Source of the DNA: Promicromonospora soli | GTDB lineage: Bacteria > Actinomycetota > Actinomycetes > Actinomycetales > Cellulomonadaceae | DNA: 64,000 nt | Assembly: GCF_014653785.1 (NCBI RefSeq) | Contig: NZ_BNAS01000004.1 | Location: forward strand, 1 to 64,000 | Direction: 5' to 3' | Part shown: positions 1 through 64,000 of the stretch, in pieces | Layout of the letters: every line of letters starts with the position of its first letter | Position numbering within the stretch: the stretch's first letter is position 1 | The notes under the pieces: model-generated | What the model saw: only the letters and a program-made list of their open reading frames with translations | Told to the model about the DNA's origin: nothing | Databases searched by the model: none | Program-made: the position numbers and the translations under genes

Positions 1-225
1 ACGCACACCGTCAGAGCCGCAATCTTCCCGATCACTTCCCTGCCCGGGGCAGTTCCTCAAACTTACCAGGCTCTTTCGGACTTTTCCAAATCCTCGCCGG
101 CCAGCTGGCCAGGAGAATTCTTCGAGTATTCGAAGGAGTTCTGGTATCCCATTTTCGCCATCGTCAGAAGAATGAACTTCGACGATCTGGAGAGGAGGGA
201 CGCCTCCCGTGGATCGCGGCGCTAG
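1..225 (+). CDS. C-terminal end of an unidentified protein (partial, cut by window edge)
   Basis: Frame 1 is open from the first base to a TAG at 223-225, giving the last 74 residues of a protein that begins outside the window. The peptide includes SDFSKSSPASWPGEFFEYSKEFWYPIF and ends RRDASRGSRR. I do not recognise a family. Third-position GC is only around two thirds, well below the neighbours, and A/T-ending codons such as caa, aaa, tat and aga occur, so this may be foreign DNA. The aromatic-rich composition looks like a real protein end, but 75 open codons alone is weak proof. Confidence 0.45.
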   Translation, partial: THTVRAAIFPITSLPGAVPQTYQALSDFSKSSPASWPGEFFEYSKEFWYPIFAIVRRMNFDDLERRDASRGSRR

Positions 226-559
226 CCGCTCCATCCACCTCGGAGGCAACCTCTGCAACTTACCCTACCACGCTCCCCGGTGCAAGGACCCTGGTCAGGG
301 TCACTTCACGGGGTGCCGATCTGGCAAGCCCTCGCCAGTTCCAGAGCGCACAAGGCTACTACTAGATCTGGGTTGGTTTCCACCCCGGGACCGGCCAGTC
401 GCGCTTCTCGCGCTTCCTGTCCGTGCCTCCCTGCCGGGCGAACAACGGGAACAGTACACAGCCACCGGCGCACACGCCAAATCGGCCTCCCGGCCGGCCG
501 CGAGCGCCGCGAAACGGCCGATCCACCGCGCCGCGATGTCGCGCCCACCAGCGTGGTCG
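226..559. other. Gene-free stretch downstream of glmS
   Basis: No convincing gene is seen between the end of the left-edge reading frame and the glmS stop. A small hairpin, GACCCT-GGTC-AGGGTC at 287-302, could end one of the flanking transcripts. A GTG-started arginine-rich frame of 85 codons (306-563, minus) overlaps the glmS stop by four bases but has no recognisable domain, and I did not call it. Confidence 0.4.
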
Positions 560-2383
560 TCACTCCACGGTGACCGACTTCGCCAGGTTTCGCGGCTTGT
601 CCACGTCATGCCCGAGAGCCAGCGCAGCGTGGTACGCCAGCAGCTGCAAGGGCACGGTGAGGAGCAGCGGGTCGAGCTCCCGCTCGTTGCGGGGCACGTC
701 GATCCGTTCCGCCGCCAGCTCGCCCAGGTCCACGCCGGCGTGCGTCACGACGACGAGCGGGCCGCCGCGGGCGGCGATCTCGTGGAGGGCTGCCACGTTG
801 CGGTCGGTCAGCTCGTCGTCGGGCACGACTGCGACGGTCGGCACCTCCGGCGAGATGAGAGCCAGCGGCCCGTGCTTGAGCTCGGACATCTGGTAGGCCT
901 CAGCGTGCCGGTAGCTGATCTCCTTGAACTTCTGCGCGCCCTCGCGCGCTACCGGATAGCCCCTGACCCGGCCCACGAAGAACAGGCTCTCCGCCGGCGC
1001 GAGCGCCGTACCGGCCTGCGCGATCCGCTCCTCCCCCTCGAGCACCTGCTCGATCTGCGCCGGCAGCTTCTGCAGCCCGGCCACGAGCCGGCGTCCGTCG
1101 GCGACGGACAGGTCGCGTACGCGCCCGAGCTGGAGCGCCAGCAGCGCGAAGCCCACGAACATCGTGGTGAGCGCCTTGGTAGAGGCGACTGCGATCTCCG
1201 GCCCCGCGTGCAGGTAGATCCCGCCGTCGCAGGCCCGCGCTATCGCCGAGCCGACGACGTTGACGAGCCCGATGACCCGCCCGCCCTTGCGCCGGACCTC
1301 CTCCACCGCCAGCAGCGTGTCGATGGTCTCGCCGGACTGGCTCACCGCCACGTACAGCGTGTCCGGCTCGATGACCGGGCTGCGGTAGCGGAACTCGCTC
1401 GCGGCTTCGGCGTCGGCGGGGATGCGGGCGAGCTCCTCGATGAGCGACGCGCCCATCTGCCCCACGTAGTACGCCGACCCGCAGCCGAGGATCTTGACCC
1501 GCCGGACGGCGCGCAGCTCGCGGGCGTCCATCTCGAGCCCGCCCAGGTGTGCCGTGGCGAACCGCTCGTCCAGGCGCCCGCGCAGCGCGCGCTCCACGCT
1601 GGCCGGCTGTTCGAGCATCTCGGTATACATGCGCGGACGGCCGTCGATCTGCCCGTGCTCGTAGGCGCTGGGGTCGACGTCGACCTCGCGTGCCGTCGTC
1701 TGCGTCCGGGTCAGGTCTCGGCGGAACGTCGTGAAGCCCGACGCCGTGACGGTCGCCAGCTCGCCGTCGGCCAGGTGCGCCACCGTGGTGGTGTGGCGCA
1801 CGAGCGCCGCCAGGTCGGAGGCGACGAACATCTCCTTCTCCCCCACGCCCACCAGCAGCGGGCTGCCGTTGCGGGCCACCACCACCCGGTCGGGGAAGTC
1901 GGCGTGCACTACGGCGAGCCCGTAGGTCCCTTCCACGGCGTCCAGGGCGTCGACGACCTTGCCCTCCAGCGTGTCGGCGTCGGACAGGGCGACGAGGTGG
2001 GCGAACACCTCCGTGTCGGTGTCGCTCACGAGCGGCACGCCCTGGTCGGTGAGCCGTGCGCGGAGCGCGGCGGCGTTGTCGATGATGCCGTTGTGCACCA
2101 CCGCTACCGTGCCGCTCGCGTCCGTGTGCGGGTGGGCGTTGACGTCGGTCGCGGGACCGTGCGTCGCCCATCGGGTGTGGCCGATGCCCACCTGACCGGC
2201 CATCCGCTTGGGCAGGATCTCGGCCAGGTCGCGGACCCGCCCGGCGCACTTGGTCACCCGCACCCGGGAGCCGACGACGGCGATGCCCGCCGAGTCGTAC
2301 CCCCGGTGCTCCAGCCGGCCGAGCGCCTCCACGAGCAACGGGGCCGCGTTCTGGCCGCCGACGTAACCGACGATTCCGCACAT
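560..2383 (-). CDS. glmS: Glutamine--fructose-6-phosphate aminotransferase (isomerizing)
   Basis: GlmS makes glucosamine-6-phosphate from fructose-6-phosphate and glutamine, the first committed step to UDP-GlcNAc and peptidoglycan. The 607-residue length is normal for the family. The protein opens with MCGIVGYVGG, whose Cys2 is the N-terminal nucleophile of the glutaminase domain (about 1-240). Two SIS sugar-isomerase domains follow, with CGSAYYVG and SQSGETIDT in the first, and the end is KPRNLAKSVTVE. A good ribosome site (GAAGGAG) lies 7-8 bases before the ATG. It follows a small unknown gene by about 60 bases on the same strand. No glmS ribozyme is seen upstream. Confidence 0.97.
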   Translation of the reverse strand: MCGIVGYVGGQNAAPLLVEALGRLEHRGYDSAGIAVVGSRVRVTKCAGRVRDLAEILPKRMAGQVGIGHTRWATHGPATDVNAHPHTDASGTVAVVHNGIIDNAAALRARLTDQGVPLVSDTDTEVFAHLVALSDADTLEGKVVDALDAVEGTYGLAVVHADFPDRVVVARNGSPLLVGVGEKEMFVASDLAALVRHTTTVAHLADGELATVTASGFTTFRRDLTRTQTTAREVDVDPSAYEHGQIDGRPRMYTEMLEQPASVERALRGRLDERFATAHLGGLEMDARELRAVRRVKILGCGSAYYVGQMGASLIEELARIPADAEAASEFRYRSPVIEPDTLYVAVSQSGETIDTLLAVEEVRRKGGRVIGLVNVVGSAIARACDGGIYLHAGPEIAVASTKALTTMFVGFALLALQLGRVRDLSVADGRRLVAGLQKLPAQIEQVLEGEERIAQAGTALAPAESLFFVGRVRGYPVAREGAQKFKEISYRHAEAYQMSELKHGPLALISPEVPTVAVVPDDELTDRNVAALHEIAARGGPLVVVTHAGVDLGELAAERIDVPRNERELDPLLLTVPLQLLAYHAALALGHDVDKPRNLAKSVTVE

Positions 2384-2446
2384 GTTCTTGCTCCTTCGAG
2401 GGATGTATGGGGCGCTGGGCAGATCGGCCGGCGACGCTGTTCCGGC

Positions 2447-2710
2447 TCAGCCGTAGATCATCCGGCGCAGCTGCCGCTCGCTGAGCCGGGGCGCCGCGAC
2501 AACCCGGTGCTCCAGCTCGGCGGCGATGCGCGCGAAGATCTCGGGGTTCTTCGCCCCGTGGGTCTTCAGCTCGGCATGTCGCCGTCGGACGACGTCCTCC
2601 ACCGGGAGGGCGAAGTACGCCACGACGTCGCCGATCACCCGCGCCGCCTCGGCGGGCGTGAGTCCTGTGGTCGCTGCCACGTGGCCGACGAGGTCGGAAG
2701 ACGTCTTCAT
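2447..2710 (-). CDS. Small conserved-looking protein of unknown function upstream of glmS
   Basis: An 87-residue protein beginning MKTSSDLVGHVAATTG and ending RQLRRMIYG. It is mostly helical in appearance and rich in charged residues, without a signal peptide or membrane segment. The segment GLTPAEAARVIGDVVAYF resembles a small helical nucleoid-protein-like repeat, but this is only a resemblance and no function is assigned. An upstream ATG at 2746 would add 12 residues; the internal ATG is preferred because the extra residues look non-coding. It sits about 60 bases before glmS on the same strand, so the two may be co-transcribed. Confidence 0.6.
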   Translation of the reverse strand: MKTSSDLVGHVAATTGLTPAEAARVIGDVVAYFALPVEDVVRRRHAELKTHGAKNPEIFARIAAELEHRVVAAPRLSERQLRRMIYG

Positions 2711-2798
2711 GCCGGTGAGACTGGCCCATCCGGATCCGAAGGGCAACTTCTTGCCCGCTATCGGGCAGATCTGCGCACCGGGTTGTCCGGATATGCGA

Positions 2799-2834
2799 AC
2801 GGCGGCCGCCTGCTGATGAGCAGGCGACCGCCGT
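2799..2834 (-). terminator. Hairpin terminator after tyrS
   Basis: Arms at 2799-2814 and 2819-2834 (16 bases each, one mismatch) around a 4-base GATG loop form a strong GC stem. It begins about 26 bases beyond the tyrS stop on the minus strand. No clear U tract follows, which is common for actinobacterial terminators. Confidence 0.65.
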
Positions 2835-2860
2835 CGGAACCGGCGCGGCCGGTCACAAGG

Positions 2861-4120
2861 TCATTCCGACGCCGCGACCGCCAGCGTCTTCTTGCCCCGG
2901 CGCAGCACCGCGTACCTTCCGTGGAGCAGGTCCGCGGGGACGAGCGCGGCGTCGTCGGACGTGACCTTCACGTTGTTCACGTAGGCGCCGCCCTCGGCGA
3001 TCGCGCGGCGCGCGGCGCCCTTCGACGCGACGAGCTCGGACCCGACCAGCAGGTCCACGACCAGGTCGCCGGCCTTGGCCGTCACCCGCGGCAGCTCGGC
3101 CACCGCGCCGGCGAGCGTCCGCTCGTCGAGGTCGTCGAGAGAACCGCGGCCGAACAGCGCCTGGCTCGCGGCGATGACGGCCTCGGTCGCCGCCGCGCCG
3201 TGCACCAGGGTGGTGACGTCGCCCGCGAGCGCCTTCTGGGCCTCGCGCGCGAACGGCCGCTCGGCCACCTCCGCCTCCAGCGCCTCGATCTCCTCCCGGG
3301 TGCGGAAGGTAAAGACCCTGAGGTAGTTCACGACGTCGGCGTCGGCCTGGTTGAGCCAGAACTGGTAGAAGGCGTACGGACTGGTCATCTCCGGGTCGAG
3401 CCAGATCGACCCGCCCTCGGACTTGCCGAACTTGGTGCCGTCCGCCTTGGTGATCAGCGGGGTCGTGAGCGCGTGCGCGGTCACTCCCTCGGCCTTGCGG
3501 ATCAGCTCGACGCCCGCCAGCAGGTTGCCCCACTGATCGTTGCCGCCCAGCTGCAGGGTGATGCCGTGCCGCCGGTACAGCTCGCGGTAGTCCATGCCCT
3601 GCAGCACCTGGTAGCTGAACTCGGTGAAGCTGATGCCCTCGTCCGAGCGGAGCCGCCGGGCCACGATGTCCTTCGACAGCATGGTGCTCATGCGGAAGTG
3701 CTTGCCGATGTCGCGCAGGAACTCGATGGCCGTCATCGGGGCGGTCCAGTCCAGGTTGTTCACCATCAGCGCGGCGTTCTCGCCCTCGAACGACAGGTGC
3801 GGCTCGATCTGCGCGCGGATGCGCTCCACCCAGGACGCGACGATCTCGGGCGAGTTGAGCGTGCGCTCGCCGGAGTCGCGGGGGTCGCCGATGAGGCCCG
3901 TCGCGCCGCCGACGAGCAGGTACGGCCGGTGCCCGGCATCCTGCAGCCGGCGCGCGGTGAGGATCTGGACCAGGTTGCCGATGTGCAGCGACGGCGCCGT
4001 GGGGTCGAATCCCACGTAGTAGTCCACGGTGCCCTCCGACAGTGCAGAACGCAGCGCGGCCTCGTCGGTGGACTGTGCCACCAGGCCTCGCCATTGCAGC
4101 TCGTCGAGGATGTCGGTCAC
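2861..4120 (-). CDS. tyrS: Tyrosyl-tRNA synthetase
   Basis: Charges tRNA-Tyr with tyrosine in the cytoplasm. The 419-residue protein is full length for bacterial TyrRS. The class I signature HIGN is at residues 46-49, and the second signature KFGKS lies in the motif [16 protein letters not shown]-terminal S4 RNA-binding domain ends at [11 protein letters not shown]. The start is a GTG at 4120 preceded by GGAG about 8 bases away. It overlaps the stop of the upstream SpoIIE-type phosphatase gene by GTGA, implying translational coupling. A strong hairpin follows the stop. Confidence 0.96.
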
Positions 4121-5937
4121 CGTGGTTGCTCCTTGCTTCGTGGGACGCGGCCCGGACGGGCCGCTCGGGGGGCCCTCGTGGACCCGGGGGTCCTAGTCTG
4201 CCCGACGGCGGTGGCTGAGCCCGCCTCTATTGCGTCACGGCCCGAGGAAGTGCCGCCGTGCGGGGAGGCGCGCACCATCACGATCGCGACGTCGTCGTCG
4301 GCCGTGGCGGACAGCATGGACAGGGCTGTCTGGACGACGGACCCCAGTTCCGCGGTGTGGGTTCCCTCGAGGACACCGGCGAGCTGGTCCAGGCGGGCAC
4401 TCAAGCGGCTGTCCCGCGTCTCGATCAGCCCGTCCGTGTACAGGACCAGCGTGTCACCGGGGCCGATGTCGACCGCGTGGTCCCGTCGTGGCGTCCCCGG
4501 GTCCATGCCGAGCAGCAGGTCGTTGCGGACCGCGAGGATCTCGCACGTGCCGTCGGCGCGGACCAGGATCGGAGGCGGGTGGCCCGCACTGGACCACCGC
4601 ACCGTGCGGAGCCGGCCCGGCCGTTGTCCGGGCGCCTGTTCGACGCGCGCCACGAGCGCGGTGGCAGTCGCCGTGCTCCCGAGCGCGAGCCCGTCGATGG
4701 CCGCGTCGACGCGTTCCAGCACCCTCGCGGGCGTGTCCTGGCTGTCGTACCCGATGGCACGCACAAGGGCGCGGAGCTGACCCATCATGACCGCGGCACC
4801 GAGGTCGTGCCCGATCACGTCGCCAATCACCAGGGTCGTGGAACCGTCACGCGTCGCGAACGCGTCGTACCAGTCGCCGCCGATGTCCCGCTCGGCCGCC
4901 GCCGGCTGGTAGTGCACGACCACCTCCAGGTCGTCGAACTGCGGCGGATCGGTCAGTACGGCCCGCTGGAGCGCGAGGGACACCTCGGTGGCCCTGGCCC
5001 GCTCCTCCTCCAGGCGCAGGGCCCGGAGCCGCAGCGCGTCGTCGTGCTCGCGACGTCGGACGGCGTCGCGCAGCGCCGCGTCGACCGTCGTCGACAGGAC
5101 CACCATGAAGCGGATGTAGTCCTCGTCCCACGGTCTCACCGCGGTCCCGCGCAGGACGAGGACGGCGAGCGTGCCGGTGTCACGGTCCGACCGCACGGGC
5201 TCGACCACCATGCCGTGGGCGACCTGGCGGCGGCCGGAACTGACCGCTCGGACGACGAGGGCCAGCTCGTCCGCCTCCTGGGCCTCCCCGGACTCCACCA
5301 CGACCTGGGGCCCGCTCACGTCGTAGACCGCCGCACGGGAGATGTCCGGGCTCGCGGACAGCGCCTTGACCACGGGCAGGGCGAACCTCCGCAGGTCCGT
5401 GAAGGTCGTCGGCAAGGCTGCGTGCACCCCGCCCAGCGTCGCCAGGCGCCGCTGGTCCACGACCCCGAGCGTCGTCTCGGTCGCGATGTCCAGCACGCCG
5501 ACGATCCGGCCGTCGTCGTCCCACAAGGGGCTGTAGGAGAAGGTGAAGTAGGTCTCCTCGTCGTACCCCGACCGGTTCATCAGCAGGTACAGGTCACGGC
5601 TCAGCGTCGCCTGCCCCGTGGTCAGGACGGCGTCGAACAGCGGGCTGATGTCGTCCCAGATCTCGCCCCAGACCACGCGCGCGGGCGCGCCCAGCGCACC
5701 GGGGTGCTTGTCCGAGCCGAGCATCTCGCGGTAGCCGTCGTTGTAGATCATCGTCAGGTCCGGGCCCCAGACCATCATCACCGCGAACCGCGTCGAGAAG
5801 CACAGGCGCACGGCGTGGCGCAGCGACTCCGGCCACGAGCTCGGCGGACCCAGCGGCGTGGCGTCCCACGCGACGGTCCGGGCCTCGCGGCCGACCGCGC
5901 TGCGCGCGGTCGCGTCCTCGAACCATCCGGCTCTCAC
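4117..5937 (-). CDS. PAS-GAF-SpoIIE (PP2C-type) serine phosphatase
   Basis: A 606-residue cytoplasmic sensor phosphatase of the RsbU/SpoIIE type. In this family the phosphatase dephosphorylates anti-anti-sigma factors. An N-terminal PAS-like domain (about 20-140) contains [26 protein letters not shown]-like segment (about 160-290) and a short coiled coil follow, then the PP2C domain (about 320-560) with the metal-binding motifs GGDWYD and [12 protein letters not shown] plus [10 protein letters not shown] and [10 protein letters not shown]. The last 40 residues are Pro/Arg-rich and variable. I chose the GTG at 5937 because TAGCAT lies six bases upstream, the leaderless pattern; a TTG at 5943 is the alternative. 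tyrS overlaps its stop, an unusual pairing. Confidence 0.9.
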
Positions 5938-5943
5938 AAACAA

Positions 5944-5949
5944 ATGCTA
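5944..5949 (-). promoter_or_regulatory. Candidate -10 box (TAGCAT) of the SpoIIE-type gene
   Basis: Read on the minus strand, TAGCAT is followed by six bases and the GTG at 5937, so transcription would begin at or next to the start codon. There is no ribosome-binding sequence in front of this start. Confidence 0.5.
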
Positions 5950-6124
5950 ACGAGAACGCCACCCGGACCCAGACTTCGGAGTGGGTGAGAACCGGCGCGT
6001 ACTGCGTCGGAAGCCCCGCGGACGTCAGCCCGCTGCAATGAGTTCTGGCGCGCATCGTCGTCGAACGTTCCATGGATACCAAAATGCCTCTGCGCCTGGC
6101 CGACGCGTCCGGCAGGGTGGACTC

Positions 6125-7420
6125 ATGAACGACGTCGACATGCCCCGCTGGAAGCGGAACGTCGGGCTGTTCCTGACCGGACAGACCATCTCCCTGCTCG
6201 GGTCGATGCTGGTGATGTACGCGGTCATGTGGCACCTGACCATCGAGACCCGGTCCGGCTCCGTACTCATGCTGAGCATCGTGTTCGGGATGCTGCCGCA
6301 GGCGTTCATGTCGATCTTCGGCGGAGTCTGGGCCGACCGGCACTCCCGCAAGCTCCTGATCATGGGCTCCGACACGACCATCGCCGTGGTCACCCTGGGC
6401 CTGGCCCTGCTCATGGTCAGCGGCGTCGACGACCTGTGGGTCATCTACCTGGCGCTGGCGGTCCGTTCGGTGTTCGCGGGCATCCAGACGCCCGCCGTGA
6501 GCGCGATGATCCCCCAGATAGCGCCGACCAGTCAGCTGATGCGCGTCAACGGCATGTTCCAGTCGATCCAGTCGGGGATGATGCTGCTCGCTCCCGCCCT
6601 GGCCGCCGCGATCTACGCGTCCTTCGACATCGTCGCGGTGTTCTTCGTCGACGCGGCGACCGCGCTCATCGGCGTGGGGATGCTCGCCCTGGTCACCGTG
6701 CCGCGGCTGGTGCGGGCCGACGCCGAGGACGGGCCGGTCAGCTACTTCGGCGACCTCGTGGCGGGCGTGCGGTACATCCGTACGAACGCCCCCGTGAAGT
6801 GGCTGGTCGCCCTGTTCGCGCTGGTGATGTTCCTGGTCGGGGCGCCGAGCTATCTCACGCCGCTGATGGTCACCCGCACGTTCGGCGACGAGGTGTGGAA
6901 GCTGACCGCGAACGAGCTGTTCTGGGGCGGCGGCATGCTGCTGGGCGGCATCATCATGGCCAGCGTGGGACCGCGGATCACCCGCCGCGTGCGGCTCATG
7001 GTGGGCTCCGTGCTCACCACGGGCGTGCTGGTCGCCGGACTCGGCATCTCCACGAACATGTGGGTGTTCTTCGTGCTCGGGCTGCTGATCGGCATCACGT
7101 TCGCCACCCTCAACACACCGGCGTTCACGATCATCCAGGAGCGCGTGGAGCCCGAGATGCAGGGCCGGGTGTTCGGCTTCTTCGGGATCGTCATGACCGT
7201 CGCGATGCCGTTGTCCATGGTCGTCTTCGGCCCGTTGGCGGACCAGTTCTCCGTGGAGACGCTCCTGATCGTGGCGGGAGTCCTGCTGGTCGTGGTGCTG
7301 GCGGCGATCCTCGCGGTCCCGGCCGCGCGGCGGTCCCTCGCGCAGGTCGACGTAGCGCCGGAGCCGGTCGCCGAGCCGGTCGCCGAGCCCGCCGCGGCGC
7401 AGGTGAACGACCGGCTGTAG
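6125..7420 (+). CDS. MFS transporter (EntS/MFS_3-like drug or siderophore exporter)
   Basis: A 431-residue inner-membrane protein with about 12 hydrophobic segments, starting MNDVDMPRWKRNVGLFLTGQ. The loop motif GGVWADRHSRK after the second helix is the MFS signature, and the layout resembles the EntS/MFS_3 group that exports siderophores or macrolides. The substrate is not shown by the sequence. The C-terminus carries a short Glu-Pro-Val-Ala repeat. I chose the ATG at 6125, where AGGGTGG lies just upstream and membrane segment one begins properly; an upstream ATG at 5981 adds a non-coding-looking Arg-rich leader. It is divergent from the SpoIIE-type gene. Confidence 0.9.
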   Translation: MNDVDMPRWKRNVGLFLTGQTISLLGSMLVMYAVMWHLTIETRSGSVLMLSIVFGMLPQAFMSIFGGVWADRHSRKLLIMGSDTTIAVVTLGLALLMVSGVDDLWVIYLALAVRSVFAGIQTPAVSAMIPQIAPTSQLMRVNGMFQSIQSGMMLLAPALAAAIYASFDIVAVFFVDAATALIGVGMLALVTVPRLVRADAEDGPVSYFGDLVAGVRYIRTNAPVKWLVALFALVMFLVGAPSYLTPLMVTRTFGDEVWKLTANELFWGGGMLLGGIIMASVGPRITRRVRLMVGSVLTTGVLVAGLGISTNMWVFFVLGLLIGITFATLNTPAFTIIQERVEPEMQGRVFGFFGIVMTVAMPLSMVVFGPLADQFSVETLLIVAGVLLVVVLAAILAVPAARRSLAQVDVAPEPVAEPVAEPAAAQVNDRL

Positions 7421-7542
7421 ACACCGCCGGGCGTAGTGCCCCGGACGGCCGTCCTGTGCCTCACGACACGTTCACCCGCCGCTGCCCGGGTGCGAGTATT
7501 GACGGGTTCCGTAGCCGGCAGCCGCGCGTTGGGAAGGTCCCT

Positions 7543-8520
7543 GTGAGCACCCCGAAGATCTATGCCCTGCACGAGAACCCCGAGTGGTTCCCGCCGTTTG
7601 CCGAGGCCTTCGCGGCCGAGGGCGTCGAGTACGAGGAGTGGGTGCTGACCGACGGGGTGCTCGACCTGGACGACGCCCCACCCGAGGGCATCTTCTGGTC
7701 CCGCATCTCGGCGAGCAGCCACACGCGCGACCACGGCCTCACCAAGGACTACTCGCGCGCAGTGCTGTCCTGGCTGGAGGCGTACGGCCGCCGCACGGTC
7801 AACGGCCGCCGTGTGCTCGAGCTCGAGGTGAGCAAGGTGGACCAGCTCACCGCGCTGCGCGCCGCGGGGATCGACACGCCGCGCACGGTGGCCGCCGTCG
7901 GGCGGGACCAGGTGCTGAAGGCCGCGCAGGGGTTCCCCACCCCGTTCGTCACCAAGCACAACCAGGGCGGCAAGGGCCTGGGCGTGCGCAAGTTCGACTC
8001 GTTCGAGGACCTCGCCGACTACGTCGCCTCCGACGAGTACGACGAGCCCGTCGACGGCATCACGCTGATCCAGGAGTACGTCGTAGCGGCCGACGGCGGC
8101 ATCACCCGCGTGGAGATCGTGGGCGGCGAGATGGTCTACGCCGTGCGCGGCGACACCGAGCGCGGCGGGTTCCAGCTCTGCCCCGCGGACGCCTGCGTCA
8201 TCGACCCGGAGACCGGCCGCCCGATCCCGCCGGCCGGCGCGACCATCTCCATGGCGCCCGACGAGGACTGGGGCCTGTTCTCCGAGCGCGAGGGCTACGA
8301 CGACCCGGTGGTCGCCAAGTACCTCGAGTTCACGAAGCGGCACGGCATCGAGGTTGCCGGCATCGAGAACATCCGGACCGCCGACGGCCGCGTCCTGACC
8401 TACGACGTGAACACCAACACGAACTACAACAGCGACGTCGAGCGGGGCACCGCCAAGTCGGGCCCGCGCGAGATCGTGCGGCACCTGGCCCGCGTGCTGC
8501 AGGAGACCTACCCGGCCTGA
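7543..8520 (+). CDS. ATP-grasp domain protein (RimK/GshB-like ligase)
   Basis: A 325-residue soluble protein starting MSTPKIYALHENPEWFP from a GTG with GGGAAGG just upstream. The ATP-grasp signature is present: VTKHNQGGKGLGVRKF (nucleotide-binding loop) and ENIRTADGRVLTYDVNTNTNYN near the end (metal-binding Asp/Asn). Members join a carboxylate to an amine or thiol using ATP. The substrate is unknown, and the resemblance to alpha-L-glutamate ligase RimK-type enzymes is at the fold level only. It stands alone, 122 bases after the MFS gene. Confidence 0.85.
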   Translation: MSTPKIYALHENPEWFPPFAEAFAAEGVEYEEWVLTDGVLDLDDAPPEGIFWSRISASSHTRDHGLTKDYSRAVLSWLEAYGRRTVNGRRVLELEVSKVDQLTALRAAGIDTPRTVAAVGRDQVLKAAQGFPTPFVTKHNQGGKGLGVRKFDSFEDLADYVASDEYDEPVDGITLIQEYVVAADGGITRVEIVGGEMVYAVRGDTERGGFQLCPADACVIDPETGRPIPPAGATISMAPDEDWGLFSEREGYDDPVVAKYLEFTKRHGIEVAGIENIRTADGRVLTYDVNTNTNYNSDVERGTAKSGPREIVRHLARVLQETYPA

Positions 8521-8532
8521 CGACGGCCGAGC

Positions 8533-9234
8533 TCAGGGACGAACCGGCGCCGGTCGGTAGGCCGACACCGTCGGCTCGCCCGCCAGCCAGAGGCGCCAGG
8601 GGAACCGGTCGGCGCTGCCGCCCTCGCCGCTCACGCCCACGCGTGGGCCGGTCCGGACGACGGCGGCGGAGGTCTCGACAGGCTCGACCAGTGAGCGCTC
8701 CACCAGCGAAGGCTCGACCGCCGGAGTCTCCAGCACGACGGCACCGTGCGGGTCGGTGACGTCGGCGCCGTCGTCGGACAGGTGCAGACCGAGCGCCACC
8801 GTGAGCCGGGCCGGTCCACGCGCGATGTCGCGGTCGGCCCGGACAACTCCTGAGGCGAGGCGACGGGAGCGGGCGAGGTCCGCGCCGTCGACCACCTCGC
8901 CCGCCCGGAGCAGCACCGCCGACGCCGTCCCCGGCGGCCCGCACACCACGTTCACGCAGTGGTGCAACCCCAGGTGCCGGTACACGTACAGGTGCCCGGG
9001 CTCGCCGAACATCGTCGCGTTCCGCCGGTTCTGACCGCGATAGGCGTGCGAACCCGGGTCGGTCTCGCCGTCGTACGCCTCGACCTCGGTGAGGCGCAGG
9101 GAGACGACGCCGTCGGCGGTGCGCCGGGTGAGTGTGGCTCCCAGGAGGTCCCGGGCGACGTCGAGGACGGGCCGGAGGTACCAGTCCCTGTCGGGGACCA
9201 CGCCAAGGGCGCCTGTCGCTGGATCACGCACCAC
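8533..9234 (-). CDS. DNA-3-methyladenine glycosylase (AAG/MPG family)
   Basis: Removes alkylated purines from DNA in base-excision repair. The core shows LLGATLTRRTADGVVSLRLTEVEAYDG (catalytic Glu), SHAYRGQNRRNATMFGEPGHLYVYRHLGLHHCVN and GPARLT, all typical of AAG. I place the start at GTG 9234, giving 233 residues. The in-frame ATG at 9300 lies inside a dispersed palindrome, so the extra MEVSTGL residues are repeat-encoded and probably not translated. A second copy of the repeat (8671-8690) lies inside the C-terminal part and encodes SLVEPVET, an insertion that the family lacks. The exact start is uncertain. Confidence 0.88.
   Translation of the reverse strand: MVRDPATGALGVVPDRDWYLRPVLDVARDLLGATLTRRTADGVVSLRLTEVEAYDGETDPGSHAYRGQNRRNATMFGEPGHLYVYRHLGLHHCVNVVCGPPGTASAVLLRAGEVVDGADLARSRRLASGVVRADRDIARGPARLTVALGLHLSDDGADVTDPHGAVVLETPAVEPSLVERSLVEPVETSAAVVRTGPRVGVSGEGGSADRFPWRLWLAGEPTVSAYRPAPVRP
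8671..8690. repeat. Dispersed GGTCTCGACAGGCTCGACCA element inside the glycosylase gene
   Basis: This 20-mer is identical to 9303-9322. On the gene strand it encodes LVEPVET in frame between two conserved parts of the protein. Confidence 0.75.
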
Positions 9235-9282
9235 CCGATCATGCCCGCCCTGGCCGTGGGTTGCGAAAGTCGGTGTGGTCAA

Positions 9283-9315
9283 GCCTGTCGAGACCTCCAT
9301 CGGGTCTCGACAGGC
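9283..9315. repeat. Palindromic copy of the dispersed CTCGACAGGC element
   Basis: Perfect 13-base arms, GCCTGTCGAGACC (9283-9295) and GGTCTCGACAGGC (9303-9315), flank a 7-base loop. It lies between the glycosylase and the permease-prefix gene and could act as a terminator for the latter. Confidence 0.8.
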
Positions 9316-9333
9316 TCGACCACCGCGACGTGG

Positions 9334-10680
9334 TTAGGCGAAGGCGAACACCGGCGGGAAGACGACCACCACGATCACCGCCCACACGGCGTAGGCCGGC
9401 AGGTAGCGGGTCTGCCACCGCTCGACCGGGCCGAACGTCCGCGCGCCCCGGAGGAACCCGACCGAGAGCCAGGCCGACCAGGCCAGGTGCACCAGCAGCA
9501 CGAGGTTCAGGCCCAGAGCTGCCACCTTGTTCGCGCTGAACCCGAACTCGGCGATGCGGGTAAGCATCGCTGTCAGGGCCACCGCGTCGACCGCGAGCGC
9601 CGCGATGACGAGGACTACCTGGAGTACGTCGAACAGACCGGGCGGCGCGAGCGCGTCGCGCGCGGAGATCGAGTAGAGCAGCAGGCTCAGGACCAGCACG
9701 AGCACCGCGTCCATGAGGATGAGCAGCTCGCGGTCGACGTCGAGCAGGCCGCCGGCCGTCGAGAAGGCTCCGAGGAAGACCAGGAGCATCACGATGGTGA
9801 GCGGCGTGAAGACGCGGGTCAGGACCGGCGCGATGTTCTCGACGACGTTCTGCTTGGCCTCGACCAGCCAGGCGGCGACGATGAGCGCGCCGGGCACGGC
9901 GAACGGGAGGATCCAGGCCTCGAGGACGGGCTCGAAGTCGACCCCGACCAGCGCGAGCGTGCCGACCGTGAGCCCGATCAGCACGCCGCCGCCCAGGGCA
10001 AGCAGGACGTAGTAGATCGCGAGCTCGCCGGTGAAACGGACGTAGTCCATGCGGCGCGCGTCGGACCGCCATCGGCCGCCCGCGTACGCGACCGAGACGA
10101 GCGCCCACAGGGCGACTATCGCGTGGCTGGCCGCGAGGAACTCGGTCGAGCCCATGGGCTCGAACGGGTACACGTTCAGCACGACGGCGAGCAGCGCGAA
10201 CGGGATCAGGAGCGCCGCGGCGACCTGCCAGGTGAGCTTCCGCTTCCAGGCGAAGTAACCGGCGAGGAACGGCAGCACGAGCAGGCCGACGTTGCGCATG
10301 ATCGCCGTCTCGTCGTCGATCAGCTCGATCCCGGCCTTCACCGCGATGCCGGCGCCGATGGCGAGCGCCAGGACGACGCCGAGCTCACGCCAGGGGTTGG
10401 TGCCGCCGTCGGCCCGCTCGGGGACGAGGACGAGCTGCTTCCAGAGCCGGTCGGAGTGCTCGCGTGCGAACTCGCGGGAGACCTCGTCGAGGTTGCCCAT
10501 GCGCTTCACGGAGACCAGGAACGCCTCGTCGTCGTCGAGCCCGGTGCTGGTCAGGTCGGTCACCTGCTCGCGCAGGTGGTCCTCCATCTCCTCGACGTCG
10601 CCGGCCGAGATGGCCCGACGCCGCTGGACGTACCCGCGCCACTGGTCGATCTGGGACTCGAGCTGCTCGTGATCGCTCAT
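9334..10680 (-). CDS. Permease-prefix-domain integral membrane protein
   Basis: A 448-residue protein beginning MSDHEQLESQIDQWRGYVQ. The first 90 residues form the helical permease prefix domain often found fused to ABC permeases; here it is followed by about ten hydrophobic segments (ELGVVLALAIGAG through VIVVVVFPPVFAFA) with no ABC motif. Function is unknown. Its start overlaps the stop of the PadR gene by one base (TGATG), so the two are one operon. PadR regulators paired with such membrane proteins commonly control their partner, and that is the most likely relation here. Confidence 0.85.
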   Translation of the reverse strand: MSDHEQLESQIDQWRGYVQRRRAISAGDVEEMEDHLREQVTDLTSTGLDDDEAFLVSVKRMGNLDEVSREFAREHSDRLWKQLVLVPERADGGTNPWRELGVVLALAIGAGIAVKAGIELIDDETAIMRNVGLLVLPFLAGYFAWKRKLTWQVAAALLIPFALLAVVLNVYPFEPMGSTEFLAASHAIVALWALVSVAYAGGRWRSDARRMDYVRFTGELAIYYVLLALGGGVLIGLTVGTLALVGVDFEPVLEAWILPFAVPGALIVAAWLVEAKQNVVENIAPVLTRVFTPLTIVMLLVFLGAFSTAGGLLDVDRELLILMDAVLVLVLSLLLYSISARDALAPPGLFDVLQVVLVIAALAVDAVALTAMLTRIAEFGFSANKVAALGLNLVLLVHLAWSAWLSVGFLRGARTFGPVERWQTRYLPAYAVWAVIVVVVFPPVFAFA

Positions 10681-11042
10681 CACGCCCACCCCTCCGCCAC
10701 GGTAGGCGGCATCTGGACGTCCTGCCACACCTGCTTCAGGGCGTCGGCGACGACCGACCACTGCGCCTGCCGTTCGGCAAGTGCCTCCCGGCCCGCACGC
10801 GTGATCGCGTAGTGCTTGCGCCGGCGTCCGGCCTCGGACGTGCCCCAGGTCGCCTGCACGTACCCGAGCCGTTCGAGCCGGTGGAGCAGGGGGTAGAGCA
10901 TGCCGTCGGTCCACTGCATGCGGCCGCCGGAGAGCTCGTTGACGCGCTTGAGGATCGCGTAGCCGTACGACTCGCCGTCGGCCAGGATGCCGAGGACGAG
11001 CGGCGTGGCCGAGGCCGCGACCAGGTCCTTGTCGATGTGCAC
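10680..11042 (-). CDS. PadR-family transcriptional regulator
   Basis: A 120-residue winged-helix repressor. The family signature is clear: TPLVLGILADGESYGYAILKRVNELSGGRMQWTDGMLYPLLHRLERLGYVQATWG, followed by a basic wing EAGRRRKHYAITRAGREAL. A short C-terminal helix should mediate dimerisation. The start is a GTG at 11042 with GGAGA about seven bases upstream. A 22-base palindrome 24 bases upstream is the probable autoregulatory site. It is translationally coupled to the membrane protein that follows. Confidence 0.93.
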   Translation of the reverse strand: MHIDKDLVAASATPLVLGILADGESYGYAILKRVNELSGGRMQWTDGMLYPLLHRLERLGYVQATWGTSEAGRRRKHYAITRAGREALAERQAQWSVVADALKQVWQDVQMPPTVAEGWA

Positions 11043-11065
11043 TCAGAATCTCCGATGCCTAGGAC

Positions 11066-11087
11066 TGCTAGGGATTGAACCCTAGCA
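11066..11087. promoter_or_regulatory. Palindromic operator candidate upstream of padR
   Basis: TGCTAGGG (11066-11073) and CCCTAGCA (11080-11087) are perfect inverted arms around ATTGAA. The site lies 24 bases before the PadR start codon, where it would cover the promoter. Confidence 0.6.
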
Positions 11088-11145
11088 GAGCAAGGCATGG
11101 TTGATCTAGGTGTGGACGGCCGCGCATCCGGCTCTGCCGGTCGGG

Positions 11146-13059
11146 CTACTCCAGCTCGATGCTCGTGATCGTCACCGGTTGCTTCGGTTGCCCGTTGCCC
11201 TCGTTGCTCCCTTGCGCCGCGACCCGTTGAAGGATGTCCATACCTGAGGTGACCTTGCCGAACACGGTGTGCCCGTAGGAGTCCGTGGGGATCTCCGAGT
11301 CGCCGTACACGAGGGAGAACTGAGCGGCCGAGTATCCACTGCCGTTGAACCTCATGACGAGACTGCCGACTGGATACACGCCGTCGTCCGGGACGTTCTC
11401 CGGCGGCCCGAAGAGGTAGCCCGGATTCCCGTCACCGCTGAATGTGGGGTCCCCGCAGTTGAGACGGTACGGGCCAGCGGTCTGGAGCTCGTGACATCCG
11501 GTGCCGTCGTAGTAGCCACCTCGGGCGAGCTCCACGAAGACCGCGACGGCGGTCGGCGCCGAGACCCCATCGAGCTCGACCTCGATGTCGCCCAAGCAGG
11601 TCTTCAGCGTGGCGTGCCACTTCCGGTTCTCGGAGGCCGACGCGTCGTCGGGAAGGTCATAGGTCTCCCGAGGCACCCGCACCGGGTCCAGACAGGGGGC
11701 CGCGGGGGGAGCGTTGGTGGCGGCCTGGGACGGGTCGGGTTCCGCGTCCGCATCGACGTCAGTGACGCCGGGACTGGTCCCACCGCCCGCCACCACAGGG
11801 TCGTCGTCACCCGCCGGAAGCAGCGTCCGAACCAGGAAGAACCCGCCGACCGCGAGCACGAGAACGCCCGCGACAGCCACGGCGGGCCAGATCCATCTGC
11901 GGCTGGCCGAGGCCGCGCCAGGCCGTGTCACCGGCGCGGCCGATTGCGCGGCGGACGGCCTCAGCTCCGTCGCGTCCAGCTCGCCCCGGAGATGGGTCTC
12001 CGGAGCGGCGACCTGGATGTCCGACGCCGGTGGCGGCACGGCCTGTTCGCTCCGCAGGGGGCCCGCCGGCCGCGCCGGAATCGGCTCCGGACCTGACACA
12101 CGGACTTGCCCTGATGTGGACTGCCCGGATTGCGCGAGCGACAGCGGCCCGGTCGCACTCCCGGTGCGCTCCGCGATCATCGTCGCGATCCCATCGGTGA
12201 GCCACGGCCGGGTCGACGCCGCTCCGGTCATCACCGTCGCCGCATCGCCCGAGTCGGCGAGCCAGTCCAGCACCTCCGGCACCCGGGGCCTGGCCGCCGG
12301 ATCCTTGGCGAGGCAGGCCATCACCATGGGCTTCAGCTCCTCGGGGACCCCGGTCATATCCGGTTCACCGTGCACCACCCGGTAGACCATGGTCTCCAGC
12401 CGGCCGGTCCCGAACGGGTTATGACCCGAGACTGCGAAGGTCAGGACACCACCGAACGAGAACACGTCACCGGCCGCCTCGACGGGTTGCCCGAGCGCCT
12501 GCTCCGGCGGCATGTACGCGGGCGTCCCCATCAGGGCGTCAGCACTGGTGAACGACGTCACGTCGAGAGCACGGGTGATACCGAAGTCGATGACACGCGG
12601 GCCGTCGGCCGCAATGATGATGTTGGCGGGCTTCAGGTCACGATGCACCAGTCCGGCGGCGTGAATGGCCTGGAGCCCTTCGGCCAGCCCGGCACCGATC
12701 GCCAGGACGGCTTCGATGGGCAGCGGGCCGTGCGTGTCGACGGCGGCCTGGAGCGAGGGGCCGTTGATGTAGTTGGTGGCCATCCACGGCCGGTCGGAAT
12801 CGGTGTCGGCGTCGACCACCTCGGCGGCGTAGAAACCGCCCACCCGCCGCGCGGCGGCGATCTCCCGCTCGAAGCGCTGCCGGAAGTGCGGGTCGGCAGC
12901 CAGCTCGCCCCGGATTACCTTGAGCGCGACCTCGCGACCACCGCGGGAACGGCCCAGGTAAACAGCTCCCATACCGCCACGGCCCAGGCGGCCGAGCAGT
13001 CGATACGGGCCGATTTCACGAGGGTCGGCGGCCAGGTCCAGAGGTTCCAGGAATGTCAC
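11146..13059 (-). CDS. Membrane Ser/Thr protein kinase with C-terminal cyclophilin-like domain
   Basis: A 637-residue PknB-type (Hanks) kinase. The intracellular domain has the glycine loop GRGGMGAVY (26-34), catalytic Lys47, HRDLKPANI (139-147), DFG (158-160) and TPAYMPPEQ. After a Pro/Ala linker, one membrane helix spans 390-411. The outer part (about 477-637) is a cyclophilin-type peptidyl-prolyl isomerase fold, with GDIEVELDG, GYYDGTGCHEL, GCHEL-NCGDP and YGHTVFGKV. The residue that is normally the catalytic Arg (C-H-R-L in related actinobacterial proteins) is Glu524, so isomerase activity is doubtful and the domain may act as a sensor. The GTG start at 13059 has TAGGTT six bases upstream. 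Confidence 0.9.
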   Translation of the reverse strand: MTFLEPLDLAADPREIGPYRLLGRLGRGGMGAVYLGRSRGGREVALKVIRGELAADPHFRQRFEREIAAARRVGGFYAAEVVDADTDSDRPWMATNYINGPSLQAAVDTHGPLPIEAVLAIGAGLAEGLQAIHAAGLVHRDLKPANIIIAADGPRVIDFGITRALDVTSFTSADALMGTPAYMPPEQALGQPVEAAGDVFSFGGVLTFAVSGHNPFGTGRLETMVYRVVHGEPDMTGVPEELKPMVMACLAKDPAARPRVPEVLDWLADSGDAATVMTGAASTRPWLTDGIATMIAERTGSATGPLSLAQSGQSTSGQVRVSGPEPIPARPAGPLRSEQAVPPPASDIQVAAPETHLRGELDATELRPSAAQSAAPVTRPGAASASRRWIWPAVAVAGVLVLAVGGFFLVRTLLPAGDDDPVVAGGGTSPGVTDVDADAEPDPSQAATNAPPAAPCLDPVRVPRETYDLPDDASASENRKWHATLKTCLGDIEVELDGVSAPTAVAVFVELARGGYYDGTGCHELQTAGPYRLNCGDPTFSGDGNPGYLFGPPENVPDDGVYPVGSLVMRFNGSGYSAAQFSLVYGDSEIPTDSYGHTVFGKVTSGMDILQRVAAQGSNEGNGQPKQPVTITSIELE

Positions 13060-13065
13060 CGGGCA

Positions 13066-13071
13066 AACCTA
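13066..13071 (-). promoter_or_regulatory. Candidate -10 box (TAGGTT) of the kinase gene
   Basis: On the minus strand TAGGTT is followed by TGCCCG and then the GTG start at 13059, a leaderless arrangement with no Shine-Dalgarno sequence. Confidence 0.55.
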
Positions 13072-13113
13072 CCGAAACCGGCCAAGCACGTGTGACGGTT
13101 TGGGACCGTAGCA

Positions 13114-13132
13114 GGCGTCAGGCGCTGACGCC
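13114..13132. other. Small perfect hairpin between divergent genes
   Basis: GGCGTCAG and CTGACGCC pair around GCG. It lies in the 148-base gap between the divergent kinase and lipoprotein genes, so it is more likely a regulatory or protein-binding site than a terminator. Confidence 0.35.
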
Positions 13133-13207
13133 CCGAGCTGGCCAGGCCGATCGTCGCCGTCTGAGAGATGCTGTTCGGGTGAGCCCGCCGAACTTCTGGA
13201 GGCACCC

Positions 13208-14272
13208 GTGAGCGCCATGGTCGCCGTCCGGGGTCTGGGAGCGGGGGGCCGTTCCCGGTGGCCCGCCGGGGCACGACGATCCGTCATCGCCCTTGCGCTC
13301 CTCGCCCTCCTGACCGCCTGCGGCGGGTCCGCGGACACCGATGAGGGCTCCGGCACACCGTCGGCGTCGCCCTCTCAGTCCGACACCGGGTCCGGGGGCG
13401 CAAGCGGAGGGGATGCCACGCACCTCGCGCCAGGGGAGCTGATCGTGTTCGAGAAGGCCCAGCCCGGAGCCGAGGAGACCGACCTGTACGCGATCGGGCA
13501 GGACGGCAAGCCGACGTTGGTGAACAGCCCGGGTAACTACCCGCACTGGTCGCCCGACGGCAGCCAGCTCGCGTTCCTCGCCTGCCTGGACCCGCCCGAG
13601 TGCGCCACCGGCGCCGCGCTGTACGACCGCTCGACCGGCGACGTCCGTGGCTTCGTCATGCCGGACCCGGACCTCTTCACCGCTTGCGCGGTATGGGCAC
13701 CGTCCGGCAAGGAGCTCGCCTGTGAGGGGCTGAGCGACGACGATCCGACGCGGAACGGCGTCTACACCGTCCGCGCTTCGGACGGCAAAGGGCTGAAGCG
13801 AATTACCGAGAACACGGGGGGCGGAAACGACTTTCCTCTGGCGTACTCCCCCGACGGCAGTCAGTTACTGATTGATCGCGCGGACCCGTCGGGCGGATCG
13901 GCGCGCGCCTTGTTCGTCACGCCGCTCAGTGGTGGCCAGCCCGAGCGAATCACCCCCTGGGGGCTCACCGACGACGTCGCGAGCTGGTCCTCCGACGGTC
14001 GAACCATCGTCTTCGGCACTGGCGGGGCCCTGTACCGCGTGAACCCCGACGGACAGGGCTTGACCAGTATCAACCTGCAGCTGCCGGACGGGTCCTCCGG
14101 AGCGACCGCCTTCGACGTCGCCTTCTCTCCGGACGGCCAGCGAATCGTCTTCTCCCTCGCCGATCCAGTGCCGGGCATCTACACGGCCAACCTCGACGGC
14201 AGCGACGTCAAGCAGCTCACCACCGGTCCGACGGATGGTCACCACTCGACCTGGGGTCCCGCAGTCGACTAG
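13208..14272 (+). CDS. Lipoprotein with TolB/WD40-like beta-propeller
   Basis: A 354-residue exported lipoprotein. The signal sequence ends in the lipobox LLTAC (cleavage before Cys at about residue 37), followed by a Ser/Gly-rich linker. The rest holds repeated propeller blades with the motif WSPDGSQLAF, YSPDGSQLLI, WSSDGRTIVFG and FSPDGQRIVFS, as in TolB and PD40 repeats. The ligand is unknown. The GTG start has GGAGG five bases upstream. It is divergent from the kinase gene, and being an outer-surface protein it could in principle relate to the kinase's outer domain, but nothing shows this. Confidence 0.85.
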   Translation: MSAMVAVRGLGAGGRSRWPAGARRSVIALALLALLTACGGSADTDEGSGTPSASPSQSDTGSGGASGGDATHLAPGELIVFEKAQPGAEETDLYAIGQDGKPTLVNSPGNYPHWSPDGSQLAFLACLDPPECATGAALYDRSTGDVRGFVMPDPDLFTACAVWAPSGKELACEGLSDDDPTRNGVYTVRASDGKGLKRITENTGGGNDFPLAYSPDGSQLLIDRADPSGGSARALFVTPLSGGQPERITPWGLTDDVASWSSDGRTIVFGTGGALYRVNPDGQGLTSINLQLPDGSSGATAFDVAFSPDGQRIVFSLADPVPGIYTANLDGSDVKQLTTGPTDGHHSTWGPAVD

Positions 14273-14303
14273 GCCGCCGGCACACCCAAGGAACCAGTCA
14301 CAG

Positions 14304-14858
14304 TCACGCGACGACGGCACCCAGGCCGTCCAGCCGCACGTCGGCACGATCCCGGGTGCGCTCGCGCTCGAAGTGGGCCGCCTCGTCCTCCATCCAGCGC
14401 AGCCAGTGGTCCCGCGCGTCGTCGCCGTCGCGCGCAAGGCCACGGCGTAGCCGCTCGACGTCGTCCGCCTCGACCCAGATACGGAACGCGCCCAGCGCGT
14501 CCACCTGGCGCGCGGCCGCGCCGCAACCCTCCACCACCAGATGGGCCGACGGCGGGACGTCGTGCCACTCCGCCCAGGCGTCCGCGGTCCAGTCGTAGCG
14601 CCGATAGCGGGGGCGCTCCCCCGCGCTCATCGGGTCCAGGACCCACGTCCGGAGGTTCGCGGCGCCGCCGTCCGGGCCTGAGGCCCAGCCCTCGTAGAGG
14701 TCGTCCATGTGGACCACCGGGGCCTCGAGCGCGTCGCCCAGCTGGGCGGCCAGCGTCGTCTTGCCGGAACCGGCCGGCCCGTCGACGCACACCAATCGCG
14801 CGTCGACGGACCGGATCCGGTCCAAGAGCTCCCCAAGGACGGTTGGTGAGACGGTCAC
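14304..14858 (-). CDS. P-loop kinase (uridine kinase-like)
   Basis: A 184-residue cytoplasmic P-loop protein starting MTVSPTVLGELLDRIRSVDARLVCVDGPAGSGKTT. The Walker A motif GPAGSGKTT is at about 28-36, a DDLYEGW motif near residue 60 resembles the substrate-binding region of uridine/phosphoribulokinase-type enzymes, and an Arg-rich lid follows (RRYDWTADAWAEW). The phosphate acceptor is not determined by the sequence. The start is a GTG with no clear ribosome site. It converges with the lipoprotein gene. Confidence 0.8.
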   Translation of the reverse strand: MTVSPTVLGELLDRIRSVDARLVCVDGPAGSGKTTLAAQLGDALEAPVVHMDDLYEGWASGPDGGAANLRTWVLDPMSAGERPRYRRYDWTADAWAEWHDVPPSAHLVVEGCGAAARQVDALGAFRIWVEADDVERLRRGLARDGDDARDHWLRWMEDEAAHFERERTRDRADVRLDGLGAVVA

Positions 14859-14874
14859 GCCCCCGACCCACCCT

Positions 14875-14939
14875 TTGTTGTGGGCGTGACCGTTGCGACT
14901 TCCCGCCCGTTATAGGCGCAAAGTTCGCGCCCACAGCAA
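14875..14939. repeat. Long palindromic intergenic element, copy 1
   Basis: TTGTTGTGGGCG at the left pairs with CGCGCCCACAGCAA at the right, with GCGCAAAG-like inner arms. It matches copies at 62181-62241 and 63864-63927. It begins 11 bases past the argH stop, so it probably terminates the arginine operon. Confidence 0.75.
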
Positions 14940-14949
14940 GAGAGGGGGG

Positions 14950-17678
<2,729 letters not shown>

Positions 17679-17729
17679 GATTGACGATCTCTTTCCGATG
17701 GTGGTTTCAGGTGCGATTGTGGTGTGTCT

Positions 17730-18238
17730 TCAGGCGCTGAGCGCGAGGAAGCGTCCCGCCAGCGCGGCCCCGTCGGGGTCGCGGGCGATGACGAGGATCG
17801 TGTCGTCCCCGGCGATGGTGCCGAGCATCCCGGGAAACACTGAATGGTCGATCGCCGAGGCCAGCAGGTTCGCCGCCCCCGGCGGGGTGCGGAGCACCAC
17901 GAGGTTGCCCGACGACTCGGCCGAGACCAGCAGCTCCTTGGCGAGCCGGGCCAGCCGCGCGGACAGGTACTCCTCGCCCGCGTCCGACTGAGTGCTGCGG
18001 TCCCCGCCCTCGCCCGGCACCGCGTAGACCAGCGTGCCGTCCGAGCCGCGCACCTTCTCGGCCTGCAGCTCGATCAGGTCGCGCGAGAGCGTGCCCTGCG
18101 TGACGCTCACACCGTCGGCTGCCAGGGCCTCGGCGAGCTCGGCCTGTGAGTGTATGGCGTTGCGGCTCACGATCTCCGTGATCCGTGCGTGCCGGGCCGC
18201 CTTCGTCGTCGCGGTGGTCGCGACCTGCTTGATGACCA

Positions 18239-18239
<1 letters not shown>
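17730..18239 (-). CDS. argR: Arginine repressor
   Basis: A 169-residue arginine-responsive repressor. The N-terminal winged helix contains [49 protein letters not shown]. The C-terminal domain, which binds arginine and hexamerises, contains [42 protein letters not shown] with the conserved GTIAGDDT. Its ATG overlaps the argF stop (TGATG). Lying inside the operon it represses, it should be autoregulated through the site in front of argC. Confidence 0.96.
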
Positions 18240-20432
<2,193 letters not shown>

Positions 20433-20436
<4 letters not shown>

Positions 20437-21368
20437 GCGGTCACACCTTCCTTCGCCGGAACCACCATCGTCCCGTTACCCCTCGTGGTGAAGACCTCCA
20501 GCAGTGCGCTGTGCGGCTGGCGGCCGTCGATGACCGTCGCGGCGGCCACGCCGCCCTCGACCGCGCGCAGGCACGCCTCCATCTTCGGCACCATGCCGGA
20601 CTCCAGGCTCGGCAGGAGCTCCGACAGCTCCGGCGCGGTGATCCGCTCCACCAGCGAGCTTCGGTCGGGCCACGCCGTGTACAGCCCTTCGACGTCCGTC
20701 AGGACGATGAGCTTCTTGGCGCCCAGGGCGACCGCGAGCGCCGACGCCGCGGTGTCCGCGTTGACGTTCAGCACCTGGGTCGGGTCGTCCTTGTCGGGAG
20801 CGATCGTGGACACGACGGGGATGCGGCCGGCTTCCAGCAGGTCCTCGACGGCGCGCGGGTCCACCTGTACGACGTCGCCCACGAGGCCGATGTCGACGGG
20901 CTCGCCCTCCACGATGGCGTGGCGACGCTCGGCGGCCAGCAGGCCGCCGTCCTCCCCCGAGAGGCCGACGGCGACCGGGCCGTGCGCGTTGATCAGGCCG
21001 ACCAGCTCCCGGCTGACCTGGCCGGTCAGGACCATGCGCACCACCTCCATCGCCTCCGGCGTGGTGACGCGCAGGCCGCCCTTGAACTCCGACGCGATGC
21101 CGAGGCGGTCCAGCATGGCGTTGATCTGCGGTCCCCCGCCGTGCACGACGACGGGCCGCAGCCCCACCTGCCGCAGGAACACCATGTCCTGCGCGAACGC
21201 CGCCTTGAGCTCGGCGTCGATCATCGCGTTGCCGCCGTACTTGACGACGATGAGCGCGCCGGAGAACTCCTTCAGCCACGGCAGGGCCTCGATGAGCACC
21301 TCGGCCTTCTGGTCGGCGCGCAGGTCGGTGCGGGTATCGAACTCGAAGTCCTCCTCGGTCTCCCTCAT
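20433..21368 (-). CDS. argB: Acetylglutamate kinase
   Basis: Phosphorylates N-acetylglutamate; usually the arginine-inhibited control point. The 311-residue amino-acid-kinase protein shows [42 protein letters not shown] and LTDVEGLY. An N-terminal helix (residues 1-35) precedes the fold, as in arginine-sensitive hexameric enzymes, which suggests feedback inhibition (inference). Its ATG overlaps the argJ stop. Confidence 0.96.
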
Positions 21369-22549
21369 GAGCTGTATGCGCTGTTCTCGTGGACGTAGTC
21401 GTGCGTCAGGTCGTTGGTCCAGAGCGTGACCTCGGCGTCCCCGGCGTGCAGGTCGATGGTGAACGTGACGTCCCGCGCCGCGGCCATGTCGACCTTCTCG
21501 GGCGGCTCGTAGGCGCCGCCCGCCTTGCAGACGAGCACCCCGTTGACGCTCACGTCGAGCTCGGCGGGATCGAACGGCGCGACCTCCTCAGGCACCGTGC
21601 CGACCTGCGACAGGATGCGTCCCCAGTTGGGGTCGTTGCCGAACACGGCTGCCTTGACCAGGTTGGACCGGCTCACGGCGCGCGCGACGGCGAGCGCCGC
21701 GTCCTCGGTGGTGGCGTTCGTGACGGTGATGGCGATGTCGTGGGACGCGCCCTCGGCGTCGGCCACGAGCTGGCGGGCGAGGTCCGCGCAGATGGCCGTG
21801 ACGGCGTCGGTGAGCACGTCCAGGTCCGGCGTCACGTTCGAGGCGCCCGAGGCCATCAGCACCACGGTGTCCGAGGTGGACATGGCGCCGTCGGAGTCGA
21901 CGCGGTCGAAGGTGACCCGGGTCGCCGCGCGCAGTGCGGCGTCGGCGTCCGCCGCAGCGACGGAGGCGTCGGTGGTGATCACGCACAGCATCGTCGCCAG
22001 GGCGGGTGCGAGCATGCCGGCGCCCTTGGCCATGCCGCCCACGGTGAAGGTACCGCCCGACGGTGTCTCGACGGTGCGCACGGCCGTCTTCGGCACGGTG
22101 TCGGTGGTCATGATGGCGGTCGCGGCGGCCAGCCCCCCGGCGTCGTCGGCAGCGAGCGCGCCGACGGCCACGGGAACCCCCGCCAGCAGCTTGTCCGCGG
22201 CCAGGCGGACGCCGATCAGGCCCGTCGACCCGACCAGCACGTCGATCGCGCCGATCCCGAGCTCGTCGGCGACCTTCTCGGCGGTCGCGTGCGCGTCCTG
22301 GAACCCGCCCGGACCCGTGCACACGTTGGCGCCCCCGGAGTTGAGCACCACGGCGCGGGCGACGCCGTCCTTGACCGCCTGGCGCGACCACATGACTGGC
22401 GCGCCGACCACGCGGTTGCTGGTGAAGACGGCGGCGGCGGTGTGCTCGGGGCCGTCGTTGACGACCAGGGCCAGGTCCGGCGTGCCGGACGCCTTGAGGC
22501 CGGCCGTGATCCCGGCCGCCCGGAACCCTTGCGGCGAGGTCACCGTCAT
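21365..22549 (-). CDS. argJ: Glutamate N-acetyltransferase / amino-acid acetyltransferase
   Basis: Moves the acetyl group from acetylornithine to glutamate, closing the acetyl cycle; many homologues also use acetyl-CoA. The 394-residue precursor cleaves itself before a threonine, here in the motif [15 protein letters not shown] (the T of ATM). The start [13 protein letters not shown] at 22549 overlaps the argC stop (ATGA). A longer reading frame upstream is only the shadow of argC. Confidence 0.96.
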
Positions 22550-23628
22550 GGTGCGACTCCTTCGGTGATCAGGCCGGCGGTCTCCCGCAGGCCGAGGGCG
22601 AGGTTCATGGACTGGACGGCCGCGCCCGCGGTCCCCTTGACGAGGTTGTCGATGGCCGTGACGGTGACGACCCGGCGGGCGGCGGCGTCGACGGCCACCT
22701 GCACGCACGCCGTGTTGGCGCCCAACGTCATCGCGGTGCTGGGCCACTGGCCCTCCGGGAGCAGGTGCACGAACGGCTCCTCGGCATAGGCAGCCTCCCA
22801 CGCGGCGCGGACCTGCTCAGGGTCGACCCCCTTGACCAGCGGGGCTGTCGCCGTCGCGAGGATGCCGCGCGCCATCGGCACGAGGGTGGGCGTGAAGCTG
22901 ATGGTCACCTGCGGCGCCCCCGCGACCCGCAGGTTCTGCTGGATCTCCGGGATGTGCCGGTGCGTGCCGCCCACCGCGTACGGCTGCGCGGCGCCGAGCG
23001 CCTCGCTCGCCAGGAGGTGCGGCTTGAGCGCCTTGCCCGCGCCGGAGTACCCGTTGGCCAGGACGGCGACGATGTCGCCTGTCTCGATCACGCCTGCCGC
23101 GACGCCGGGCTGCAGGCCCAGGGTCACCGCCGTGACGTTGCAGCCGGGCACGGCGATGCGGCGGGTTCCGGGCAGCTTGTCGCGCTGACGGGCGGCGGTC
23201 GCGACGTCGACGCCGGGCGCCTCGGCGTGGATCAGCTCCGGCAGCCCGTACGGCCAGGTCCCGGCGTGCGTGGAGCCGTAGAACTGCTCCCAGTCGCTCG
23301 CGGACTCCAGCCGGTGGTCGGCCCCGAGGTCCACGACGAGGACGTCGTCCGGCAGCTGGGCGGCCACCTGCCCCGAGGCGCCGTGCGGCAGGCCGAGCAC
23401 CACGACGTCGTGGCCCCGCAGCGCGTCCGGTGTGGTGGGCTCCAGGATGCGGTGCGCGAGCCCGCGCAGGTGCGGCTGGACCTCACCGAGGCTCGACCCG
23501 GCGTTCGTGTGCGCGGTGAGCGCACCGATCTCGACGAAGGGGTGGGCCGCAAGGAGGCGGAGGACCTCCCCTCCCGCATAGCCGGACGCGCCGGCGACGG
23601 CGACACGGATGAGCTGGCTGCTGGACAT
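22546..23628 (-). CDS. argC: N-acetyl-gamma-glutamyl-phosphate reductase
   Basis: NADPH-dependent reduction of acetylglutamyl phosphate; first gene of the operon. The 360-residue protein opens with the nucleotide fold [18 protein letters not shown] and has the catalytic cysteine in [12 protein letters not shown], a variant of the common [19 protein letters not shown] holds the conserved histidine. The ATG at 23628 has no ribosome site but lies seven bases after TACACT, so the mRNA is probably leaderless. Confidence 0.96.
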
Positions 23629-23635
23629 ATTCGGT

Positions 23636-23652
23636 AGTGTACATACTTATGC
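23636..23652 (-). promoter_or_regulatory. argC promoter (-10 TACACT) overlapped by an ARG-box-like sequence
   Basis: On the minus strand TACACT (23641-23636) precedes the argC ATG by seven bases. The overlapping sequence TGCATAAGTATGTACA (23652-23637) is an imperfect inverted repeat of the kind ArgR binds. Bound ArgR would block the -10 box directly. Confidence 0.55.
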
Positions 23653-23703
23653 AGGAGCAGTGAAACCCCGCCACTCTTTCACCCCGCCCGCCACCCCCTC
23701 ACA

Positions 23704-23709
23704 TAGGGT
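23704..23709 (+). promoter_or_regulatory. Candidate -10 box (TAGGGT) of the quinone oxidoreductase gene
   Basis: TAGGGT is followed by seven bases and the ATG at 23717; no Shine-Dalgarno sequence is present, so a leaderless mRNA is likely. Confidence 0.5.
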
Positions 23710-23716
23710 CGGGCCC

Positions 23717-24700
23717 ATGCATGCAGTCGTGGCCCGCGAGGCGGGCGGCCCAGAGGTTCTGTCCTACACCGAGCTCCCCGACCCGACACCGGGCCCCGGT
23801 CAGCTCCTGGTCCGAGTCGCAGCGGCGGGCGTGAACTTCGTCGACACCTATCGCCGCGCCGGTGTGTATCCCATGCAGTACCCCCACGTTGTGGGCGCCG
23901 AGGGCGCCGGCACCGTGGAGGCGCTCGGCGACGACGTCACCGGCTTCGCGATCGGCGACCGCGTGGCCTGGCACGACGGGCCCGGCTCGTACGCGGAGCT
24001 CGTGGCCCTGAACGCGGCGGGGGTCGTGCACGTACCCGGGGGGCTGGACTTGACCACAGCCGCCGCTCTGCCGCTGCAGGGCATCACCGCGCACTACCTC
24101 GTGACGTCCACGTTCGAGGTCGGGCCCGGGCACGACGTGCTGCTGCACGCGGGGGCGGGCGGCGTCGGACTGCTGGCCACCCAGCTCGCCGTCGCCCGCG
24201 GCGGTCGGGTCCTGACCACCGTCTCGACTCCCGAGAAGGCCGCGCTGTCCGCCGAGGCCGGCGCAGCGCACACCATCGACTACGCAGAGCTGGCCGACAT
24301 CACGGCCGAGCTGCCCCAGATCGTGCGCGAGCTCACCGACGACCAGGGCGTGCACGTCGTGTACGACGGCGTGGGCAGATCCACCTTCGAGGCGTCCCTC
24401 GCCTCCCTGCGCCCGCGCGGGATGCTGGTGCTGTTCGGTGCCGCATCCGGCCAGGTACCACCGTTCGACCCGCAGCGGCTCAACAAGGGCGGCTCCCTGT
24501 TCCTCACCCGGCCGACGATCGCGCACTACACGCTCACCCGCGGCGAGCTCGAGTGGCGCACCTCGGAGGTGCTCGGGTCCGCGGCGTCGGGCGACCTGGA
24601 GGTCCGCATCGGGGCCACCTTCCCCCTGTCCGACGCCGCGGCGGCGCACGAGGCGCTCGAAGGCCGGGCCACGACCGGCAAGGTGCTGCTCGTTCCCTGA
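23717..24700 (+). CDS. NADPH:quinone oxidoreductase (zeta-crystallin type MDR)
   Basis: A 327-residue zinc-free medium-chain dehydrogenase of the QOR family that reduces quinones with NADPH. Motifs: AAGVNFVDTYRRAGVYP near the N-terminus, NADPH-binding HAGAGGVGLLATQLA at about 146-160, VYDGVGRSTF and a C-terminal TGKVLLVP. The zinc-ligand cysteines of alcohol dehydrogenases are absent. I chose the ATG at 23717 from the leaderless -10 box. It is divergent from argC. Confidence 0.9.
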   Translation: MHAVVAREAGGPEVLSYTELPDPTPGPGQLLVRVAAAGVNFVDTYRRAGVYPMQYPHVVGAEGAGTVEALGDDVTGFAIGDRVAWHDGPGSYAELVALNAAGVVHVPGGLDLTTAAALPLQGITAHYLVTSTFEVGPGHDVLLHAGAGGVGLLATQLAVARGGRVLTTVSTPEKAALSAEAGAAHTIDYAELADITAELPQIVRELTDDQGVHVVYDGVGRSTFEASLASLRPRGMLVLFGAASGQVPPFDPQRLNKGGSLFLTRPTIAHYTLTRGELEWRTSEVLGSAASGDLEVRIGATFPLSDAAAAHEALEGRATTGKVLLVP

Positions 24701-24744
24701 CGCCCGCCCGCGCCAGACCTGGTGCGGCGCTCGCGGGCGTGATA

Positions 24745-24767
24745 TATCTCGATGTCAAGATACTTGA
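24745..24767. promoter_or_regulatory. Nested palindromes upstream of tam (operator candidate)
   Basis: TATCTCGATGTCAAGATA (24745-24762) is an inverted repeat matching at 14 of 18 positions. Overlapping it, TCAAG-ATA-CTTGA (24755-24767) is perfect. The pair ends 15 bases before the tam ATG. Such AT-bearing palindromes are typical MarR-family sites; no MarR gene is adjacent. Confidence 0.5.
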
Positions 24768-24782
24768 CGTCGAGGAGCTGCG

Positions 24783-25541
24783 ATGGCTGACTGGAACCCG
24801 GGCGCGTACCTGCAGTACACGGACGAGCGGTCCCGCCCGTTCACGGAGCTGGTCGCCCGCGTGCCCGGGTCGCCCGCCACCATCGTCGACCTGGGGTGCG
24901 GGCCCGGCCATCTCACCGCCGTGCTCCGCGCGCGCTGGCCCGCGGCCCACGTGACGGGAGTGGACGCCTCGCCCGCCATGATCGAGAAGGCGCGCGCAGC
25001 CGACCCGGACACCGAGTACGTCCTTGCCGACCTCAGCACGGACGACCACGCCGCCGACCTCGTGATCAGCAACGCCGCGCTCCAGTGGGTGCCCCGGCAC
25101 CGCGAGCTCCTCACGACCCTCGCCGACCGGGCCGCGCAGACGTTCGCCTTCCAGGTTCCCGGCAACCACGACGCGCCCAGCCACCTCCTCCTGCGTGAGG
25201 TCGCCGGCCGGGGGCCGTACGCCGACGTCGTCGGGCAGGTCGAGCGGCGGGCGACCGCCGACCCCGCCGAGTACCTGGACCTCCTGGCCCGGCCGGGCTG
25301 GACGGTGGACACCTGGGAGACCACCTACACACACCTGCTGCACGGGCCGGACCCTGTGCTGCGCTGGATCTCGGCGACGGGCGCCCAGCCCACGCTCCAC
25401 GCGCTGGAGGCCAAGGAGCCCGCTCTGCGCGCCCAGTTCGAGGAGGAGCTCGGCGCCGCGCTGCGCGAGGCCTACCCGGAGCGCGCCTACGGCACACCGC
25501 TCGAGTTCCGGCGGGTCTTCGCAGTTGCGACGCGTGCATGA
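24783..25541 (+). CDS. tam: Trans-aconitate 2-methyltransferase
   Basis: A 252-residue SAM-dependent methyltransferase that in known members methylates trans-aconitate, an inhibitor of the TCA cycle. The start MADWNPGAYLQYTDERSRPFTELVARV matches the Tam family, and motif I is VDLGCGPGHLT at about 36-46, with SNAALQWVPRH and the C-terminal TPLEFRRVFAVA. GAGGAG lies just before the ATG. A palindromic site sits directly upstream. Confidence 0.92.
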   Translation: MADWNPGAYLQYTDERSRPFTELVARVPGSPATIVDLGCGPGHLTAVLRARWPAAHVTGVDASPAMIEKARAADPDTEYVLADLSTDDHAADLVISNAALQWVPRHRELLTTLADRAAQTFAFQVPGNHDAPSHLLLREVAGRGPYADVVGQVERRATADPAEYLDLLARPGWTVDTWETTYTHLLHGPDPVLRWISATGAQPTLHALEAKEPALRAQFEEELGAALREAYPERAYGTPLEFRRVFAVATRA

Positions 25542-25607
25542 CCGGCCGCTCGGCCTCCATGACAAGAAGCGTGGCCGATGAATCAAGAAGCGCAGCCACG
25601 CTGGTCG

Positions 25608-25613
25608 TAGGCT
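25608..25613 (+). promoter_or_regulatory. Candidate -10 box (TAGGCT) of the F420-type oxidoreductase gene
   Basis: TAGGCT is followed by GCAAAT and the ATG at 25620, a leaderless arrangement. Confidence 0.5.
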
Positions 25614-25619
25614 GCAAAT

Positions 25620-26396
25620 ATGACAGATCGCCCCATTCGGATCGCTGTACAGATCCAGCCGCAGCACGCCGACTACTCCGACATCCGTGACGCGGTGCTC
25701 CGCGCCGAGGATGCCGGTGTCGACGTCATCTTCAACTGGGACCACTTCTACCCGCTCTACGGCGACCCTGACGGCAAGCACTTCGAGTCCTGGACCCTGC
25801 TGGCCGCCTGGGCGGAGCAGACCGAGCGCGTCGAGATCGGTGCACTGGTGAACGGCATCGGCTACCGCAACCCCGACCTGCTGGCCGACATGGCCCGCAC
25901 CGTTGACCACATCTCCGGCGGGCGGTTCATCCTCGGTCTGGGCGCCGGCTGGTTCGAGAAGGACTACGACCAGTTCGGCTACGAGTTCGGCACGGCCGGG
26001 TCGCGCATCGCGAGCCTGGCCGACGCCATGCCGCGGATCAAGGCCCGTCTGGCTGCGGGTAACCCGGCACCCACGCGTCAGATCCCGATCCTGATCGGCG
26101 GTGGCGGCGTCAAGAAGACGCTGCGCATCGTTGCCGAGCACGCGGACGTCTGGCACTCGTTCGGCGACGTGCCGACCCTGACCAGCAAGTCCGCGATCCT
26201 CGACGAGCACGGCGCCGCCGTCGGCCGGGACACCGCGTCGCTCGTCGAGCGTTCGGTGGAGGCCAGCGGTTCGCCCGCCGAGACGGGCGAGGCGCTCGTC
26301 GCGGCCGGTGCCACGCTGTTCACCCTGGGCCTGAACGGCCCGGACTACGACCTGTCCACCGTCAAGGACTGGGTCTCCTGGCGCGACGCCCGCTGA
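25620..26396 (+). CDS. LLM-class F420-dependent oxidoreductase
   Basis: A 258-residue luciferase-like TIM-barrel protein. It starts MTDRPIRIAVQIQPQHADYSD and holds FNWDHFYPLYGD, RTVDHISGGRFILGLGAGWFEKDYDQFGYEFG and the flavin/F420 binding region IPILIGGGGVKKTLRIVAEHADVWH. Members use coenzyme F420 for hydride transfer to varied substrates; the substrate here is unknown. A second probable F420 enzyme is encoded at 61.8 kb. Confidence 0.88.
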   Translation: MTDRPIRIAVQIQPQHADYSDIRDAVLRAEDAGVDVIFNWDHFYPLYGDPDGKHFESWTLLAAWAEQTERVEIGALVNGIGYRNPDLLADMARTVDHISGGRFILGLGAGWFEKDYDQFGYEFGTAGSRIASLADAMPRIKARLAAGNPAPTRQIPILIGGGGVKKTLRIVAEHADVWHSFGDVPTLTSKSAILDEHGAAVGRDTASLVERSVEASGSPAETGEALVAAGATLFTLGLNGPDYDLSTVKDWVSWRDAR

Positions 26397-26402
26397 GGTC
26401 TC

Positions 26403-26433
26403 GGCCCGGGCCGGCCGGCGTCGGCCCGGGCCG
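26403..26433. terminator. GC-rich inverted repeats between convergent genes
   Basis: Two copies of CGGCCCGGGCCG-type palindrome (about 26402-26413 and 26422-26433) fill the 39-base gap between the convergent F420-type oxidoreductase and GH15 genes. This would work as a terminator in either direction, though no U tract is present. Confidence 0.4.
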
Positions 26434-26435
26434 TC

Positions 26436-28310
26436 TCAGGCGACCTCCTCCGCGGCGGACGGGGCGGCCCCCTCCCCGGCCGGGACGACGACGCCCTCGA
26501 CCACGCCCGCCTCCACGTCTCGGGCGGTGACGCCGTGGCCGAGCCGCAGCGCACTGTTGACCAGACCCAGGTGGCTGAACGCCTGCGGCGTGTTGCCGAG
26601 GTGCCGTCCGGTGGGCACGTCGTACTGCTCGCTCAGCAGACCCAGGTCGTTGCGCAGCGTGAGCAGCCGCTCGAACAGAGCGACGGCCTCGTCCACCCGC
26701 CCGATGCCGTGCAGCGCATCGACCAGCCAGAAGCTGCACACCAGGAACGTCGCCTCCTCGCCGGGCAGGCCATCCACCCTGCCGTCGAGGTGGGTGTCGT
26801 AACGCCGCAACAGCCCGTCCTGGCAGAGCTCGCGCTGCACAGCCTCCACGGTGCCGACCACGCGGGGGTCGTCCCAGGGCAGGAAGCCGACCTGCCCGAT
26901 CAGCAGCAGGGAAGCGTCCAGCCCCTGGGACCCGTAGAACTGCGTGAAGGTATTCCGGTCCGGGTCGAACCCGTGCGTGCACACGTCGTCGTGGATCTGG
27001 TCGCGCACGGCACGCCACCGCTCGACCGGCTCGTCCACGAGCCCGAACTCCTCGCAGGCGCGCACGGCTCGGTCGAACCCGGCCCACGCCATGACTCTCG
27101 AGTGCACGAACGCACGCTGCGGGCCACGCACCTCCCAGAGTCCGTTGTCGAGGTCGTCCCAGTGCTCCTCCAGGTAGTCCAGGAGCGCCTTCTGCACGCG
27201 CCACGCCTCCGGGTCGGTCGCCAGGCCGGCCGTGCGCGCCAGGTGCAGGGCGTCGAGCGTCTCGCCCCAGACGTCGATCTGGAGCTGGCCGACCGCGCCG
27301 TTGCCGATCCGCACCGGACCGGAACCCTCGTAGCCGGGCAGCCAGTCGATCGTGTACTCGGGCAGGCGCCGCCGTCCGTCGAGGCCGTACATGATCTGCA
27401 GGTCGGCCGGGTCACCCGCGATTGCGCGCAGCAGCCATGCCCGCCACGCGTGCGCCTCGTCGATGAACCCCGTGCCGATCAGGGCCTGCAGCGTGAACGC
27501 GGCGTCGCGCAGCCAGCAGTACCGGTAGTCCCAGTTGCGCGTGCCGCCCAGCTCCTCGGGGAGCGACGTCGTGGCGGCGGCGACTATCGCCCCGGTCGGG
27601 GCGTAGGTCAGCGCCTTCAGCGTGATCAGGGACCGGTGCACGGCGTCGGCCCACAGGCCCTCGTAGGTGGATCCGGCGATCCATGACCGCCAGAAGTCCT
27701 CGGTGTCACGCAGCGCGCCCTCCGCGTGGACGGGCAGCATCGTGGCGAGGTGGGACGCGTGGTGCGTCAGCACGAACGGCACCCGGTCGCCCGCGCCCAC
27801 GGAGAAGCGACCGTGGAGGGCCGAGCTGGCGGCAACCCCCTCGTGCGTGATGTCAACGCCCGTGTCCAGCCGGACGGAGTCCGGTCCCGCCACTGCGCGC
27901 AGGGCGCCACCTTCCGGCATGACCCAGGGCACGACGTGCCCGTAGTCGAACCGGAGCTTTAGCTCAGTGGTCATGGGGACGTTGCCGCTGATCCCCTCCA
28001 CGATCCGGACGAGATCGGCCTGGTCACCACGCGGCGGCATGAAGTCGATCACGCGGACCTGGCCCTCGGGCAGGTCCCACTCCGTCTCCAGGATCAGGGT
28101 GCCTTCCCGGTACTGGCGCCGGGTGCACTCACCGCCCGCGGCGGGCCCGAGGCGCCACGAACCGTGGCGCTCGTCCCCGAGCAGGGCAGCGAAGCACGCC
28201 GGGGAGTCGAACCGCGGCAGGCACATCCAGTCGATCGCCCCGTCGCGACCGATCAGGGCTGCCGCCTGTAGGTCTCCGACAATTCCGTAATCTTCGATTC
28301 GGCTTGCCAT
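26436..28310 (-). CDS. Glycoside hydrolase family 15 protein (glucoamylase/trehalase type)
   Basis: A 624-residue cytoplasmic enzyme starting MASRIEDYGIVGDLQAAALIGRDGAIDWMCLPRFDSPACF, the classic N-terminal beta-sandwich of this bacterial GH15 group. The (alpha/alpha)6 barrel has GGTRNWDYRYCWLRDAAFTL and GEEATFLVCSFWLVDALHGIGR, near the two catalytic glutamates. Related actinobacterial proteins act on trehalose or alpha-glucans; specificity cannot be read here. The ATG at 28310 follows TACGCT by seven bases, so it is preferred over an ATG at 28340. Confidence 0.92.
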   Translation of the reverse strand: MASRIEDYGIVGDLQAAALIGRDGAIDWMCLPRFDSPACFAALLGDERHGSWRLGPAAGGECTRRQYREGTLILETEWDLPEGQVRVIDFMPPRGDQADLVRIVEGISGNVPMTTELKLRFDYGHVVPWVMPEGGALRAVAGPDSVRLDTGVDITHEGVAASSALHGRFSVGAGDRVPFVLTHHASHLATMLPVHAEGALRDTEDFWRSWIAGSTYEGLWADAVHRSLITLKALTYAPTGAIVAAATTSLPEELGGTRNWDYRYCWLRDAAFTLQALIGTGFIDEAHAWRAWLLRAIAGDPADLQIMYGLDGRRRLPEYTIDWLPGYEGSGPVRIGNGAVGQLQIDVWGETLDALHLARTAGLATDPEAWRVQKALLDYLEEHWDDLDNGLWEVRGPQRAFVHSRVMAWAGFDRAVRACEEFGLVDEPVERWRAVRDQIHDDVCTHGFDPDRNTFTQFYGSQGLDASLLLIGQVGFLPWDDPRVVGTVEAVQRELCQDGLLRRYDTHLDGRVDGLPGEEATFLVCSFWLVDALHGIGRVDEAVALFERLLTLRNDLGLLSEQYDVPTGRHLGNTPQAFSHLGLVNSALRLGHGVTARDVEAGVVEGVVVPAGEGAAPSAAEEVA

Positions 28311-28317
28311 CGCCACC

Positions 28318-28323
28318 AGCGTA
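28318..28323 (-). promoter_or_regulatory. Candidate -10 box (TACGCT) of the GH15 gene
   Basis: Minus-strand TACGCT is followed by GGTGGCG and the ATG at 28310; leaderless pattern. Confidence 0.5.
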
Positions 28324-28362
28324 GGTTCGCCGTGGCCCACTCACCAGACGACGCAGGTCCGT

Positions 28363-28401
28363 CTGTCAGGCGTACAGGCCACTGACCTGTACGCCTGACA
28401 G
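28363..28401 (-). terminator. Perfect 16-bp hairpin after the first secreted paralogue
   Basis: CTGTCAGGCGTACAGG (28363-28378) and its exact complement (28386-28401) flank a 7-base loop. It starts 10 bases past the stop of the secreted-protein gene ending at 28412 and lies before the GH15 promoter, so it probably insulates the two. Confidence 0.7.
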
Positions 28402-28411
28402 AGGGCAAGGG

Positions 28412-29617
28412 TCAGAACGACGAGGCGTCCGCCGCGTAGACCCACCGGTAGCCCGGGTGCTCGCCGAGCGTCCACAGGTAGTCACGGGTGGGGTCGTACG
28501 ACAGGTCTTCCGGCCCGACCGTCAGCGCGTCGCCGTGCCGCACCATCGCACCCGACGGCGCCACGAACGTATGCAAGTCGCCGTCGGAGTTGGGGTTTGC
28601 GAAGTCGGTGCCGTCGCTCTGCGAGTAGAAGAACTCACCGTTGATCGCCGTCGAGCCCTGGACGCTCTCCAGGTCGACCCGGTAGGCCTCGGTCGCCTTG
28701 ATGATGCCGTCCGAGGCGGGCTTCAGGTACCGGTTGGTGTAGTCGATCGGGACGCGGATCGTCCGTACCTGGGCGCCGTTCGCGATCTCAGTCGACGTGC
28801 GGTACTCGCTGACGATCACAGAGTCGGGGCTGCTGGTGCGGTCGAGCGACACCGAGGAGTGCTGAAGCTGCGTGTACCCGTTGACCGTCGAGTCGGTGAA
28901 CTTCGCGGTCTGCGGCAGCACGTACTTGTAGTCGAACGCCTGGTAGGAGCCGTCGGGCTGGCGCCCGATGGCGGAGGCGTTCCCTGTCGAGACCTCCCAC
29001 AGGTGGTTCAGGTCGAACACGCGGAAGCCACCGCCGGTGTCCGCTACGTAGAGGAGGTTGCCGTACCACATGATGCCGCCGGCATGGACGCTGACCGGCG
29101 TGAACGACGGCGAGCTCGTGGTACCGCTCGGCTCGACCAGCAGGATGTGCCGGTACGGCGGCGCCGACGCGCTCGCCGACAGGTTCGACACGCTGATCCG
29201 GACGCCCTTGGCGATGCCGTCCGCGGCGTCGTCGTACCAGCTCACAAGGTTGATGCGCTTGCCGTCGTAGGTACCCTCTCCGAGCGCGTCGGAGCTGGTC
29301 GTGATGCCCTGCGGCATCCAGTCGGTCGTGTCCTGGTCGCCCGCGTTCCAGCAGTAGTACGCGGTGCGGTTCGTGACCGACGGGGCGCTGTCACAGATCG
29401 GGGTGCGGTTGGCGTCGTCGGCCACCGCTCCCATGGTTACGTTCGGCAGCGCCGAGTCGAGTGCGCCGATCAGGGACGACGACGTCTCGGACAGCGTGTA
29501 GCGGAAGTTGCTCGCCGTGAGCGTGGTTGCGGCTGCCGCTGGCTGCGCTGTCGCCGACACGAACAGGGCGCCCGCAATGAGGCTGCTGAGTATGGTCGCG
29601 GGGCGACGATGGCGCAT
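28412..29617 (-). CDS. Secreted protein of unknown function, tandem paralogue A
   Basis: A 401-residue exported protein. MRHRRPATILSSLIAGALFVSATAQPAAAA is a Sec signal peptide with AxA cleavage. The mature part has motifs shared with its neighbour: TASNFRYTLSETSSSLI, MPQGITTSSDALGEG, HAGGIMWYGNLLYVADTGGGFRVFDLNHLW, FDYKYVLPQT, SVSLDRTS and LTVGPEDLSYDP. The YVADTGGGFRVFD and DLSYDPTRDYLWTLGEH segments look like propeller blades, so a beta-propeller fold is inferred; no function is recognised. Two cysteines (CDSAP, YYCWN) could form a disulfide. The ATG at 29617 has ACGGAGA upstream. Confidence 0.8.
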   Translation of the reverse strand: MRHRRPATILSSLIAGALFVSATAQPAAAATTLTASNFRYTLSETSSSLIGALDSALPNVTMGAVADDANRTPICDSAPSVTNRTAYYCWNAGDQDTTDWMPQGITTSSDALGEGTYDGKRINLVSWYDDAADGIAKGVRISVSNLSASASAPPYRHILLVEPSGTTSSPSFTPVSVHAGGIMWYGNLLYVADTGGGFRVFDLNHLWEVSTGNASAIGRQPDGSYQAFDYKYVLPQTAKFTDSTVNGYTQLQHSSVSLDRTSSPDSVIVSEYRTSTEIANGAQVRTIRVPIDYTNRYLKPASDGIIKATEAYRVDLESVQGSTAINGEFFYSQSDGTDFANPNSDGDLHTFVAPSGAMVRHGDALTVGPEDLSYDPTRDYLWTLGEHPGYRWVYAADASSF

Positions 29618-29648
29618 ATGGGTCTCCGTGGATGCGGGGGGACAGATG

Positions 29649-29706
29649 TATGCACACCGTAAGCGGACATACCCTCTCATACCAGCACCGCCGAACGAAC
29701 GCCGGA
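29649..29706 (-). promoter_or_regulatory. Conserved upstream region of secreted paralogue A
   Basis: Two blocks match the region in front of paralogue B at nearly the same spacing: CGGCGTTCGTTCGG (near 29690-29703) and TACGGTGTGCATA (29661-29649). The stretch between them contains a GGTAT that aligns with GGTAT in the other copy. Confidence 0.5.
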
Positions 29707-29756
29707 CGTACGGCCCAACTCGGGTGACCCGCACGTCCGGCGCATGCCGGATGGTG

Positions 29757-31088
29757 TCAGAACCCGCCAGCGTCGAACGAGTACACCCAGCGGCGGTACG
29801 GGTGTTCACCCAGGGTCCACATCTGGTCGCGGATGGGGTCGTAGGACAGGTCCTCCGGCCCCACCGTCAGCGCGTTGCTGTACTGCGTGAACGAGCCCGA
29901 AGGCGCATCCCACGTGTACAGGTCGCCCCTGGCGGGTCGGTCGAATTTCATGCCGTCGCTGTCCGTGAAGTAGAACTTGCCGTTGATCGCCGTGGAGCCC
30001 TGCACGCCCTCCAGGTCGATGCGGTAGGCCTCTGTCGCCTTGATGATGCCGTCCGAGGCGGGCTTGAGGTACCGGTCCCTGTAGTCGATCGGCACTCGGA
30101 TGGTGCGCACCTGCGCACCGTCGTCGATAGACGACTGCGACTGGTACTCCGTGACGATCACCGAGTCCGGCGTGCTGGAGCGGTCCAGCGACACCGACGA
30201 GTGGCTGAGGTCCTCATCGTCACTAACCTCGGAGTCCAGGAAGCTCGCCGTCTGAGGCAGTACGTACTTGTAGTCGAACGCGTGGAACGTGCCGTCGGCC
30301 TTGCGCCCGATGCGCGAACTGTCACCCGTGGAGACCCGCCACAGGTGGTCCAGGTCGAACACCCGGAACCCGCCGGTCGTGTCCGCCACGTACAGCAGGT
30401 TGCCGTACCACATGATTCCGCCTGCATGGACTTTCACCGACTGGAACGACGGCGAGGTCTCGCTCCCCGTCGGCTCGACGAGCAGGACATGCCGATACGT
30501 CGGTGTGCTCGTCCCGCTCGTCAGGTCCACGACGCTGATCCGCACGCCCTTGTCGATGCCGCCATCGTGGTCGTACCAGCTCGCCATGAGAATTCGCTTG
30601 CCGTCGTACATCCCGACCCCGAGGGCATCGGAGCTGGTGGTGACACCTTGCGGGTACCAAGCGGTGGTGCCCGCGTCGCTGGAGTTCCAGCAGAACGACG
30701 CGATTCGGCGGACCACCGGAGCCGTGCAGGACCGGCCGGTACGGTTGCCGTCGTTCGCAACCGTCGCAAGCGAGACGTTCGGCAGGTCGGCGTCGAGCGC
30801 CGCAATCATTGTCGACGGGGTCTCGCTGAGGTCGTAGCGGAAGTTGCTCGCCGTCAGGCGCGTGGCAGCGGCTGACGGGGCTGCCTGCTGCGCGGTCGCG
30901 TCCGGCTCCGCGGTCGCCGGCACGGAGCCGACGACGGCGGTCGTGCAGGCCAGCAGCCCGGCGGCAAGCACTGCGGCGAGGCGACGGGCTGGTGCACGCA
31001 TGAGCCGCCCTCGTATCGGGCGAGGTCTCGCGATGACGGCGTCCGTGCGTGTGCTCGCCACAGCGAGCGCGGAGCGTCGGTGACGCAT
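29757..31088 (-). CDS. Secreted protein of unknown function, tandem paralogue B
   Basis: A 443-residue homologue of the downstream neighbour, sharing TASNFRYDLSETPSTMI, QGVTTSSDALGVG, HAGGIMWYGNLLYVADTTGGFRVFDLDHLW, YLKPASDGIIKATEAYR and LTVGPEDLSYDP. The N-terminal MRHRR matches that of the other copy, and AAGGAG lies seven bases before this ATG, which favours start 31088. The signal peptide hydrophobic stretch LAAVLAAGLLACTTAVVGS then begins late (about residue 38). An internal ATG at 31001 (MRAPARR) with GAGGG upstream would give a normal-length signal and is a real alternative. Function unknown. Confidence 0.8.
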   Translation of the reverse strand: MRHRRSALAVASTRTDAVIARPRPIRGRLMRAPARRLAAVLAAGLLACTTAVVGSVPATAEPDATAQQAAPSAAATRLTASNFRYDLSETPSTMIAALDADLPNVSLATVANDGNRTGRSCTAPVVRRIASFCWNSSDAGTTAWYPQGVTTSSDALGVGMYDGKRILMASWYDHDGGIDKGVRISVVDLTSGTSTPTYRHVLLVEPTGSETSPSFQSVKVHAGGIMWYGNLLYVADTTGGFRVFDLDHLWRVSTGDSSRIGRKADGTFHAFDYKYVLPQTASFLDSEVSDDEDLSHSSVSLDRSSTPDSVIVTEYQSQSSIDDGAQVRTIRVPIDYRDRYLKPASDGIIKATEAYRIDLEGVQGSTAINGKFYFTDSDGMKFDRPARGDLYTWDAPSGSFTQYSNALTVGPEDLSYDPIRDQMWTLGEHPYRRWVYSFDAGGF

Positions 31089-31117
31089 GGTGGTCTCCTT
31101 GCGTGAGGGGACGATTG

Positions 31118-31176
31118 TGTGCGCACCGTAGGGAGGGTGAAATACCTCCTATGAGTACACCCGAACGAACGCCGGG
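31118..31176 (-). promoter_or_regulatory. Conserved upstream region of secreted paralogue B
   Basis: Contains CGGCGTTCGTTCGG (near 31160-31174) and TACGGTGCGCACA (31130-31118), 43 bases apart against 42 in paralogue A. The conservation suggests shared control of both genes. Confidence 0.5.
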
Positions 31177-31226
31177 CGTCGCCCGCCCACACCGCACCGC
31201 GCCGGGCGTGGTCGCGAAGCTGCTGG

Positions 31227-32138
31227 TCAGCGCCTGGTGAGGGCGTCCGTCAGCGGGTCGCCGCTGCCCGCCGGGAGCACCCGCAGGCGACGGGCCGTTG
31301 CGCCCGTGCCCTGCTCCGCGACGTCGGCCGCCAGCGCCTTCAGCGACTCCGGGGTGTCGTGGGTGACGCGCAGGAACCAGCCCGAGCACGCGTCCAGCTC
31401 GCCCGTCGCTATCGCGTTGACGACGTCGGTCACCCGCTCGACCGGAGTCCACCTGGTGCGGCCCTCGTGCAGCGCCATGCCTGCCGTCATGTCGGTCCGC
31501 ACGACGCCCGGCGCAAGCTCGAAGACGCGGATGCCGTGCCGGAAGCCGTCGTCGTGCAGGTTGGCGCCCATCCGCACCAGGGCGGTCTTGCTCGCGTTGT
31601 ACGCCGAGCTTCCGCCGCTCATCTCGTGCGAGCTCGCCCCCGAGGCCAGATCGATGATCCGGCCCCCGCCGCGCGCGATCATGCCCGGCGCCGCGTAGCG
31701 GCTGAACAGGAACGGCGCGCGCACGTTGGTCTCGAAGACCGACCACCACTCGTCGGGGTCGGCCTCCCACAGGGGGTGCTCCGACTCGATGGCGCCCGCG
31801 TTGTTGACCAGCAGATCGATCGACCCGAGCGCATCCTCCGCCTGCCCGACGGCGGCCCGCACCGCCGCCGGGTCGGACACGTCCGCGGGGAGCACTACCG
31901 CTGTCGCCCCGGCCGCGCGGGCCTCCGCGGCCACGGCCTCGAGCCGCGCGACGTCTCGCGCGAGCAGGGCGACGTCCAGCCCTGCCCGCGCGAGACCAAG
32001 CGCGATCTCCCGGCCGATGCCGCGCGAGGCGCCCGTCACGAGCGCCGTGCGGGCCGGCGGGACCTCGACAGGCAGGTCCTGGGCCTGTCGAGGGGCGCCC
32101 GCCGGATACGGCTCGGCTGCCGAGGGCGTGTCAGCCAC
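31227..32138 (-). CDS. Short-chain dehydrogenase/reductase
   Basis: A 303-residue classical SDR. The cofactor motif TGASRGIG follows TALV near residue 32, with NNAG at about 110 and the catalytic pair in SAYNASK. The substrate is unknown. The GTG at 32138 overlaps the pheT stop (GTGGCTGA), so it is co-translated with pheST. The first 28 residues before VPPARTALVTG are partly encoded by a dispersed palindrome (32063-32093), so the true start could be the later GTG just before TALVTG. The C-terminal 60 residues extend beyond the usual SDR length. Confidence 0.88.
   Translation of the reverse strand: MADTPSAAEPYPAGAPRQAQDLPVEVPPARTALVTGASRGIGREIALGLARAGLDVALLARDVARLEAVAAEARAAGATAVVLPADVSDPAAVRAAVGQAEDALGSIDLLVNNAGAIESEHPLWEADPDEWWSVFETNVRAPFLFSRYAAPGMIARGGGRIIDLASGASSHEMSGGSSAYNASKTALVRMGANLHDDGFRHGIRVFELAPGVVRTDMTAGMALHEGRTRWTPVERVTDVVNAIATGELDACSGWFLRVTHDTPESLKALAADVAEQGTGATARRLRVLPAGSGDPLTDALTRR
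32063..32093. repeat. Palindromic copy of the CTCGACAGGC element at the SDR N-terminus
   Basis: CCTCGACAGGC (32063-32073) and GCCTGTCGAGG (32083-32093) are perfect arms around a 9-base loop. It belongs to the same family as 9283-9315 and encodes part of an otherwise unconserved N-terminal leader. Confidence 0.7.
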
Positions 32139-34710
32139 GCAGCACCGCGCCGACCTTCTCTGCTGCCGACTCCACGACGGCGTCGCGCACCGCACGGACC
32201 TCGTTCGCGGACAGGGTCCGGTCGACGGCACGCAGGCGGAGCGAGTACGCGAGCGACTTCTTGCCGTCGCCCACCTGCTCCCCCGTGAAGACGTCGAACA
32301 GGGCGACGTCCTCGAGCAGCTCGCCGGCGCCGGCCACGATGGCCATCCGCACCGCCTCGGCGGGCACGCCGTCGTCGACCACGAAGGCGAAGTCCTCCTT
32401 GGCCGCGGGGAAAGCCGACACGGGCTTGGCCACGACGGGCTCGCTGGACGCAGCGGCGACCAGAACACTCAGGTCCACCTCGAACGCGGCCGCGCGGGCG
32501 GGCAGCCCCAGCGCTTCGACGACCTTGGGGTGCAGCTCGCCGGCATGGCCGACGACCGTTCCGTCCGTCAGCTCCAGGCGCGCGCAGCGGCCCGGGTGCC
32601 ACGGCATCCGGTCGGGGTCCGCGGAGACGATGATGTCGGCTCCCGCACGCTGGGCCACCAGGCGGGCCGCCGCCAAGGCGTCCGCCCAGCCGGCGGCACG
32701 ACCCGCACCCCACCAGCCGGAAAGCTCGCGCTTGCCGGTCAGCACACCGGCGACCCGGCGCGGCTGGTCCGGAACCGCGGCCGCGAGCGCCGCGAGCTGC
32801 TCGTCCGTGGGGCGCACCCCGCCGGGCAGGGCGGGCGCCGCGGGGGCGTCCGCCCACGGGAGGGTGACCAGGCCGACCTCGTACACCGCGAGGTCGGTCA
32901 GCCCGCGGGACACGTTGCGCCGCACGGTGTCGAGCAGCGTGACCAGCAGGTTCGACCGCATCAGCGGCTTGTCGTCGGCCATCGGGTTGACGAGACGGAG
33001 GGAGACGCGGCGCGGGTCGTCCGCGGGCAGCCCGAGCGCGTCGTACTCCGGGGTGCCGACGAACGGGTAGCTGAGCGTCTCGACGAAGCCGGCCTCGGCC
33101 AGCGCGCGCGCGACGGAGCGGCGCGTGCGCTGCTCTGCCGTGAGCCCCCGGCCGCCCGAGGCAGCAGGGAGCACCGACGGCACCTGGTCGTAGCCCTGGA
33201 TGCGCACGACCTCCTCGACCAGGTCGGCAGGCTCGGTGAGGTCGGGCCGCCAGGACGGCGGGGTGACCGTGAGGGTCTCGACCGGCTCGACCACCGAGGA
33301 GCCGTCGGTCACCGTGCAGCCGATCTCCTCGAGCGTGCTGCGCACCTGCTCCGGGGTGTACTCGACACCCACGAGCCGGGTGGGCTCGGTGACCTTGAGC
33401 GCGATCGGCTTCTGCGGAGTCGTCTCGGCAGTGTTGTCGAGGTCGCTCACGGCCGGGTCGGCGGTGCCGCCGCCCAGCTCGACCAGCAGGTCGACGACGC
33501 GCTGCGCCGCGACCGCCGGCAGGAGCGGGTCGACACCGCGCTCGAACCGCTTCGCGGCCTCGCTCGAGAGCTTGTGCCGGCGCGCCGTGCGGGCGACCGT
33601 GATCTGGTCGAAGTGCGCCGCCTCGACGAGCACGTCCGTCGTGGTGTCGCCGACCTCCGACGACGCTCCACCCATCACACCGGCGAGGCCGAGAACGCGG
33701 CTGCCCGCGCCTTCGGGCGAGTCGGTGATCAGGAGGTCCTCGGTGTCCAGGGCGCGGTCGGCGTCGTCCAGCGTGGTGAGGCGCTCGCCAGAGGCAGCCC
33801 GGCGCACCACGATCGGCGCGGAGACCTGCGCGAGGTCGTAGGCGTGCAGCGGCTGCCCGAGGTCGAGCATCACGTAGTTCGTGATGTCCACGGCCAGGGA
33901 GATGGACCGCATGCCGGATCCCTCGAGGCGGTGCTTCATCCATGCGGGGGTGGGCGCGGAGGGGTCGATGCCGCGCACGATGCGCGTCACGAACCGGTCG
34001 CAGCCCACGACGCCGTTGATCGGCGCCCCGTCCTGGACCCGTACCTCGAACCCGTCGGGGGTCGCGGACGGCTCGGCGCCCGTGGCCAGGCCGCGGTCGG
34101 TGAACTTGGCACCCGTGGAGTGGGCGTACTCGCGCGCCACGCCGCGGTAGCTGAACGCGTACCCGCGGTCCGGGGTCACGTTGATCTCCAGGACCTCGTC
34201 GCCGAGGCCCAGGAGCGCTATCGCGTCCTGGCCGGGCGTGAGGTCCTCTGCCGCGAAGCCCATGTCCCGGGGCAGCACGATGATGCCGTGCGCGCCGTCG
34301 TCACCCAGGCCGAGCTCGGCGGTGGAGCAGATCATGCCGTCGGACACGTGCCCGTAGGTCTTGCGGGCCGCGATGGCGAACGGCCCCGGCAGCACTGTGC
34401 CGGGCAGGGACACGACCACGAAGTCGCCGGGCGCGAAGTTGTGCGCGCCGCAGACGATTCCGCGGGATCCCTCGATGTTGTGCTCCGGGCCGACGTCGAC
34501 CCGGCACCAGTTGATCGTCTTGCCGTTCTTCTGCGGCTCGGGGCTCATCTCGAGCACTCGGCCCACCACGAGGGGGCCGGTCACGGCCGCGCCGTGGATG
34601 GCCTCTTCTTCCAGGCCGACCTTCACGAGGTCGGCCGCGAGCCGCTCAGCGGTGAGGTCCGCGGGCAGCTCGACGTGGTCCGCGAGCCAGTCCTTCACGA
34701 TGAGGGGCAC
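32131..34710 (-). CDS. pheT: Phenylalanyl-tRNA synthetase beta subunit
   Basis: An 859-residue subunit of the alpha2-beta2 PheRS. Domains in order: tRNA-binding EMAP-like domain (GRVLEM to HNFAPGDFVVV), B3/B4 editing domain, B5 domain (TVTPPSWRPDL), catalytic-like core and the C-terminal anticodon-binding domain ending AAEKVGAVLRG. Before TVTPPSWRP the peptide VVEPVETL is encoded by a dispersed repeat (33274-33296), an insertion not expected in the family. The GTG start at 34710 lies one base after the pheS stop and begins PLIVKDWLADHVELP. Confidence 0.96.
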   Translation of the reverse strand: MPLIVKDWLADHVELPADLTAERLAADLVKVGLEEEAIHGAAVTGPLVVGRVLEMSPEPQKNGKTINWCRVDVGPEHNIEGSRGIVCGAHNFAPGDFVVVSLPGTVLPGPFAIAARKTYGHVSDGMICSTAELGLGDDGAHGIIVLPRDMGFAAEDLTPGQDAIALLGLGDEVLEINVTPDRGYAFSYRGVAREYAHSTGAKFTDRGLATGAEPSATPDGFEVRVQDGAPINGVVGCDRFVTRIVRGIDPSAPTPAWMKHRLEGSGMRSISLAVDITNYVMLDLGQPLHAYDLAQVSAPIVVRRAASGERLTTLDDADRALDTEDLLITDSPEGAGSRVLGLAGVMGGASSEVGDTTTDVLVEAAHFDQITVARTARRHKLSSEAAKRFERGVDPLLPAVAAQRVVDLLVELGGGTADPAVSDLDNTAETTPQKPIALKVTEPTRLVGVEYTPEQVRSTLEEIGCTVTDGSSVVEPVETLTVTPPSWRPDLTEPADLVEEVVRIQGYDQVPSVLPAASGGRGLTAEQRTRRSVARALAEAGFVETLSYPFVGTPEYDALGLPADDPRRVSLRLVNPMADDKPLMRSNLLVTLLDTVRRNVSRGLTDLAVYEVGLVTLPWADAPAAPALPGGVRPTDEQLAALAAAVPDQPRRVAGVLTGKRELSGWWGAGRAAGWADALAAARLVAQRAGADIIVSADPDRMPWHPGRCARLELTDGTVVGHAGELHPKVVEALGLPARAAAFEVDLSVLVAAASSEPVVAKPVSAFPAAKEDFAFVVDDGVPAEAVRMAIVAGAGELLEDVALFDVFTGEQVGDGKKSLAYSLRLRAVDRTLSANEVRAVRDAVVESAAEKVGAVLRG
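33274..33296. repeat. Dispersed GGTCTCGACCGGCTCGACCA element inside pheT
   Basis: Differs from the 20-mer at 8671-8690 and 9303-9322 at one base. It reads VVEPVET in the pheT frame. Confidence 0.7.
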
Positions 34711-34711
34711 T

Positions 34712-36156
<1,445 letters not shown>

Positions 36157-36753
36157 TCAGCCCTCGAGGTCCCAGGTCTGCACGATCTCGTACCGCGAAC
36201 CGCCCTGGGGGCCCTCCCCCGGGTATGACTCGACCAGCGCGAACGAGTCCGCGGTCCAGTCAGGTCCGGCATACACGGACAGCGCCCGAGCGGCAGGCTC
36301 CAGCGCCGACCGTGGCTCGCCACCGGCGCGCTTGCCCCACCGGTCCCGTCCGCGCGGCGGCCTCACCTGACCCGCGCGCGCGTAGGCGACGGTCAGGTGG
36401 GCGCGGTGCGGCTTGACGTCCTCGGGCACCTCGCGAGGCGAGGCCGCCAGGCAGTCGGTCGCCAGACCCTTCAGCGCGTCCGTCCCGCCGTCGACGCCGA
36501 TCCACAGCACACGAGCACCGAACGACCCGGCGCCGCGCAGCCGCATGTCGATGGGCCCGTGCTTGCGCGCGACATCGGACAGCTCGTCCCGCAGCTCGGG
36601 GATCGTGCCCTCGGGGAGGTCCGCGTAGAACGCGAGCGTGATGTGCAGACTCTCCCTGGGGACCCACCGTGGAGAGGCCGGTACGCCGTCGATCGCGAGC
36701 CCGAGATGGTTCAGGACATTCTTGGGCGGGATGACCGCTGTGAACAACCGCAC
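36157..36753 (-). CDS. thpR: RNA 2',3'-cyclic phosphodiesterase (2'-5' RNA ligase family)
   Basis: A 198-residue 2H phosphoesterase that in known members opens 2',3'-cyclic phosphates on RNA ends. Both HxT motifs are visible: ESLHITLAFYAD near residue 37 and PHRAHLTVAYAR near residue 120. The start is a GTG at 36753 (RLFTAVIPP follows) with TAGGAT six bases upstream, suggesting a leaderless message. Confidence 0.92.
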   Translation of the reverse strand: MRLFTAVIPPKNVLNHLGLAIDGVPASPRWVPRESLHITLAFYADLPEGTIPELRDELSDVARKHGPIDMRLRGAGSFGARVLWIGVDGGTDALKGLATDCLAASPREVPEDVKPHRAHLTVAYARAGQVRPPRGRDRWGKRAGGEPRSALEPAARALSVYAGPDWTADSFALVESYPGEGPQGGSRYEIVQTWDLEG

Positions 36754-36759
36754 CGTTCG

Positions 36760-36765
36760 ATCCTA
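36760..36765 (-). promoter_or_regulatory. Candidate -10 box (TAGGAT) of thpR
   Basis: Minus-strand TAGGAT, then CGAACG, then the GTG start at 36753. Confidence 0.5.
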
Positions 36766-36813
36766 TGCGTGCACGAGCCCGCTCGAACACAGCATTTCCC
36801 GGCGGGCAAACCG

Positions 36814-36906
36814 CTAGGTCCACCACCTGCGCGACCACAGCGCCGCGAGTACCGCACCAACGGTGTTGACCAGCGCGTCGTCGACGGAAGCCACACGACC
36901 CCGAAC
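36814..36906 (-). pseudogene. Remnant of a VanZ-like membrane protein C-terminus
   Basis: Directly behind the gerW-like stop, one minus-strand frame reads DDVRGRVASVDDALVNTVGAVLAALWSRR and ends with TAG at 36814-36816. The GR-ASVDD-NT-GA pattern is that of the last helix of VanZ-family proteins. Nothing upstream in any frame supplies the other helices, since that region is the GerW-like gene. I read it as the tail of a deleted gene. It is short, so chance similarity is possible. Confidence 0.4.
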
Positions 36907-36907
36907 G

Positions 36908-37336
36908 TCATCCGCGGCGCCGGTGCGCCACAGCCCAGCCGACCACCGCCGCCGCGAGCACGAACGCCACCTGGCCACCGAGCACTATTCGGTTCACGTT
37001 GACGGCCGGAACCCAGCGCACGCCCCGCTCATCCACGACGAACGCTCCGGCCGGCTCAGCCATGCGTCCGAAACCGACGCCGCCACCGCCGCCGTCGGCC
37101 GGTACGTCCGGCTCGGCTCCGGCGCCTAGCTCGGCCCGGTCAGCGGGGCCCTCTGGTGCGGCCGGGCCGGCGCCGAGCTCCGGGCCACCCGCTCCCGCAC
37201 CCCCGCTGGACCACACCCGCGCAGCCGGGACAACGAGCACGCCGTCGCGTTCGATCGTTTCGCCGTACACGTGCCGCACGCCGAACGACTCGGCGACAGC
37301 CTCACTGATACGGCCCAGGTCTGGTATGTGCCTCAT
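36908..37336 (-). CDS. GerW/YtfJ-family protein with C-terminal membrane helix
   Basis: A 142-residue protein starting MRHIPDLGRISEAVAESFGVRHVYGETIERDGVLVVPAARV. The glycine-rich loop GGGGGVGFGRMAEPAGAFVV and the end VRWVPAVNVNRIVLGG match GerW (YtfJ), known as a sporulation protein in Bacillus but also found in non-sporulating actinobacteria. Residues about 65-95 form a Gly/Ala/Pro linker, and GGQVAFVLAAAVVGWAVAHRRR is a membrane helix. Function in this group is unknown. The ATG at 37336 follows TACGGT by six bases. Confidence 0.82.
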   Translation of the reverse strand: MRHIPDLGRISEAVAESFGVRHVYGETIERDGVLVVPAARVWSSGGAGAGGPELGAGPAAPEGPADRAELGAGAEPDVPADGGGGGVGFGRMAEPAGAFVVDERGVRWVPAVNVNRIVLGGQVAFVLAAAVVGWAVAHRRRG

Positions 37337-37342
37337 CCGTCC

Positions 37343-37348
37343 ACCGTA
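37343..37348 (-). promoter_or_regulatory. Candidate -10 box (TACGGT) of the GerW-like gene
   Basis: Minus-strand TACGGT, then GGACGG, then the ATG at 37336. Confidence 0.45.
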
Positions 37349-37442
37349 GGTGACGAATGCTCCGCGATCACGGCGACGCGGGCGAGGACAGCCGCGGAGC
37401 GCCGGCAGGCGAGATGGGAGCCGCCCTCGCGCGGGGATCAAA

Positions 37443-37532
37443 TGTCAGGCGCATGACAGTCAGGCACTTGACAGACGTCCTCCTGAGCGCGCATCGTTGT
37501 TGTCAAGCACCTGACAGACAGGTGCCTGACAA
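37443..37532 (+). promoter_or_regulatory. Operator array upstream of the MarR gene
   Basis: Three inverted repeats built on TGTCA/TGACA half-sites: TGTCAGGCGCATGACA (37443-37458), GTCAGGCACTTGACA (37459-37473) and a 33-base palindrome at 37500-37532 whose 14-base arms TTGTCAAGCACCTG and CAGGTGCCTGACAA match at 13 positions. A TTGACA that could be the -35 box (37468-37473) lies inside the second. The gene starts at 37545, so autorepression is likely. Confidence 0.7.
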
Positions 37533-37544
37533 TCAAGGAGAACC

Positions 37545-38342
37545 GTGAGCTACACCGACCAGAACGACACAGACCAGAACGGACCGAACGAGAGCGAGCC
37601 CCACATGAACGAGACCGACAAGAACGAGACCGAGGCCGACGACCCACGCCAGGAGGCGATGCACCGGCTGTCCACCGTCGGCATGCTGCAGCTGCACCAG
37701 CTCAGGCGCGCGAAGCGGACGGGACGCGGAGCCCCATGGCTGGACCCGAGCCAGGGACAGGGCCGGGTGCTGGCCCTGCTGCAGCTGAAGCCCGAGACCA
37801 CCCAGAAGGACCTCACGTTCCTGCTGGGCATGTCCCGCCAGGCGACAGCCGAGCTGCTGTCCAAGCTGGAGAAGCAAGGGCTGATCGAGCGCGAGCCGTC
37901 GGCCGGCGACAAGCGTGTGGTCGTCGTCCGTCTCACCGAAGCGGGCAAGGCAGCTGAGCAGGCCACCGAGCGCCCACCCCACGGGACGCCGGAGCTGCTG
38001 GACGTCCTCGACGACGAAGAGGTGGCGCAGCTGTCCGGGTACCTGGGCAGGGTCCTCGAACGCGCCGAGCAGGAGTGGGCCGACGAGTTCGGTGAGCGTC
38101 GCGAGGCGTTCGAGGAGTTCTGGCGGTCCCGCGGCGGGTTCGACCCGCGTGTGCGCCCCGGGTTCGGCCGTGGCGGGTTCCCCGGCGAGTTCGGCGGACC
38201 TGGCGGTTTCGGCGGACCTGGCGGTTTCGGCGGACCTGGCGGTTTCGGCGGCGGCCCTTGGTTCGGCGGCCCCGGCGGACACCCCGGTCCGCACGGCCGG
38301 CGCGGCCGCCGCGGCCGGCGAGACGACCAGGGCGAGGAGTGA
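37545..38342 (+). CDS. MarR-family regulator with glycine-rich tail
   Basis: A 265-residue regulator. An Asn/Asp/Glu-rich N-terminal segment (1-40) precedes the winged helix, with LALLQLKPETTQKDLTFLLGMSRQATAELLSKLEKQGLIEREPSAGDKRVVVVRLTEAG. After the dimer helix comes an acidic stretch (EEFWRSRGGFDP) and a tail of GGPGGF repeats from an 18-bp tandem repeat (38193-38246), ending in basic [11 protein letters not shown]. The GTG start at 37545 has AAGGAG upstream. No obvious target gene is adjacent except the divergent GerW-like gene. Confidence 0.88.
   Translation: MSYTDQNDTDQNGPNESEPHMNETDKNETEADDPRQEAMHRLSTVGMLQLHQLRRAKRTGRGAPWLDPSQGQGRVLALLQLKPETTQKDLTFLLGMSRQATAELLSKLEKQGLIEREPSAGDKRVVVVRLTEAGKAAEQATERPPHGTPELLDVLDDEEVAQLSGYLGRVLERAEQEWADEFGERREAFEEFWRSRGGFDPRVRPGFGRGGFPGEFGGPGGFGGPGGFGGPGGFGGGPWFGGPGGHPGPHGRRGRRGRRDDQGEE
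38193..38246 (+). repeat. Three perfect 18-bp tandem repeats in the MarR gene
   Basis: The unit GGCGGACCTGGCGGTTTC occurs at 38193-38210, 38211-38228 and 38229-38246 and encodes GGPGGF. Such arrays change length by slippage without breaking the frame. Confidence 0.85.
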
Positions 38343-38379
38343 CGGCGAGTGCGCCGGCACTCAGCCGCGGCCAGCGCGT

Positions 38380-39216
38380 TCAGCGCTGGGCGCGGCTGCT
38401 CGCGTACAGGCAGACCGTCGCCGCCGTCGCCAGGTTGAGCGACTCCGCCCTGCCGCGGATCGGCACCCGCACGACGGCGTCGGCCAGAGCGCGGTCCTCC
38501 TCGGGCAGACCCCAGGCCTCGTTGCCGAACACCCAGGCGGTCGGCCCGGCGAGGTCCGGGGAGCTACCGGTCCCCGCGTCGTCCAGGAGGTCGTCCAGGT
38601 CGAGCGGTCCCGCGCCGTCCGCGGCCAGGACGTGGCAACCCGCAGCGCGGAGCTCCGCCAGCGCGGCCTCGAGCGAGAGGCCCGCGACGACCGGCAGGTG
38701 GAACAGCGATCCGGCGGTCGAGCGCACGACCTTCGGGTTGTGCACGTCGACACTCTCCCCGGCGAGGACCACCAGGTCGGCACCCGCGGCGTCGGCGGCG
38801 CGAATCACCGTGCCGGCGTTCCCGGGGTCGCGAACCGTTGCGAGCACGGCGACGAGCAGCGGCCGTCCGGCGCGCTCCGGGTCCCGCGCGTCCAGCGCCT
38901 CGCGCAGCGACGGCGCGCCGGACCGCACGACGGCGAGCACGCCCTGCGCGTCGGGGCTCATCGCGTCGAGCACCTCGGGGGCACCGATGTGCAGGAACAG
39001 CCCGGCCGCCCGCGCGGCGTCGGCTATCTCGGAATACCGCGACGCGGCCGTCGGTGTCAGGTACACGTCACGGACCGACGATGCCGCGTGCCGCACGGCC
39101 TCCCGGACGCCCTGGGGTCCTTCCACCAGATACAGCCCGTGCCGGGAGCGCGCCGAACGCCCGGCCAGTGCCCGCACCTGCTTGACGCGGTCGGCTCGCG
39201 GATTCGCGAGCGTCAC
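38380..39216 (-). CDS. TrmH/SpoU-family RNA 2'-O-methyltransferase
   Basis: A 278-residue SPOUT methyltransferase starting TLANPRADRVKQVRALAGRSARSRHG, the N-terminal substrate-binding domain (about 1-95). Catalytic motifs: LATVRDPGNAGTVIRAADAAGAD (motif 1), AWVFGNEAWGLPEE (motif 2) and VRVPIRGRAESLNLATAATVCLY (motif 3). Members methylate ribose of rRNA or tRNA; the site is unknown. The GTG at 39216 is preferred because GGAGG precedes it by 11 bases. It follows rplT closely and is part of the infC operon. Confidence 0.92.
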   Translation of the reverse strand: MTLANPRADRVKQVRALAGRSARSRHGLYLVEGPQGVREAVRHAASSVRDVYLTPTAASRYSEIADAARAAGLFLHIGAPEVLDAMSPDAQGVLAVVRSGAPSLREALDARDPERAGRPLLVAVLATVRDPGNAGTVIRAADAAGADLVVLAGESVDVHNPKVVRSTAGSLFHLPVVAGLSLEAALAELRAAGCHVLAADGAGPLDLDDLLDDAGTGSSPDLAGPTAWVFGNEAWGLPEEDRALADAVVRVPIRGRAESLNLATAATVCLYASSRAQR

Positions 39217-39272
39217 ATCAAGTGGTGCCTCCGAGGAGTGCACTGTCCGGGCGTCCGGTGAACTGCTCAACC

Positions 39273-39656
39273 TCAGGCAGCGGCCGGGGCGTTGACATCC
39301 GCCGGCAGCGCGTCCTTGGCGACCTGGACGAGGGCGTTGAACGCCGCCACGTCGTTGACCGCGAGCTCGGCGAGCATGCGGCGGTCGACCTCGACACCAG
39401 CGGCCTTGAGGCCCTGGATGAGGCGGTTGTAGGTCAGACCCTGCGCGCGGGACGCAGCGTTGATGCGCTGGATCCACAGCTTGCGGAAGTCGCCCTTGCG
39501 CGCCTTCCGGTCACGGTAGGCGTAGACGAGCGAGTGGGTGACCTGCTCCTTCGCCTTCCGGTAGAGGCGCGAGCGCTGGCCGCGGTAACCGGCGGCGCGC
39601 TCGAGGGTTGTACGGCGCTTCTTCTGGGCATTTACTGCCCGCTTCACGCGTGCCAC
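39273..39656 (-). CDS. rplT: 50S ribosomal protein L20
   Basis: A 127-residue ribosomal protein beginning [33 protein letters not shown], the basic arm that binds 23S rRNA, with the globular part [26 protein letters not shown]. Full length. In many bacteria L20 represses its own operon by binding the leader mRNA; whether it does so here is not shown. Confidence 0.98.
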
Positions 39657-39724
39657 GTGAGACTCCTTGTACTTCGGGGCTTAAAAGGGTTCCTGGCGAC
39701 GCCCGTCGGGCGTCACCACAAAGG

Positions 39725-39919
39725 TCACTTACCGAGCAGCTTCTTGACCTTCTTGACGTCGGCCGGTGCGACGACCTGGTCCATGGCCAGACGACGCGTG
39801 CGACGGCTGGACTTGTGCTCGAGGTAGTGGCGGGCGTTGGTCTGCTCGCGCATGACCTTGCCGCTACCGGTGACCTTGAACCGCTTCTTCGAGCCGGAGT
39901 GCGTCTTGTTCTTCGGCAT
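39725..39919 (-). CDS. rpmI: 50S ribosomal protein L35
   Basis: A 64-residue protein, [20 protein letters not shown], with the family's [17 protein letters not shown] and ending [10 protein letters not shown]. Length and position between infC and rplT are standard. Confidence 0.98.
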
Positions 39920-40022
39920 GACTGCCGTCTCTCCTCATGTCGGTCGACCGTTGCTGGAACGGCGACGTTTACCTGGGCCGGTGGGCCGGCCCGGTGTCCT
40001 AGTGGTCTTGGGGACCGTGGCC

Positions 40023-41012
40023 TCAGCCGGCCTTGCGCGGTGCACGCGGCTTGGGGGCCACGGGCTTCGGCGCCGGCTTGGGGGCCGGTACGGGCTTCGG
40101 AGCCGCCTTGGCGGCGGGCTTCGCTGCCGGCTTGGAGACAGTCTTGGCCGCGGGCTTGGTGGCCGGCTTCGGCGCTGCCGGGGCAGGCGTCTCGACGGCG
40201 GGCTCGGGCTCAGGCTCGACGACGGACTCGGGCTCGACGACGGGCTCAGGCTCCGCGGCGGGCTCGGGCTCGACGACCGGCTCGGGCTCGGTCTCCGCAA
40301 CAGGCTCCTCGACCGGCTCGGCAGCGGGCGCCGCGACGGGCTCCTCGACCGAGGTCTCGATCGTCTCGTCGACCTGGTCCTCGACCAGCTCCGAGCCCTC
40401 GGGCTCGTCGGCGGCGCGGGCCTGGGCCTTGGCCTCCGACTTGGTCATCCGGCCTGCGTTCACCTCGGCCGCGCGCTTGCGCTGCTCGACCTTGGCGTCC
40501 GCCTTCTTCTTGACCGGCCCGAGGACCATCGTCATGTTGCGGCCGTCCTGCTTCGGCATCGACTCGACGAAGCCGAGGTCCGAGACGTCCTCCGCGAGGC
40601 GCTCCAGCAGGCGACGGCCCATCTCCGGGCGCGACTGCTCGCGGCCACGGAACATGATCATGACCTTGACCTTGTCACCGGCCGAGAGGAAGCGAACGAC
40701 GTGGCCCTTCTTGGTGCCGTAGTCGTGCGGATCGATCTTGAGCCGGAAACGGATCTCCTTGAGGACCGTGTTCGCCTGGTTGCGCCGGGCCTCTCGCGCC
40801 TTCATGTCGGACTCGTACTTGAACTTGCCGAAGTCCATGAGCTTGGCGACGGGCGGGCGGGCGTCCGGTGCGACCTCGACGAGGTCGAGGTCTGCGTCCT
40901 GGGCGAGCTTCAGGGCGACCGCCGTGGCAACCACGCCGACCTGCTCCCCGCCAGGACCGATGAGTCGGACCTCGGGGACACGGATCCGGTCGTTGATGCG
41001 AGGCTCGGTGAT
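40023..41012 (-). CDS. infC: Translation initiation factor IF-3 with long C-terminal extension
   Basis: IF3 checks the start codon on the 30S subunit. The core (about 1-180) is complete: [52 protein letters not shown] and [13 protein letters not shown] tail of about 120 residues follows, first acidic (EPEPVVEPE-type repeats) and then Lys/Pro/Ala-rich, ending KPRAPRKAG. No ATG or GTG fits the conserved N-terminus. TAGGAG at 41025-41020 is seven bases before ATC at 41012, so translation probably starts at AUC, as IF3 genes use rare start codons for autoregulation. Confidence 0.93.
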
Positions 41013-41255
41013 GGTGATGCTCCTAAGAAGTCGTTGGTGGACCACCAGGAACGGGAAATGGCCCCCGCCCTGAACACAGGTGGAGGCCATCGCACGGAAA
41101 GGACAACACGGAACAACCGTGCCGTCCGACCGGGACCCGGACACTGTCGGCGCCTTGTCGGGCGCTCTGTCGTGACTCGGGTGGGATGGGATCCACTTGG
41201 TGCACCCGGCTTCGTAGCGTCTACTACGGTGCCGGGTTGGTCGCAGAACAGATTA
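41013..41255 (-). promoter_or_regulatory. Leader and candidate promoter of the infC operon
   Basis: About 230 untranslated bases precede infC. TAATCT (41255-41250, minus strand) is a plausible -10 box, although the -35 position is poor. Just downstream a hairpin (41206-41235; CCGGC/GCCGG and CGTAG/CTACG arms) would form near the mRNA 5' end. An L20- or IF3-responsive leader is possible but not shown. Confidence 0.35.
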
Positions 41256-41304
41256 GCACGGCGCGGTCCGCAGCCCCAGTCCAGGGAATGTGATGTCGCC
41301 CGAC

Positions 41305-41323
41305 AACTGGAATGATTCCAGTT
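41305..41323. promoter_or_regulatory. Perfect 19-bp palindrome in the fur promoter
   Basis: AACTGGAA-TGA-TTCCAGTT. It covers the -35 region of the promoter whose -10 box is TACGCT at 41331-41336, so the encoded Fur-type repressor could bind here and control itself and the catalase gene. Confidence 0.7.
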
Positions 41324-41330
41324 TAGCGGC

Positions 41331-41336
41331 TACGCT
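41331..41336 (+). promoter_or_regulatory. Candidate -10 box (TACGCT) of the fur gene
   Basis: TACGCT is followed by seven bases and the ATG at 41344; leaderless pattern. Confidence 0.5.
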
Positions 41337-41343
41337 CCTGGTC

Positions 41344-41775
41344 ATGACGTCGACCGCACCCGCCACCGCGACCCCCGAGGACATCCTCCGTGGCGCCGGC
41401 CTGCGCGTGACCGCCCCCCGTGTGGCAGCCCTGCACGCGGTGGGCGAGAGCCAGCACGCCACGGCCGACGACGTACTGAGCTCGGTCCGCGCGGAGCTCG
41501 GCACCGTGTCCGTGCAGGCGGTGTACGACGTCCTGCACGCGCTGACCGACGCCGGCCTCCTGCGCCGCATCGAGCCCGCCGGCCACCCCGCGCGCTACGA
41601 GCGCCGCACCGGCGACAACCACCACCACGTCGTCTGCCGCGCCTGCGGCACCATCGGCGACGTGGACTGCACGGTCGGCCACGCGCCCTGCCTCACCCCG
41701 AGCGACGACCACGGGTTCGTGGTCGAGACCGCCGAGGTCACCTACTGGGGCCTGTGTCTCGACTGCCGCACCTGA
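41344..41775 (+). CDS. Fur-family transcriptional regulator (FurA/PerR-like)
   Basis: A 143-residue metal-dependent repressor. The N-terminal helix-turn-helix region has GLRVTAPRVAALHAVGESQHATADDVLSSVRAELGTVSVQAVYDVLHAL. The dimer domain has the metal motif DNHHHVVCRACGTIGDVDC and a C-terminal CLDC, giving two CxxC pairs for structural zinc. Position immediately before a catalase gene parallels the furA-katG pair of other actinobacteria and suggests peroxide sensing (inference). Confidence 0.92.
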   Translation: MTSTAPATATPEDILRGAGLRVTAPRVAALHAVGESQHATADDVLSSVRAELGTVSVQAVYDVLHALTDAGLLRRIEPAGHPARYERRTGDNHHHVVCRACGTIGDVDCTVGHAPCLTPSDDHGFVVETAEVTYWGLCLDCRT

Positions 41776-41887
41776 GGCCCCGCAGCCCCGCCGAGGCCTC
41801 GCCCGCAGGCGCCGCCGCGCAGACTTTCTGACCAGCTGAACCCCGCAAGAACCCCCGCAAGCAGCCGAAAAGGAAGGCACGTCTGAG

Positions 41888-43336
41888 ATGACTACTCCCT
41901 ACACCACCACGCAGACCGGAACGCCGGTCGTCAGCGATGCGCACTCACTGACCGTCGGCGCCGACGGCGCCACGGTGCTCCACGACCGCTACCTGGTCGA
42001 GAAGCTTGCGCAGTTCAACCGCGAGCGCATCCCGGAGCGGATCGTGCATGCCAAGGGCGGCGGCGCCTTCGGCGAGTGGGAGATCACCGGTGACGTGTCG
42101 CAGTACACGCGTGCCGCGGCGTTCCAGCCCGGCGCCAAGGGCGAGGTGGCGCTGCGCTTCTCGTCGGTCGCCGGCGAGATGGGCTCGCCCGACACCTGGC
42201 GTGACGTGCGCGGTTTCGCCCTGCGCTTCTACACGAGCGAGGGCAACCTCGACATCGTCGGCAACAACACCCCGGTGTTCTTCATCCGCGACGCGATCAA
42301 GTTCCCGGACTTCATCCACTCGCAGAAGCGCCTGCCGTGGTCGGGTCTGCGCGACGCCGACATGCAGTGGGACTTCTGGACCCTTTCGCCGGAGTCGGCC
42401 CACCAGGTCACCTACCTCATGGGCGACCGCGGCCTCCCGGCCTCGTGGCGTGAGCTGAACGGTTACGGCTCGCACACCTACATGTGGACCAACGCCGCCG
42501 GCGAGAAGTTCTGGGTGAAGTACCACTTCATCTCCCGCCAGGGTGTCAAGTTCCTCGACAACGACGAGGCCGCGAAGATCGCCGGGCAGGACGCGGACTA
42601 CTACCGCCGCGACCTGTACGAGGCGATCGAGCGCGGCGACAGCCCGACGTGGGACATCAAGGTTCAGGTCATGCCGTACGACGACGCGAAGACCTACCGC
42701 TTCAACCCGTTCGACCTGACCAAGGTCTGGCCGCACGCGGACTACCCGCTGATCCACTTCGGCCACTTCACGCTGAACCGCAACCCGAAGAACCACTTCG
42801 CGGAGATCGAGCAGATCGCGCTGTCCCCGGCCAACCAGGTCCCGGGCACCGACATCTCGCCCGACAAGATGCTGATGGCCCGCGTGTTCTCCTACCCGGA
42901 CGCCCAGCGCTACCGCGTGGGCACCAACTACCAGTCGGTCCCGGTGAACCAGCCGCACGCCGCCGAGGTGCACAACTACTCGCAAGACGGCTCGCAGCGG
43001 CACACCTTCAACGAGGTCGGCACCCCGAACTACGCGCCGAACTCGTTCGGCGGCCCCGTCGCCGACCCGGCCCGTGGGGCCGACGGCTCCTGGGAGTCGG
43101 ACGGCACGCTGGTCCGCTCCGCCGCCACGCTGCACAGCGAGGACAGCGACTTCGGCCAGCCCGGCACCCTCTACCGCGAGGTCTACGACGACGGCGCCAA
43201 GGCCCGTCTGCTGGAGACCCTGACCGGCCAGGGCCAGGCCATCACGGTCGACGAGATCCGTGAGCGCTTCTTCCAGTACTGGACGAACGTCGACGAGGAG
43301 CTGGGCGCCAAGCTCCGCGCCGCGGTCGCGGCCTGA
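41888..43336 (+). CDS. katA: Catalase (monofunctional, heme)
   Basis: A 482-residue small-subunit clade 3 type catalase that dismutates hydrogen peroxide. The catalytic His is in ERIVHAKGGGAFGEWE (about residue 56), the distal Asn in IVGNNTPVFFIRD, and the heme-ligand Tyr in RVFSYPDAQRYRVGTN. Length is normal. AAAAGGAAGG lies about 10 bases before the ATG. The codon choice is strongly C/G-ending, fitting high expression. It follows fur by 112 bases and is probably controlled with it. Confidence 0.97.
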   Translation: MTTPYTTTQTGTPVVSDAHSLTVGADGATVLHDRYLVEKLAQFNRERIPERIVHAKGGGAFGEWEITGDVSQYTRAAAFQPGAKGEVALRFSSVAGEMGSPDTWRDVRGFALRFYTSEGNLDIVGNNTPVFFIRDAIKFPDFIHSQKRLPWSGLRDADMQWDFWTLSPESAHQVTYLMGDRGLPASWRELNGYGSHTYMWTNAAGEKFWVKYHFISRQGVKFLDNDEAAKIAGQDADYYRRDLYEAIERGDSPTWDIKVQVMPYDDAKTYRFNPFDLTKVWPHADYPLIHFGHFTLNRNPKNHFAEIEQIALSPANQVPGTDISPDKMLMARVFSYPDAQRYRVGTNYQSVPVNQPHAAEVHNYSQDGSQRHTFNEVGTPNYAPNSFGGPVADPARGADGSWESDGTLVRSAATLHSEDSDFGQPGTLYREVYDDGAKARLLETLTGQGQAITVDEIRERFFQYWTNVDEELGAKLRAAVAA

Positions 43337-43394
43337 TCCACTCCGCAACGGCCGAGGCCGGGCTCCCACCCTGGGAGCCCGGCCTCCACCGTTC

Positions 43395-46300
43395 TCACGC
43401 GGGACCCACCAGCAGCTCCACCTGGGCGAGCCCGCCCGGCTCGCCGAGCTCCAGCCGGAGCCCGGTCAGCGGCGCGGGCTCGTCCAGCACGAACGGCCGG
43501 AGCTGGCCCGGCCAGGGCCACTTCTCGCCGGAGCGCTCGTCCAGCACATGTCCGTCGTCGGTGACCAGGCGCCACGCCGACGGCGGCGCGACGCCGGCCA
43601 CCGCCGACGTCAGCGTGTACGCGCGCAGCACGGCACCCCGCGGAGTCTCGCCGGCGGGACGCCACTCGAGTGTCCCGGCCACCTCGGCCGGCGTCGTCAG
43701 GTCGCCGTCCGTCAGCCGCGGCAGGGGCCCTTCGGCGTCGCGCCAGCCGCCGTCGGCCCGCTGCCACGGCCGGGCGGGCGCCGCCCCGGAACGAGAACCA
43801 GAACCCGAACCATGCCCGGACTCCATCCCAGGCCCGTCGCCCGACGTCGGCACGCCCCAGCTCGTCGGCGTCCCCGACAGGGCGAACCGCAGCGTCGCTC
43901 CACCGACGAGGTCGCCGTGGTCCACCGACGGTGCGGTGACCTCCCGGGTGACGCCGACCGCGTCGGACACGTCGAGGCCCGCCACGTACCAGTGGTCCGC
44001 CGCGCCCGGTGCGTCGACCACGAGGTCGCCGTCGGGGCGGTGCACCACCGCGCGCTCGAAGAGCGGCGTGGTCACCGCCCAGCGCGGTGACCCGATCTCC
44101 AGCGGGTACAGGCCGAGGGCCGAGAGGACGTACCAGGCCGACATCTCCCCGTTGTCCTCGTCGCCGTGGTAGCCCTGCCCGATCTCGCTGCCCGTCCACA
44201 GCCGCGCCAGGATCTCGCGCACCGTCTCCTGCGTGCGGTCCGGCCGCCCGGCGAACAGCCACGCGTACGGGATGTGGTGCGACACCTGGTTCGACTGCCC
44301 GAGCTGGCCCAGGCGCACGTCGCGGGCCTCGACCATCTCGTGGATCACGGACCCGTAGGACCCGGGCCGGTCCGCTCGCTCCGGGGTGGCGAAGAACCGG
44401 TCCAGCAGCCGCGCGAGCCCGGCGGGACCGCCGTGCAGCGCGGCAAGGCCCGCGCCGTCGTGCACCGGGTGGAAGAGGAAGTTCCAGGCGTCGGACTCGG
44501 TGTAGTCGCCGCCCCACTCCCCCGGATCGAACCGGCCGGAGCCGAACGACCCGTCCCGGCCGCGCCCCCGGAAGAAGCCCGTCCCAGCGTCGAAGAGGTG
44601 CACGTACCCGAGCGCGCTCTGCCGCAGGTAGGCGGCATCGTCGCGCAGCGCGCGCCGACGGTGCTCGGGAGTGCCGGGCGCGTCGGCGAGCGCCTCCGCC
44701 ATGCGCGCCAGCCCCGCGTCGTTGATGTAGCCCTCGAGGCTCCAGGACACAGACTCGTCGACGGAGCGCGGCACCCAGCCGTGGATGAGCGCGAAGTCCT
44801 GGCCCTTGCGGCCCACGCCGGACCGGGTAGGCAGGGCCGTCGCGTTGCGCAGCCCCGCGTCGTAGGTGGCGAGCGGGTCGGGCAGGGCGACACCGCGCAG
44901 GTACAGGTCGGCGAAGGCGACGTCGGACGACGTGCCCGTCATCAGGTCGGCGTAGCCCGGCGACGACCACCGGGCCACCCAGCCGCCCTCGCGGTACTGC
45001 TGCACGAACCCGTCCGCCAGCCGTGCCGCGACCTGCGGGTACAGCAGCGCGTAGGCCGGCCAGCAGGTGCGGTAGGTGTCCCAGAACCCGTGGTTCACGA
45101 ACATCTCGCCGGGTACGGCGGGCGCTCCGTCGAGCACCGGCGACGCGTGGACGGGCTCGCCGTCGGCCCCGAGCTCCGTGTAGGAGGACGGGTACAGGTT
45201 CAGGCGGTAGAGGTTGGAGTACAGCGTGACCTCCTGCTCCTCAGTCGCACCCTGGACGTCGAGCACGCCGAGGCGCTCCTCCCACTGCGCGCGGGCGCGG
45301 TCGGCGACCTCGTCGAAGGAGCCGGCCACCTCCCGCTCCAGGGCGCACCAGGCGAGGTCCTCGCTGATGTACGACGTCGCCACGCGCACCTCGGCCGTAC
45401 GGCCTGCCTCGGCGCCGGACCCGGCCTCGGAACCGTCCGCGGGCCCGGGGTCCAGCGCAACGGTCGCGTAGGTGGCGTGGTCCCGGCCGCGGGCCCGGCC
45501 CGTGCGCAGGACGGGCCGCGAGATCCGGCCCACCACGTACATGCGGCTGCGGCCCACCGACAGCGGGCTGCCGTGGTCGCTCCAGCCGGTGAGCGTGCCG
45601 TCCGCGTGCACCGTGACCGCCACGGGCGGGCCCTCCGCGCCGGCGTCGCTCACGGCGTCGAACAGCAGGTGGCCCGTCGTGGACCCGGGCGGGAAGGTGA
45701 ACCGCAGCACGCCGCCGTGGTCGGACGCCGCGACCGCCACACGGGCGCCGCCGTCCAGGTCGACGGCGTAGAGGTGCGGGCGGGCCGTCTCGGCGTCGTG
45801 CGAGAACCCGATGGCGCGGGACGCCAGGGCAGCGGAGGGGACCTCGTCCTCGCCGGAGCCGCCCGGCCGCGCGGGGACCAGGTGGAACGCGAGCTGGTCG
45901 CGGTCTCCCATCCATGGGCTCGGCTCGTGCGAGATGCCGACGCCCTGCAGGCGCGGCCGGTTGTCCGGACCGTTGTGCGCTGCCCACGAGTACAGCCAGC
46001 GCTCCGACGACGCGTCGGTCAGCGGAACCCACATCGTGAAGCCGTTCGGCACCGCCGCCGAGGGGACCGTGTTCCCGCGGGAGTACGCCCCCGACGAGTG
46101 GGTACCCCGCCGGGTGTCGACGAGGTCCGTGCGGCCCGTGATCGTGCGCTCGCGCCGCGGCCCGACTGACACGGAATCGAGCCACACCTCGCTGCGTCCG
46201 CCGTCCGGCGGGGCGGTCACGACGGCGGCCGCACGTACGCGGCGGCCCGGGGCCTCCTCGGCCAGCGGGCCAAGATCCACCCGGACCAGGTTCCAGTGGT

Positions 46301-46628
46301 CGGGCACCAGGATCCGCGCGTCCCCCTGCCCGTCGGCGGTCGCGGGCATCCCGTGCTGGTCCCTCAGCGCCCGCCCGGACGTGGTGTGCGAGAGCCACGT
46401 CCCGTCGTCGAGCAGCAGGTCGATCGCCACGTAGGTCGAGCGGTAGGTGAGCTCGCGGTCGAGCACCGGCAGGAGGATGTAGCGCAGCTCCGTGCCCGCC
46501 CTGACCGGCACGTCCAGCCCGTCGAGGACCACCGTGCGGCGCGAGCCACGGTGTCGCACCCGCCGCGCGCGCTCGCGCGTCAGCCCGACGCCGGGCCGGC
46601 CCGCCGGAACGTGCGCGGGCCCCCTCAC
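43395..46628 (-). CDS. Glycoside hydrolase family 92 alpha-mannosidase
   Basis: A 1077-residue exo-alpha-mannosidase (GH92 enzymes mostly cut alpha-1,2-mannose and need calcium). Family motifs: FVNHGFWDTYRTCWPAYALLYPQ, HGWVPRSVDESVSWSLEGYINDAGLA, YTESDAWNFLFHPVHDG and GYHGDEDNGEMSAWYVLSALGLYPLEIG with the catalytic acids. A beta-sandwich-like extension of about 170 residues precedes the GH92 N-domain (starting near TRRGTHSSGAYSRGNTVPSAAVPNGF). There is no signal peptide, so it should be cytoplasmic, unlike many GH92 enzymes. The GTG at 46628 overlaps the GH38 stop. A Gly/Ser-rich linker (near residue 905) leads to a C-terminal domain. Confidence 0.92.
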   Translation of the reverse strand: MRGPAHVPAGRPGVGLTRERARRVRHRGSRRTVVLDGLDVPVRAGTELRYILLPVLDRELTYRSTYVAIDLLLDDGTWLSHTTSGRALRDQHGMPATADGQGDARILVPDHWNLVRVDLGPLAEEAPGRRVRAAAVVTAPPDGGRSEVWLDSVSVGPRRERTITGRTDLVDTRRGTHSSGAYSRGNTVPSAAVPNGFTMWVPLTDASSERWLYSWAAHNGPDNRPRLQGVGISHEPSPWMGDRDQLAFHLVPARPGGSGEDEVPSAALASRAIGFSHDAETARPHLYAVDLDGGARVAVAASDHGGVLRFTFPPGSTTGHLLFDAVSDAGAEGPPVAVTVHADGTLTGWSDHGSPLSVGRSRMYVVGRISRPVLRTGRARGRDHATYATVALDPGPADGSEAGSGAEAGRTAEVRVATSYISEDLAWCALEREVAGSFDEVADRARAQWEERLGVLDVQGATEEQEVTLYSNLYRLNLYPSSYTELGADGEPVHASPVLDGAPAVPGEMFVNHGFWDTYRTCWPAYALLYPQVAARLADGFVQQYREGGWVARWSSPGYADLMTGTSSDVAFADLYLRGVALPDPLATYDAGLRNATALPTRSGVGRKGQDFALIHGWVPRSVDESVSWSLEGYINDAGLARMAEALADAPGTPEHRRRALRDDAAYLRQSALGYVHLFDAGTGFFRGRGRDGSFGSGRFDPGEWGGDYTESDAWNFLFHPVHDGAGLAALHGGPAGLARLLDRFFATPERADRPGSYGSVIHEMVEARDVRLGQLGQSNQVSHHIPYAWLFAGRPDRTQETVREILARLWTGSEIGQGYHGDEDNGEMSAWYVLSALGLYPLEIGSPRWAVTTPLFERAVVHRPDGDLVVDAPGAADHWYVAGLDVSDAVGVTREVTAPSVDHGDLVGGATLRFALSGTPTSWGVPTSGDGPGMESGHGSGSGSRSGAAPARPWQRADGGWRDAEGPLPRLTDGDLTTPAEVAGTLEWRPAGETPRGAVLRAYTLTSAVAGVAPPSAWRLVTDDGHVLDERSGEKWPWPGQLRPFVLDEPAPLTGLRLELGEPGGLAQVELLVGPA

Positions 46629-49600
46629 GTGGCGCCTCCCGGGACCCGGCCAGTGCTGCCCAGCACGAAGCGCAGGGTGCGGACCTCGAACGGGCTCAGC
46701 TCCACCGCGACGCCGCCGTCCGCCGTCTCGTCCACCGCACCGGCCTTGACGTCGTCCTCGATCAGGCTCACGGTGCGAACGCCGGCCACCGGCGCCGCCA
46801 CGGTGACGGTGCCCGACGCGCGGCGTCCCAGCGCCTCGTAGACCCGCACCACGAGGTCGCCGGAGCGGTCGTCGGCGAGCTTGACCGCGGACAGCGTCAC
46901 GCCTCCCGCCACACTGACCAGGGGCTCGACGCCGGCACGGCCGCGCAGCTCGCGCGGGCGCGCGCCGAACGTCGCGCCAGCCTCGGTCGCCACCGCGGCG
47001 TCGGCGCCGACCACCAGGCCGTACCGGTGAGTCTGGATGCCCTGGTCGGTCTCCGGGTCGGGGAACCGCGGGGCCCGCAGCAGCGACAGCCGCACCGTGG
47101 TGGTCACCTCGGGCGCTCCCTCCGACGGCGCCACGCCGCCGTCGGACACCTCGCGGGTCACGTCGTACCCGTAGGACGAGTCGTTGACCAGGGCGACGCC
47201 GAAGCCCGGCTCCTCGGCGAGCAGCCACCTGTGCATGGACGCCTCGAACTTGGCGGCCTCCCAGCTGGTGTTGGTGTGCGTGACCCGCTTGTGGAAGCCG
47301 AACTGCGTCTCGGCGGCGATGTGCTCGGCGCGCACGTCGAGCGGGAAGGCGACCTTGAGAAACTTCTCGGCCTCGTGCCAGTCGGTCTCCAGGGTGACCT
47401 CGAGGGTCCGGCTGCCCGGCGCGAGCGTGATCGCCTGGTCGACGCCGGAGGCCGAGAACTGCCGGTGCACCGTCACCACGGCCACGCCGTCGTCCACACC
47501 TCCGGTGACCTTCTCGGCGTCGCGCAGGTCGGTCACCGAGTTCCGGTAGAACCGGTCCACGTCCCAGGCGTCCCACTGGTTGGGGAAGTCCTGATGCAGC
47601 TGCAGCACGTTGGCCTCACGACCGGGCGCCACCGCGTCGCGGCCGGTGGCCAGGTCGATAGCAGACGTCACGTGGCCCGCGGCGTCCAGCGTGACCCGGA
47701 CGAGGTCGTTCGCCAGGACGAATCCGCCGTCGGGCAGCTCCGTCAGGGTGCTCGGGGCCGCGGCCGGGGGCGAGGCCGGCCCCACGCCGAGTGCGGGGAC
47801 CCCCGCCTGGGCGAACACGGCCGGGTTGGCCCGCAGGGCCGTGTCGCCCTCCCCCACCAGCGTCCGCAGGGAGCGCTCGATGATCTCCTGCGCGCCCGCG
47901 GTGATCGCCGCGTGCTGCGCGACGGCCTCGCGATGCACCCAGGCGATGGACGTGCCGGGCAGGATGTCGTGGAACTGAAGCAGCAGGACCTGCTGCCACA
48001 GGGCGTCGAGCTCGTCGTACGGGTAGGCCGCCCCGGTACGGGCAGACGCCGTGGCGGCCCACGCCTCCGCCTCGACCAGGAGCTGCTCGTTGCGGCGGTT
48101 GCCCTGCTTCGTCCTGTGCTGCGAGGTCAGGGTGGCCCGGTGCAGCTCCAGGTAGAGCTCGCCCACCCAGACAGCGCTGTCAGCCGAGCCGGAAGCGGTC
48201 AGCTCCCCGCGAGCGCGCTCGAAAAAGGCGTCCGGATGCTCCCAGCGGACCTTCGCGCTGCCCTCGAGGTCGGCCATCCGGCGGGCCTTGCCGGTCATCT
48301 CCCGGGTGGTGCCGCCGCCGCCGTCGCCCCACCCGACGGGCGCAATCGAGCCCGTGGCGCGGCGCGCCTCGCGGAACTGGCGCGTCGCCCTGGCGACCTC
48401 CTCGCCCGAGAGCTGCGAGTTGTAGGTGTCCATGGGCGGGAAGTGGGTCAGGACGCGCGAGCCGTCGATGCCCTCCCACCAGAACGTGTGGTGCGGGAAC
48501 TTGTTGACCTGGTTCCAGGAGATCTTCTGCGTGAAGAACCAGTCGAACCCGGCGCGGCGCACCAGCTGCGGCAAGGCCGGCGAGTAGCCGAACGAGTCCG
48601 GCAGCCACACGCCGTGCGAGCGCAGGCCGAACTCCCTCTCGAAGAACCGCTGCCCCTGCGAGAGCTGGCGCGTGAGCGCCTCGCCCGAGGGCATCACGGT
48701 GTCGGACTCGACCCACATCCCGCCCAGCGGCAGGAACCGGCCGGCCGCGACGGCGTCCTTGATCCGGGCCCACACCTCGGGCCGGTGCTCCTTGACCCAC
48801 GCGTACTGCTGCGCGGACGACATCCCGTACACGAAGTCGTCGGTGCGGTCGATGAGGTCCGCCATCGACGATGTGGTGCGGGCGACCTTGCGGATCGTCT
48901 CGCGCACCGGCCACAGCCAGGCGGAGTCGATGTGCGCGTGCCCGACGGCGGAGATCTCGTGGGCGCTCGGCTCCGCCGGGCTGGCGAGCACGTCCGCGAG
49001 CGCGGCCCGGGCTGCGGGGGCGGTCTCGGGGATGCGCTGCAGGTCGAGCACGTCGAGGGCGTCGTCGAGGGCTTGCAGGATGCGCATCCGGCGGGGGCCG
49101 GTGGGCAGCTCGGCCTGCAGCTCGAGCAGCACCTCGATGTCGAGAGCGAGGTCGTGCACCTCGGCCTCGAAGATCGCGAGGTCCATGCGCCGGGTCGTGT
49201 ACAGGGGGCGCTGGGACGAGGTGGCGGTGTCACCCTCCTGGGTCGGCAGGAAGGGGTGGTAGTCGAGAAGAACGGGGTTCGACGCCGCTTCCAGGAGCAG
49301 CTCGACCTGCTCGCCGCCGGTCGCGGCGTCGGACAACGGGACGTGCTGGTTGCGGGGGTTGATCGACTTCACCGGGCTGCCGTCCGGCCGGTACACCAGC
49401 GCCTCGCACTGGAAGCCAGGCATGTTCACGTCGAAGCCCAGGTCCACGACGGCCTCGACGGTCCGGCCCGCCCAATCGGCGGGGACAGTGCCCGCCAGCC
49501 GGAACCAGGTGGTGCCCCACGCGCGGCCCCACGGCGTGCCGACCTCGTAGGGTTCCATCGGGAGGGTCAGGCCCTCCTGCGGGGGAACCGGCTCCCCCGG

Positions 49601-49714
49601 CAGGACGTGCCACTCGACGTCGAACGGTACGGACGTCCCGTGCACCGCGGGCCAGATCCGCTCGGTCAGCACCCGCTTCGCGCGCCCGGTGGTCAGTGTG
49701 ATGTCGTCATGCAT
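46625..49714 (-). CDS. Glycoside hydrolase family 38 alpha-mannosidase
   Basis: A 1029-residue cytoplasmic, zinc-dependent alpha-mannosidase. VGHAHIDSAWLWPVRET holds zinc-binding His and Asp, and the nucleophile Asp is in HGVWLPDSFGYSPALPQ. The C-terminal beta domains contain ETDWHEAEKFLKVAFPLDV. It has no signal peptide. GGGGAGG precedes the ATG at 49714. The pair GH38-GH92 would take apart mannose-containing oligosaccharides after uptake, but no sugar transporter lies beside it. An imperfect palindrome TTCACCGTTGAA (49732-49743) upstream could be a sugar-repressor site. Confidence 0.94.
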   Translation of the reverse strand: MHDDITLTTGRAKRVLTERIWPAVHGTSVPFDVEWHVLPGEPVPPQEGLTLPMEPYEVGTPWGRAWGTTWFRLAGTVPADWAGRTVEAVVDLGFDVNMPGFQCEALVYRPDGSPVKSINPRNQHVPLSDAATGGEQVELLLEAASNPVLLDYHPFLPTQEGDTATSSQRPLYTTRRMDLAIFEAEVHDLALDIEVLLELQAELPTGPRRMRILQALDDALDVLDLQRIPETAPAARAALADVLASPAEPSAHEISAVGHAHIDSAWLWPVRETIRKVARTTSSMADLIDRTDDFVYGMSSAQQYAWVKEHRPEVWARIKDAVAAGRFLPLGGMWVESDTVMPSGEALTRQLSQGQRFFEREFGLRSHGVWLPDSFGYSPALPQLVRRAGFDWFFTQKISWNQVNKFPHHTFWWEGIDGSRVLTHFPPMDTYNSQLSGEEVARATRQFREARRATGSIAPVGWGDGGGGTTREMTGKARRMADLEGSAKVRWEHPDAFFERARGELTASGSADSAVWVGELYLELHRATLTSQHRTKQGNRRNEQLLVEAEAWAATASARTGAAYPYDELDALWQQVLLLQFHDILPGTSIAWVHREAVAQHAAITAGAQEIIERSLRTLVGEGDTALRANPAVFAQAGVPALGVGPASPPAAAPSTLTELPDGGFVLANDLVRVTLDAAGHVTSAIDLATGRDAVAPGREANVLQLHQDFPNQWDAWDVDRFYRNSVTDLRDAEKVTGGVDDGVAVVTVHRQFSASGVDQAITLAPGSRTLEVTLETDWHEAEKFLKVAFPLDVRAEHIAAETQFGFHKRVTHTNTSWEAAKFEASMHRWLLAEEPGFGVALVNDSSYGYDVTREVSDGGVAPSEGAPEVTTTVRLSLLRAPRFPDPETDQGIQTHRYGLVVGADAAVATEAGATFGARPRELRGRAGVEPLVSVAGGVTLSAVKLADDRSGDLVVRVYEALGRRASGTVTVAAPVAGVRTVSLIEDDVKAGAVDETADGGVAVELSPFEVRTLRFVLGSTGRVPGGAT

Positions 49715-49812
49715 CGAATGGCCTCCCCTGTTTCACCGTTGAACGCAAGGCAGGCTACCTGCCCGGGCCAGATGTTCACCCGCACCCCTGCCGGGATGGA
49801 AGGATGGTGCCC

Positions 49813-50190
49813 ATGAGCACCACCGATGAGACTCCCACCGGCATCGATGCTCCGGTAGGCGCCGATCAGGCCACGCGCGACATCGCCGAGGTAGCGGCCG
49901 TCGAGGTCATCACGACCGCCGCCGTGCACCTCATGAGCGCGGCCGCCGTGAAGTGCGGCCTGGCCGAGGGTCCCGACGCCGAGGAGCACAAGGACCTCGA
50001 CGAGGCCCGCAAGCTGATCACGGCGCTGGCGGCGCTGGTCGTCGCGAGCGCTCCCGACATCGGCAACCAGCACGCCCGCTCGCTGCGGGACGGCCTGCGC
50101 AGCCTCCAGCTCGCGTTCCGGGAGGCGTCGGTGATCCCCGACGAGCCGGGCGAGGGGCCGGGCGAGAAGTACACGGGGTCCGTCGTCTGA
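49813..50190 (+). CDS. DUF1844-family protein
   Basis: A 125-residue soluble helical protein. The conserved part is VAAVEVITTAAVHLMSAAAVKCGLAEG followed by DLDEARKLITALAALVVAS, typical of DUF1844 proteins that sit beside infC in actinobacteria. Function unknown. Its stop overlaps the next gene (TGATG). I used the ATG at 49813; an ATG at 49804 adds three residues. Confidence 0.85.
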   Translation: MSTTDETPTGIDAPVGADQATRDIAEVAAVEVITTAAVHLMSAAAVKCGLAEGPDAEEHKDLDEARKLITALAALVVASAPDIGNQHARSLRDGLRSLQLAFREASVIPDEPGEGPGEKYTGSVV

Positions 50191-50735
50191 TGACCGAGGC
50201 TCCCGTCGTGGCGGCGCCAGGGCCCGTGCGGGCACCGGTGCGTCGTGGTTCACGCGTGCTCGCCGTCGTGCTGGTCGCGACGATCGCCGTCGGCGCGTAC
50301 CTCTGGCTCACCACCGTGCGCTGGCAGCGCAGCTCCGCCGAGTGGGAGGAGAAGGCGCACGGTTACGCCGAGGAGGTGGCCTCGCTGCGCATGCAGCTCG
50401 ACGGCGCCAGCTCGGAGCTGGAGGCCGCCCGGGACCAGCTGTCCACGGCGACGGCGCGAATCAGGGACCTGGCGAACGAGAAGGCCCAGCTGGGTGACGA
50501 GAACGTCGCCTCCCAGCAGTACCTCGACTACCAGACGCAGGTCAGCGCGGCCGCGGCCACCGTGGCCTCAGCGCTCGGGCAGTGCGTGTCGGGCCAGGAG
50601 CAGCTCGTCGGCTACCTCAAGGAGGCCGACCAGTACGAGGCTGCTGACCTGCGCCGGTACGAGCAGCAGGTCGGCTCGCTGTGTGCCGACGCCGAGCAGG
50701 CCAACGACGCGCTGCAGCGGGAGCTGCGCCCGTGA
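50190..50735 (+). CDS. Membrane-anchored coiled-coil protein
   Basis: A 181-residue protein with one membrane helix (VLAVVLVATIAVGAYLWLTTV, about 22-42) followed by a long coiled coil (SSAEWEEKAHGYAEEVASLRMQLDGASSELEAARDQLSTATARIRDLANEKAQL). The outer tail has a pair of cysteines (GQCVSG, GSLCADA) that could form a disulfide. No family is recognised. Overlapping codons tie it to the DUF1844 gene before and the protease gene after, implying a joint task at the membrane. Confidence 0.78.
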   Translation: MTEAPVVAAPGPVRAPVRRGSRVLAVVLVATIAVGAYLWLTTVRWQRSSAEWEEKAHGYAEEVASLRMQLDGASSELEAARDQLSTATARIRDLANEKAQLGDENVASQQYLDYQTQVSAAAATVASALGQCVSGQEQLVGYLKEADQYEAADLRRYEQQVGSLCADAEQANDALQRELRP

Positions 50736-51481
50736 GGCTGACTGCACGTTCGTTCGCGGGCCGCTCCCTCGTTGCCGGGGCACTCGTCCTGACCGGGTCG
50801 CTCGGCGGCTGCGGTGTGCTGCCGCCCCTCCCGGAGCCGGTGCCCAGCGACATCGTGCCTTCCGCGCCGGCGGGCCTGTCCCCCGGGGCCGGAGGCGGCG
50901 CCCTGAGCCCCGACGGGTTCGACGCCGTGGAGCGCATGGCGGTCCGGATCCGCAACGTGGGCTGCGAGGAGCTGTCGACGGGGTCCGGCTTCGCCGTCGA
51001 CGAGCACACCCTGATCACGAACAAGCACGTCGTCGCGGAGTCGGAGGAGCTCGAGGTCAGCACCTACGACGGGCACGACATCACGGTCGGCACCACGTCG
51101 ACCGCGGATCTCGCGGACCTCGCGGTGGTCCGGACCACCGATCCCCTGCCGTCGTTCCCCGAGCTGGCGAAGGCCGACCCGAAGCCCGGCGACCCCGTCA
51201 CCGTGGTCGGCTACCCCGCGGGCGGCGAGCTCACCGTGACGCAGGGCGAGGTGATGAGCACGACGCGCGACCCCCTGAACGCGAACCTCGGCGAGGTGCT
51301 GCTCACCGACGCTCCCGTCGAGCCCGGCTCCTCGGGGTCGGCGGCGCTGGACGCCAAGGGCCGCGTGATCGGCGTCGTCTACGCCAAGACGGCCGACGAC
51401 GACAGCCTGCTCGTGCCGCTGTCGACGCTCCAGGACATGCTGGCCGACAACACGGCGTTCACGCCGGCAAAGGGCTGCTGA
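50732..51481 (+). CDS. Trypsin-like serine protease lipoprotein
   Basis: A 249-residue exported lipoprotein: the signal ends in LGGC (Cys about residue 27). The chymotrypsin-fold triad is visible as His in LITNKHVVAES, Asp in TADLADLAVVRT and Ser in PVEPGSSGSAALD, as in HtrA-like proteases, but no PDZ domain follows. A proline-rich linker precedes the protease domain. The GTG start overlaps the stop of the coiled-coil gene (GTGA), so both products are probably made together and may form a cell-envelope complex. Confidence 0.88.
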   Translation: MRLTARSFAGRSLVAGALVLTGSLGGCGVLPPLPEPVPSDIVPSAPAGLSPGAGGGALSPDGFDAVERMAVRIRNVGCEELSTGSGFAVDEHTLITNKHVVAESEELEVSTYDGHDITVGTTSTADLADLAVVRTTDPLPSFPELAKADPKPGDPVTVVGYPAGGELTVTQGEVMSTTRDPLNANLGEVLLTDAPVEPGSSGSAALDAKGRVIGVVYAKTADDDSLLVPLSTLQDMLADNTAFTPAKGC

Positions 51482-51491
51482 GCGCTGCGGG

Positions 51492-52220
51492 TCAGCGCGC
51501 TGCGCCGATCCGTAGCTCCAGCGAGTCGACCCGCGCCGAGATCACCTCGGACGCCGCCAGGCGAGCGTTGACCTGGGCCAGGACCGCATCCAGCCCGGCC
51601 CGGTCCAGGCCCGGGTCCAGAGCGAGCACCACCGCGACCTCCGCCTTGCGGCCCGGCTCGGCGTGCGCCCGCACGACGTGCTGCACCGGCGCGGCGGCAA
51701 CCGTCACCTCGGATGCGACCTCCGGGTCGACGGCCAGGCCGTCCTCGTGCGGCACGAGGGCCGGCCGCCAGGGCTGTCCCTGCGCCAGGGCCCAGACGGC
51801 GGGCCGCGGGACGAGTGCCGTCGAGGGCCCGGCGGGGTCCACGACGATCAGCGCCCAGTTCTCGTTCACCGCCGACAGGGCCGCGCGCGTCGCCTCGACC
51901 GGCACTGGCCGCGCGTCGGCCCGCCAGGCCTGCATGGCCGCCACGGACGTGAAGACCGGCAGCGCGCGGCGGCCGTCCGGCGCCTCCAGCGCCACGACCC
52001 CGGAGGACGCCTCCTTGTCGACGGCCAGCCCGTCCGGGTTCTGCTCGACGACGCCGGCCTCGGCCAGGACCGGCACGAGCACTCGGGTCTCGGCCAGCCG
52101 TGCGACGACGTCGCGCAGCTGGGTGGTGCCAGTGGTGTAGCCGGTCAGCAGGCGCGTCAGCTCGGGGTCAGCCGAACCGTCGTCGCCCGCGAACTGGCTG
52201 GACGGCTGGATCGACTTCAC
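51492..52220 (-). CDS. SseB-family protein
   Basis: A 242-residue protein with the SseB N-terminal fold: [46 protein letters not shown] and a second domain ending [14 protein letters not shown]. SseB-type proteins have no firmly established function in actinobacteria. It starts at an ATG overlapping the priA stop (ATGA) and is the last gene of the his operon, a common actinobacterial arrangement. Confidence 0.88.
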
Positions 52221-53008
52221 TCTGCGACCTCGTCGCCGACCGGCCCAGCGACCTCGTCGCCGACAAGCCCAGCGACCTCGTCGCCCGGCCGTCCGGAGAC
52301 GTCGAGCGCCTCCGGGAGCGTGAACGCGCCCGCGTACAGCGCCTTGCCGACCACGGCGCCCTCGATGGTGCCGAGTGCGCGCAGGGCACGCAGGTCGTCG
52401 AGCGAGGAGATGCCGCCCGAGGCGACGACGTGCGCGGTGGTGCGCGCGGCGACGTCGGACAGCAGGTCCAGGTTGGGGCCGCGCAGCGTGCCGTCCTTGG
52501 TGACGTCCGTGACCACGTAGCGGACGCAGCCCGCCTCGTCGAGGCGCCCGAGCACCTCCCAGAGGTCCCCGCCCTCCTTGGTCCAGCCGCGAGCGGCGAG
52601 CGTGGTGCCGCGCACGTCGAGCCCGACGGCCACGCGGTCGCCGTGCTCGCCGATGACCTTGGCCGTCCAGGCCGGGTCCTCGAGCGCGGCGGTGCCCAGG
52701 TTGACCCGCCGGGCACCGGTGGCGAGCGCGCGCTCAAGCGACTCGTCATCACGGATGCCGCCGGACAGCTCGACCTGCACGTCCAGCTCACCCACCACAC
52801 GCGCGAGCAGCTCCGCGTTCGAGCCTCGCCCGAAGGCGGCGTCCAGGTCCACGAGGTGGACCCACTCCGCGCCGCCGGACTGCCAGTCCAGTGCCGCCGT
52901 GAGCGGGTCGCCGTACGAGGTCTCCGAGCCGGCCTCGCCCTGGACGAGGCGGACGGCCTGGCCATCGGCGACGTCGACGGCGGGCAGGAGCACGAGTCGG
53001 TCGTTCAT
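52217..53008 (-). CDS. priA: Bifunctional HisA/TrpF isomerase (PriA)
   Basis: A 263-residue (beta/alpha)8 barrel. Actinobacterial PriA isomerises both ProFAR (histidine) and PRA (tryptophan). Motifs: [29 protein letters not shown] (catalytic Asp), [27 protein letters not shown] (second catalytic Asp) and [11 protein letters not shown]. The start [13 protein letters not shown] has GGAGA upstream. The C-terminus ends in [22 protein letters not shown] from a tandem repeat, beyond the usual end of the family. Confidence 0.95.
52224..52288. repeat. 24-bp tandem repeat at the end of priA
   Basis: GCGACCTCGTCGCCGAC recurs at 52224 and 52248, and a third partial copy starts at 52272. It adds three near-identical peptides (GDEVAG) to the C-terminus of PriA. 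Confidence 0.75.
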
Positions 53009-53140
53009 GTCTCTCCAAGTCTGTCTGTGTATACAAGCCGGGTGCCGGGTTCTCGCCCGGTCAAGTCCCACCGACCTGGCGAGATCCCGGCATCCAGCGG
53101 GTGGCCTGCCGAGCGAGCGACGGGCCGGCCGAGCGAGCGG
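53009..53140. other. hisH-priA spacer with GCCGAGCGAGCG direct repeats
   Basis: The 132-base gap carries three copies of GCCGAGCGA(G/A)CG between about 53107 and 53155, the last running into the end of hisH. It is the only sizeable gap in an otherwise tight operon. Confidence 0.5.
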
Positions 53141-53785
53141 CTAGCCGAGCGAACGCACCCAGTTGTCCAGGAGCTGCGCACCGGCGTCACCCGACTTCTC
53201 GGGGTGGAACTGCGTGGCCGCGAGCGGACCGTCCTCCACCGCCGCGACAAAGCGGCCGCCGTGGTCGGCCCAGGTCACCTTCGGGGGCGTGAAGACCCCG
53301 ACCGCGTTCTCGTCGTGGCCCTTGGTGAACGTCTTGGCGGCGTACGAGTGCACGAAGTAGAAGCGCTCGTCGGCGATCCCGTCGAAGAGGACCGAGCCCT
53401 CGGGCACCTCGACGGGCGACCAGCCCATGTGCGGCACGACGTCCGCCTCCAGCCGCTCGACGACGCCGGGCCACTCGCCGATGCCGTCGGTGCGCTCGCC
53501 GTGCTCGACCCCCGCCTCGAACATGACCTGCATGCCCACACAGATGCCGAGGACCGGACGGTTGCCGGCGAGCCGCCGGCCCACCACCTCGTGCCCGCGT
53601 ACTGCCGTCAGCCCCGCCATGCACGCGGCGAACGCGCCGACGCCGGGGACCACGAGGCCGTCGGCATCCTGCGCGGTTGCCCGGTCGGCGGTCAGCGTCA
53701 CGTCCGCGCCCACCCGCTCGAGGGACCGGACGGCGGAACGGACGTTACCGAAGCCGTAGTCGAGGACGACGACGCGTGCGCCCAC
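53141..53785 (-). CDS. hisH: Imidazole glycerol phosphate synthase, glutaminase subunit
   Basis: A 214-residue class I glutamine amidotransferase feeding ammonia to HisF. Catalytic Cys is in [13 protein letters not shown], with His/Glu in [10 protein letters not shown] and the oxyanion strand VPGVGAF. hisF itself is not in the window. It lies three bases after the unknown gene of the cluster. Confidence 0.96.
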
Positions 53786-53787
53786 GC

Positions 53788-54384
53788 TCAGACCCCGTCC
53801 TTGCTGTCCGGCTCACCCTTGCCCAGGCTCTTCCGGGCCTTGCGCGCGGCGGAGGTCAGCATCCGCACCGCCTTGAACTTGCTGATCGAGGTCGAGCGGA
53901 CCACGCCCTTGAAGTCTGCGACCGTCGCGGCGCCGGTCAGCAGGTCGACCACGGCCTCGGGGGCGCCGCCCAGGACGAGGCCCGGGGCGAGCTCGTCGCC
54001 GCGGACGCCGTCCGCGAACCGGACTGCCGTCATCTGCTCGCCCGTGCGGGTCACCAGGACGAGCGGGACGCCCCGCACGAGCTGCGAGATCGCTGCGGCG
54101 GCCTCCTCGGGCGCGGCGCCCGAGAGGTCCCGCAGGACGGCGACCGCGCCGATCGGGGTGGGCACCGCGTCCAGGTCGAGCTGCGCCAGGGAGCTGGCCG
54201 CCGCGAGCGGCACCGCGCCGGCGATCTGTGTGATGAGCGCGGCGAACTCGGGCTCGCCGCTGCCGGTCAGGGACGACAGGTCGTCCGGGATCTCGAGGTT
54301 CTCGAGGTCGAAGTCGGGCAGGTCGTCGCCGGCCGGCGTGTTGCTGTTGAACCCGTCGTTCTCGGGCCTGGGGCTGTCGGACAT
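53788..54384 (-). CDS. Unknown protein embedded in the his operon
   Basis: A 198-residue protein starting [21 protein letters not shown]. An acidic, disordered N-terminus (1-45) leads to a mixed alpha/beta middle part ([53 protein letters not shown]) and a basic C-terminal helix ([23 protein letters not shown]). No signal or membrane segment and no recognised family. It begins five bases after hisB and ends two bases before hisH, so it is certainly co-transcribed with histidine genes, but a role in histidine synthesis is not implied by sequence. Confidence 0.82.
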
Positions 54385-54389
54385 GGCTG

Positions 54390-54989
54390 CTAGAGCGCAC
54401 CCTTCGTGGACGGGATGCCGTTGACCCGGGGGTCCACGGCGACGGCGGCGCGCAAGGCACGCGCCAGCGCCTTGAACTGAGCTTCGACGATGTGGTGCGG
54501 GTCGCGGCCCGCGAGCACCCGCACGTGGAGGCAGATGCCCGCGTGGTGCGCTATCGACTCCAGGACGTGCCGCGTCAGCGACCCCGTGAAGTGACCGCCG
54601 ATGAGGTGGTACTCCTGCCCCGCGGGCTCGCCCTCGTGCACCAGGTACGGCCGGCCCGACACGTCCACGACCGCCTGGGCGAGCGCCTCGTCGAGCGGCA
54701 CGAGCGCATCGCCGAACCGCGAGATGCCGGACTTGTCGCCGAGCGCCTGGCGCAGCGCCTCACCGATGCTGATGGCGACGTCCTCCACCGTGTGGTGCAC
54801 GTCGATGTGGGTGTCGCCGGTCGCCTGCACGGTGAGGTCGATCAGCGAGTGCTTGCCGAGCGCCGTGAGCATGTGGTCGTAGAACGGCACGCTCGTGCTG
54901 ATCTCGGTGCGGCCGGTGCCGTCGAGGTCGAGCTCGACCAGCACCTTCGACTCGGACGTGGCGCGCTCCACGCGTGCTGTCCTGCTCAT
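54390..54989 (-). CDS. hisB: Imidazoleglycerol-phosphate dehydratase
   Basis: A 199-residue manganese enzyme of histidine synthesis. Metal motifs are clear: [25 protein letters not shown] and [12 protein letters not shown] with [12 protein letters not shown]. Length is that of the monofunctional enzyme. ATG 54989 overlaps the hisC stop. Confidence 0.97.
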
Positions 54990-56161
54990 GCCTGTTCCTC
55001 CAGGACCTCGGTGAGCGCCGCGCGGAACGCGGCCATCTCGGCGGACGTGCCGATCGACACGCGCAGCCAGCCGTCGGGGCCGGTCTCGCGGATCAGGACC
55101 CCACGGTCCAGGAGACCCTGCCATACGGCGTGCCGATCGCCGAAGGTACCGAACAGCACGAAGTTGGCGTCGGTCTCCGCGACGTCGAACGGGAGGCCGT
55201 CCGGGAGCCGCTGCTCGCGCAGCCAGGCGACCGTCGAGTCGCGCTCGGCGCGCAGCGTGGCCACCTTGGCCATCAGCGACTCGCGGTGGCGCAGCGCGGC
55301 GCCGGCCGCGGCCTGCGTGATGGCGCTCAGATGGTACGGCAGGCGCACGATCCGCAGCGCGTCCACGAAGGCGCTCGACGCCACCAGGTAGCCCAGCCGG
55401 GCGCCGGCCGCGGCGAACGCCTTGGACATGGTGCGTGTGACGGCCAGGTTCGGGTACTGGGCCAGCAGCGCCACCGCCGACGGCGTACCGGGGCGCCGGA
55501 ACTCCGCGTACGCCTCGTCGACCACGACGACGGGGTGCGCGCCGTCGATGTCTACGGCGAGCGCGGCCTCGCAGACCGCCTCGATCGTGGCCGTCGGCAG
55601 CGCGGTACCGGTCGGGTTGTTGGGGCTGGCCAGCAGGATCACCGACGGGCCGACCCTGCGGATCGTCTCGGCGGCGTAGGCCGGGTCCAGCGTGAAGTCG
55701 TCCTCCCGGCGGCCGACGACCCAGCTCGTGTGCGTGTCGCGCGCGTACTCCGGGTACATCGAATAGGTCGGTGCGAACGACAGGGCCGCCCGCCCGGGGC
55801 CGCCGAAAGCCTGCAGCACGTGCAGCATGACCTCGTTCGACCCGTTCGCCGCCCAGACGTCCAGGTGCTCCAGGTGGACGCCGGTCTCCATCTCGAGATA
55901 GTCCGCCAGGTCCTGGCGCAGGGCCGTGGCTTCGCGGTCCGGGTACCGGTTCATCCCGCGGGCGGCGCGCGCCACCTCCTCTGCGATGGTCGCTACGACG
56001 TCCTCGCTGGGCGGGTACGGGTTCTCGTTGACGTTCAGCAGCACCGGGACGTCGAGCTGCGGCGCGCCGTACGGCTTCTCGCCGGCCAGCTCGGGCCGCA
56101 GCGGCAGGCGCGCCGAGGCGCTGTCCTTCGCGCTCTGCTGGTCGACGGCGTGGGTCATCAC
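54986..56161 (-). CDS. hisC: Histidinol-phosphate aminotransferase
   Basis: A 391-residue class II PLP aminotransferase. Motifs: [58 protein letters not shown] and the Schiff-base lysine in [17 protein letters not shown]. The GTG at 56161, directly before an ATG, has TAGACT six bases upstream and fits a leaderless mRNA, so I used it. hisC heads the minus-strand his operon here; hisD, normally in front of it, lies 6.4 kb away on the other strand. Confidence 0.96.
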
Positions 56162-56167
56162 GAGGCC

Positions 56168-56173
56168 AGTCTA
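56168..56173 (-). promoter_or_regulatory. Candidate -10 box (TAGACT) of hisC
   Basis: Minus-strand TAGACT, six bases, GTG at 56161. The same TAGACT-GGCC(T/G)C-GTG string stands in front of hisD (62522-62536), suggesting the two promoters derive from one. Confidence 0.6.
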
Positions 56174-56228
56174 CGAACCGTGCGACACCGACCTGGTGCG
56201 CGTCCGCCCACCGGGCGAGTGGGCCCGG

Positions 56229-58769
56229 TCACCGTACGCCCAGCACGAACGGGTACACCGCGGCCGCACCGGCCTGGCGGAGCAGCCGGGCGGCGACCGT
56301 GAGGGTCCAGCCGGAGTCGGTGTAGTCGTCCACCAGCAGGACGGACCGGCCCGGGAGCCCGCGGAGCGCGCCGTCGCCGAGCTGCAGCTGCAGGCGGCGG
56401 GCAACTCCCGCGAGCCGCATGGCCGAGTTGAGGTCGTGCCGGCCGGGCTCCTCCTGCCCGGCGACCGGGCCGATCGCCCCGATCATCGGGACGCCCAGGT
56501 ACTTCGCCAGCCCGGTGGCCAGGTGGAACGACAGCTTGGGCCGGGTGATCGAGCGGACCGCCACGACCGCCTCGACGACCAGCGGGCCGGGCTCGGCTTC
56601 GCCTGCAGCACCGTCACCGGTCTCGCCGTCGACGGTCTCGCCGTCGATCGCCTCGCCGGAGCCGGCGGCCGGGCGCAGCGCGGACCACTCGTCCAGCACG
56701 CGCGCGGCGGCCCGGCGCAGCGGCACGGGCAGCTCGCCGTCGGGCGCGCCAGGGGCGAGCAGGTCGCGCAGCGGACCGGACCAGCCGAGGCCGTCGAGGC
56801 GGGCGACGGCCCGCCCCGGCTCGGCCAGCTCGGCGGGCGGGATCTTGCCCTTGAGGTCCAGGCCGATGGATGCCAGGCCGGTGGGCCACATCTTGCGCGA
56901 CTCGACCTCGACACCCGGCCGGTCCATCTCGGCGCGGGCGGCGGCGACGGCCTCGGCGTCCGGCGGCTCGGGCAGGTCCATGGCACCGCATCGGTCGCAG
57001 CGGCCACACTCCCAACCCGGATCGAGGTCCGGGTCGTCGAGCTGCGCCCGCAGGTACGCCATGCGGCAGCCCTGGGTGCCCACGTAGTCGACCATCGCCT
57101 GCTGCTCGGCGGCCCGGGTCGCGGCGACCCGCGCGTACCGCTCGGCGTCGTACGACCACTCCTGCCCGGTGGCCTCCCAGCCGCCGCGCACCCGCCGCAC
57201 CGCGCCGTCGACGTCGAGCACCTTGAGCATGGTCTCCAGGCGGGAGCGGCGCAGGTCCACCTGCGTCTCCAGCACCGCCGTCGACATGGTGCCGCCGCTG
57301 CCCAGCGCTTCGAGCGTGGCCCGCACCTGCCCCTCGGCCGGGAACGCCTGCTCGCCGAACCAGTCCCAGATCGCCTTGTCCTCCGCGCCGGGGAGCAGCA
57401 CCACCAGCGCCTGGTCGACACCACGACCCGCACGACCCACCTGCTGGTAGTACGCGATGGGTGAGGACGGCGCGCCCAGGTGCACCACGAACGCCAGGTC
57501 GGGCTTGTCGAAGCCCATCCCCAGCGCGGACGTCGCGACCAGCGCCTTGACGTCGTTGTTCTTGAGGTCGGCCTCGAGCTGCTCGCGCTGCGCCGGCTCG
57601 GTCCGGCCGGTGTACGCGGCGACCGCGAGCCCGTAGCCGCGGAGCTGCTCGGCGACCTGCTCCGCTGCCGACACGGTGAGGCAGTAGACGATGCCGGAGC
57701 CGTCGATGTCCTGCAGCGCCTCGGCCAGCCACGCGACCCGGGTGGGCTGGTCGCCGAGCTCGAGCACCGCCAGGTGCAGCGACTCGCGGTCGAGGCCGCC
57801 GCGGAGCACCAGAACGTCCTCGCTGCCTGCGCCTTCGCCGTGCACGGCGAGCTGCTCGGCCACGTCCTCGGTGACGCGTTCGTTGGCGGTCGCCGTCGTG
57901 GCGAGCACCGGGATGCCGGGCGGCAGGTCGGCCAGGAGCGTACGGATGCGCCGGTAGTCGGGGCGGAAGTCGTGGCCCCAGTCGGAGATGCAGTGCGCCT
58001 CGTCGATGACGACGAGGCCGGCGTCTGCCGCCAGGCGCGGCAGCACCTCGTCCCGGAAGCCCGGGTTGTTCAGGCGTTCGGGCGAGCACAGCAGCACGTC
58101 CACCTCACCGCGGGCGATCGACGCGTGCACCTCGTCCCACTCGGTCATGTTGGCCGAGTTGATGGTCACCGCGCGGATGCCCGCGCGGGAGGCCGCCGCG
58201 ATCTGGTCGCGCATGAGCGCCAGCAGAGGCGACACGATCACCGTGGGGCCCGCGCCCCGAGCCCGCAGCAGCTTGGTCGCCACGAAGTACACCGCCGACT
58301 TGCCCCACCCGGTGCGCTGCACCACGAGCGCCCGACGGTGGAAGGCGGCGAGCGCCTCGATGGCGGTCCACTGGTCGTCGCGCAGCCGCGCGTCGTCGCG
58401 GCCCACCAGCTCGCGCAGCGCGGTCTCGGCCTCTTCGCGCAGGGAATTGCCGGGAGTCGCGGCCGGAACCGGCCGGGCGGCCCGTTCCGGTGCCCCGACC
58501 GCCTCGTCCTCCTCGACTTCCAGCGCCGGCTTTGATGCGGGCGCCGGGGCAGGGGCCGGGGCCGGCGGCGCGGCGGCTGCCGCTGCGGCCGCCGCCGCAG
58601 CGCCGTCGTCCAGCAGGCCGCGCAACATCTGCAGCTTGGCGGCCTGCGCCTCGGGCGTGTTCCGTGCGGACGGCGGCGGCGCCGGCTCGCCGACGTCGGT
58701 CAGGAACGCTGCGTCGTCGGGTGGCTCCTCCACGTTGAAGGGCAGATCTGCGAAGGGGTCCTTGGTCAC
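56229..58769 (-). CDS. RecQ-type DNA helicase fused to a C-terminal phosphoribosyltransferase-like domain
   Basis: An 846-residue superfamily 2 helicase. Residues 1-110 are low-complexity with an Ala run and Pro-Ala repeats. The helicase has a variant Walker A, QRTGWGKS (151-158, usually TGGGKS), VIDEAHCISDWGHDF (DEAH 256-259) and YYQQVGRAGRG. A four-cysteine-like ECGRCDRCGAMDL segment may bind zinc. The last about 130 residues contain VLLVDDYTDSGWT (about 810-822), the PRPP-binding motif of type I phosphoribosyltransferases such as ComF, with SITRPKLSFHL before it. HRDC is absent. The GTG at 58769 follows TAGGAT by seven bases; an ATG at 58826 is the alternative. Confidence 0.9.
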   Translation of the reverse strand: MTKDPFADLPFNVEEPPDDAAFLTDVGEPAPPPSARNTPEAQAAKLQMLRGLLDDGAAAAAAAAAAAPPAPAPAPAPASKPALEVEEDEAVGAPERAARPVPAATPGNSLREEAETALRELVGRDDARLRDDQWTAIEALAAFHRRALVVQRTGWGKSAVYFVATKLLRARGAGPTVIVSPLLALMRDQIAAASRAGIRAVTINSANMTEWDEVHASIARGEVDVLLCSPERLNNPGFRDEVLPRLAADAGLVVIDEAHCISDWGHDFRPDYRRIRTLLADLPPGIPVLATTATANERVTEDVAEQLAVHGEGAGSEDVLVLRGGLDRESLHLAVLELGDQPTRVAWLAEALQDIDGSGIVYCLTVSAAEQVAEQLRGYGLAVAAYTGRTEPAQREQLEADLKNNDVKALVATSALGMGFDKPDLAFVVHLGAPSSPIAYYQQVGRAGRGVDQALVVLLPGAEDKAIWDWFGEQAFPAEGQVRATLEALGSGGTMSTAVLETQVDLRRSRLETMLKVLDVDGAVRRVRGGWEATGQEWSYDAERYARVAATRAAEQQAMVDYVGTQGCRMAYLRAQLDDPDLDPGWECGRCDRCGAMDLPEPPDAEAVAAARAEMDRPGVEVESRKMWPTGLASIGLDLKGKIPPAELAEPGRAVARLDGLGWSGPLRDLLAPGAPDGELPVPLRRAAARVLDEWSALRPAAGSGEAIDGETVDGETGDGAAGEAEPGPLVVEAVVAVRSITRPKLSFHLATGLAKYLGVPMIGAIGPVAGQEEPGRHDLNSAMRLAGVARRLQLQLGDGALRGLPGRSVLLVDDYTDSGWTLTVAARLLRQAGAAAVYPFVLGVR

Positions 58770-58776
58770 GTCAACG

Positions 58777-58782
58777 ATCCTA
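58777..58782 (-). promoter_or_regulatory. Candidate -10 box (TAGGAT) of the recQ-type gene
   Basis: Minus-strand TAGGAT, then CGTTGAC, then the GTG at 58769. Confidence 0.55.
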
Positions 58783-58836
58783 GGAGCAGCCACCGACAAC
58801 GCGAGCGGGTTATCCACAGCCCGCACGTCGGATGCC

Positions 58837-58842
58837 TAGAAT
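58837..58842 (+). promoter_or_regulatory. Candidate -10 box (TAGAAT) of the methyltransferase gene
   Basis: TAGAAT, then CCGGCTG, then the GTG at 58850. It is back to back with the recQ-type promoter 55 bases away. Confidence 0.55.
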
Positions 58843-58849
58843 CCGGCTG

Positions 58850-59539
58850 GTGAACCCCACGACGGACGAGCCGGACCCGCAGGTGGACCAGGAGACGCGC
58901 CGCGCGAACTTCGTGACCTACTACGACGCCGAGTCCGCGGACCGGGCCGAGCGGCCCATTCCGGAGTGGCGCACGGCCGCACGCCAAGAGTTCCTCGCCC
59001 GGCTCGCGAACGAGCAGCGCCGCACGGTGCTGGAGGTCGGTTGCGGCCCGGGCCATGACGGCAGGGCGATCACCGCCGCCGGCTTCACGTACGCCGGCGC
59101 GGACCTCTCCCCCGGAATGGTGGCGGTGGCACGCGCAACGGGCCTGGACGTGCGGGTCGCGTCAGCGACCGACCTGCCGTTCGACGACCACAGTTTCGAC
59201 GCCGCATGGTCCATGAGCACCCTGATGCATCTGGACGACGCCGAGCTGGACCGGGCGCTGAACGAGATCGCCCGCGTGCTGGTTCCGGGCGGGCTCGTCG
59301 CGATCGGGATGTGGGGCGCGCGTGAGCTGACGGTCGGGCACGCGGCCGAGCTGGGCCAGGACTACGGTCCGCCCCGCTACTTCCACCGCCGCACGGACGC
59401 GGACGTCCGCGAGCGCCTCGGCGCGCACGGCACCATCGAGAGCTGGTGGACGCGTCCGAGCAGCCCAGGCAGCAGCCACCACTACCAGTACGCGGTGGTG
59501 CGTACCTCCAGATGTGCTCACGACCCCCGGACTGCGTGA
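58850..59539 (+). CDS. Class I SAM-dependent methyltransferase
   Basis: A 229-residue methyltransferase of the Methyltransf_11 type. Motif I is VLEVGCGPGHDGRAI, followed by GADLSPGMVAVARA, the acidic loop ATDLPFDDHSFDAAWSMSTLMHL and IARVLVPGGLVAIGMWG. The substrate is unknown. I chose the GTG at 58850 from the leaderless promoter; an ATG at 58832 would add six residues and start inside the promoter. It is divergent from the RecQ-type gene. Confidence 0.88.
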   Translation: MNPTTDEPDPQVDQETRRANFVTYYDAESADRAERPIPEWRTAARQEFLARLANEQRRTVLEVGCGPGHDGRAITAAGFTYAGADLSPGMVAVARATGLDVRVASATDLPFDDHSFDAAWSMSTLMHLDDAELDRALNEIARVLVPGGLVAIGMWGARELTVGHAAELGQDYGPPRYFHRRTDADVRERLGAHGTIESWWTRPSSPGSSHHYQYAVVRTSRCAHDPRTA

Positions 59540-60438
59540 GTGGTGCCCTCGGAGACTGCCCGGAGCTTGTCCGGGTTGGCCACGTTGTGGATCGTGGTGA
59601 TGAGGCCGTCGCTGTCGAAGTCGAACGTCACCGTCGCGATCACGCGGCCTGCTCCGCGAAAGAGCATGCCCGGCCCGCCGTTGATCTCGACGAGCTCGGC
59701 GTTCATGTCGGCGGGCTCGACGCCCTGATAGGTCACCGTTCCGATCCTCGCGAACCAGGCCCCCACCGTGTCCGCACCGACCACCGGGCGCAGTGCCTGA
59801 CGAACCTTGCCACCGCCGTCGGTCCACAGGGTGACGTCCGGGGAGAGCAGCTCCATCAGGGCATTGACGTCCCCGCCTGTCGCGGCCGCGAAGAACCGCT
59901 CGGTGGCCTGACGCTGCCGCGACCGGTCGGCGGCAAAGCGCGGCCGCCGGGCCCGCACGTGCTCGCGGGCCCGGTGCCCGGCCTGCCGGACGGCGGTCTC
60001 GGACCGTTCCACCGCCTCGGCGATCTCGGCGTAGCTGAAGTCGAATACCTCTCGCAGCACGAACACCGCGCGCTCCAGCGGGCTGAGCGTCTCCAGCACC
60101 ACCAGCATCGCCATCGACACCGACTCGGCGTCCGTCACTGCCTCGGCGGCATCCGTGCCCGTGACTATCGGTTCTGGAAGCCACCGCCCCACGTAGGTCT
60201 CCCGCTTGTGCCGAGCAGATCGCAGGCGTTCGAGCGCAAGGTTGGACACGATCCTCGCCAGGTACGCCTTGGGATCGGCCACCTGCGAGCGGTCGGCGGC
60301 CGACCACTTGATCCAGGCGTCCTGGACCACGTCCTCGGCATCCGCCGCGGAGCCGAGAAATCGGTACGCCACCGCGAACAGCAGGTTCCGATGATGCTGG
60401 AACACCTGCTGGTCGGGGTCCGCAGGAAGACGGTTCAC
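59518..60438 (-). CDS. sigJ: ECF41-type RNA polymerase sigma factor (SigJ-like)
   Basis: A 306-residue sigma factor. Region 2 (FQHHRNLLFAVAYRFLGSAADAEDVVQDAWIKW) and region 4 (LSPLERAVFVLREVFDFSYAEIAEAVERSETAVRQ) are followed by a SnoaL-like C-terminal domain with WTDGGGKVRQALRPVVG. The DGGGK motif marks the ECF41 group, in which the extension replaces an anti-sigma factor. The GTG at 60438 overlaps the stop of the FAD oxidoreductase gene. ECF41 factors are typically linked to an oxidoreductase, epimerase or decarboxylase gene, matching this pair. Confidence 0.92.
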   Translation of the reverse strand: MNRLPADPDQQVFQHHRNLLFAVAYRFLGSAADAEDVVQDAWIKWSAADRSQVADPKAYLARIVSNLALERLRSARHKRETYVGRWLPEPIVTGTDAAEAVTDAESVSMAMLVVLETLSPLERAVFVLREVFDFSYAEIAEAVERSETAVRQAGHRAREHVRARRPRFAADRSRQRQATERFFAAATGGDVNALMELLSPDVTLWTDGGGKVRQALRPVVGADTVGAWFARIGTVTYQGVEPADMNAELVEINGGPGMLFRGAGRVIATVTFDFDSDGLITTIHNVANPDKLRAVSEGTTHAVRGS

Positions 60439-61640
60439 CGCTGCGCCCTGACCCGGGTGAAGCGACCGCCACGCGGCCAGAACGCAGCAGAGGCGGGCAT
60501 CTTCTTCATGCGGCGGAAGGTCGGCCAGGGCGAGGCAGTCACGGTCTCCTTGTACCGTGCCGCCAGAGAGCCGGTCAGATGAGCACGCCGCGGGCTGTCG
60601 TCGGGGCGGGTGAACTGCACGACGGCGTCGTTCCGGCCCAGGCTCACCGGGGTGTGGTAGTAGCCGAAGCGGAACGGCTTCGGCTGCTTGCCGTTCAGCA
60701 CGCGGACGATCGACACCGCGGCATGCACACCGGTGGGCATGCCGCCCTGGCAGGTGCCGTGCATGACGCCGTAGCCCTGGCGGACCGAGGCCGCGTCGCC
60801 CACCGCGTACACGTCGGGGTGCGACACAGATCGCAGAGCGGTGTCGGTGACGACGCGGCCGCGTTCGTCGACGGTCAGACCCGCCGCGGCTGCCAGCGGC
60901 GACGTCCGCGTGCCGCTGGTCCACAGGACCACGTCGGCGGACACCCTCTCCCCGCCCGCCAGCTCGACGGCGCCCGGCAGCACCTGCGCGATCTCGACCC
61001 CGCTGCGCACCTGGACGCCCAGCCGGTCGAGCGCGCCCTGGAGGTACGACCGGGCCTTGGTGTTCATGGCGGCACCAGGTTCCTGCCGGCCGAGCAGCAG
61101 GATGTCCAGCTCGGGGTACCGCTCGGCGATCTCCGCAGCGGACTCCACACCGGTCAGCCCGCTGCCGGCGACCACCACCGTGCCCCTGCCGAGCCGCGCC
61201 AGCCGGACGGCCAGTGCCTCGACGTCCTGCGCGCTGCTCAGGACGTACGCGTGGTCCTCGACGCCCGGCACCGCTGCCGTGTCCGGCACGCCGCCCAAGC
61301 CGTACACCAGCGTGTCGTAGTGCAGCACCCGGTCGTCGTCGACCCGCACCGTGCGTGCGTCCGCGTCCACGGCCGTCACCCAGCCGCACACGAGCTGCGC
61401 GCCCGTGCCGTCCAGCAGCTCCGGGATGCTCAGCTCCGCGAGCTCCTGCCTGGTCGCGGCCATGTGCAGCCGCAGCCGCTCCGTGAACCGCTCCTGTCCG
61501 TTGACCAGGGTGACCCGTACGTCCTGGCGCCGCCCGACCCGGGCCGCGAGCTGGACGGCTGCCGACAGGCCCGCGTACCCCGCTCCCAGGACCACGACGT
61601 GGTGGATGGTCGGTGTCCCCGCTTCGTGCCGTGCGCTCAT
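60435..61640 (-). CDS. FAD-dependent NAD(P)H oxidoreductase (NDH-2-like)
   Basis: A 401-residue two-dinucleotide-binding flavoprotein. FAD fold: HHVVVLGAGYAGLSAAVQLAAR near residue 12; NAD(P)H fold: GTVVVAGSGLTGVESAAEIAERYP near 150; C-terminal FAD motif HPDVYAVGDAASV near 285. It resembles type II NADH dehydrogenases and related enzymes but lacks a clear membrane anchor. GGCGGAG is just before the ATG. As first gene before the ECF41 sigma factor it is the likely target of that factor. Confidence 0.9.
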   Translation of the reverse strand: MSARHEAGTPTIHHVVVLGAGYAGLSAAVQLAARVGRRQDVRVTLVNGQERFTERLRLHMAATRQELAELSIPELLDGTGAQLVCGWVTAVDADARTVRVDDDRVLHYDTLVYGLGGVPDTAAVPGVEDHAYVLSSAQDVEALAVRLARLGRGTVVVAGSGLTGVESAAEIAERYPELDILLLGRQEPGAAMNTKARSYLQGALDRLGVQVRSGVEIAQVLPGAVELAGGERVSADVVLWTSGTRTSPLAAAAGLTVDERGRVVTDTALRSVSHPDVYAVGDAASVRQGYGVMHGTCQGGMPTGVHAAVSIVRVLNGKQPKPFRFGYYHTPVSLGRNDAVVQFTRPDDSPRRAHLTGSLAARYKETVTASPWPTFRRMKKMPASAAFWPRGGRFTRVRAQR

Positions 61641-61698
61641 TGCTCCGCCTTCTTTCTCTCGAAGTTGACACCCACGAGATGGGAGCAGGCACTTGGTT

Positions 61699-61721
61699 CG
61701 TGACATCGGGGTGATGTGACG
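61699..61721 (-). promoter_or_regulatory. Tandem (C/T)GTCAC(A/G) motifs upstream of the oxidoreductase-sigJ pair
   Basis: On the minus strand CGTCACA (61721-61715) and TGTCACG (61705-61699) are spaced 16 bases apart, about 60-80 bases before the ATG. ECF41 promoters carry TGTCACA as -35 element; the expected CGTC -10 element is not clearly present, so this is tentative. Confidence 0.35.
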
Positions 61722-61756
61722 CGCGGCACAGGACATGGCGTCAACCCGCCCCGTCC

Positions 61757-61762
61757 TAAACT
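61757..61762 (+). promoter_or_regulatory. Candidate -10 box (TAAACT) of the PPOX gene
   Basis: TAAACT, then CGCCTG, then the GTG at 61769. Confidence 0.5.
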
Positions 61763-61768
61763 CGCCTG

Positions 61769-62173
61769 GTGTTACGACTCAACCCCGAGCAGCTCGTCTT
61801 CGTCACCGAGCGCCACCTCGCGACCCTCACCACCCTCCGCCCCGACGGGACGCCGCACGTGGTCCCGGTCGCCTTCACCTGGGACGCCGACGCCGGGGTC
61901 GCGCGGATCACGACGAACCGCAACTCGTTCAAGGCCCGCCACGCCGTCGCCCTGCCCGACGGCAGCGCCCCGCGTGCCGCCCTCTGCCAGGTCGCGGGCG
62001 GCCGGTGGATCACCCTGGAGGGCACCATCGCCGTCAGCGAGGACGAGGCGGAGATCGCCGACGCCGTCGAGCGGTACGCGCGCCGCTACCGCCGGCTGGA
62101 GCCGAACCCTGAGCGCGTGGTGCTGCGCGTGACGGTCGACAAGGTGATGGCCTCGACCTACATGGCGTCCTGA
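61769..62173 (+). CDS. PPOX-class F420-dependent oxidoreductase
   Basis: A 134-residue split-barrel protein of the pyridoxamine-phosphate-oxidase-like family: LRLNPEQLVFVTERHLATLTTLRPDGTPHVVPVAFTWD, then GVARITTNRNSFKARH and GGRWITLEGTIAVSED. Such actinobacterial proteins usually bind F420 or heme breakdown products; the substrate is unknown. GTG start with a leaderless promoter. It converges with the S4 gene. Confidence 0.88.
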   Translation: MLRLNPEQLVFVTERHLATLTTLRPDGTPHVVPVAFTWDADAGVARITTNRNSFKARHAVALPDGSAPRAALCQVAGGRWITLEGTIAVSEDEAEIADAVERYARRYRRLEPNPERVVLRVTVDKVMASTYMAS

Positions 62174-62180
62174 GCGCAGG

Positions 62181-62241
62181 GTTGTGGGCGCGATCGTTGC
62201 GCCTACACGCCCGACTTAGGCGCAATGATCGCGCCCACAAC
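62181..62241. repeat. Long palindromic intergenic element, copy 2
   Basis: 25-base arms (62181-62205 and 62217-62241) match at 24 positions around an 11-base loop. It fills the gap between the convergent PPOX and S4 genes and would terminate both. Confidence 0.85.
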
Positions 62242-62245
62242 CAAG

Positions 62246-62497
62246 TCAGCCGACCTTGGCCGACTCCTCGCCAGCCGGCATCAGCACGCTGACCAGGTCG
62301 CCGCGCACGAGCTGCCGGCCGCGGCGTGTCTCGACCTCGCCGTTGACCCGCACCTCGCCGTCGGCGATGAGGTCGCGGGCCTGTGCGCCGTCCTCGGCGA
62401 GGTCGGCGAGCTTCAGGAACTGACCCAGGCGGATGGCGTCGTCACGGATCGGGACCTCGGGAACGGACTCGGAATCGAACGCGAAGTTGGACACCAC
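62246..62497 (-). CDS. Small S4-domain RNA-binding protein
   Basis: An 83-residue protein consisting of little more than one S4 domain: IRLGQFLKLADLAEDGAQARDLIADGEVRVNGEVETRRGRQLVRGDLV. Such proteins resemble YbcJ/RqcP-type RNA binders. GGGAG lies eight bases before the first of two consecutive GTG codons; I used 62497. It is divergent from hisD. Confidence 0.85.
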   Translation of the reverse strand: MVSNFAFDSESVPEVPIRDDAIRLGQFLKLADLAEDGAQARDLIADGEVRVNGEVETRRGRQLVRGDLVSVLMPAGEESAKVG

Positions 62498-62521
62498 AGC
62501 ATTGTCTCCCGGGCGCCGCCA

Positions 62522-62527
62522 TAGACT
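62522..62527 (+). promoter_or_regulatory. Candidate -10 box (TAGACT) of hisD
   Basis: TAGACT, then GGCCGC, then the GTG at 62534; nearly identical to the hisC promoter. Confidence 0.6.
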
Positions 62528-62533
62528 GGCCGC

Positions 62534-63859
62534 GTGATCCAACGCATCGACCTGCGCGGCCGGCCCCTGGGCCGCCGCGCCCTCCTCGACGTCCTGCCCC
62601 GTGCCGAGGTCGGAGTGGACGAGGCAGTCCATGTGGTCGAGCCGCTGCTGCGCCAGGTCCGCGAGGGCGGCGCGGCAGCTCTGCGCGAGATCGCGCTGCG
62701 GTTGGACGGAGTCGCGCCCGAGCACCTGCGGGTCCCGGCCGAGGCGCTGACCAGCGCCCTCGAGAGCCTGACGCCGCTGGTGCGCGCCGGTCTGGCGGAG
62801 TCCATCCGCCGCGTCCGCCAGGTGCACGCCGCGCAGCTCCCCGCCGACCACCTGACCGAGCTCGCGCCGGGCGCCGTCGTGCGGCAGCGCTGGATCCCGG
62901 TCCAGCGCGTCGGCCTGTACGCGCCGGGCGGTCTGGCGGTGTACCCGTCGTCGGTGGTGATGAACGTCGTCGCGGCGCAGGAGGCGGGCGTGCCCGGACT
63001 GGCCGTGGCGTCCCCGCCGCAGAAGGACAACGGCGGCCTGCCGCACCCGACGATCCTCGCGGCGTGCGCCCTGCTGGGCGTGGACGAGGTCTACGCCGTC
63101 GGCGGCGCACAGGCCGTCGCCATGTTCGCCTTCGGGGCCACGGGCAGCGCGCCGCAGGACGGCGAGACGCTGTGCGAGCCCGTCGACGTCATCACCGGAC
63201 CCGGCAACGTGTACGTCGCCGCGGCGAAGCGGCTGGTGCGCGGCGTCGTCGGGATCGACGCCGAGGCCGGGCCCACCGAGATCGCCGTCCTCGCCGACAG
63301 CACCGCCGACGCCGGGCACGTGGCCCTCGACCTCATCAGCCAGGCCGAGCACGACCCGATGGCGGCGTCCGTGCTGGTCACGGACTCGGCCGAGCTGGCG
63401 TCAGCCGTCGAGGCCCGGGTCATGGACCTCGCTTCGGCCACCAAGCACTCGACCCGCGTGGCGCGCTCCCTGGACGGTCCGCAGTCCGCGATCGTCCTGG
63501 TGGACGACGTCGACGCCGGGCTCGCCGTCGTCAACGCCTACGGCGCGGAGCACCTCGAGATCCAGACGGCCGACGCCGAGGCGGTCGCGGCGCGCGTGCA
63601 CAGCGCGGGTGCGATCTTCGTGGGCCCGTGGTCGCCGGTGTCGCTGGGCGACTACATGGCCGGGTCGAACCACGTGCTGCCCACCGGTGGCACCGCGCAC
63701 TTCGCGAGCGGCCTGGGCGTGCACAGCTTCCTCAAGTCGGTGCAGCAGATCGAGTACACCCGCGACGCCCTCGGCGAGCTCGCCGACCGCATCGTCGCCG
63801 TGGCCAACGACGAGGACCTGCCCGCGCACGGCGAGGCCGTGCGGGGCCGCTTCCACTAG
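62534..63859 (+). CDS. hisD: Histidinol dehydrogenase
   Basis: A 441-residue zinc enzyme that oxidises histidinol to histidine, the last two steps of the pathway. Motifs: [66 protein letters not shown] (zinc ligands) and the C-terminal [15 protein letters not shown]. Length is normal. It stands alone on the plus strand rather than in front of hisC. Confidence 0.97.
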
Positions 63860-63863
63860 CTCC

Positions 63864-63927
63864 TTGCTGTGGGCGCGATCTTTGCGGCCCGGCGCCCGTT
63901 TTAGGCGAAACGATCGCGCCCACAACA
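63864..63927. repeat. Long palindromic intergenic element, copy 3
   Basis: TTGCTGTGGGCGCGATCTTT at the left pairs with the right end GATCGCGCCCACAACAA. It starts five bases after the hisD stop and is a likely terminator. The remaining 73 bases of the window hold nothing recognisable. Confidence 0.75.
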
Positions 63928-64000
63928 ATGGCTGCGGATCTGACGGGGGGTTTGATCGGCGGGATTGGCTCGCGAACAGGTCAGAAACCGAACGTCAGGA

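Follow-up and report, generated by a model that had tools for sequence, protein, structure and literature searches.

The closest described counterparts of the repeat analyzed here are the REPs and the inverted REP doublets known as REPINs, which have been linked to RAYTs (PMC3116915, in its available portion). REPs residing within genes, often repair genes and those of tRNA synthetases, and near 3' ends have already been described, as has a superfamily of REPs that has no transposase of its own; the CGTC superfamily is recognized by CGTC (or TGTC or CCTC) at one end, a stem of 8-9 bp, a loop of 4-5 bases and a CCA-like tail (available portion of PMC3733652). A search of that portion by six genus or group names returned no actinobacterium, and the accessible part of a separate report gives REP counts for three Actinomycetota (PMC12306157). 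The Rickettsia element RPE-1 adds in-frame peptides to unrelated proteins, as cited in the available text of PMC3733652. In the open-licence literature we found no description of the present repeat family and no mention of VVEPVET with the repeat sequences, and none of VEPVET, VSTGSTT or VSTSSTT appeared among the matches listed.

The window, the whole 64,000-nucleotide stretch of the Promicromonospora soli genome analyzed here, contains four matches to a 20-mer at three or fewer mismatches, relative to a mean of 0.03 in shuffled sequence. Two of these are solitary copies inside genes that match the DNA-3-methyladenine glycosylase and PheT models above cut-offs. The first (8671-8690, plus strand, no mismatches) lies in a length-variable segment of the minus-strand AAG gene (8533-9201), which encodes the glycosylase, and its minus-strand reading supplies VEPVET from residue 172. 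The second (33274-33293, plus strand, one mismatch) is positioned in a length-variable loop of the minus-strand pheT gene (32131-34710), where VEPVET is again read on the minus strand, within VVEPVET from residue 473. The remaining two copies form an inverted pair (gap 7) in the spacer that separates the AAG gene from its neighbour, and the locus is therefore intergenic: the left half (9276-9295, minus strand) has one mismatch, while the right half (9303-9322, plus strand) has none and leaves 11 bases to the end of the minus-strand gene at 9334-10689. An earlier sequence-only reading of this DNA had placed exact 20-mers at 8671-8690 and 9303-9322 and a copy with one change at 33274-33293, and had called the AAG and pheT copies in frame, all of which is borne out; the left half of the intergenic pair was absent from it. 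What that reading described as a perfect palindrome on the same core (32063-32093) is instead an inverted repeat of the form 11+9+11 whose arms match perfectly. Even at its best match it differs from the 20-mer at 6 positions, and it was therefore left out of the copy count; for random coding 95-mers, 6-8 mismatches to a 19-base version of the consensus are usual.

Across the 5.38-Mb host genome the 20-mer occurs far above chance, with 193 copies at two or fewer mismatches (96 forward and 97 reverse, or approximately one per 28 kb) and no copy of the reversed-sequence control. At three or fewer mismatches, 176 copies were present, as opposed to 5 for the reversed sequence, in a host sample of 1,659,002 bases (31% of the genome) that comprised the window, 400 kb picked regardless of hits and stretches picked for holding hits, with genes called by a simple custom script. 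The consensus, GGTCTCGACARGCTCGACCA followed by the tail SCGR, defines a unit of approximately 24 bp that starts with GGTC and is assembled from a 20-base imperfect hairpin and a 4-base tail, and solitary copies carry little signal beyond these 24 bases. Folded as RNA, a single 24-mer forms a weak, bulged hairpin (-5.2 kcal/mol) with a loop of 5, a stem of 4 bp plus 3 bp past the bulge, and a CCA end, while an inverted pair folds at -48.1 kcal/mol. Copies stand alone or as inverted pairs, for which a spacing of 2 or 4 bases is preferred. In the host sample, 47 of the 52 neighbouring pairs within 100 bases are inverted, comprising 36 minus-plus pairs, with a gap of 2 in 16, and 11 plus-minus pairs, with a gap of 4 in 7; none of these 7 is inside a called gene. 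Searches of the window, L053 and L046 against Rfam gave no family at its cut-off.

The repeat is a short palindrome able to form a stem-loop, if a weak and bulged one when alone, with a high copy number and a common consensus, as in REPs, and it occurs in inverted doublets of preferred spacing, as in REPINs. It resembles the GTAG REPs and REPINs of the available text of PMC3116915 in its inverted doublets, preferred spacing, hairpin folding and high copy number, with singlets as possible remnants, but it carries no GTAG tag, and neither the host nor 24 further genomes yielded a RAYT or Y1 gene. The likeness to the CGTC REPs, including Rickettsia RPE-4 and RPE-6, extends to the short hairpin, the 5-base loop, the CCA end and the inverted dimers, and further to the lack of a known dedicated transposase, insertions in repair and tRNA synthetase genes, and proximity to 3' ends (PMC3733652, available portion). 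In contrast to the published CGTC elements, however, the host repeat starts with GGTC rather than CGTC, and its core stem is 4 bp plus a bulge rather than 8-9 bp. RPE-1 offers the nearest parallel for the in-frame peptides, but as cited in PMC3733652 it is longer, whereas the host repeat consists of 20-50 bp units, shows local tandem growth and belongs to high-GC actinobacteria. The repeat works like a REP, but it has neither the GTAG nor the CGTC tag, its stem is too short for a CGTC element and no link to a RAYT is seen; we therefore place it outside both superfamilies.

The distribution of the repeat varies between close species. Within the genus, 11 of 13 genomes hold a copy, with a range of 0 to 202; two congeners (G394 and G404) have none and a third (G400) has one. 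In the family, 35 of 150 genomes have copies, among them one with 602 (G436; 0 to 244 in its congeners in the family sample) and two from other genera with 168 (G427; 0 in three congeners) and 163 (G506; 0-6 in its congeners), and in the class a copy occurs in 33 of 394 genomes, nine of which have eight or more. The sister species G403 and G397 carry 202 and at least 30 copies, respectively, the latter being a lower bound since the G397 assembly is 83% complete in 210 contigs; empty sites are independent of completeness. Ten G403 loci were mapped to G397, after exclusion of those close to the end of a stretch and those whose flanks had no match. At five, including one in GcvP, G403 has a filled site and G397 an empty one (flank identity 94-99%), three are occupied in both, one is decayed in G397 and one is a conserved look-alike. 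In the reverse direction, one of six G397 loci, a weak match with 2 mismatches, is without a G403 counterpart, and a comparison of G402 with G403 yielded no clean empty site. No clean target duplication, which together with ends shared with a parent transposon would mark a MITE, was visible at the filled and empty loci compared, where the flanks and tails change too, leaving the exact element ends and any target duplication unreadable. That half of the mapped loci are filled in one sister species and empty in the other, together with a copy number of 0 to 202, supports mobility, and the proposal of the sequence-only reading that a dispersed repeat family can spread into coding DNA is supported by such sites both between and inside genes. 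With high copy number, variation between close species and filled and empty sites of both kinds in hand, we consider it likely that the repeat is a REP-like non-autonomous palindromic element that spreads, after which selection filters the surviving copies.

The genes that carry copies in the host include those of core enzymes. Matches above curated cut-offs identify RuvA, NAD synthase, GcvP, Fpg, IleS, CoaBC, RlmC, dihydropteroate synthase and RsmA/KsgA, as well as an ATP-dependent DNA ligase, a RecB-like nuclease/helicase, AAG and PheT. Prolyl oligopeptidase (POP), M18 aminopeptidase, proline dehydrogenase/aldehyde dehydrogenase and others were identified by Pfam, PriA and rhamnulokinase by matches below NCBIfam cut-offs only, and the Dxs carrier gene is truncated by the end of its stretch.

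Alignment with relatives indicates how these peptides are distributed. The nearest Promicromonospora sequences to the host PheT are those of sp. AC04 (94%), P. umidemergens (91%) and P. iranensis (88-89%). A VEPVE-like peptide is present in 3 of 80 named PheT orthologues, all Promicromonospora, and is missing from PheT of Promicromonospora L090, L091 and L149; against the solved PheT 7k9m, the site corresponds to a six-residue gap. Among 12 other genomes of the genus, the AAG peptide is present in 3, eroded in 1 and absent in 8. Peptide presence varies within the genus, and the earlier claim that the peptides stand where the families have no such residues agrees with the many relatives that do without them. 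Of 17 gene sites queried, eight further genes were aligned with orthologues among the matches listed, while Fpg and AllC were without usable orthologues. In these eight genes, 19 of 79 orthologous loop segments are within 4 mismatches of the element, as opposed to 14 of 1500 random coding segments, and in four genomes with 0-7 copies the figure is 1 of 25. At every one of the six genes with data, the host loop exceeds that of either zero-copy species by 1 to 9 residues.

These comparisons bear directly on whether there is any mobile element at all, since VEPVET and VSTGST could have arisen by convergent drift of low-complexity linkers, or could be ancestral and lost elsewhere. The RuvA site is consistent with such a history, as the length is equal in the host, G395 and G396 with no net insertion visible, and inheritance may account for POP, which carries a copy at one shared position in the host and in 4 of the 11 congeners compared, and for AAG in a set of related species. 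Nevertheless, we regard this explanation as highly improbable: the same 20-mer occurs between genes and on both strands while the reversed control gives none, 77 of 80 named PheT orthologues do without the peptide, and the empty sites in the sister species, GcvP included, largely refute it. The RuvA site also counts against a spreading element filtered by selection, as do shared sites of the POP type, which fit old insertions as well as new ones. On a small flank-sequence tree with some unsupported nodes, the minimum number of presence changes is 3 for GcvP, 4 for POP, 3 for AAG, and 1 each for IleS and RlmC.

The divergence of shared copies provides a lead only. At the third codon position, 16 selected pairs of orthologous sites show differences in 12 of 111 codons of the element, relative to 423 of 1646 flanking codons coding for the same residue, a comparison biased by the choice of orthologues visibly bearing the peptide. 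Because only such orthologues were chosen, the lower divergence of the element may reflect the choice itself, but also constraint or copies being renewed; neutral decay alone would not account for it, which counts against the spreading element.

Placement relative to genes is uneven. The 124 loci of the host sample divide into 66 coding and 58 intergenic in DNA that is 0.89 coding and partly hit-selected, and the 464 kb taken regardless of hits, 0.90 coding, contain 12 coding and 7 intergenic loci. Copies are depleted in genes relative to coding content. A gene flanks each side of 57 intergenic loci; for 53 of these the closest gene end is a 3' end, and by the orientation of the neighbours 37 are convergent, 17 tandem and 3 divergent. 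REPs in general are mainly extragenic and near 3' ends; the repeat shares the enrichment in both respects, yet most of its loci are coding. Convergent arrangements make up 16% of spacers (binomial p about 4e-16 for the enrichment), and the 80 nt past a stop codon have a mean fold of -44.1 with a copy (n=38) and -33.1 without (n=508). Both observations, and the chosen shared copies that remain near the consensus, are what might be anticipated of a selected site in DNA or RNA, such as an mRNA 3'-end hairpin, a DNA uptake signal or a binding site for a chromosomal protein, that is kept for its usefulness and does not transpose. DNA uptake sequences of Neisseria and Haemophilus likewise occur in inverted pairs after genes and as copies in genes. 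The host repeat is, however, much sparser than these, one copy per 28 kb being a low density for an uptake signal, and the close species that manage with no copies or one argue against an indispensable site. In addition, no T-run follows the paired copies (T fraction 0.115 in the next 12 bases versus 0.165 in intergenic DNA). A purely selected, immobile site is in our judgement decidedly unlikely. Interpretation of the pairs as intrinsic terminators is weak, the hairpin having no subsequent T-run.

PF01797, which covers the Y1 transposases including RAYTs, had no match in the host, in 24 further genomes or in the nine class genomes with eight or more copies. Matches in 64 of 394 class genomes establish that the search works in the class, and three Y1-positive genomes (G214, G232 and G315) have a single repeat copy each. 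The possibility that this is a classical REP of a RAYT or other Y1 transposase that has been lost or is missed by the profile, with most copies being relics, has to be set against these results. By the available portions of PMC3733652 and PMC3116915, REPs share with the repeat its hairpin, its inverted pairing, its location at 3' ends and its abundance, and transposases may disappear after amplification. Yet the profile is empty precisely where copies abound, and filled and empty sites with nearly identical flanks suggest fairly recent movement, such that the classical RAYT route is unsupported and we view this alternative as unlikely. In 1.66 Mb of the host, six genes have copies on both sides, and no copy-flanked gene recurs in that sample together with 20 stretches of G402, G403, G146, G237, G365 and G373; among ten proteins annotated from the two sets, those flanked are unrelated (a dehydrogenase, binding proteins, an asparaginase, an ABC ATPase and others). 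That neither search yielded a mover weighs against the spreading element as well. The exact minus-strand 20-mer is present in 2 viral contigs. With a 50-base consensus of the pair at E up to 0.1, no phage record matched and five plasmid records matched at 80-85% identity.

For the REP-like element that spreads and is then filtered, we propose that an enzyme acting in trans would copy the repeat, perhaps on a single-stranded hairpin, with insertion roughly indifferent to genes, and that selection would purge copies from promoters, conserved protein cores and bad frames. Survivors would be those just past stop codons or in flexible loops in two hydrophilic frames (VEPVET and VSTGST), and the REPIN-like inverted pairs would form a very stable hairpin. 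Benefit to the host would not be required, although copies paired beyond a stop codon may have side effects on mRNA 3' ends. More tentatively, the repeat could be a hairpin element with a mover other than Y1/RAYT that expands in patchy bursts across several actinobacterial families and is a continuing source of in-frame disordered linkers in core enzymes, with permissive loops receiving insertions more than once and turnover holding the copies near the consensus. If so, REP-like DNA can disperse without a RAYT, and these insertions amount to a test by nature of which core-enzyme loops accept a short insert of standard form. The copy contrasts in close species (G403 and G397; 168 versus 0) should allow the mover to be found through a comparison of gene content. 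Repeat-derived VEPVET and VSTGST in annotations of these bacteria should not be taken for conserved motifs.

The frames in which copies are read within genes are biased. All six reading frames of the repeat are stop-free, and the earlier suggestion of an open frame kept in a single orientation is not supported. In 42 solitary coding loci at two or fewer mismatches, VSTGST is read in 19, VE[PL]VET in 18, GLD[RK]LD in 3, SRQARP and WSSLSR in 1 each and GRACRD in none; the two orientations are therefore used about equally in genes, each mainly in one favoured frame. Codon usage does not discriminate VSTGST from GLDRLD. A gap of 2 sets both halves of a pair in the two favoured frames, as in VEPVET-x-VSTGST. 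The best reading of this bias toward two hydrophilic peptides, one per orientation, is that selection left it, which fits the purging of harmful insertions. Once in a loop, the tail may repeat or erode, probably by slippage. Of 41 solitary coding copies, 14 have a partial copy within 80 bp, as opposed to 147 of 4000 control positions, and the tail is tandemly repeated in single species in POP and GcvP. A called gene of the distant genome G146 contains six consecutive VSTSSTTEDG-like units, and three VSTGSTTRT units are found in G373.

The two window genes that each hold one solitary copy of the element appear to differ in their past. Host PheT is 94% identical to the PheT of Promicromonospora sp. 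AC04 and of the congeneric genome G399, whereas identity to these same relatives is only 76% for AAG, which suggests unequal histories for the two genes. An inverted repeat with perfect arms (11+9+11) lies near the pheT end at 32063-32093; the sequence-only reading had assigned it to the core of the element, but its best match to the element contains six mismatches, and it was ruled out as a copy.

The family search recovered 602 repeat copies in the 3.8 Mb genome of G436, approximately one per 6 kb, and between 0 and 244 in its sampled congeners. Tandem arrays of the element were found in three genomes (G146, G237 and G373), at 16525-16694 of DNA stretch L291, 1262-1538 of L292 and 1524-1597 of L294, with periods of 30 and 27 inside called genes and periods such as 47 outside genes. 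In the sister-species comparison of G403 with G397, paired copies are bordered on either side by extra partial tail units in inverted symmetry (L306 9316-9356; L307 11369-11409), a sequence pattern that looks as if the pair had grown outward. Twelve sites resembling the paired element are present on a 754 kb Arthrobacter plasmid (NZ_CP012477.1), the top site at 80% identity.
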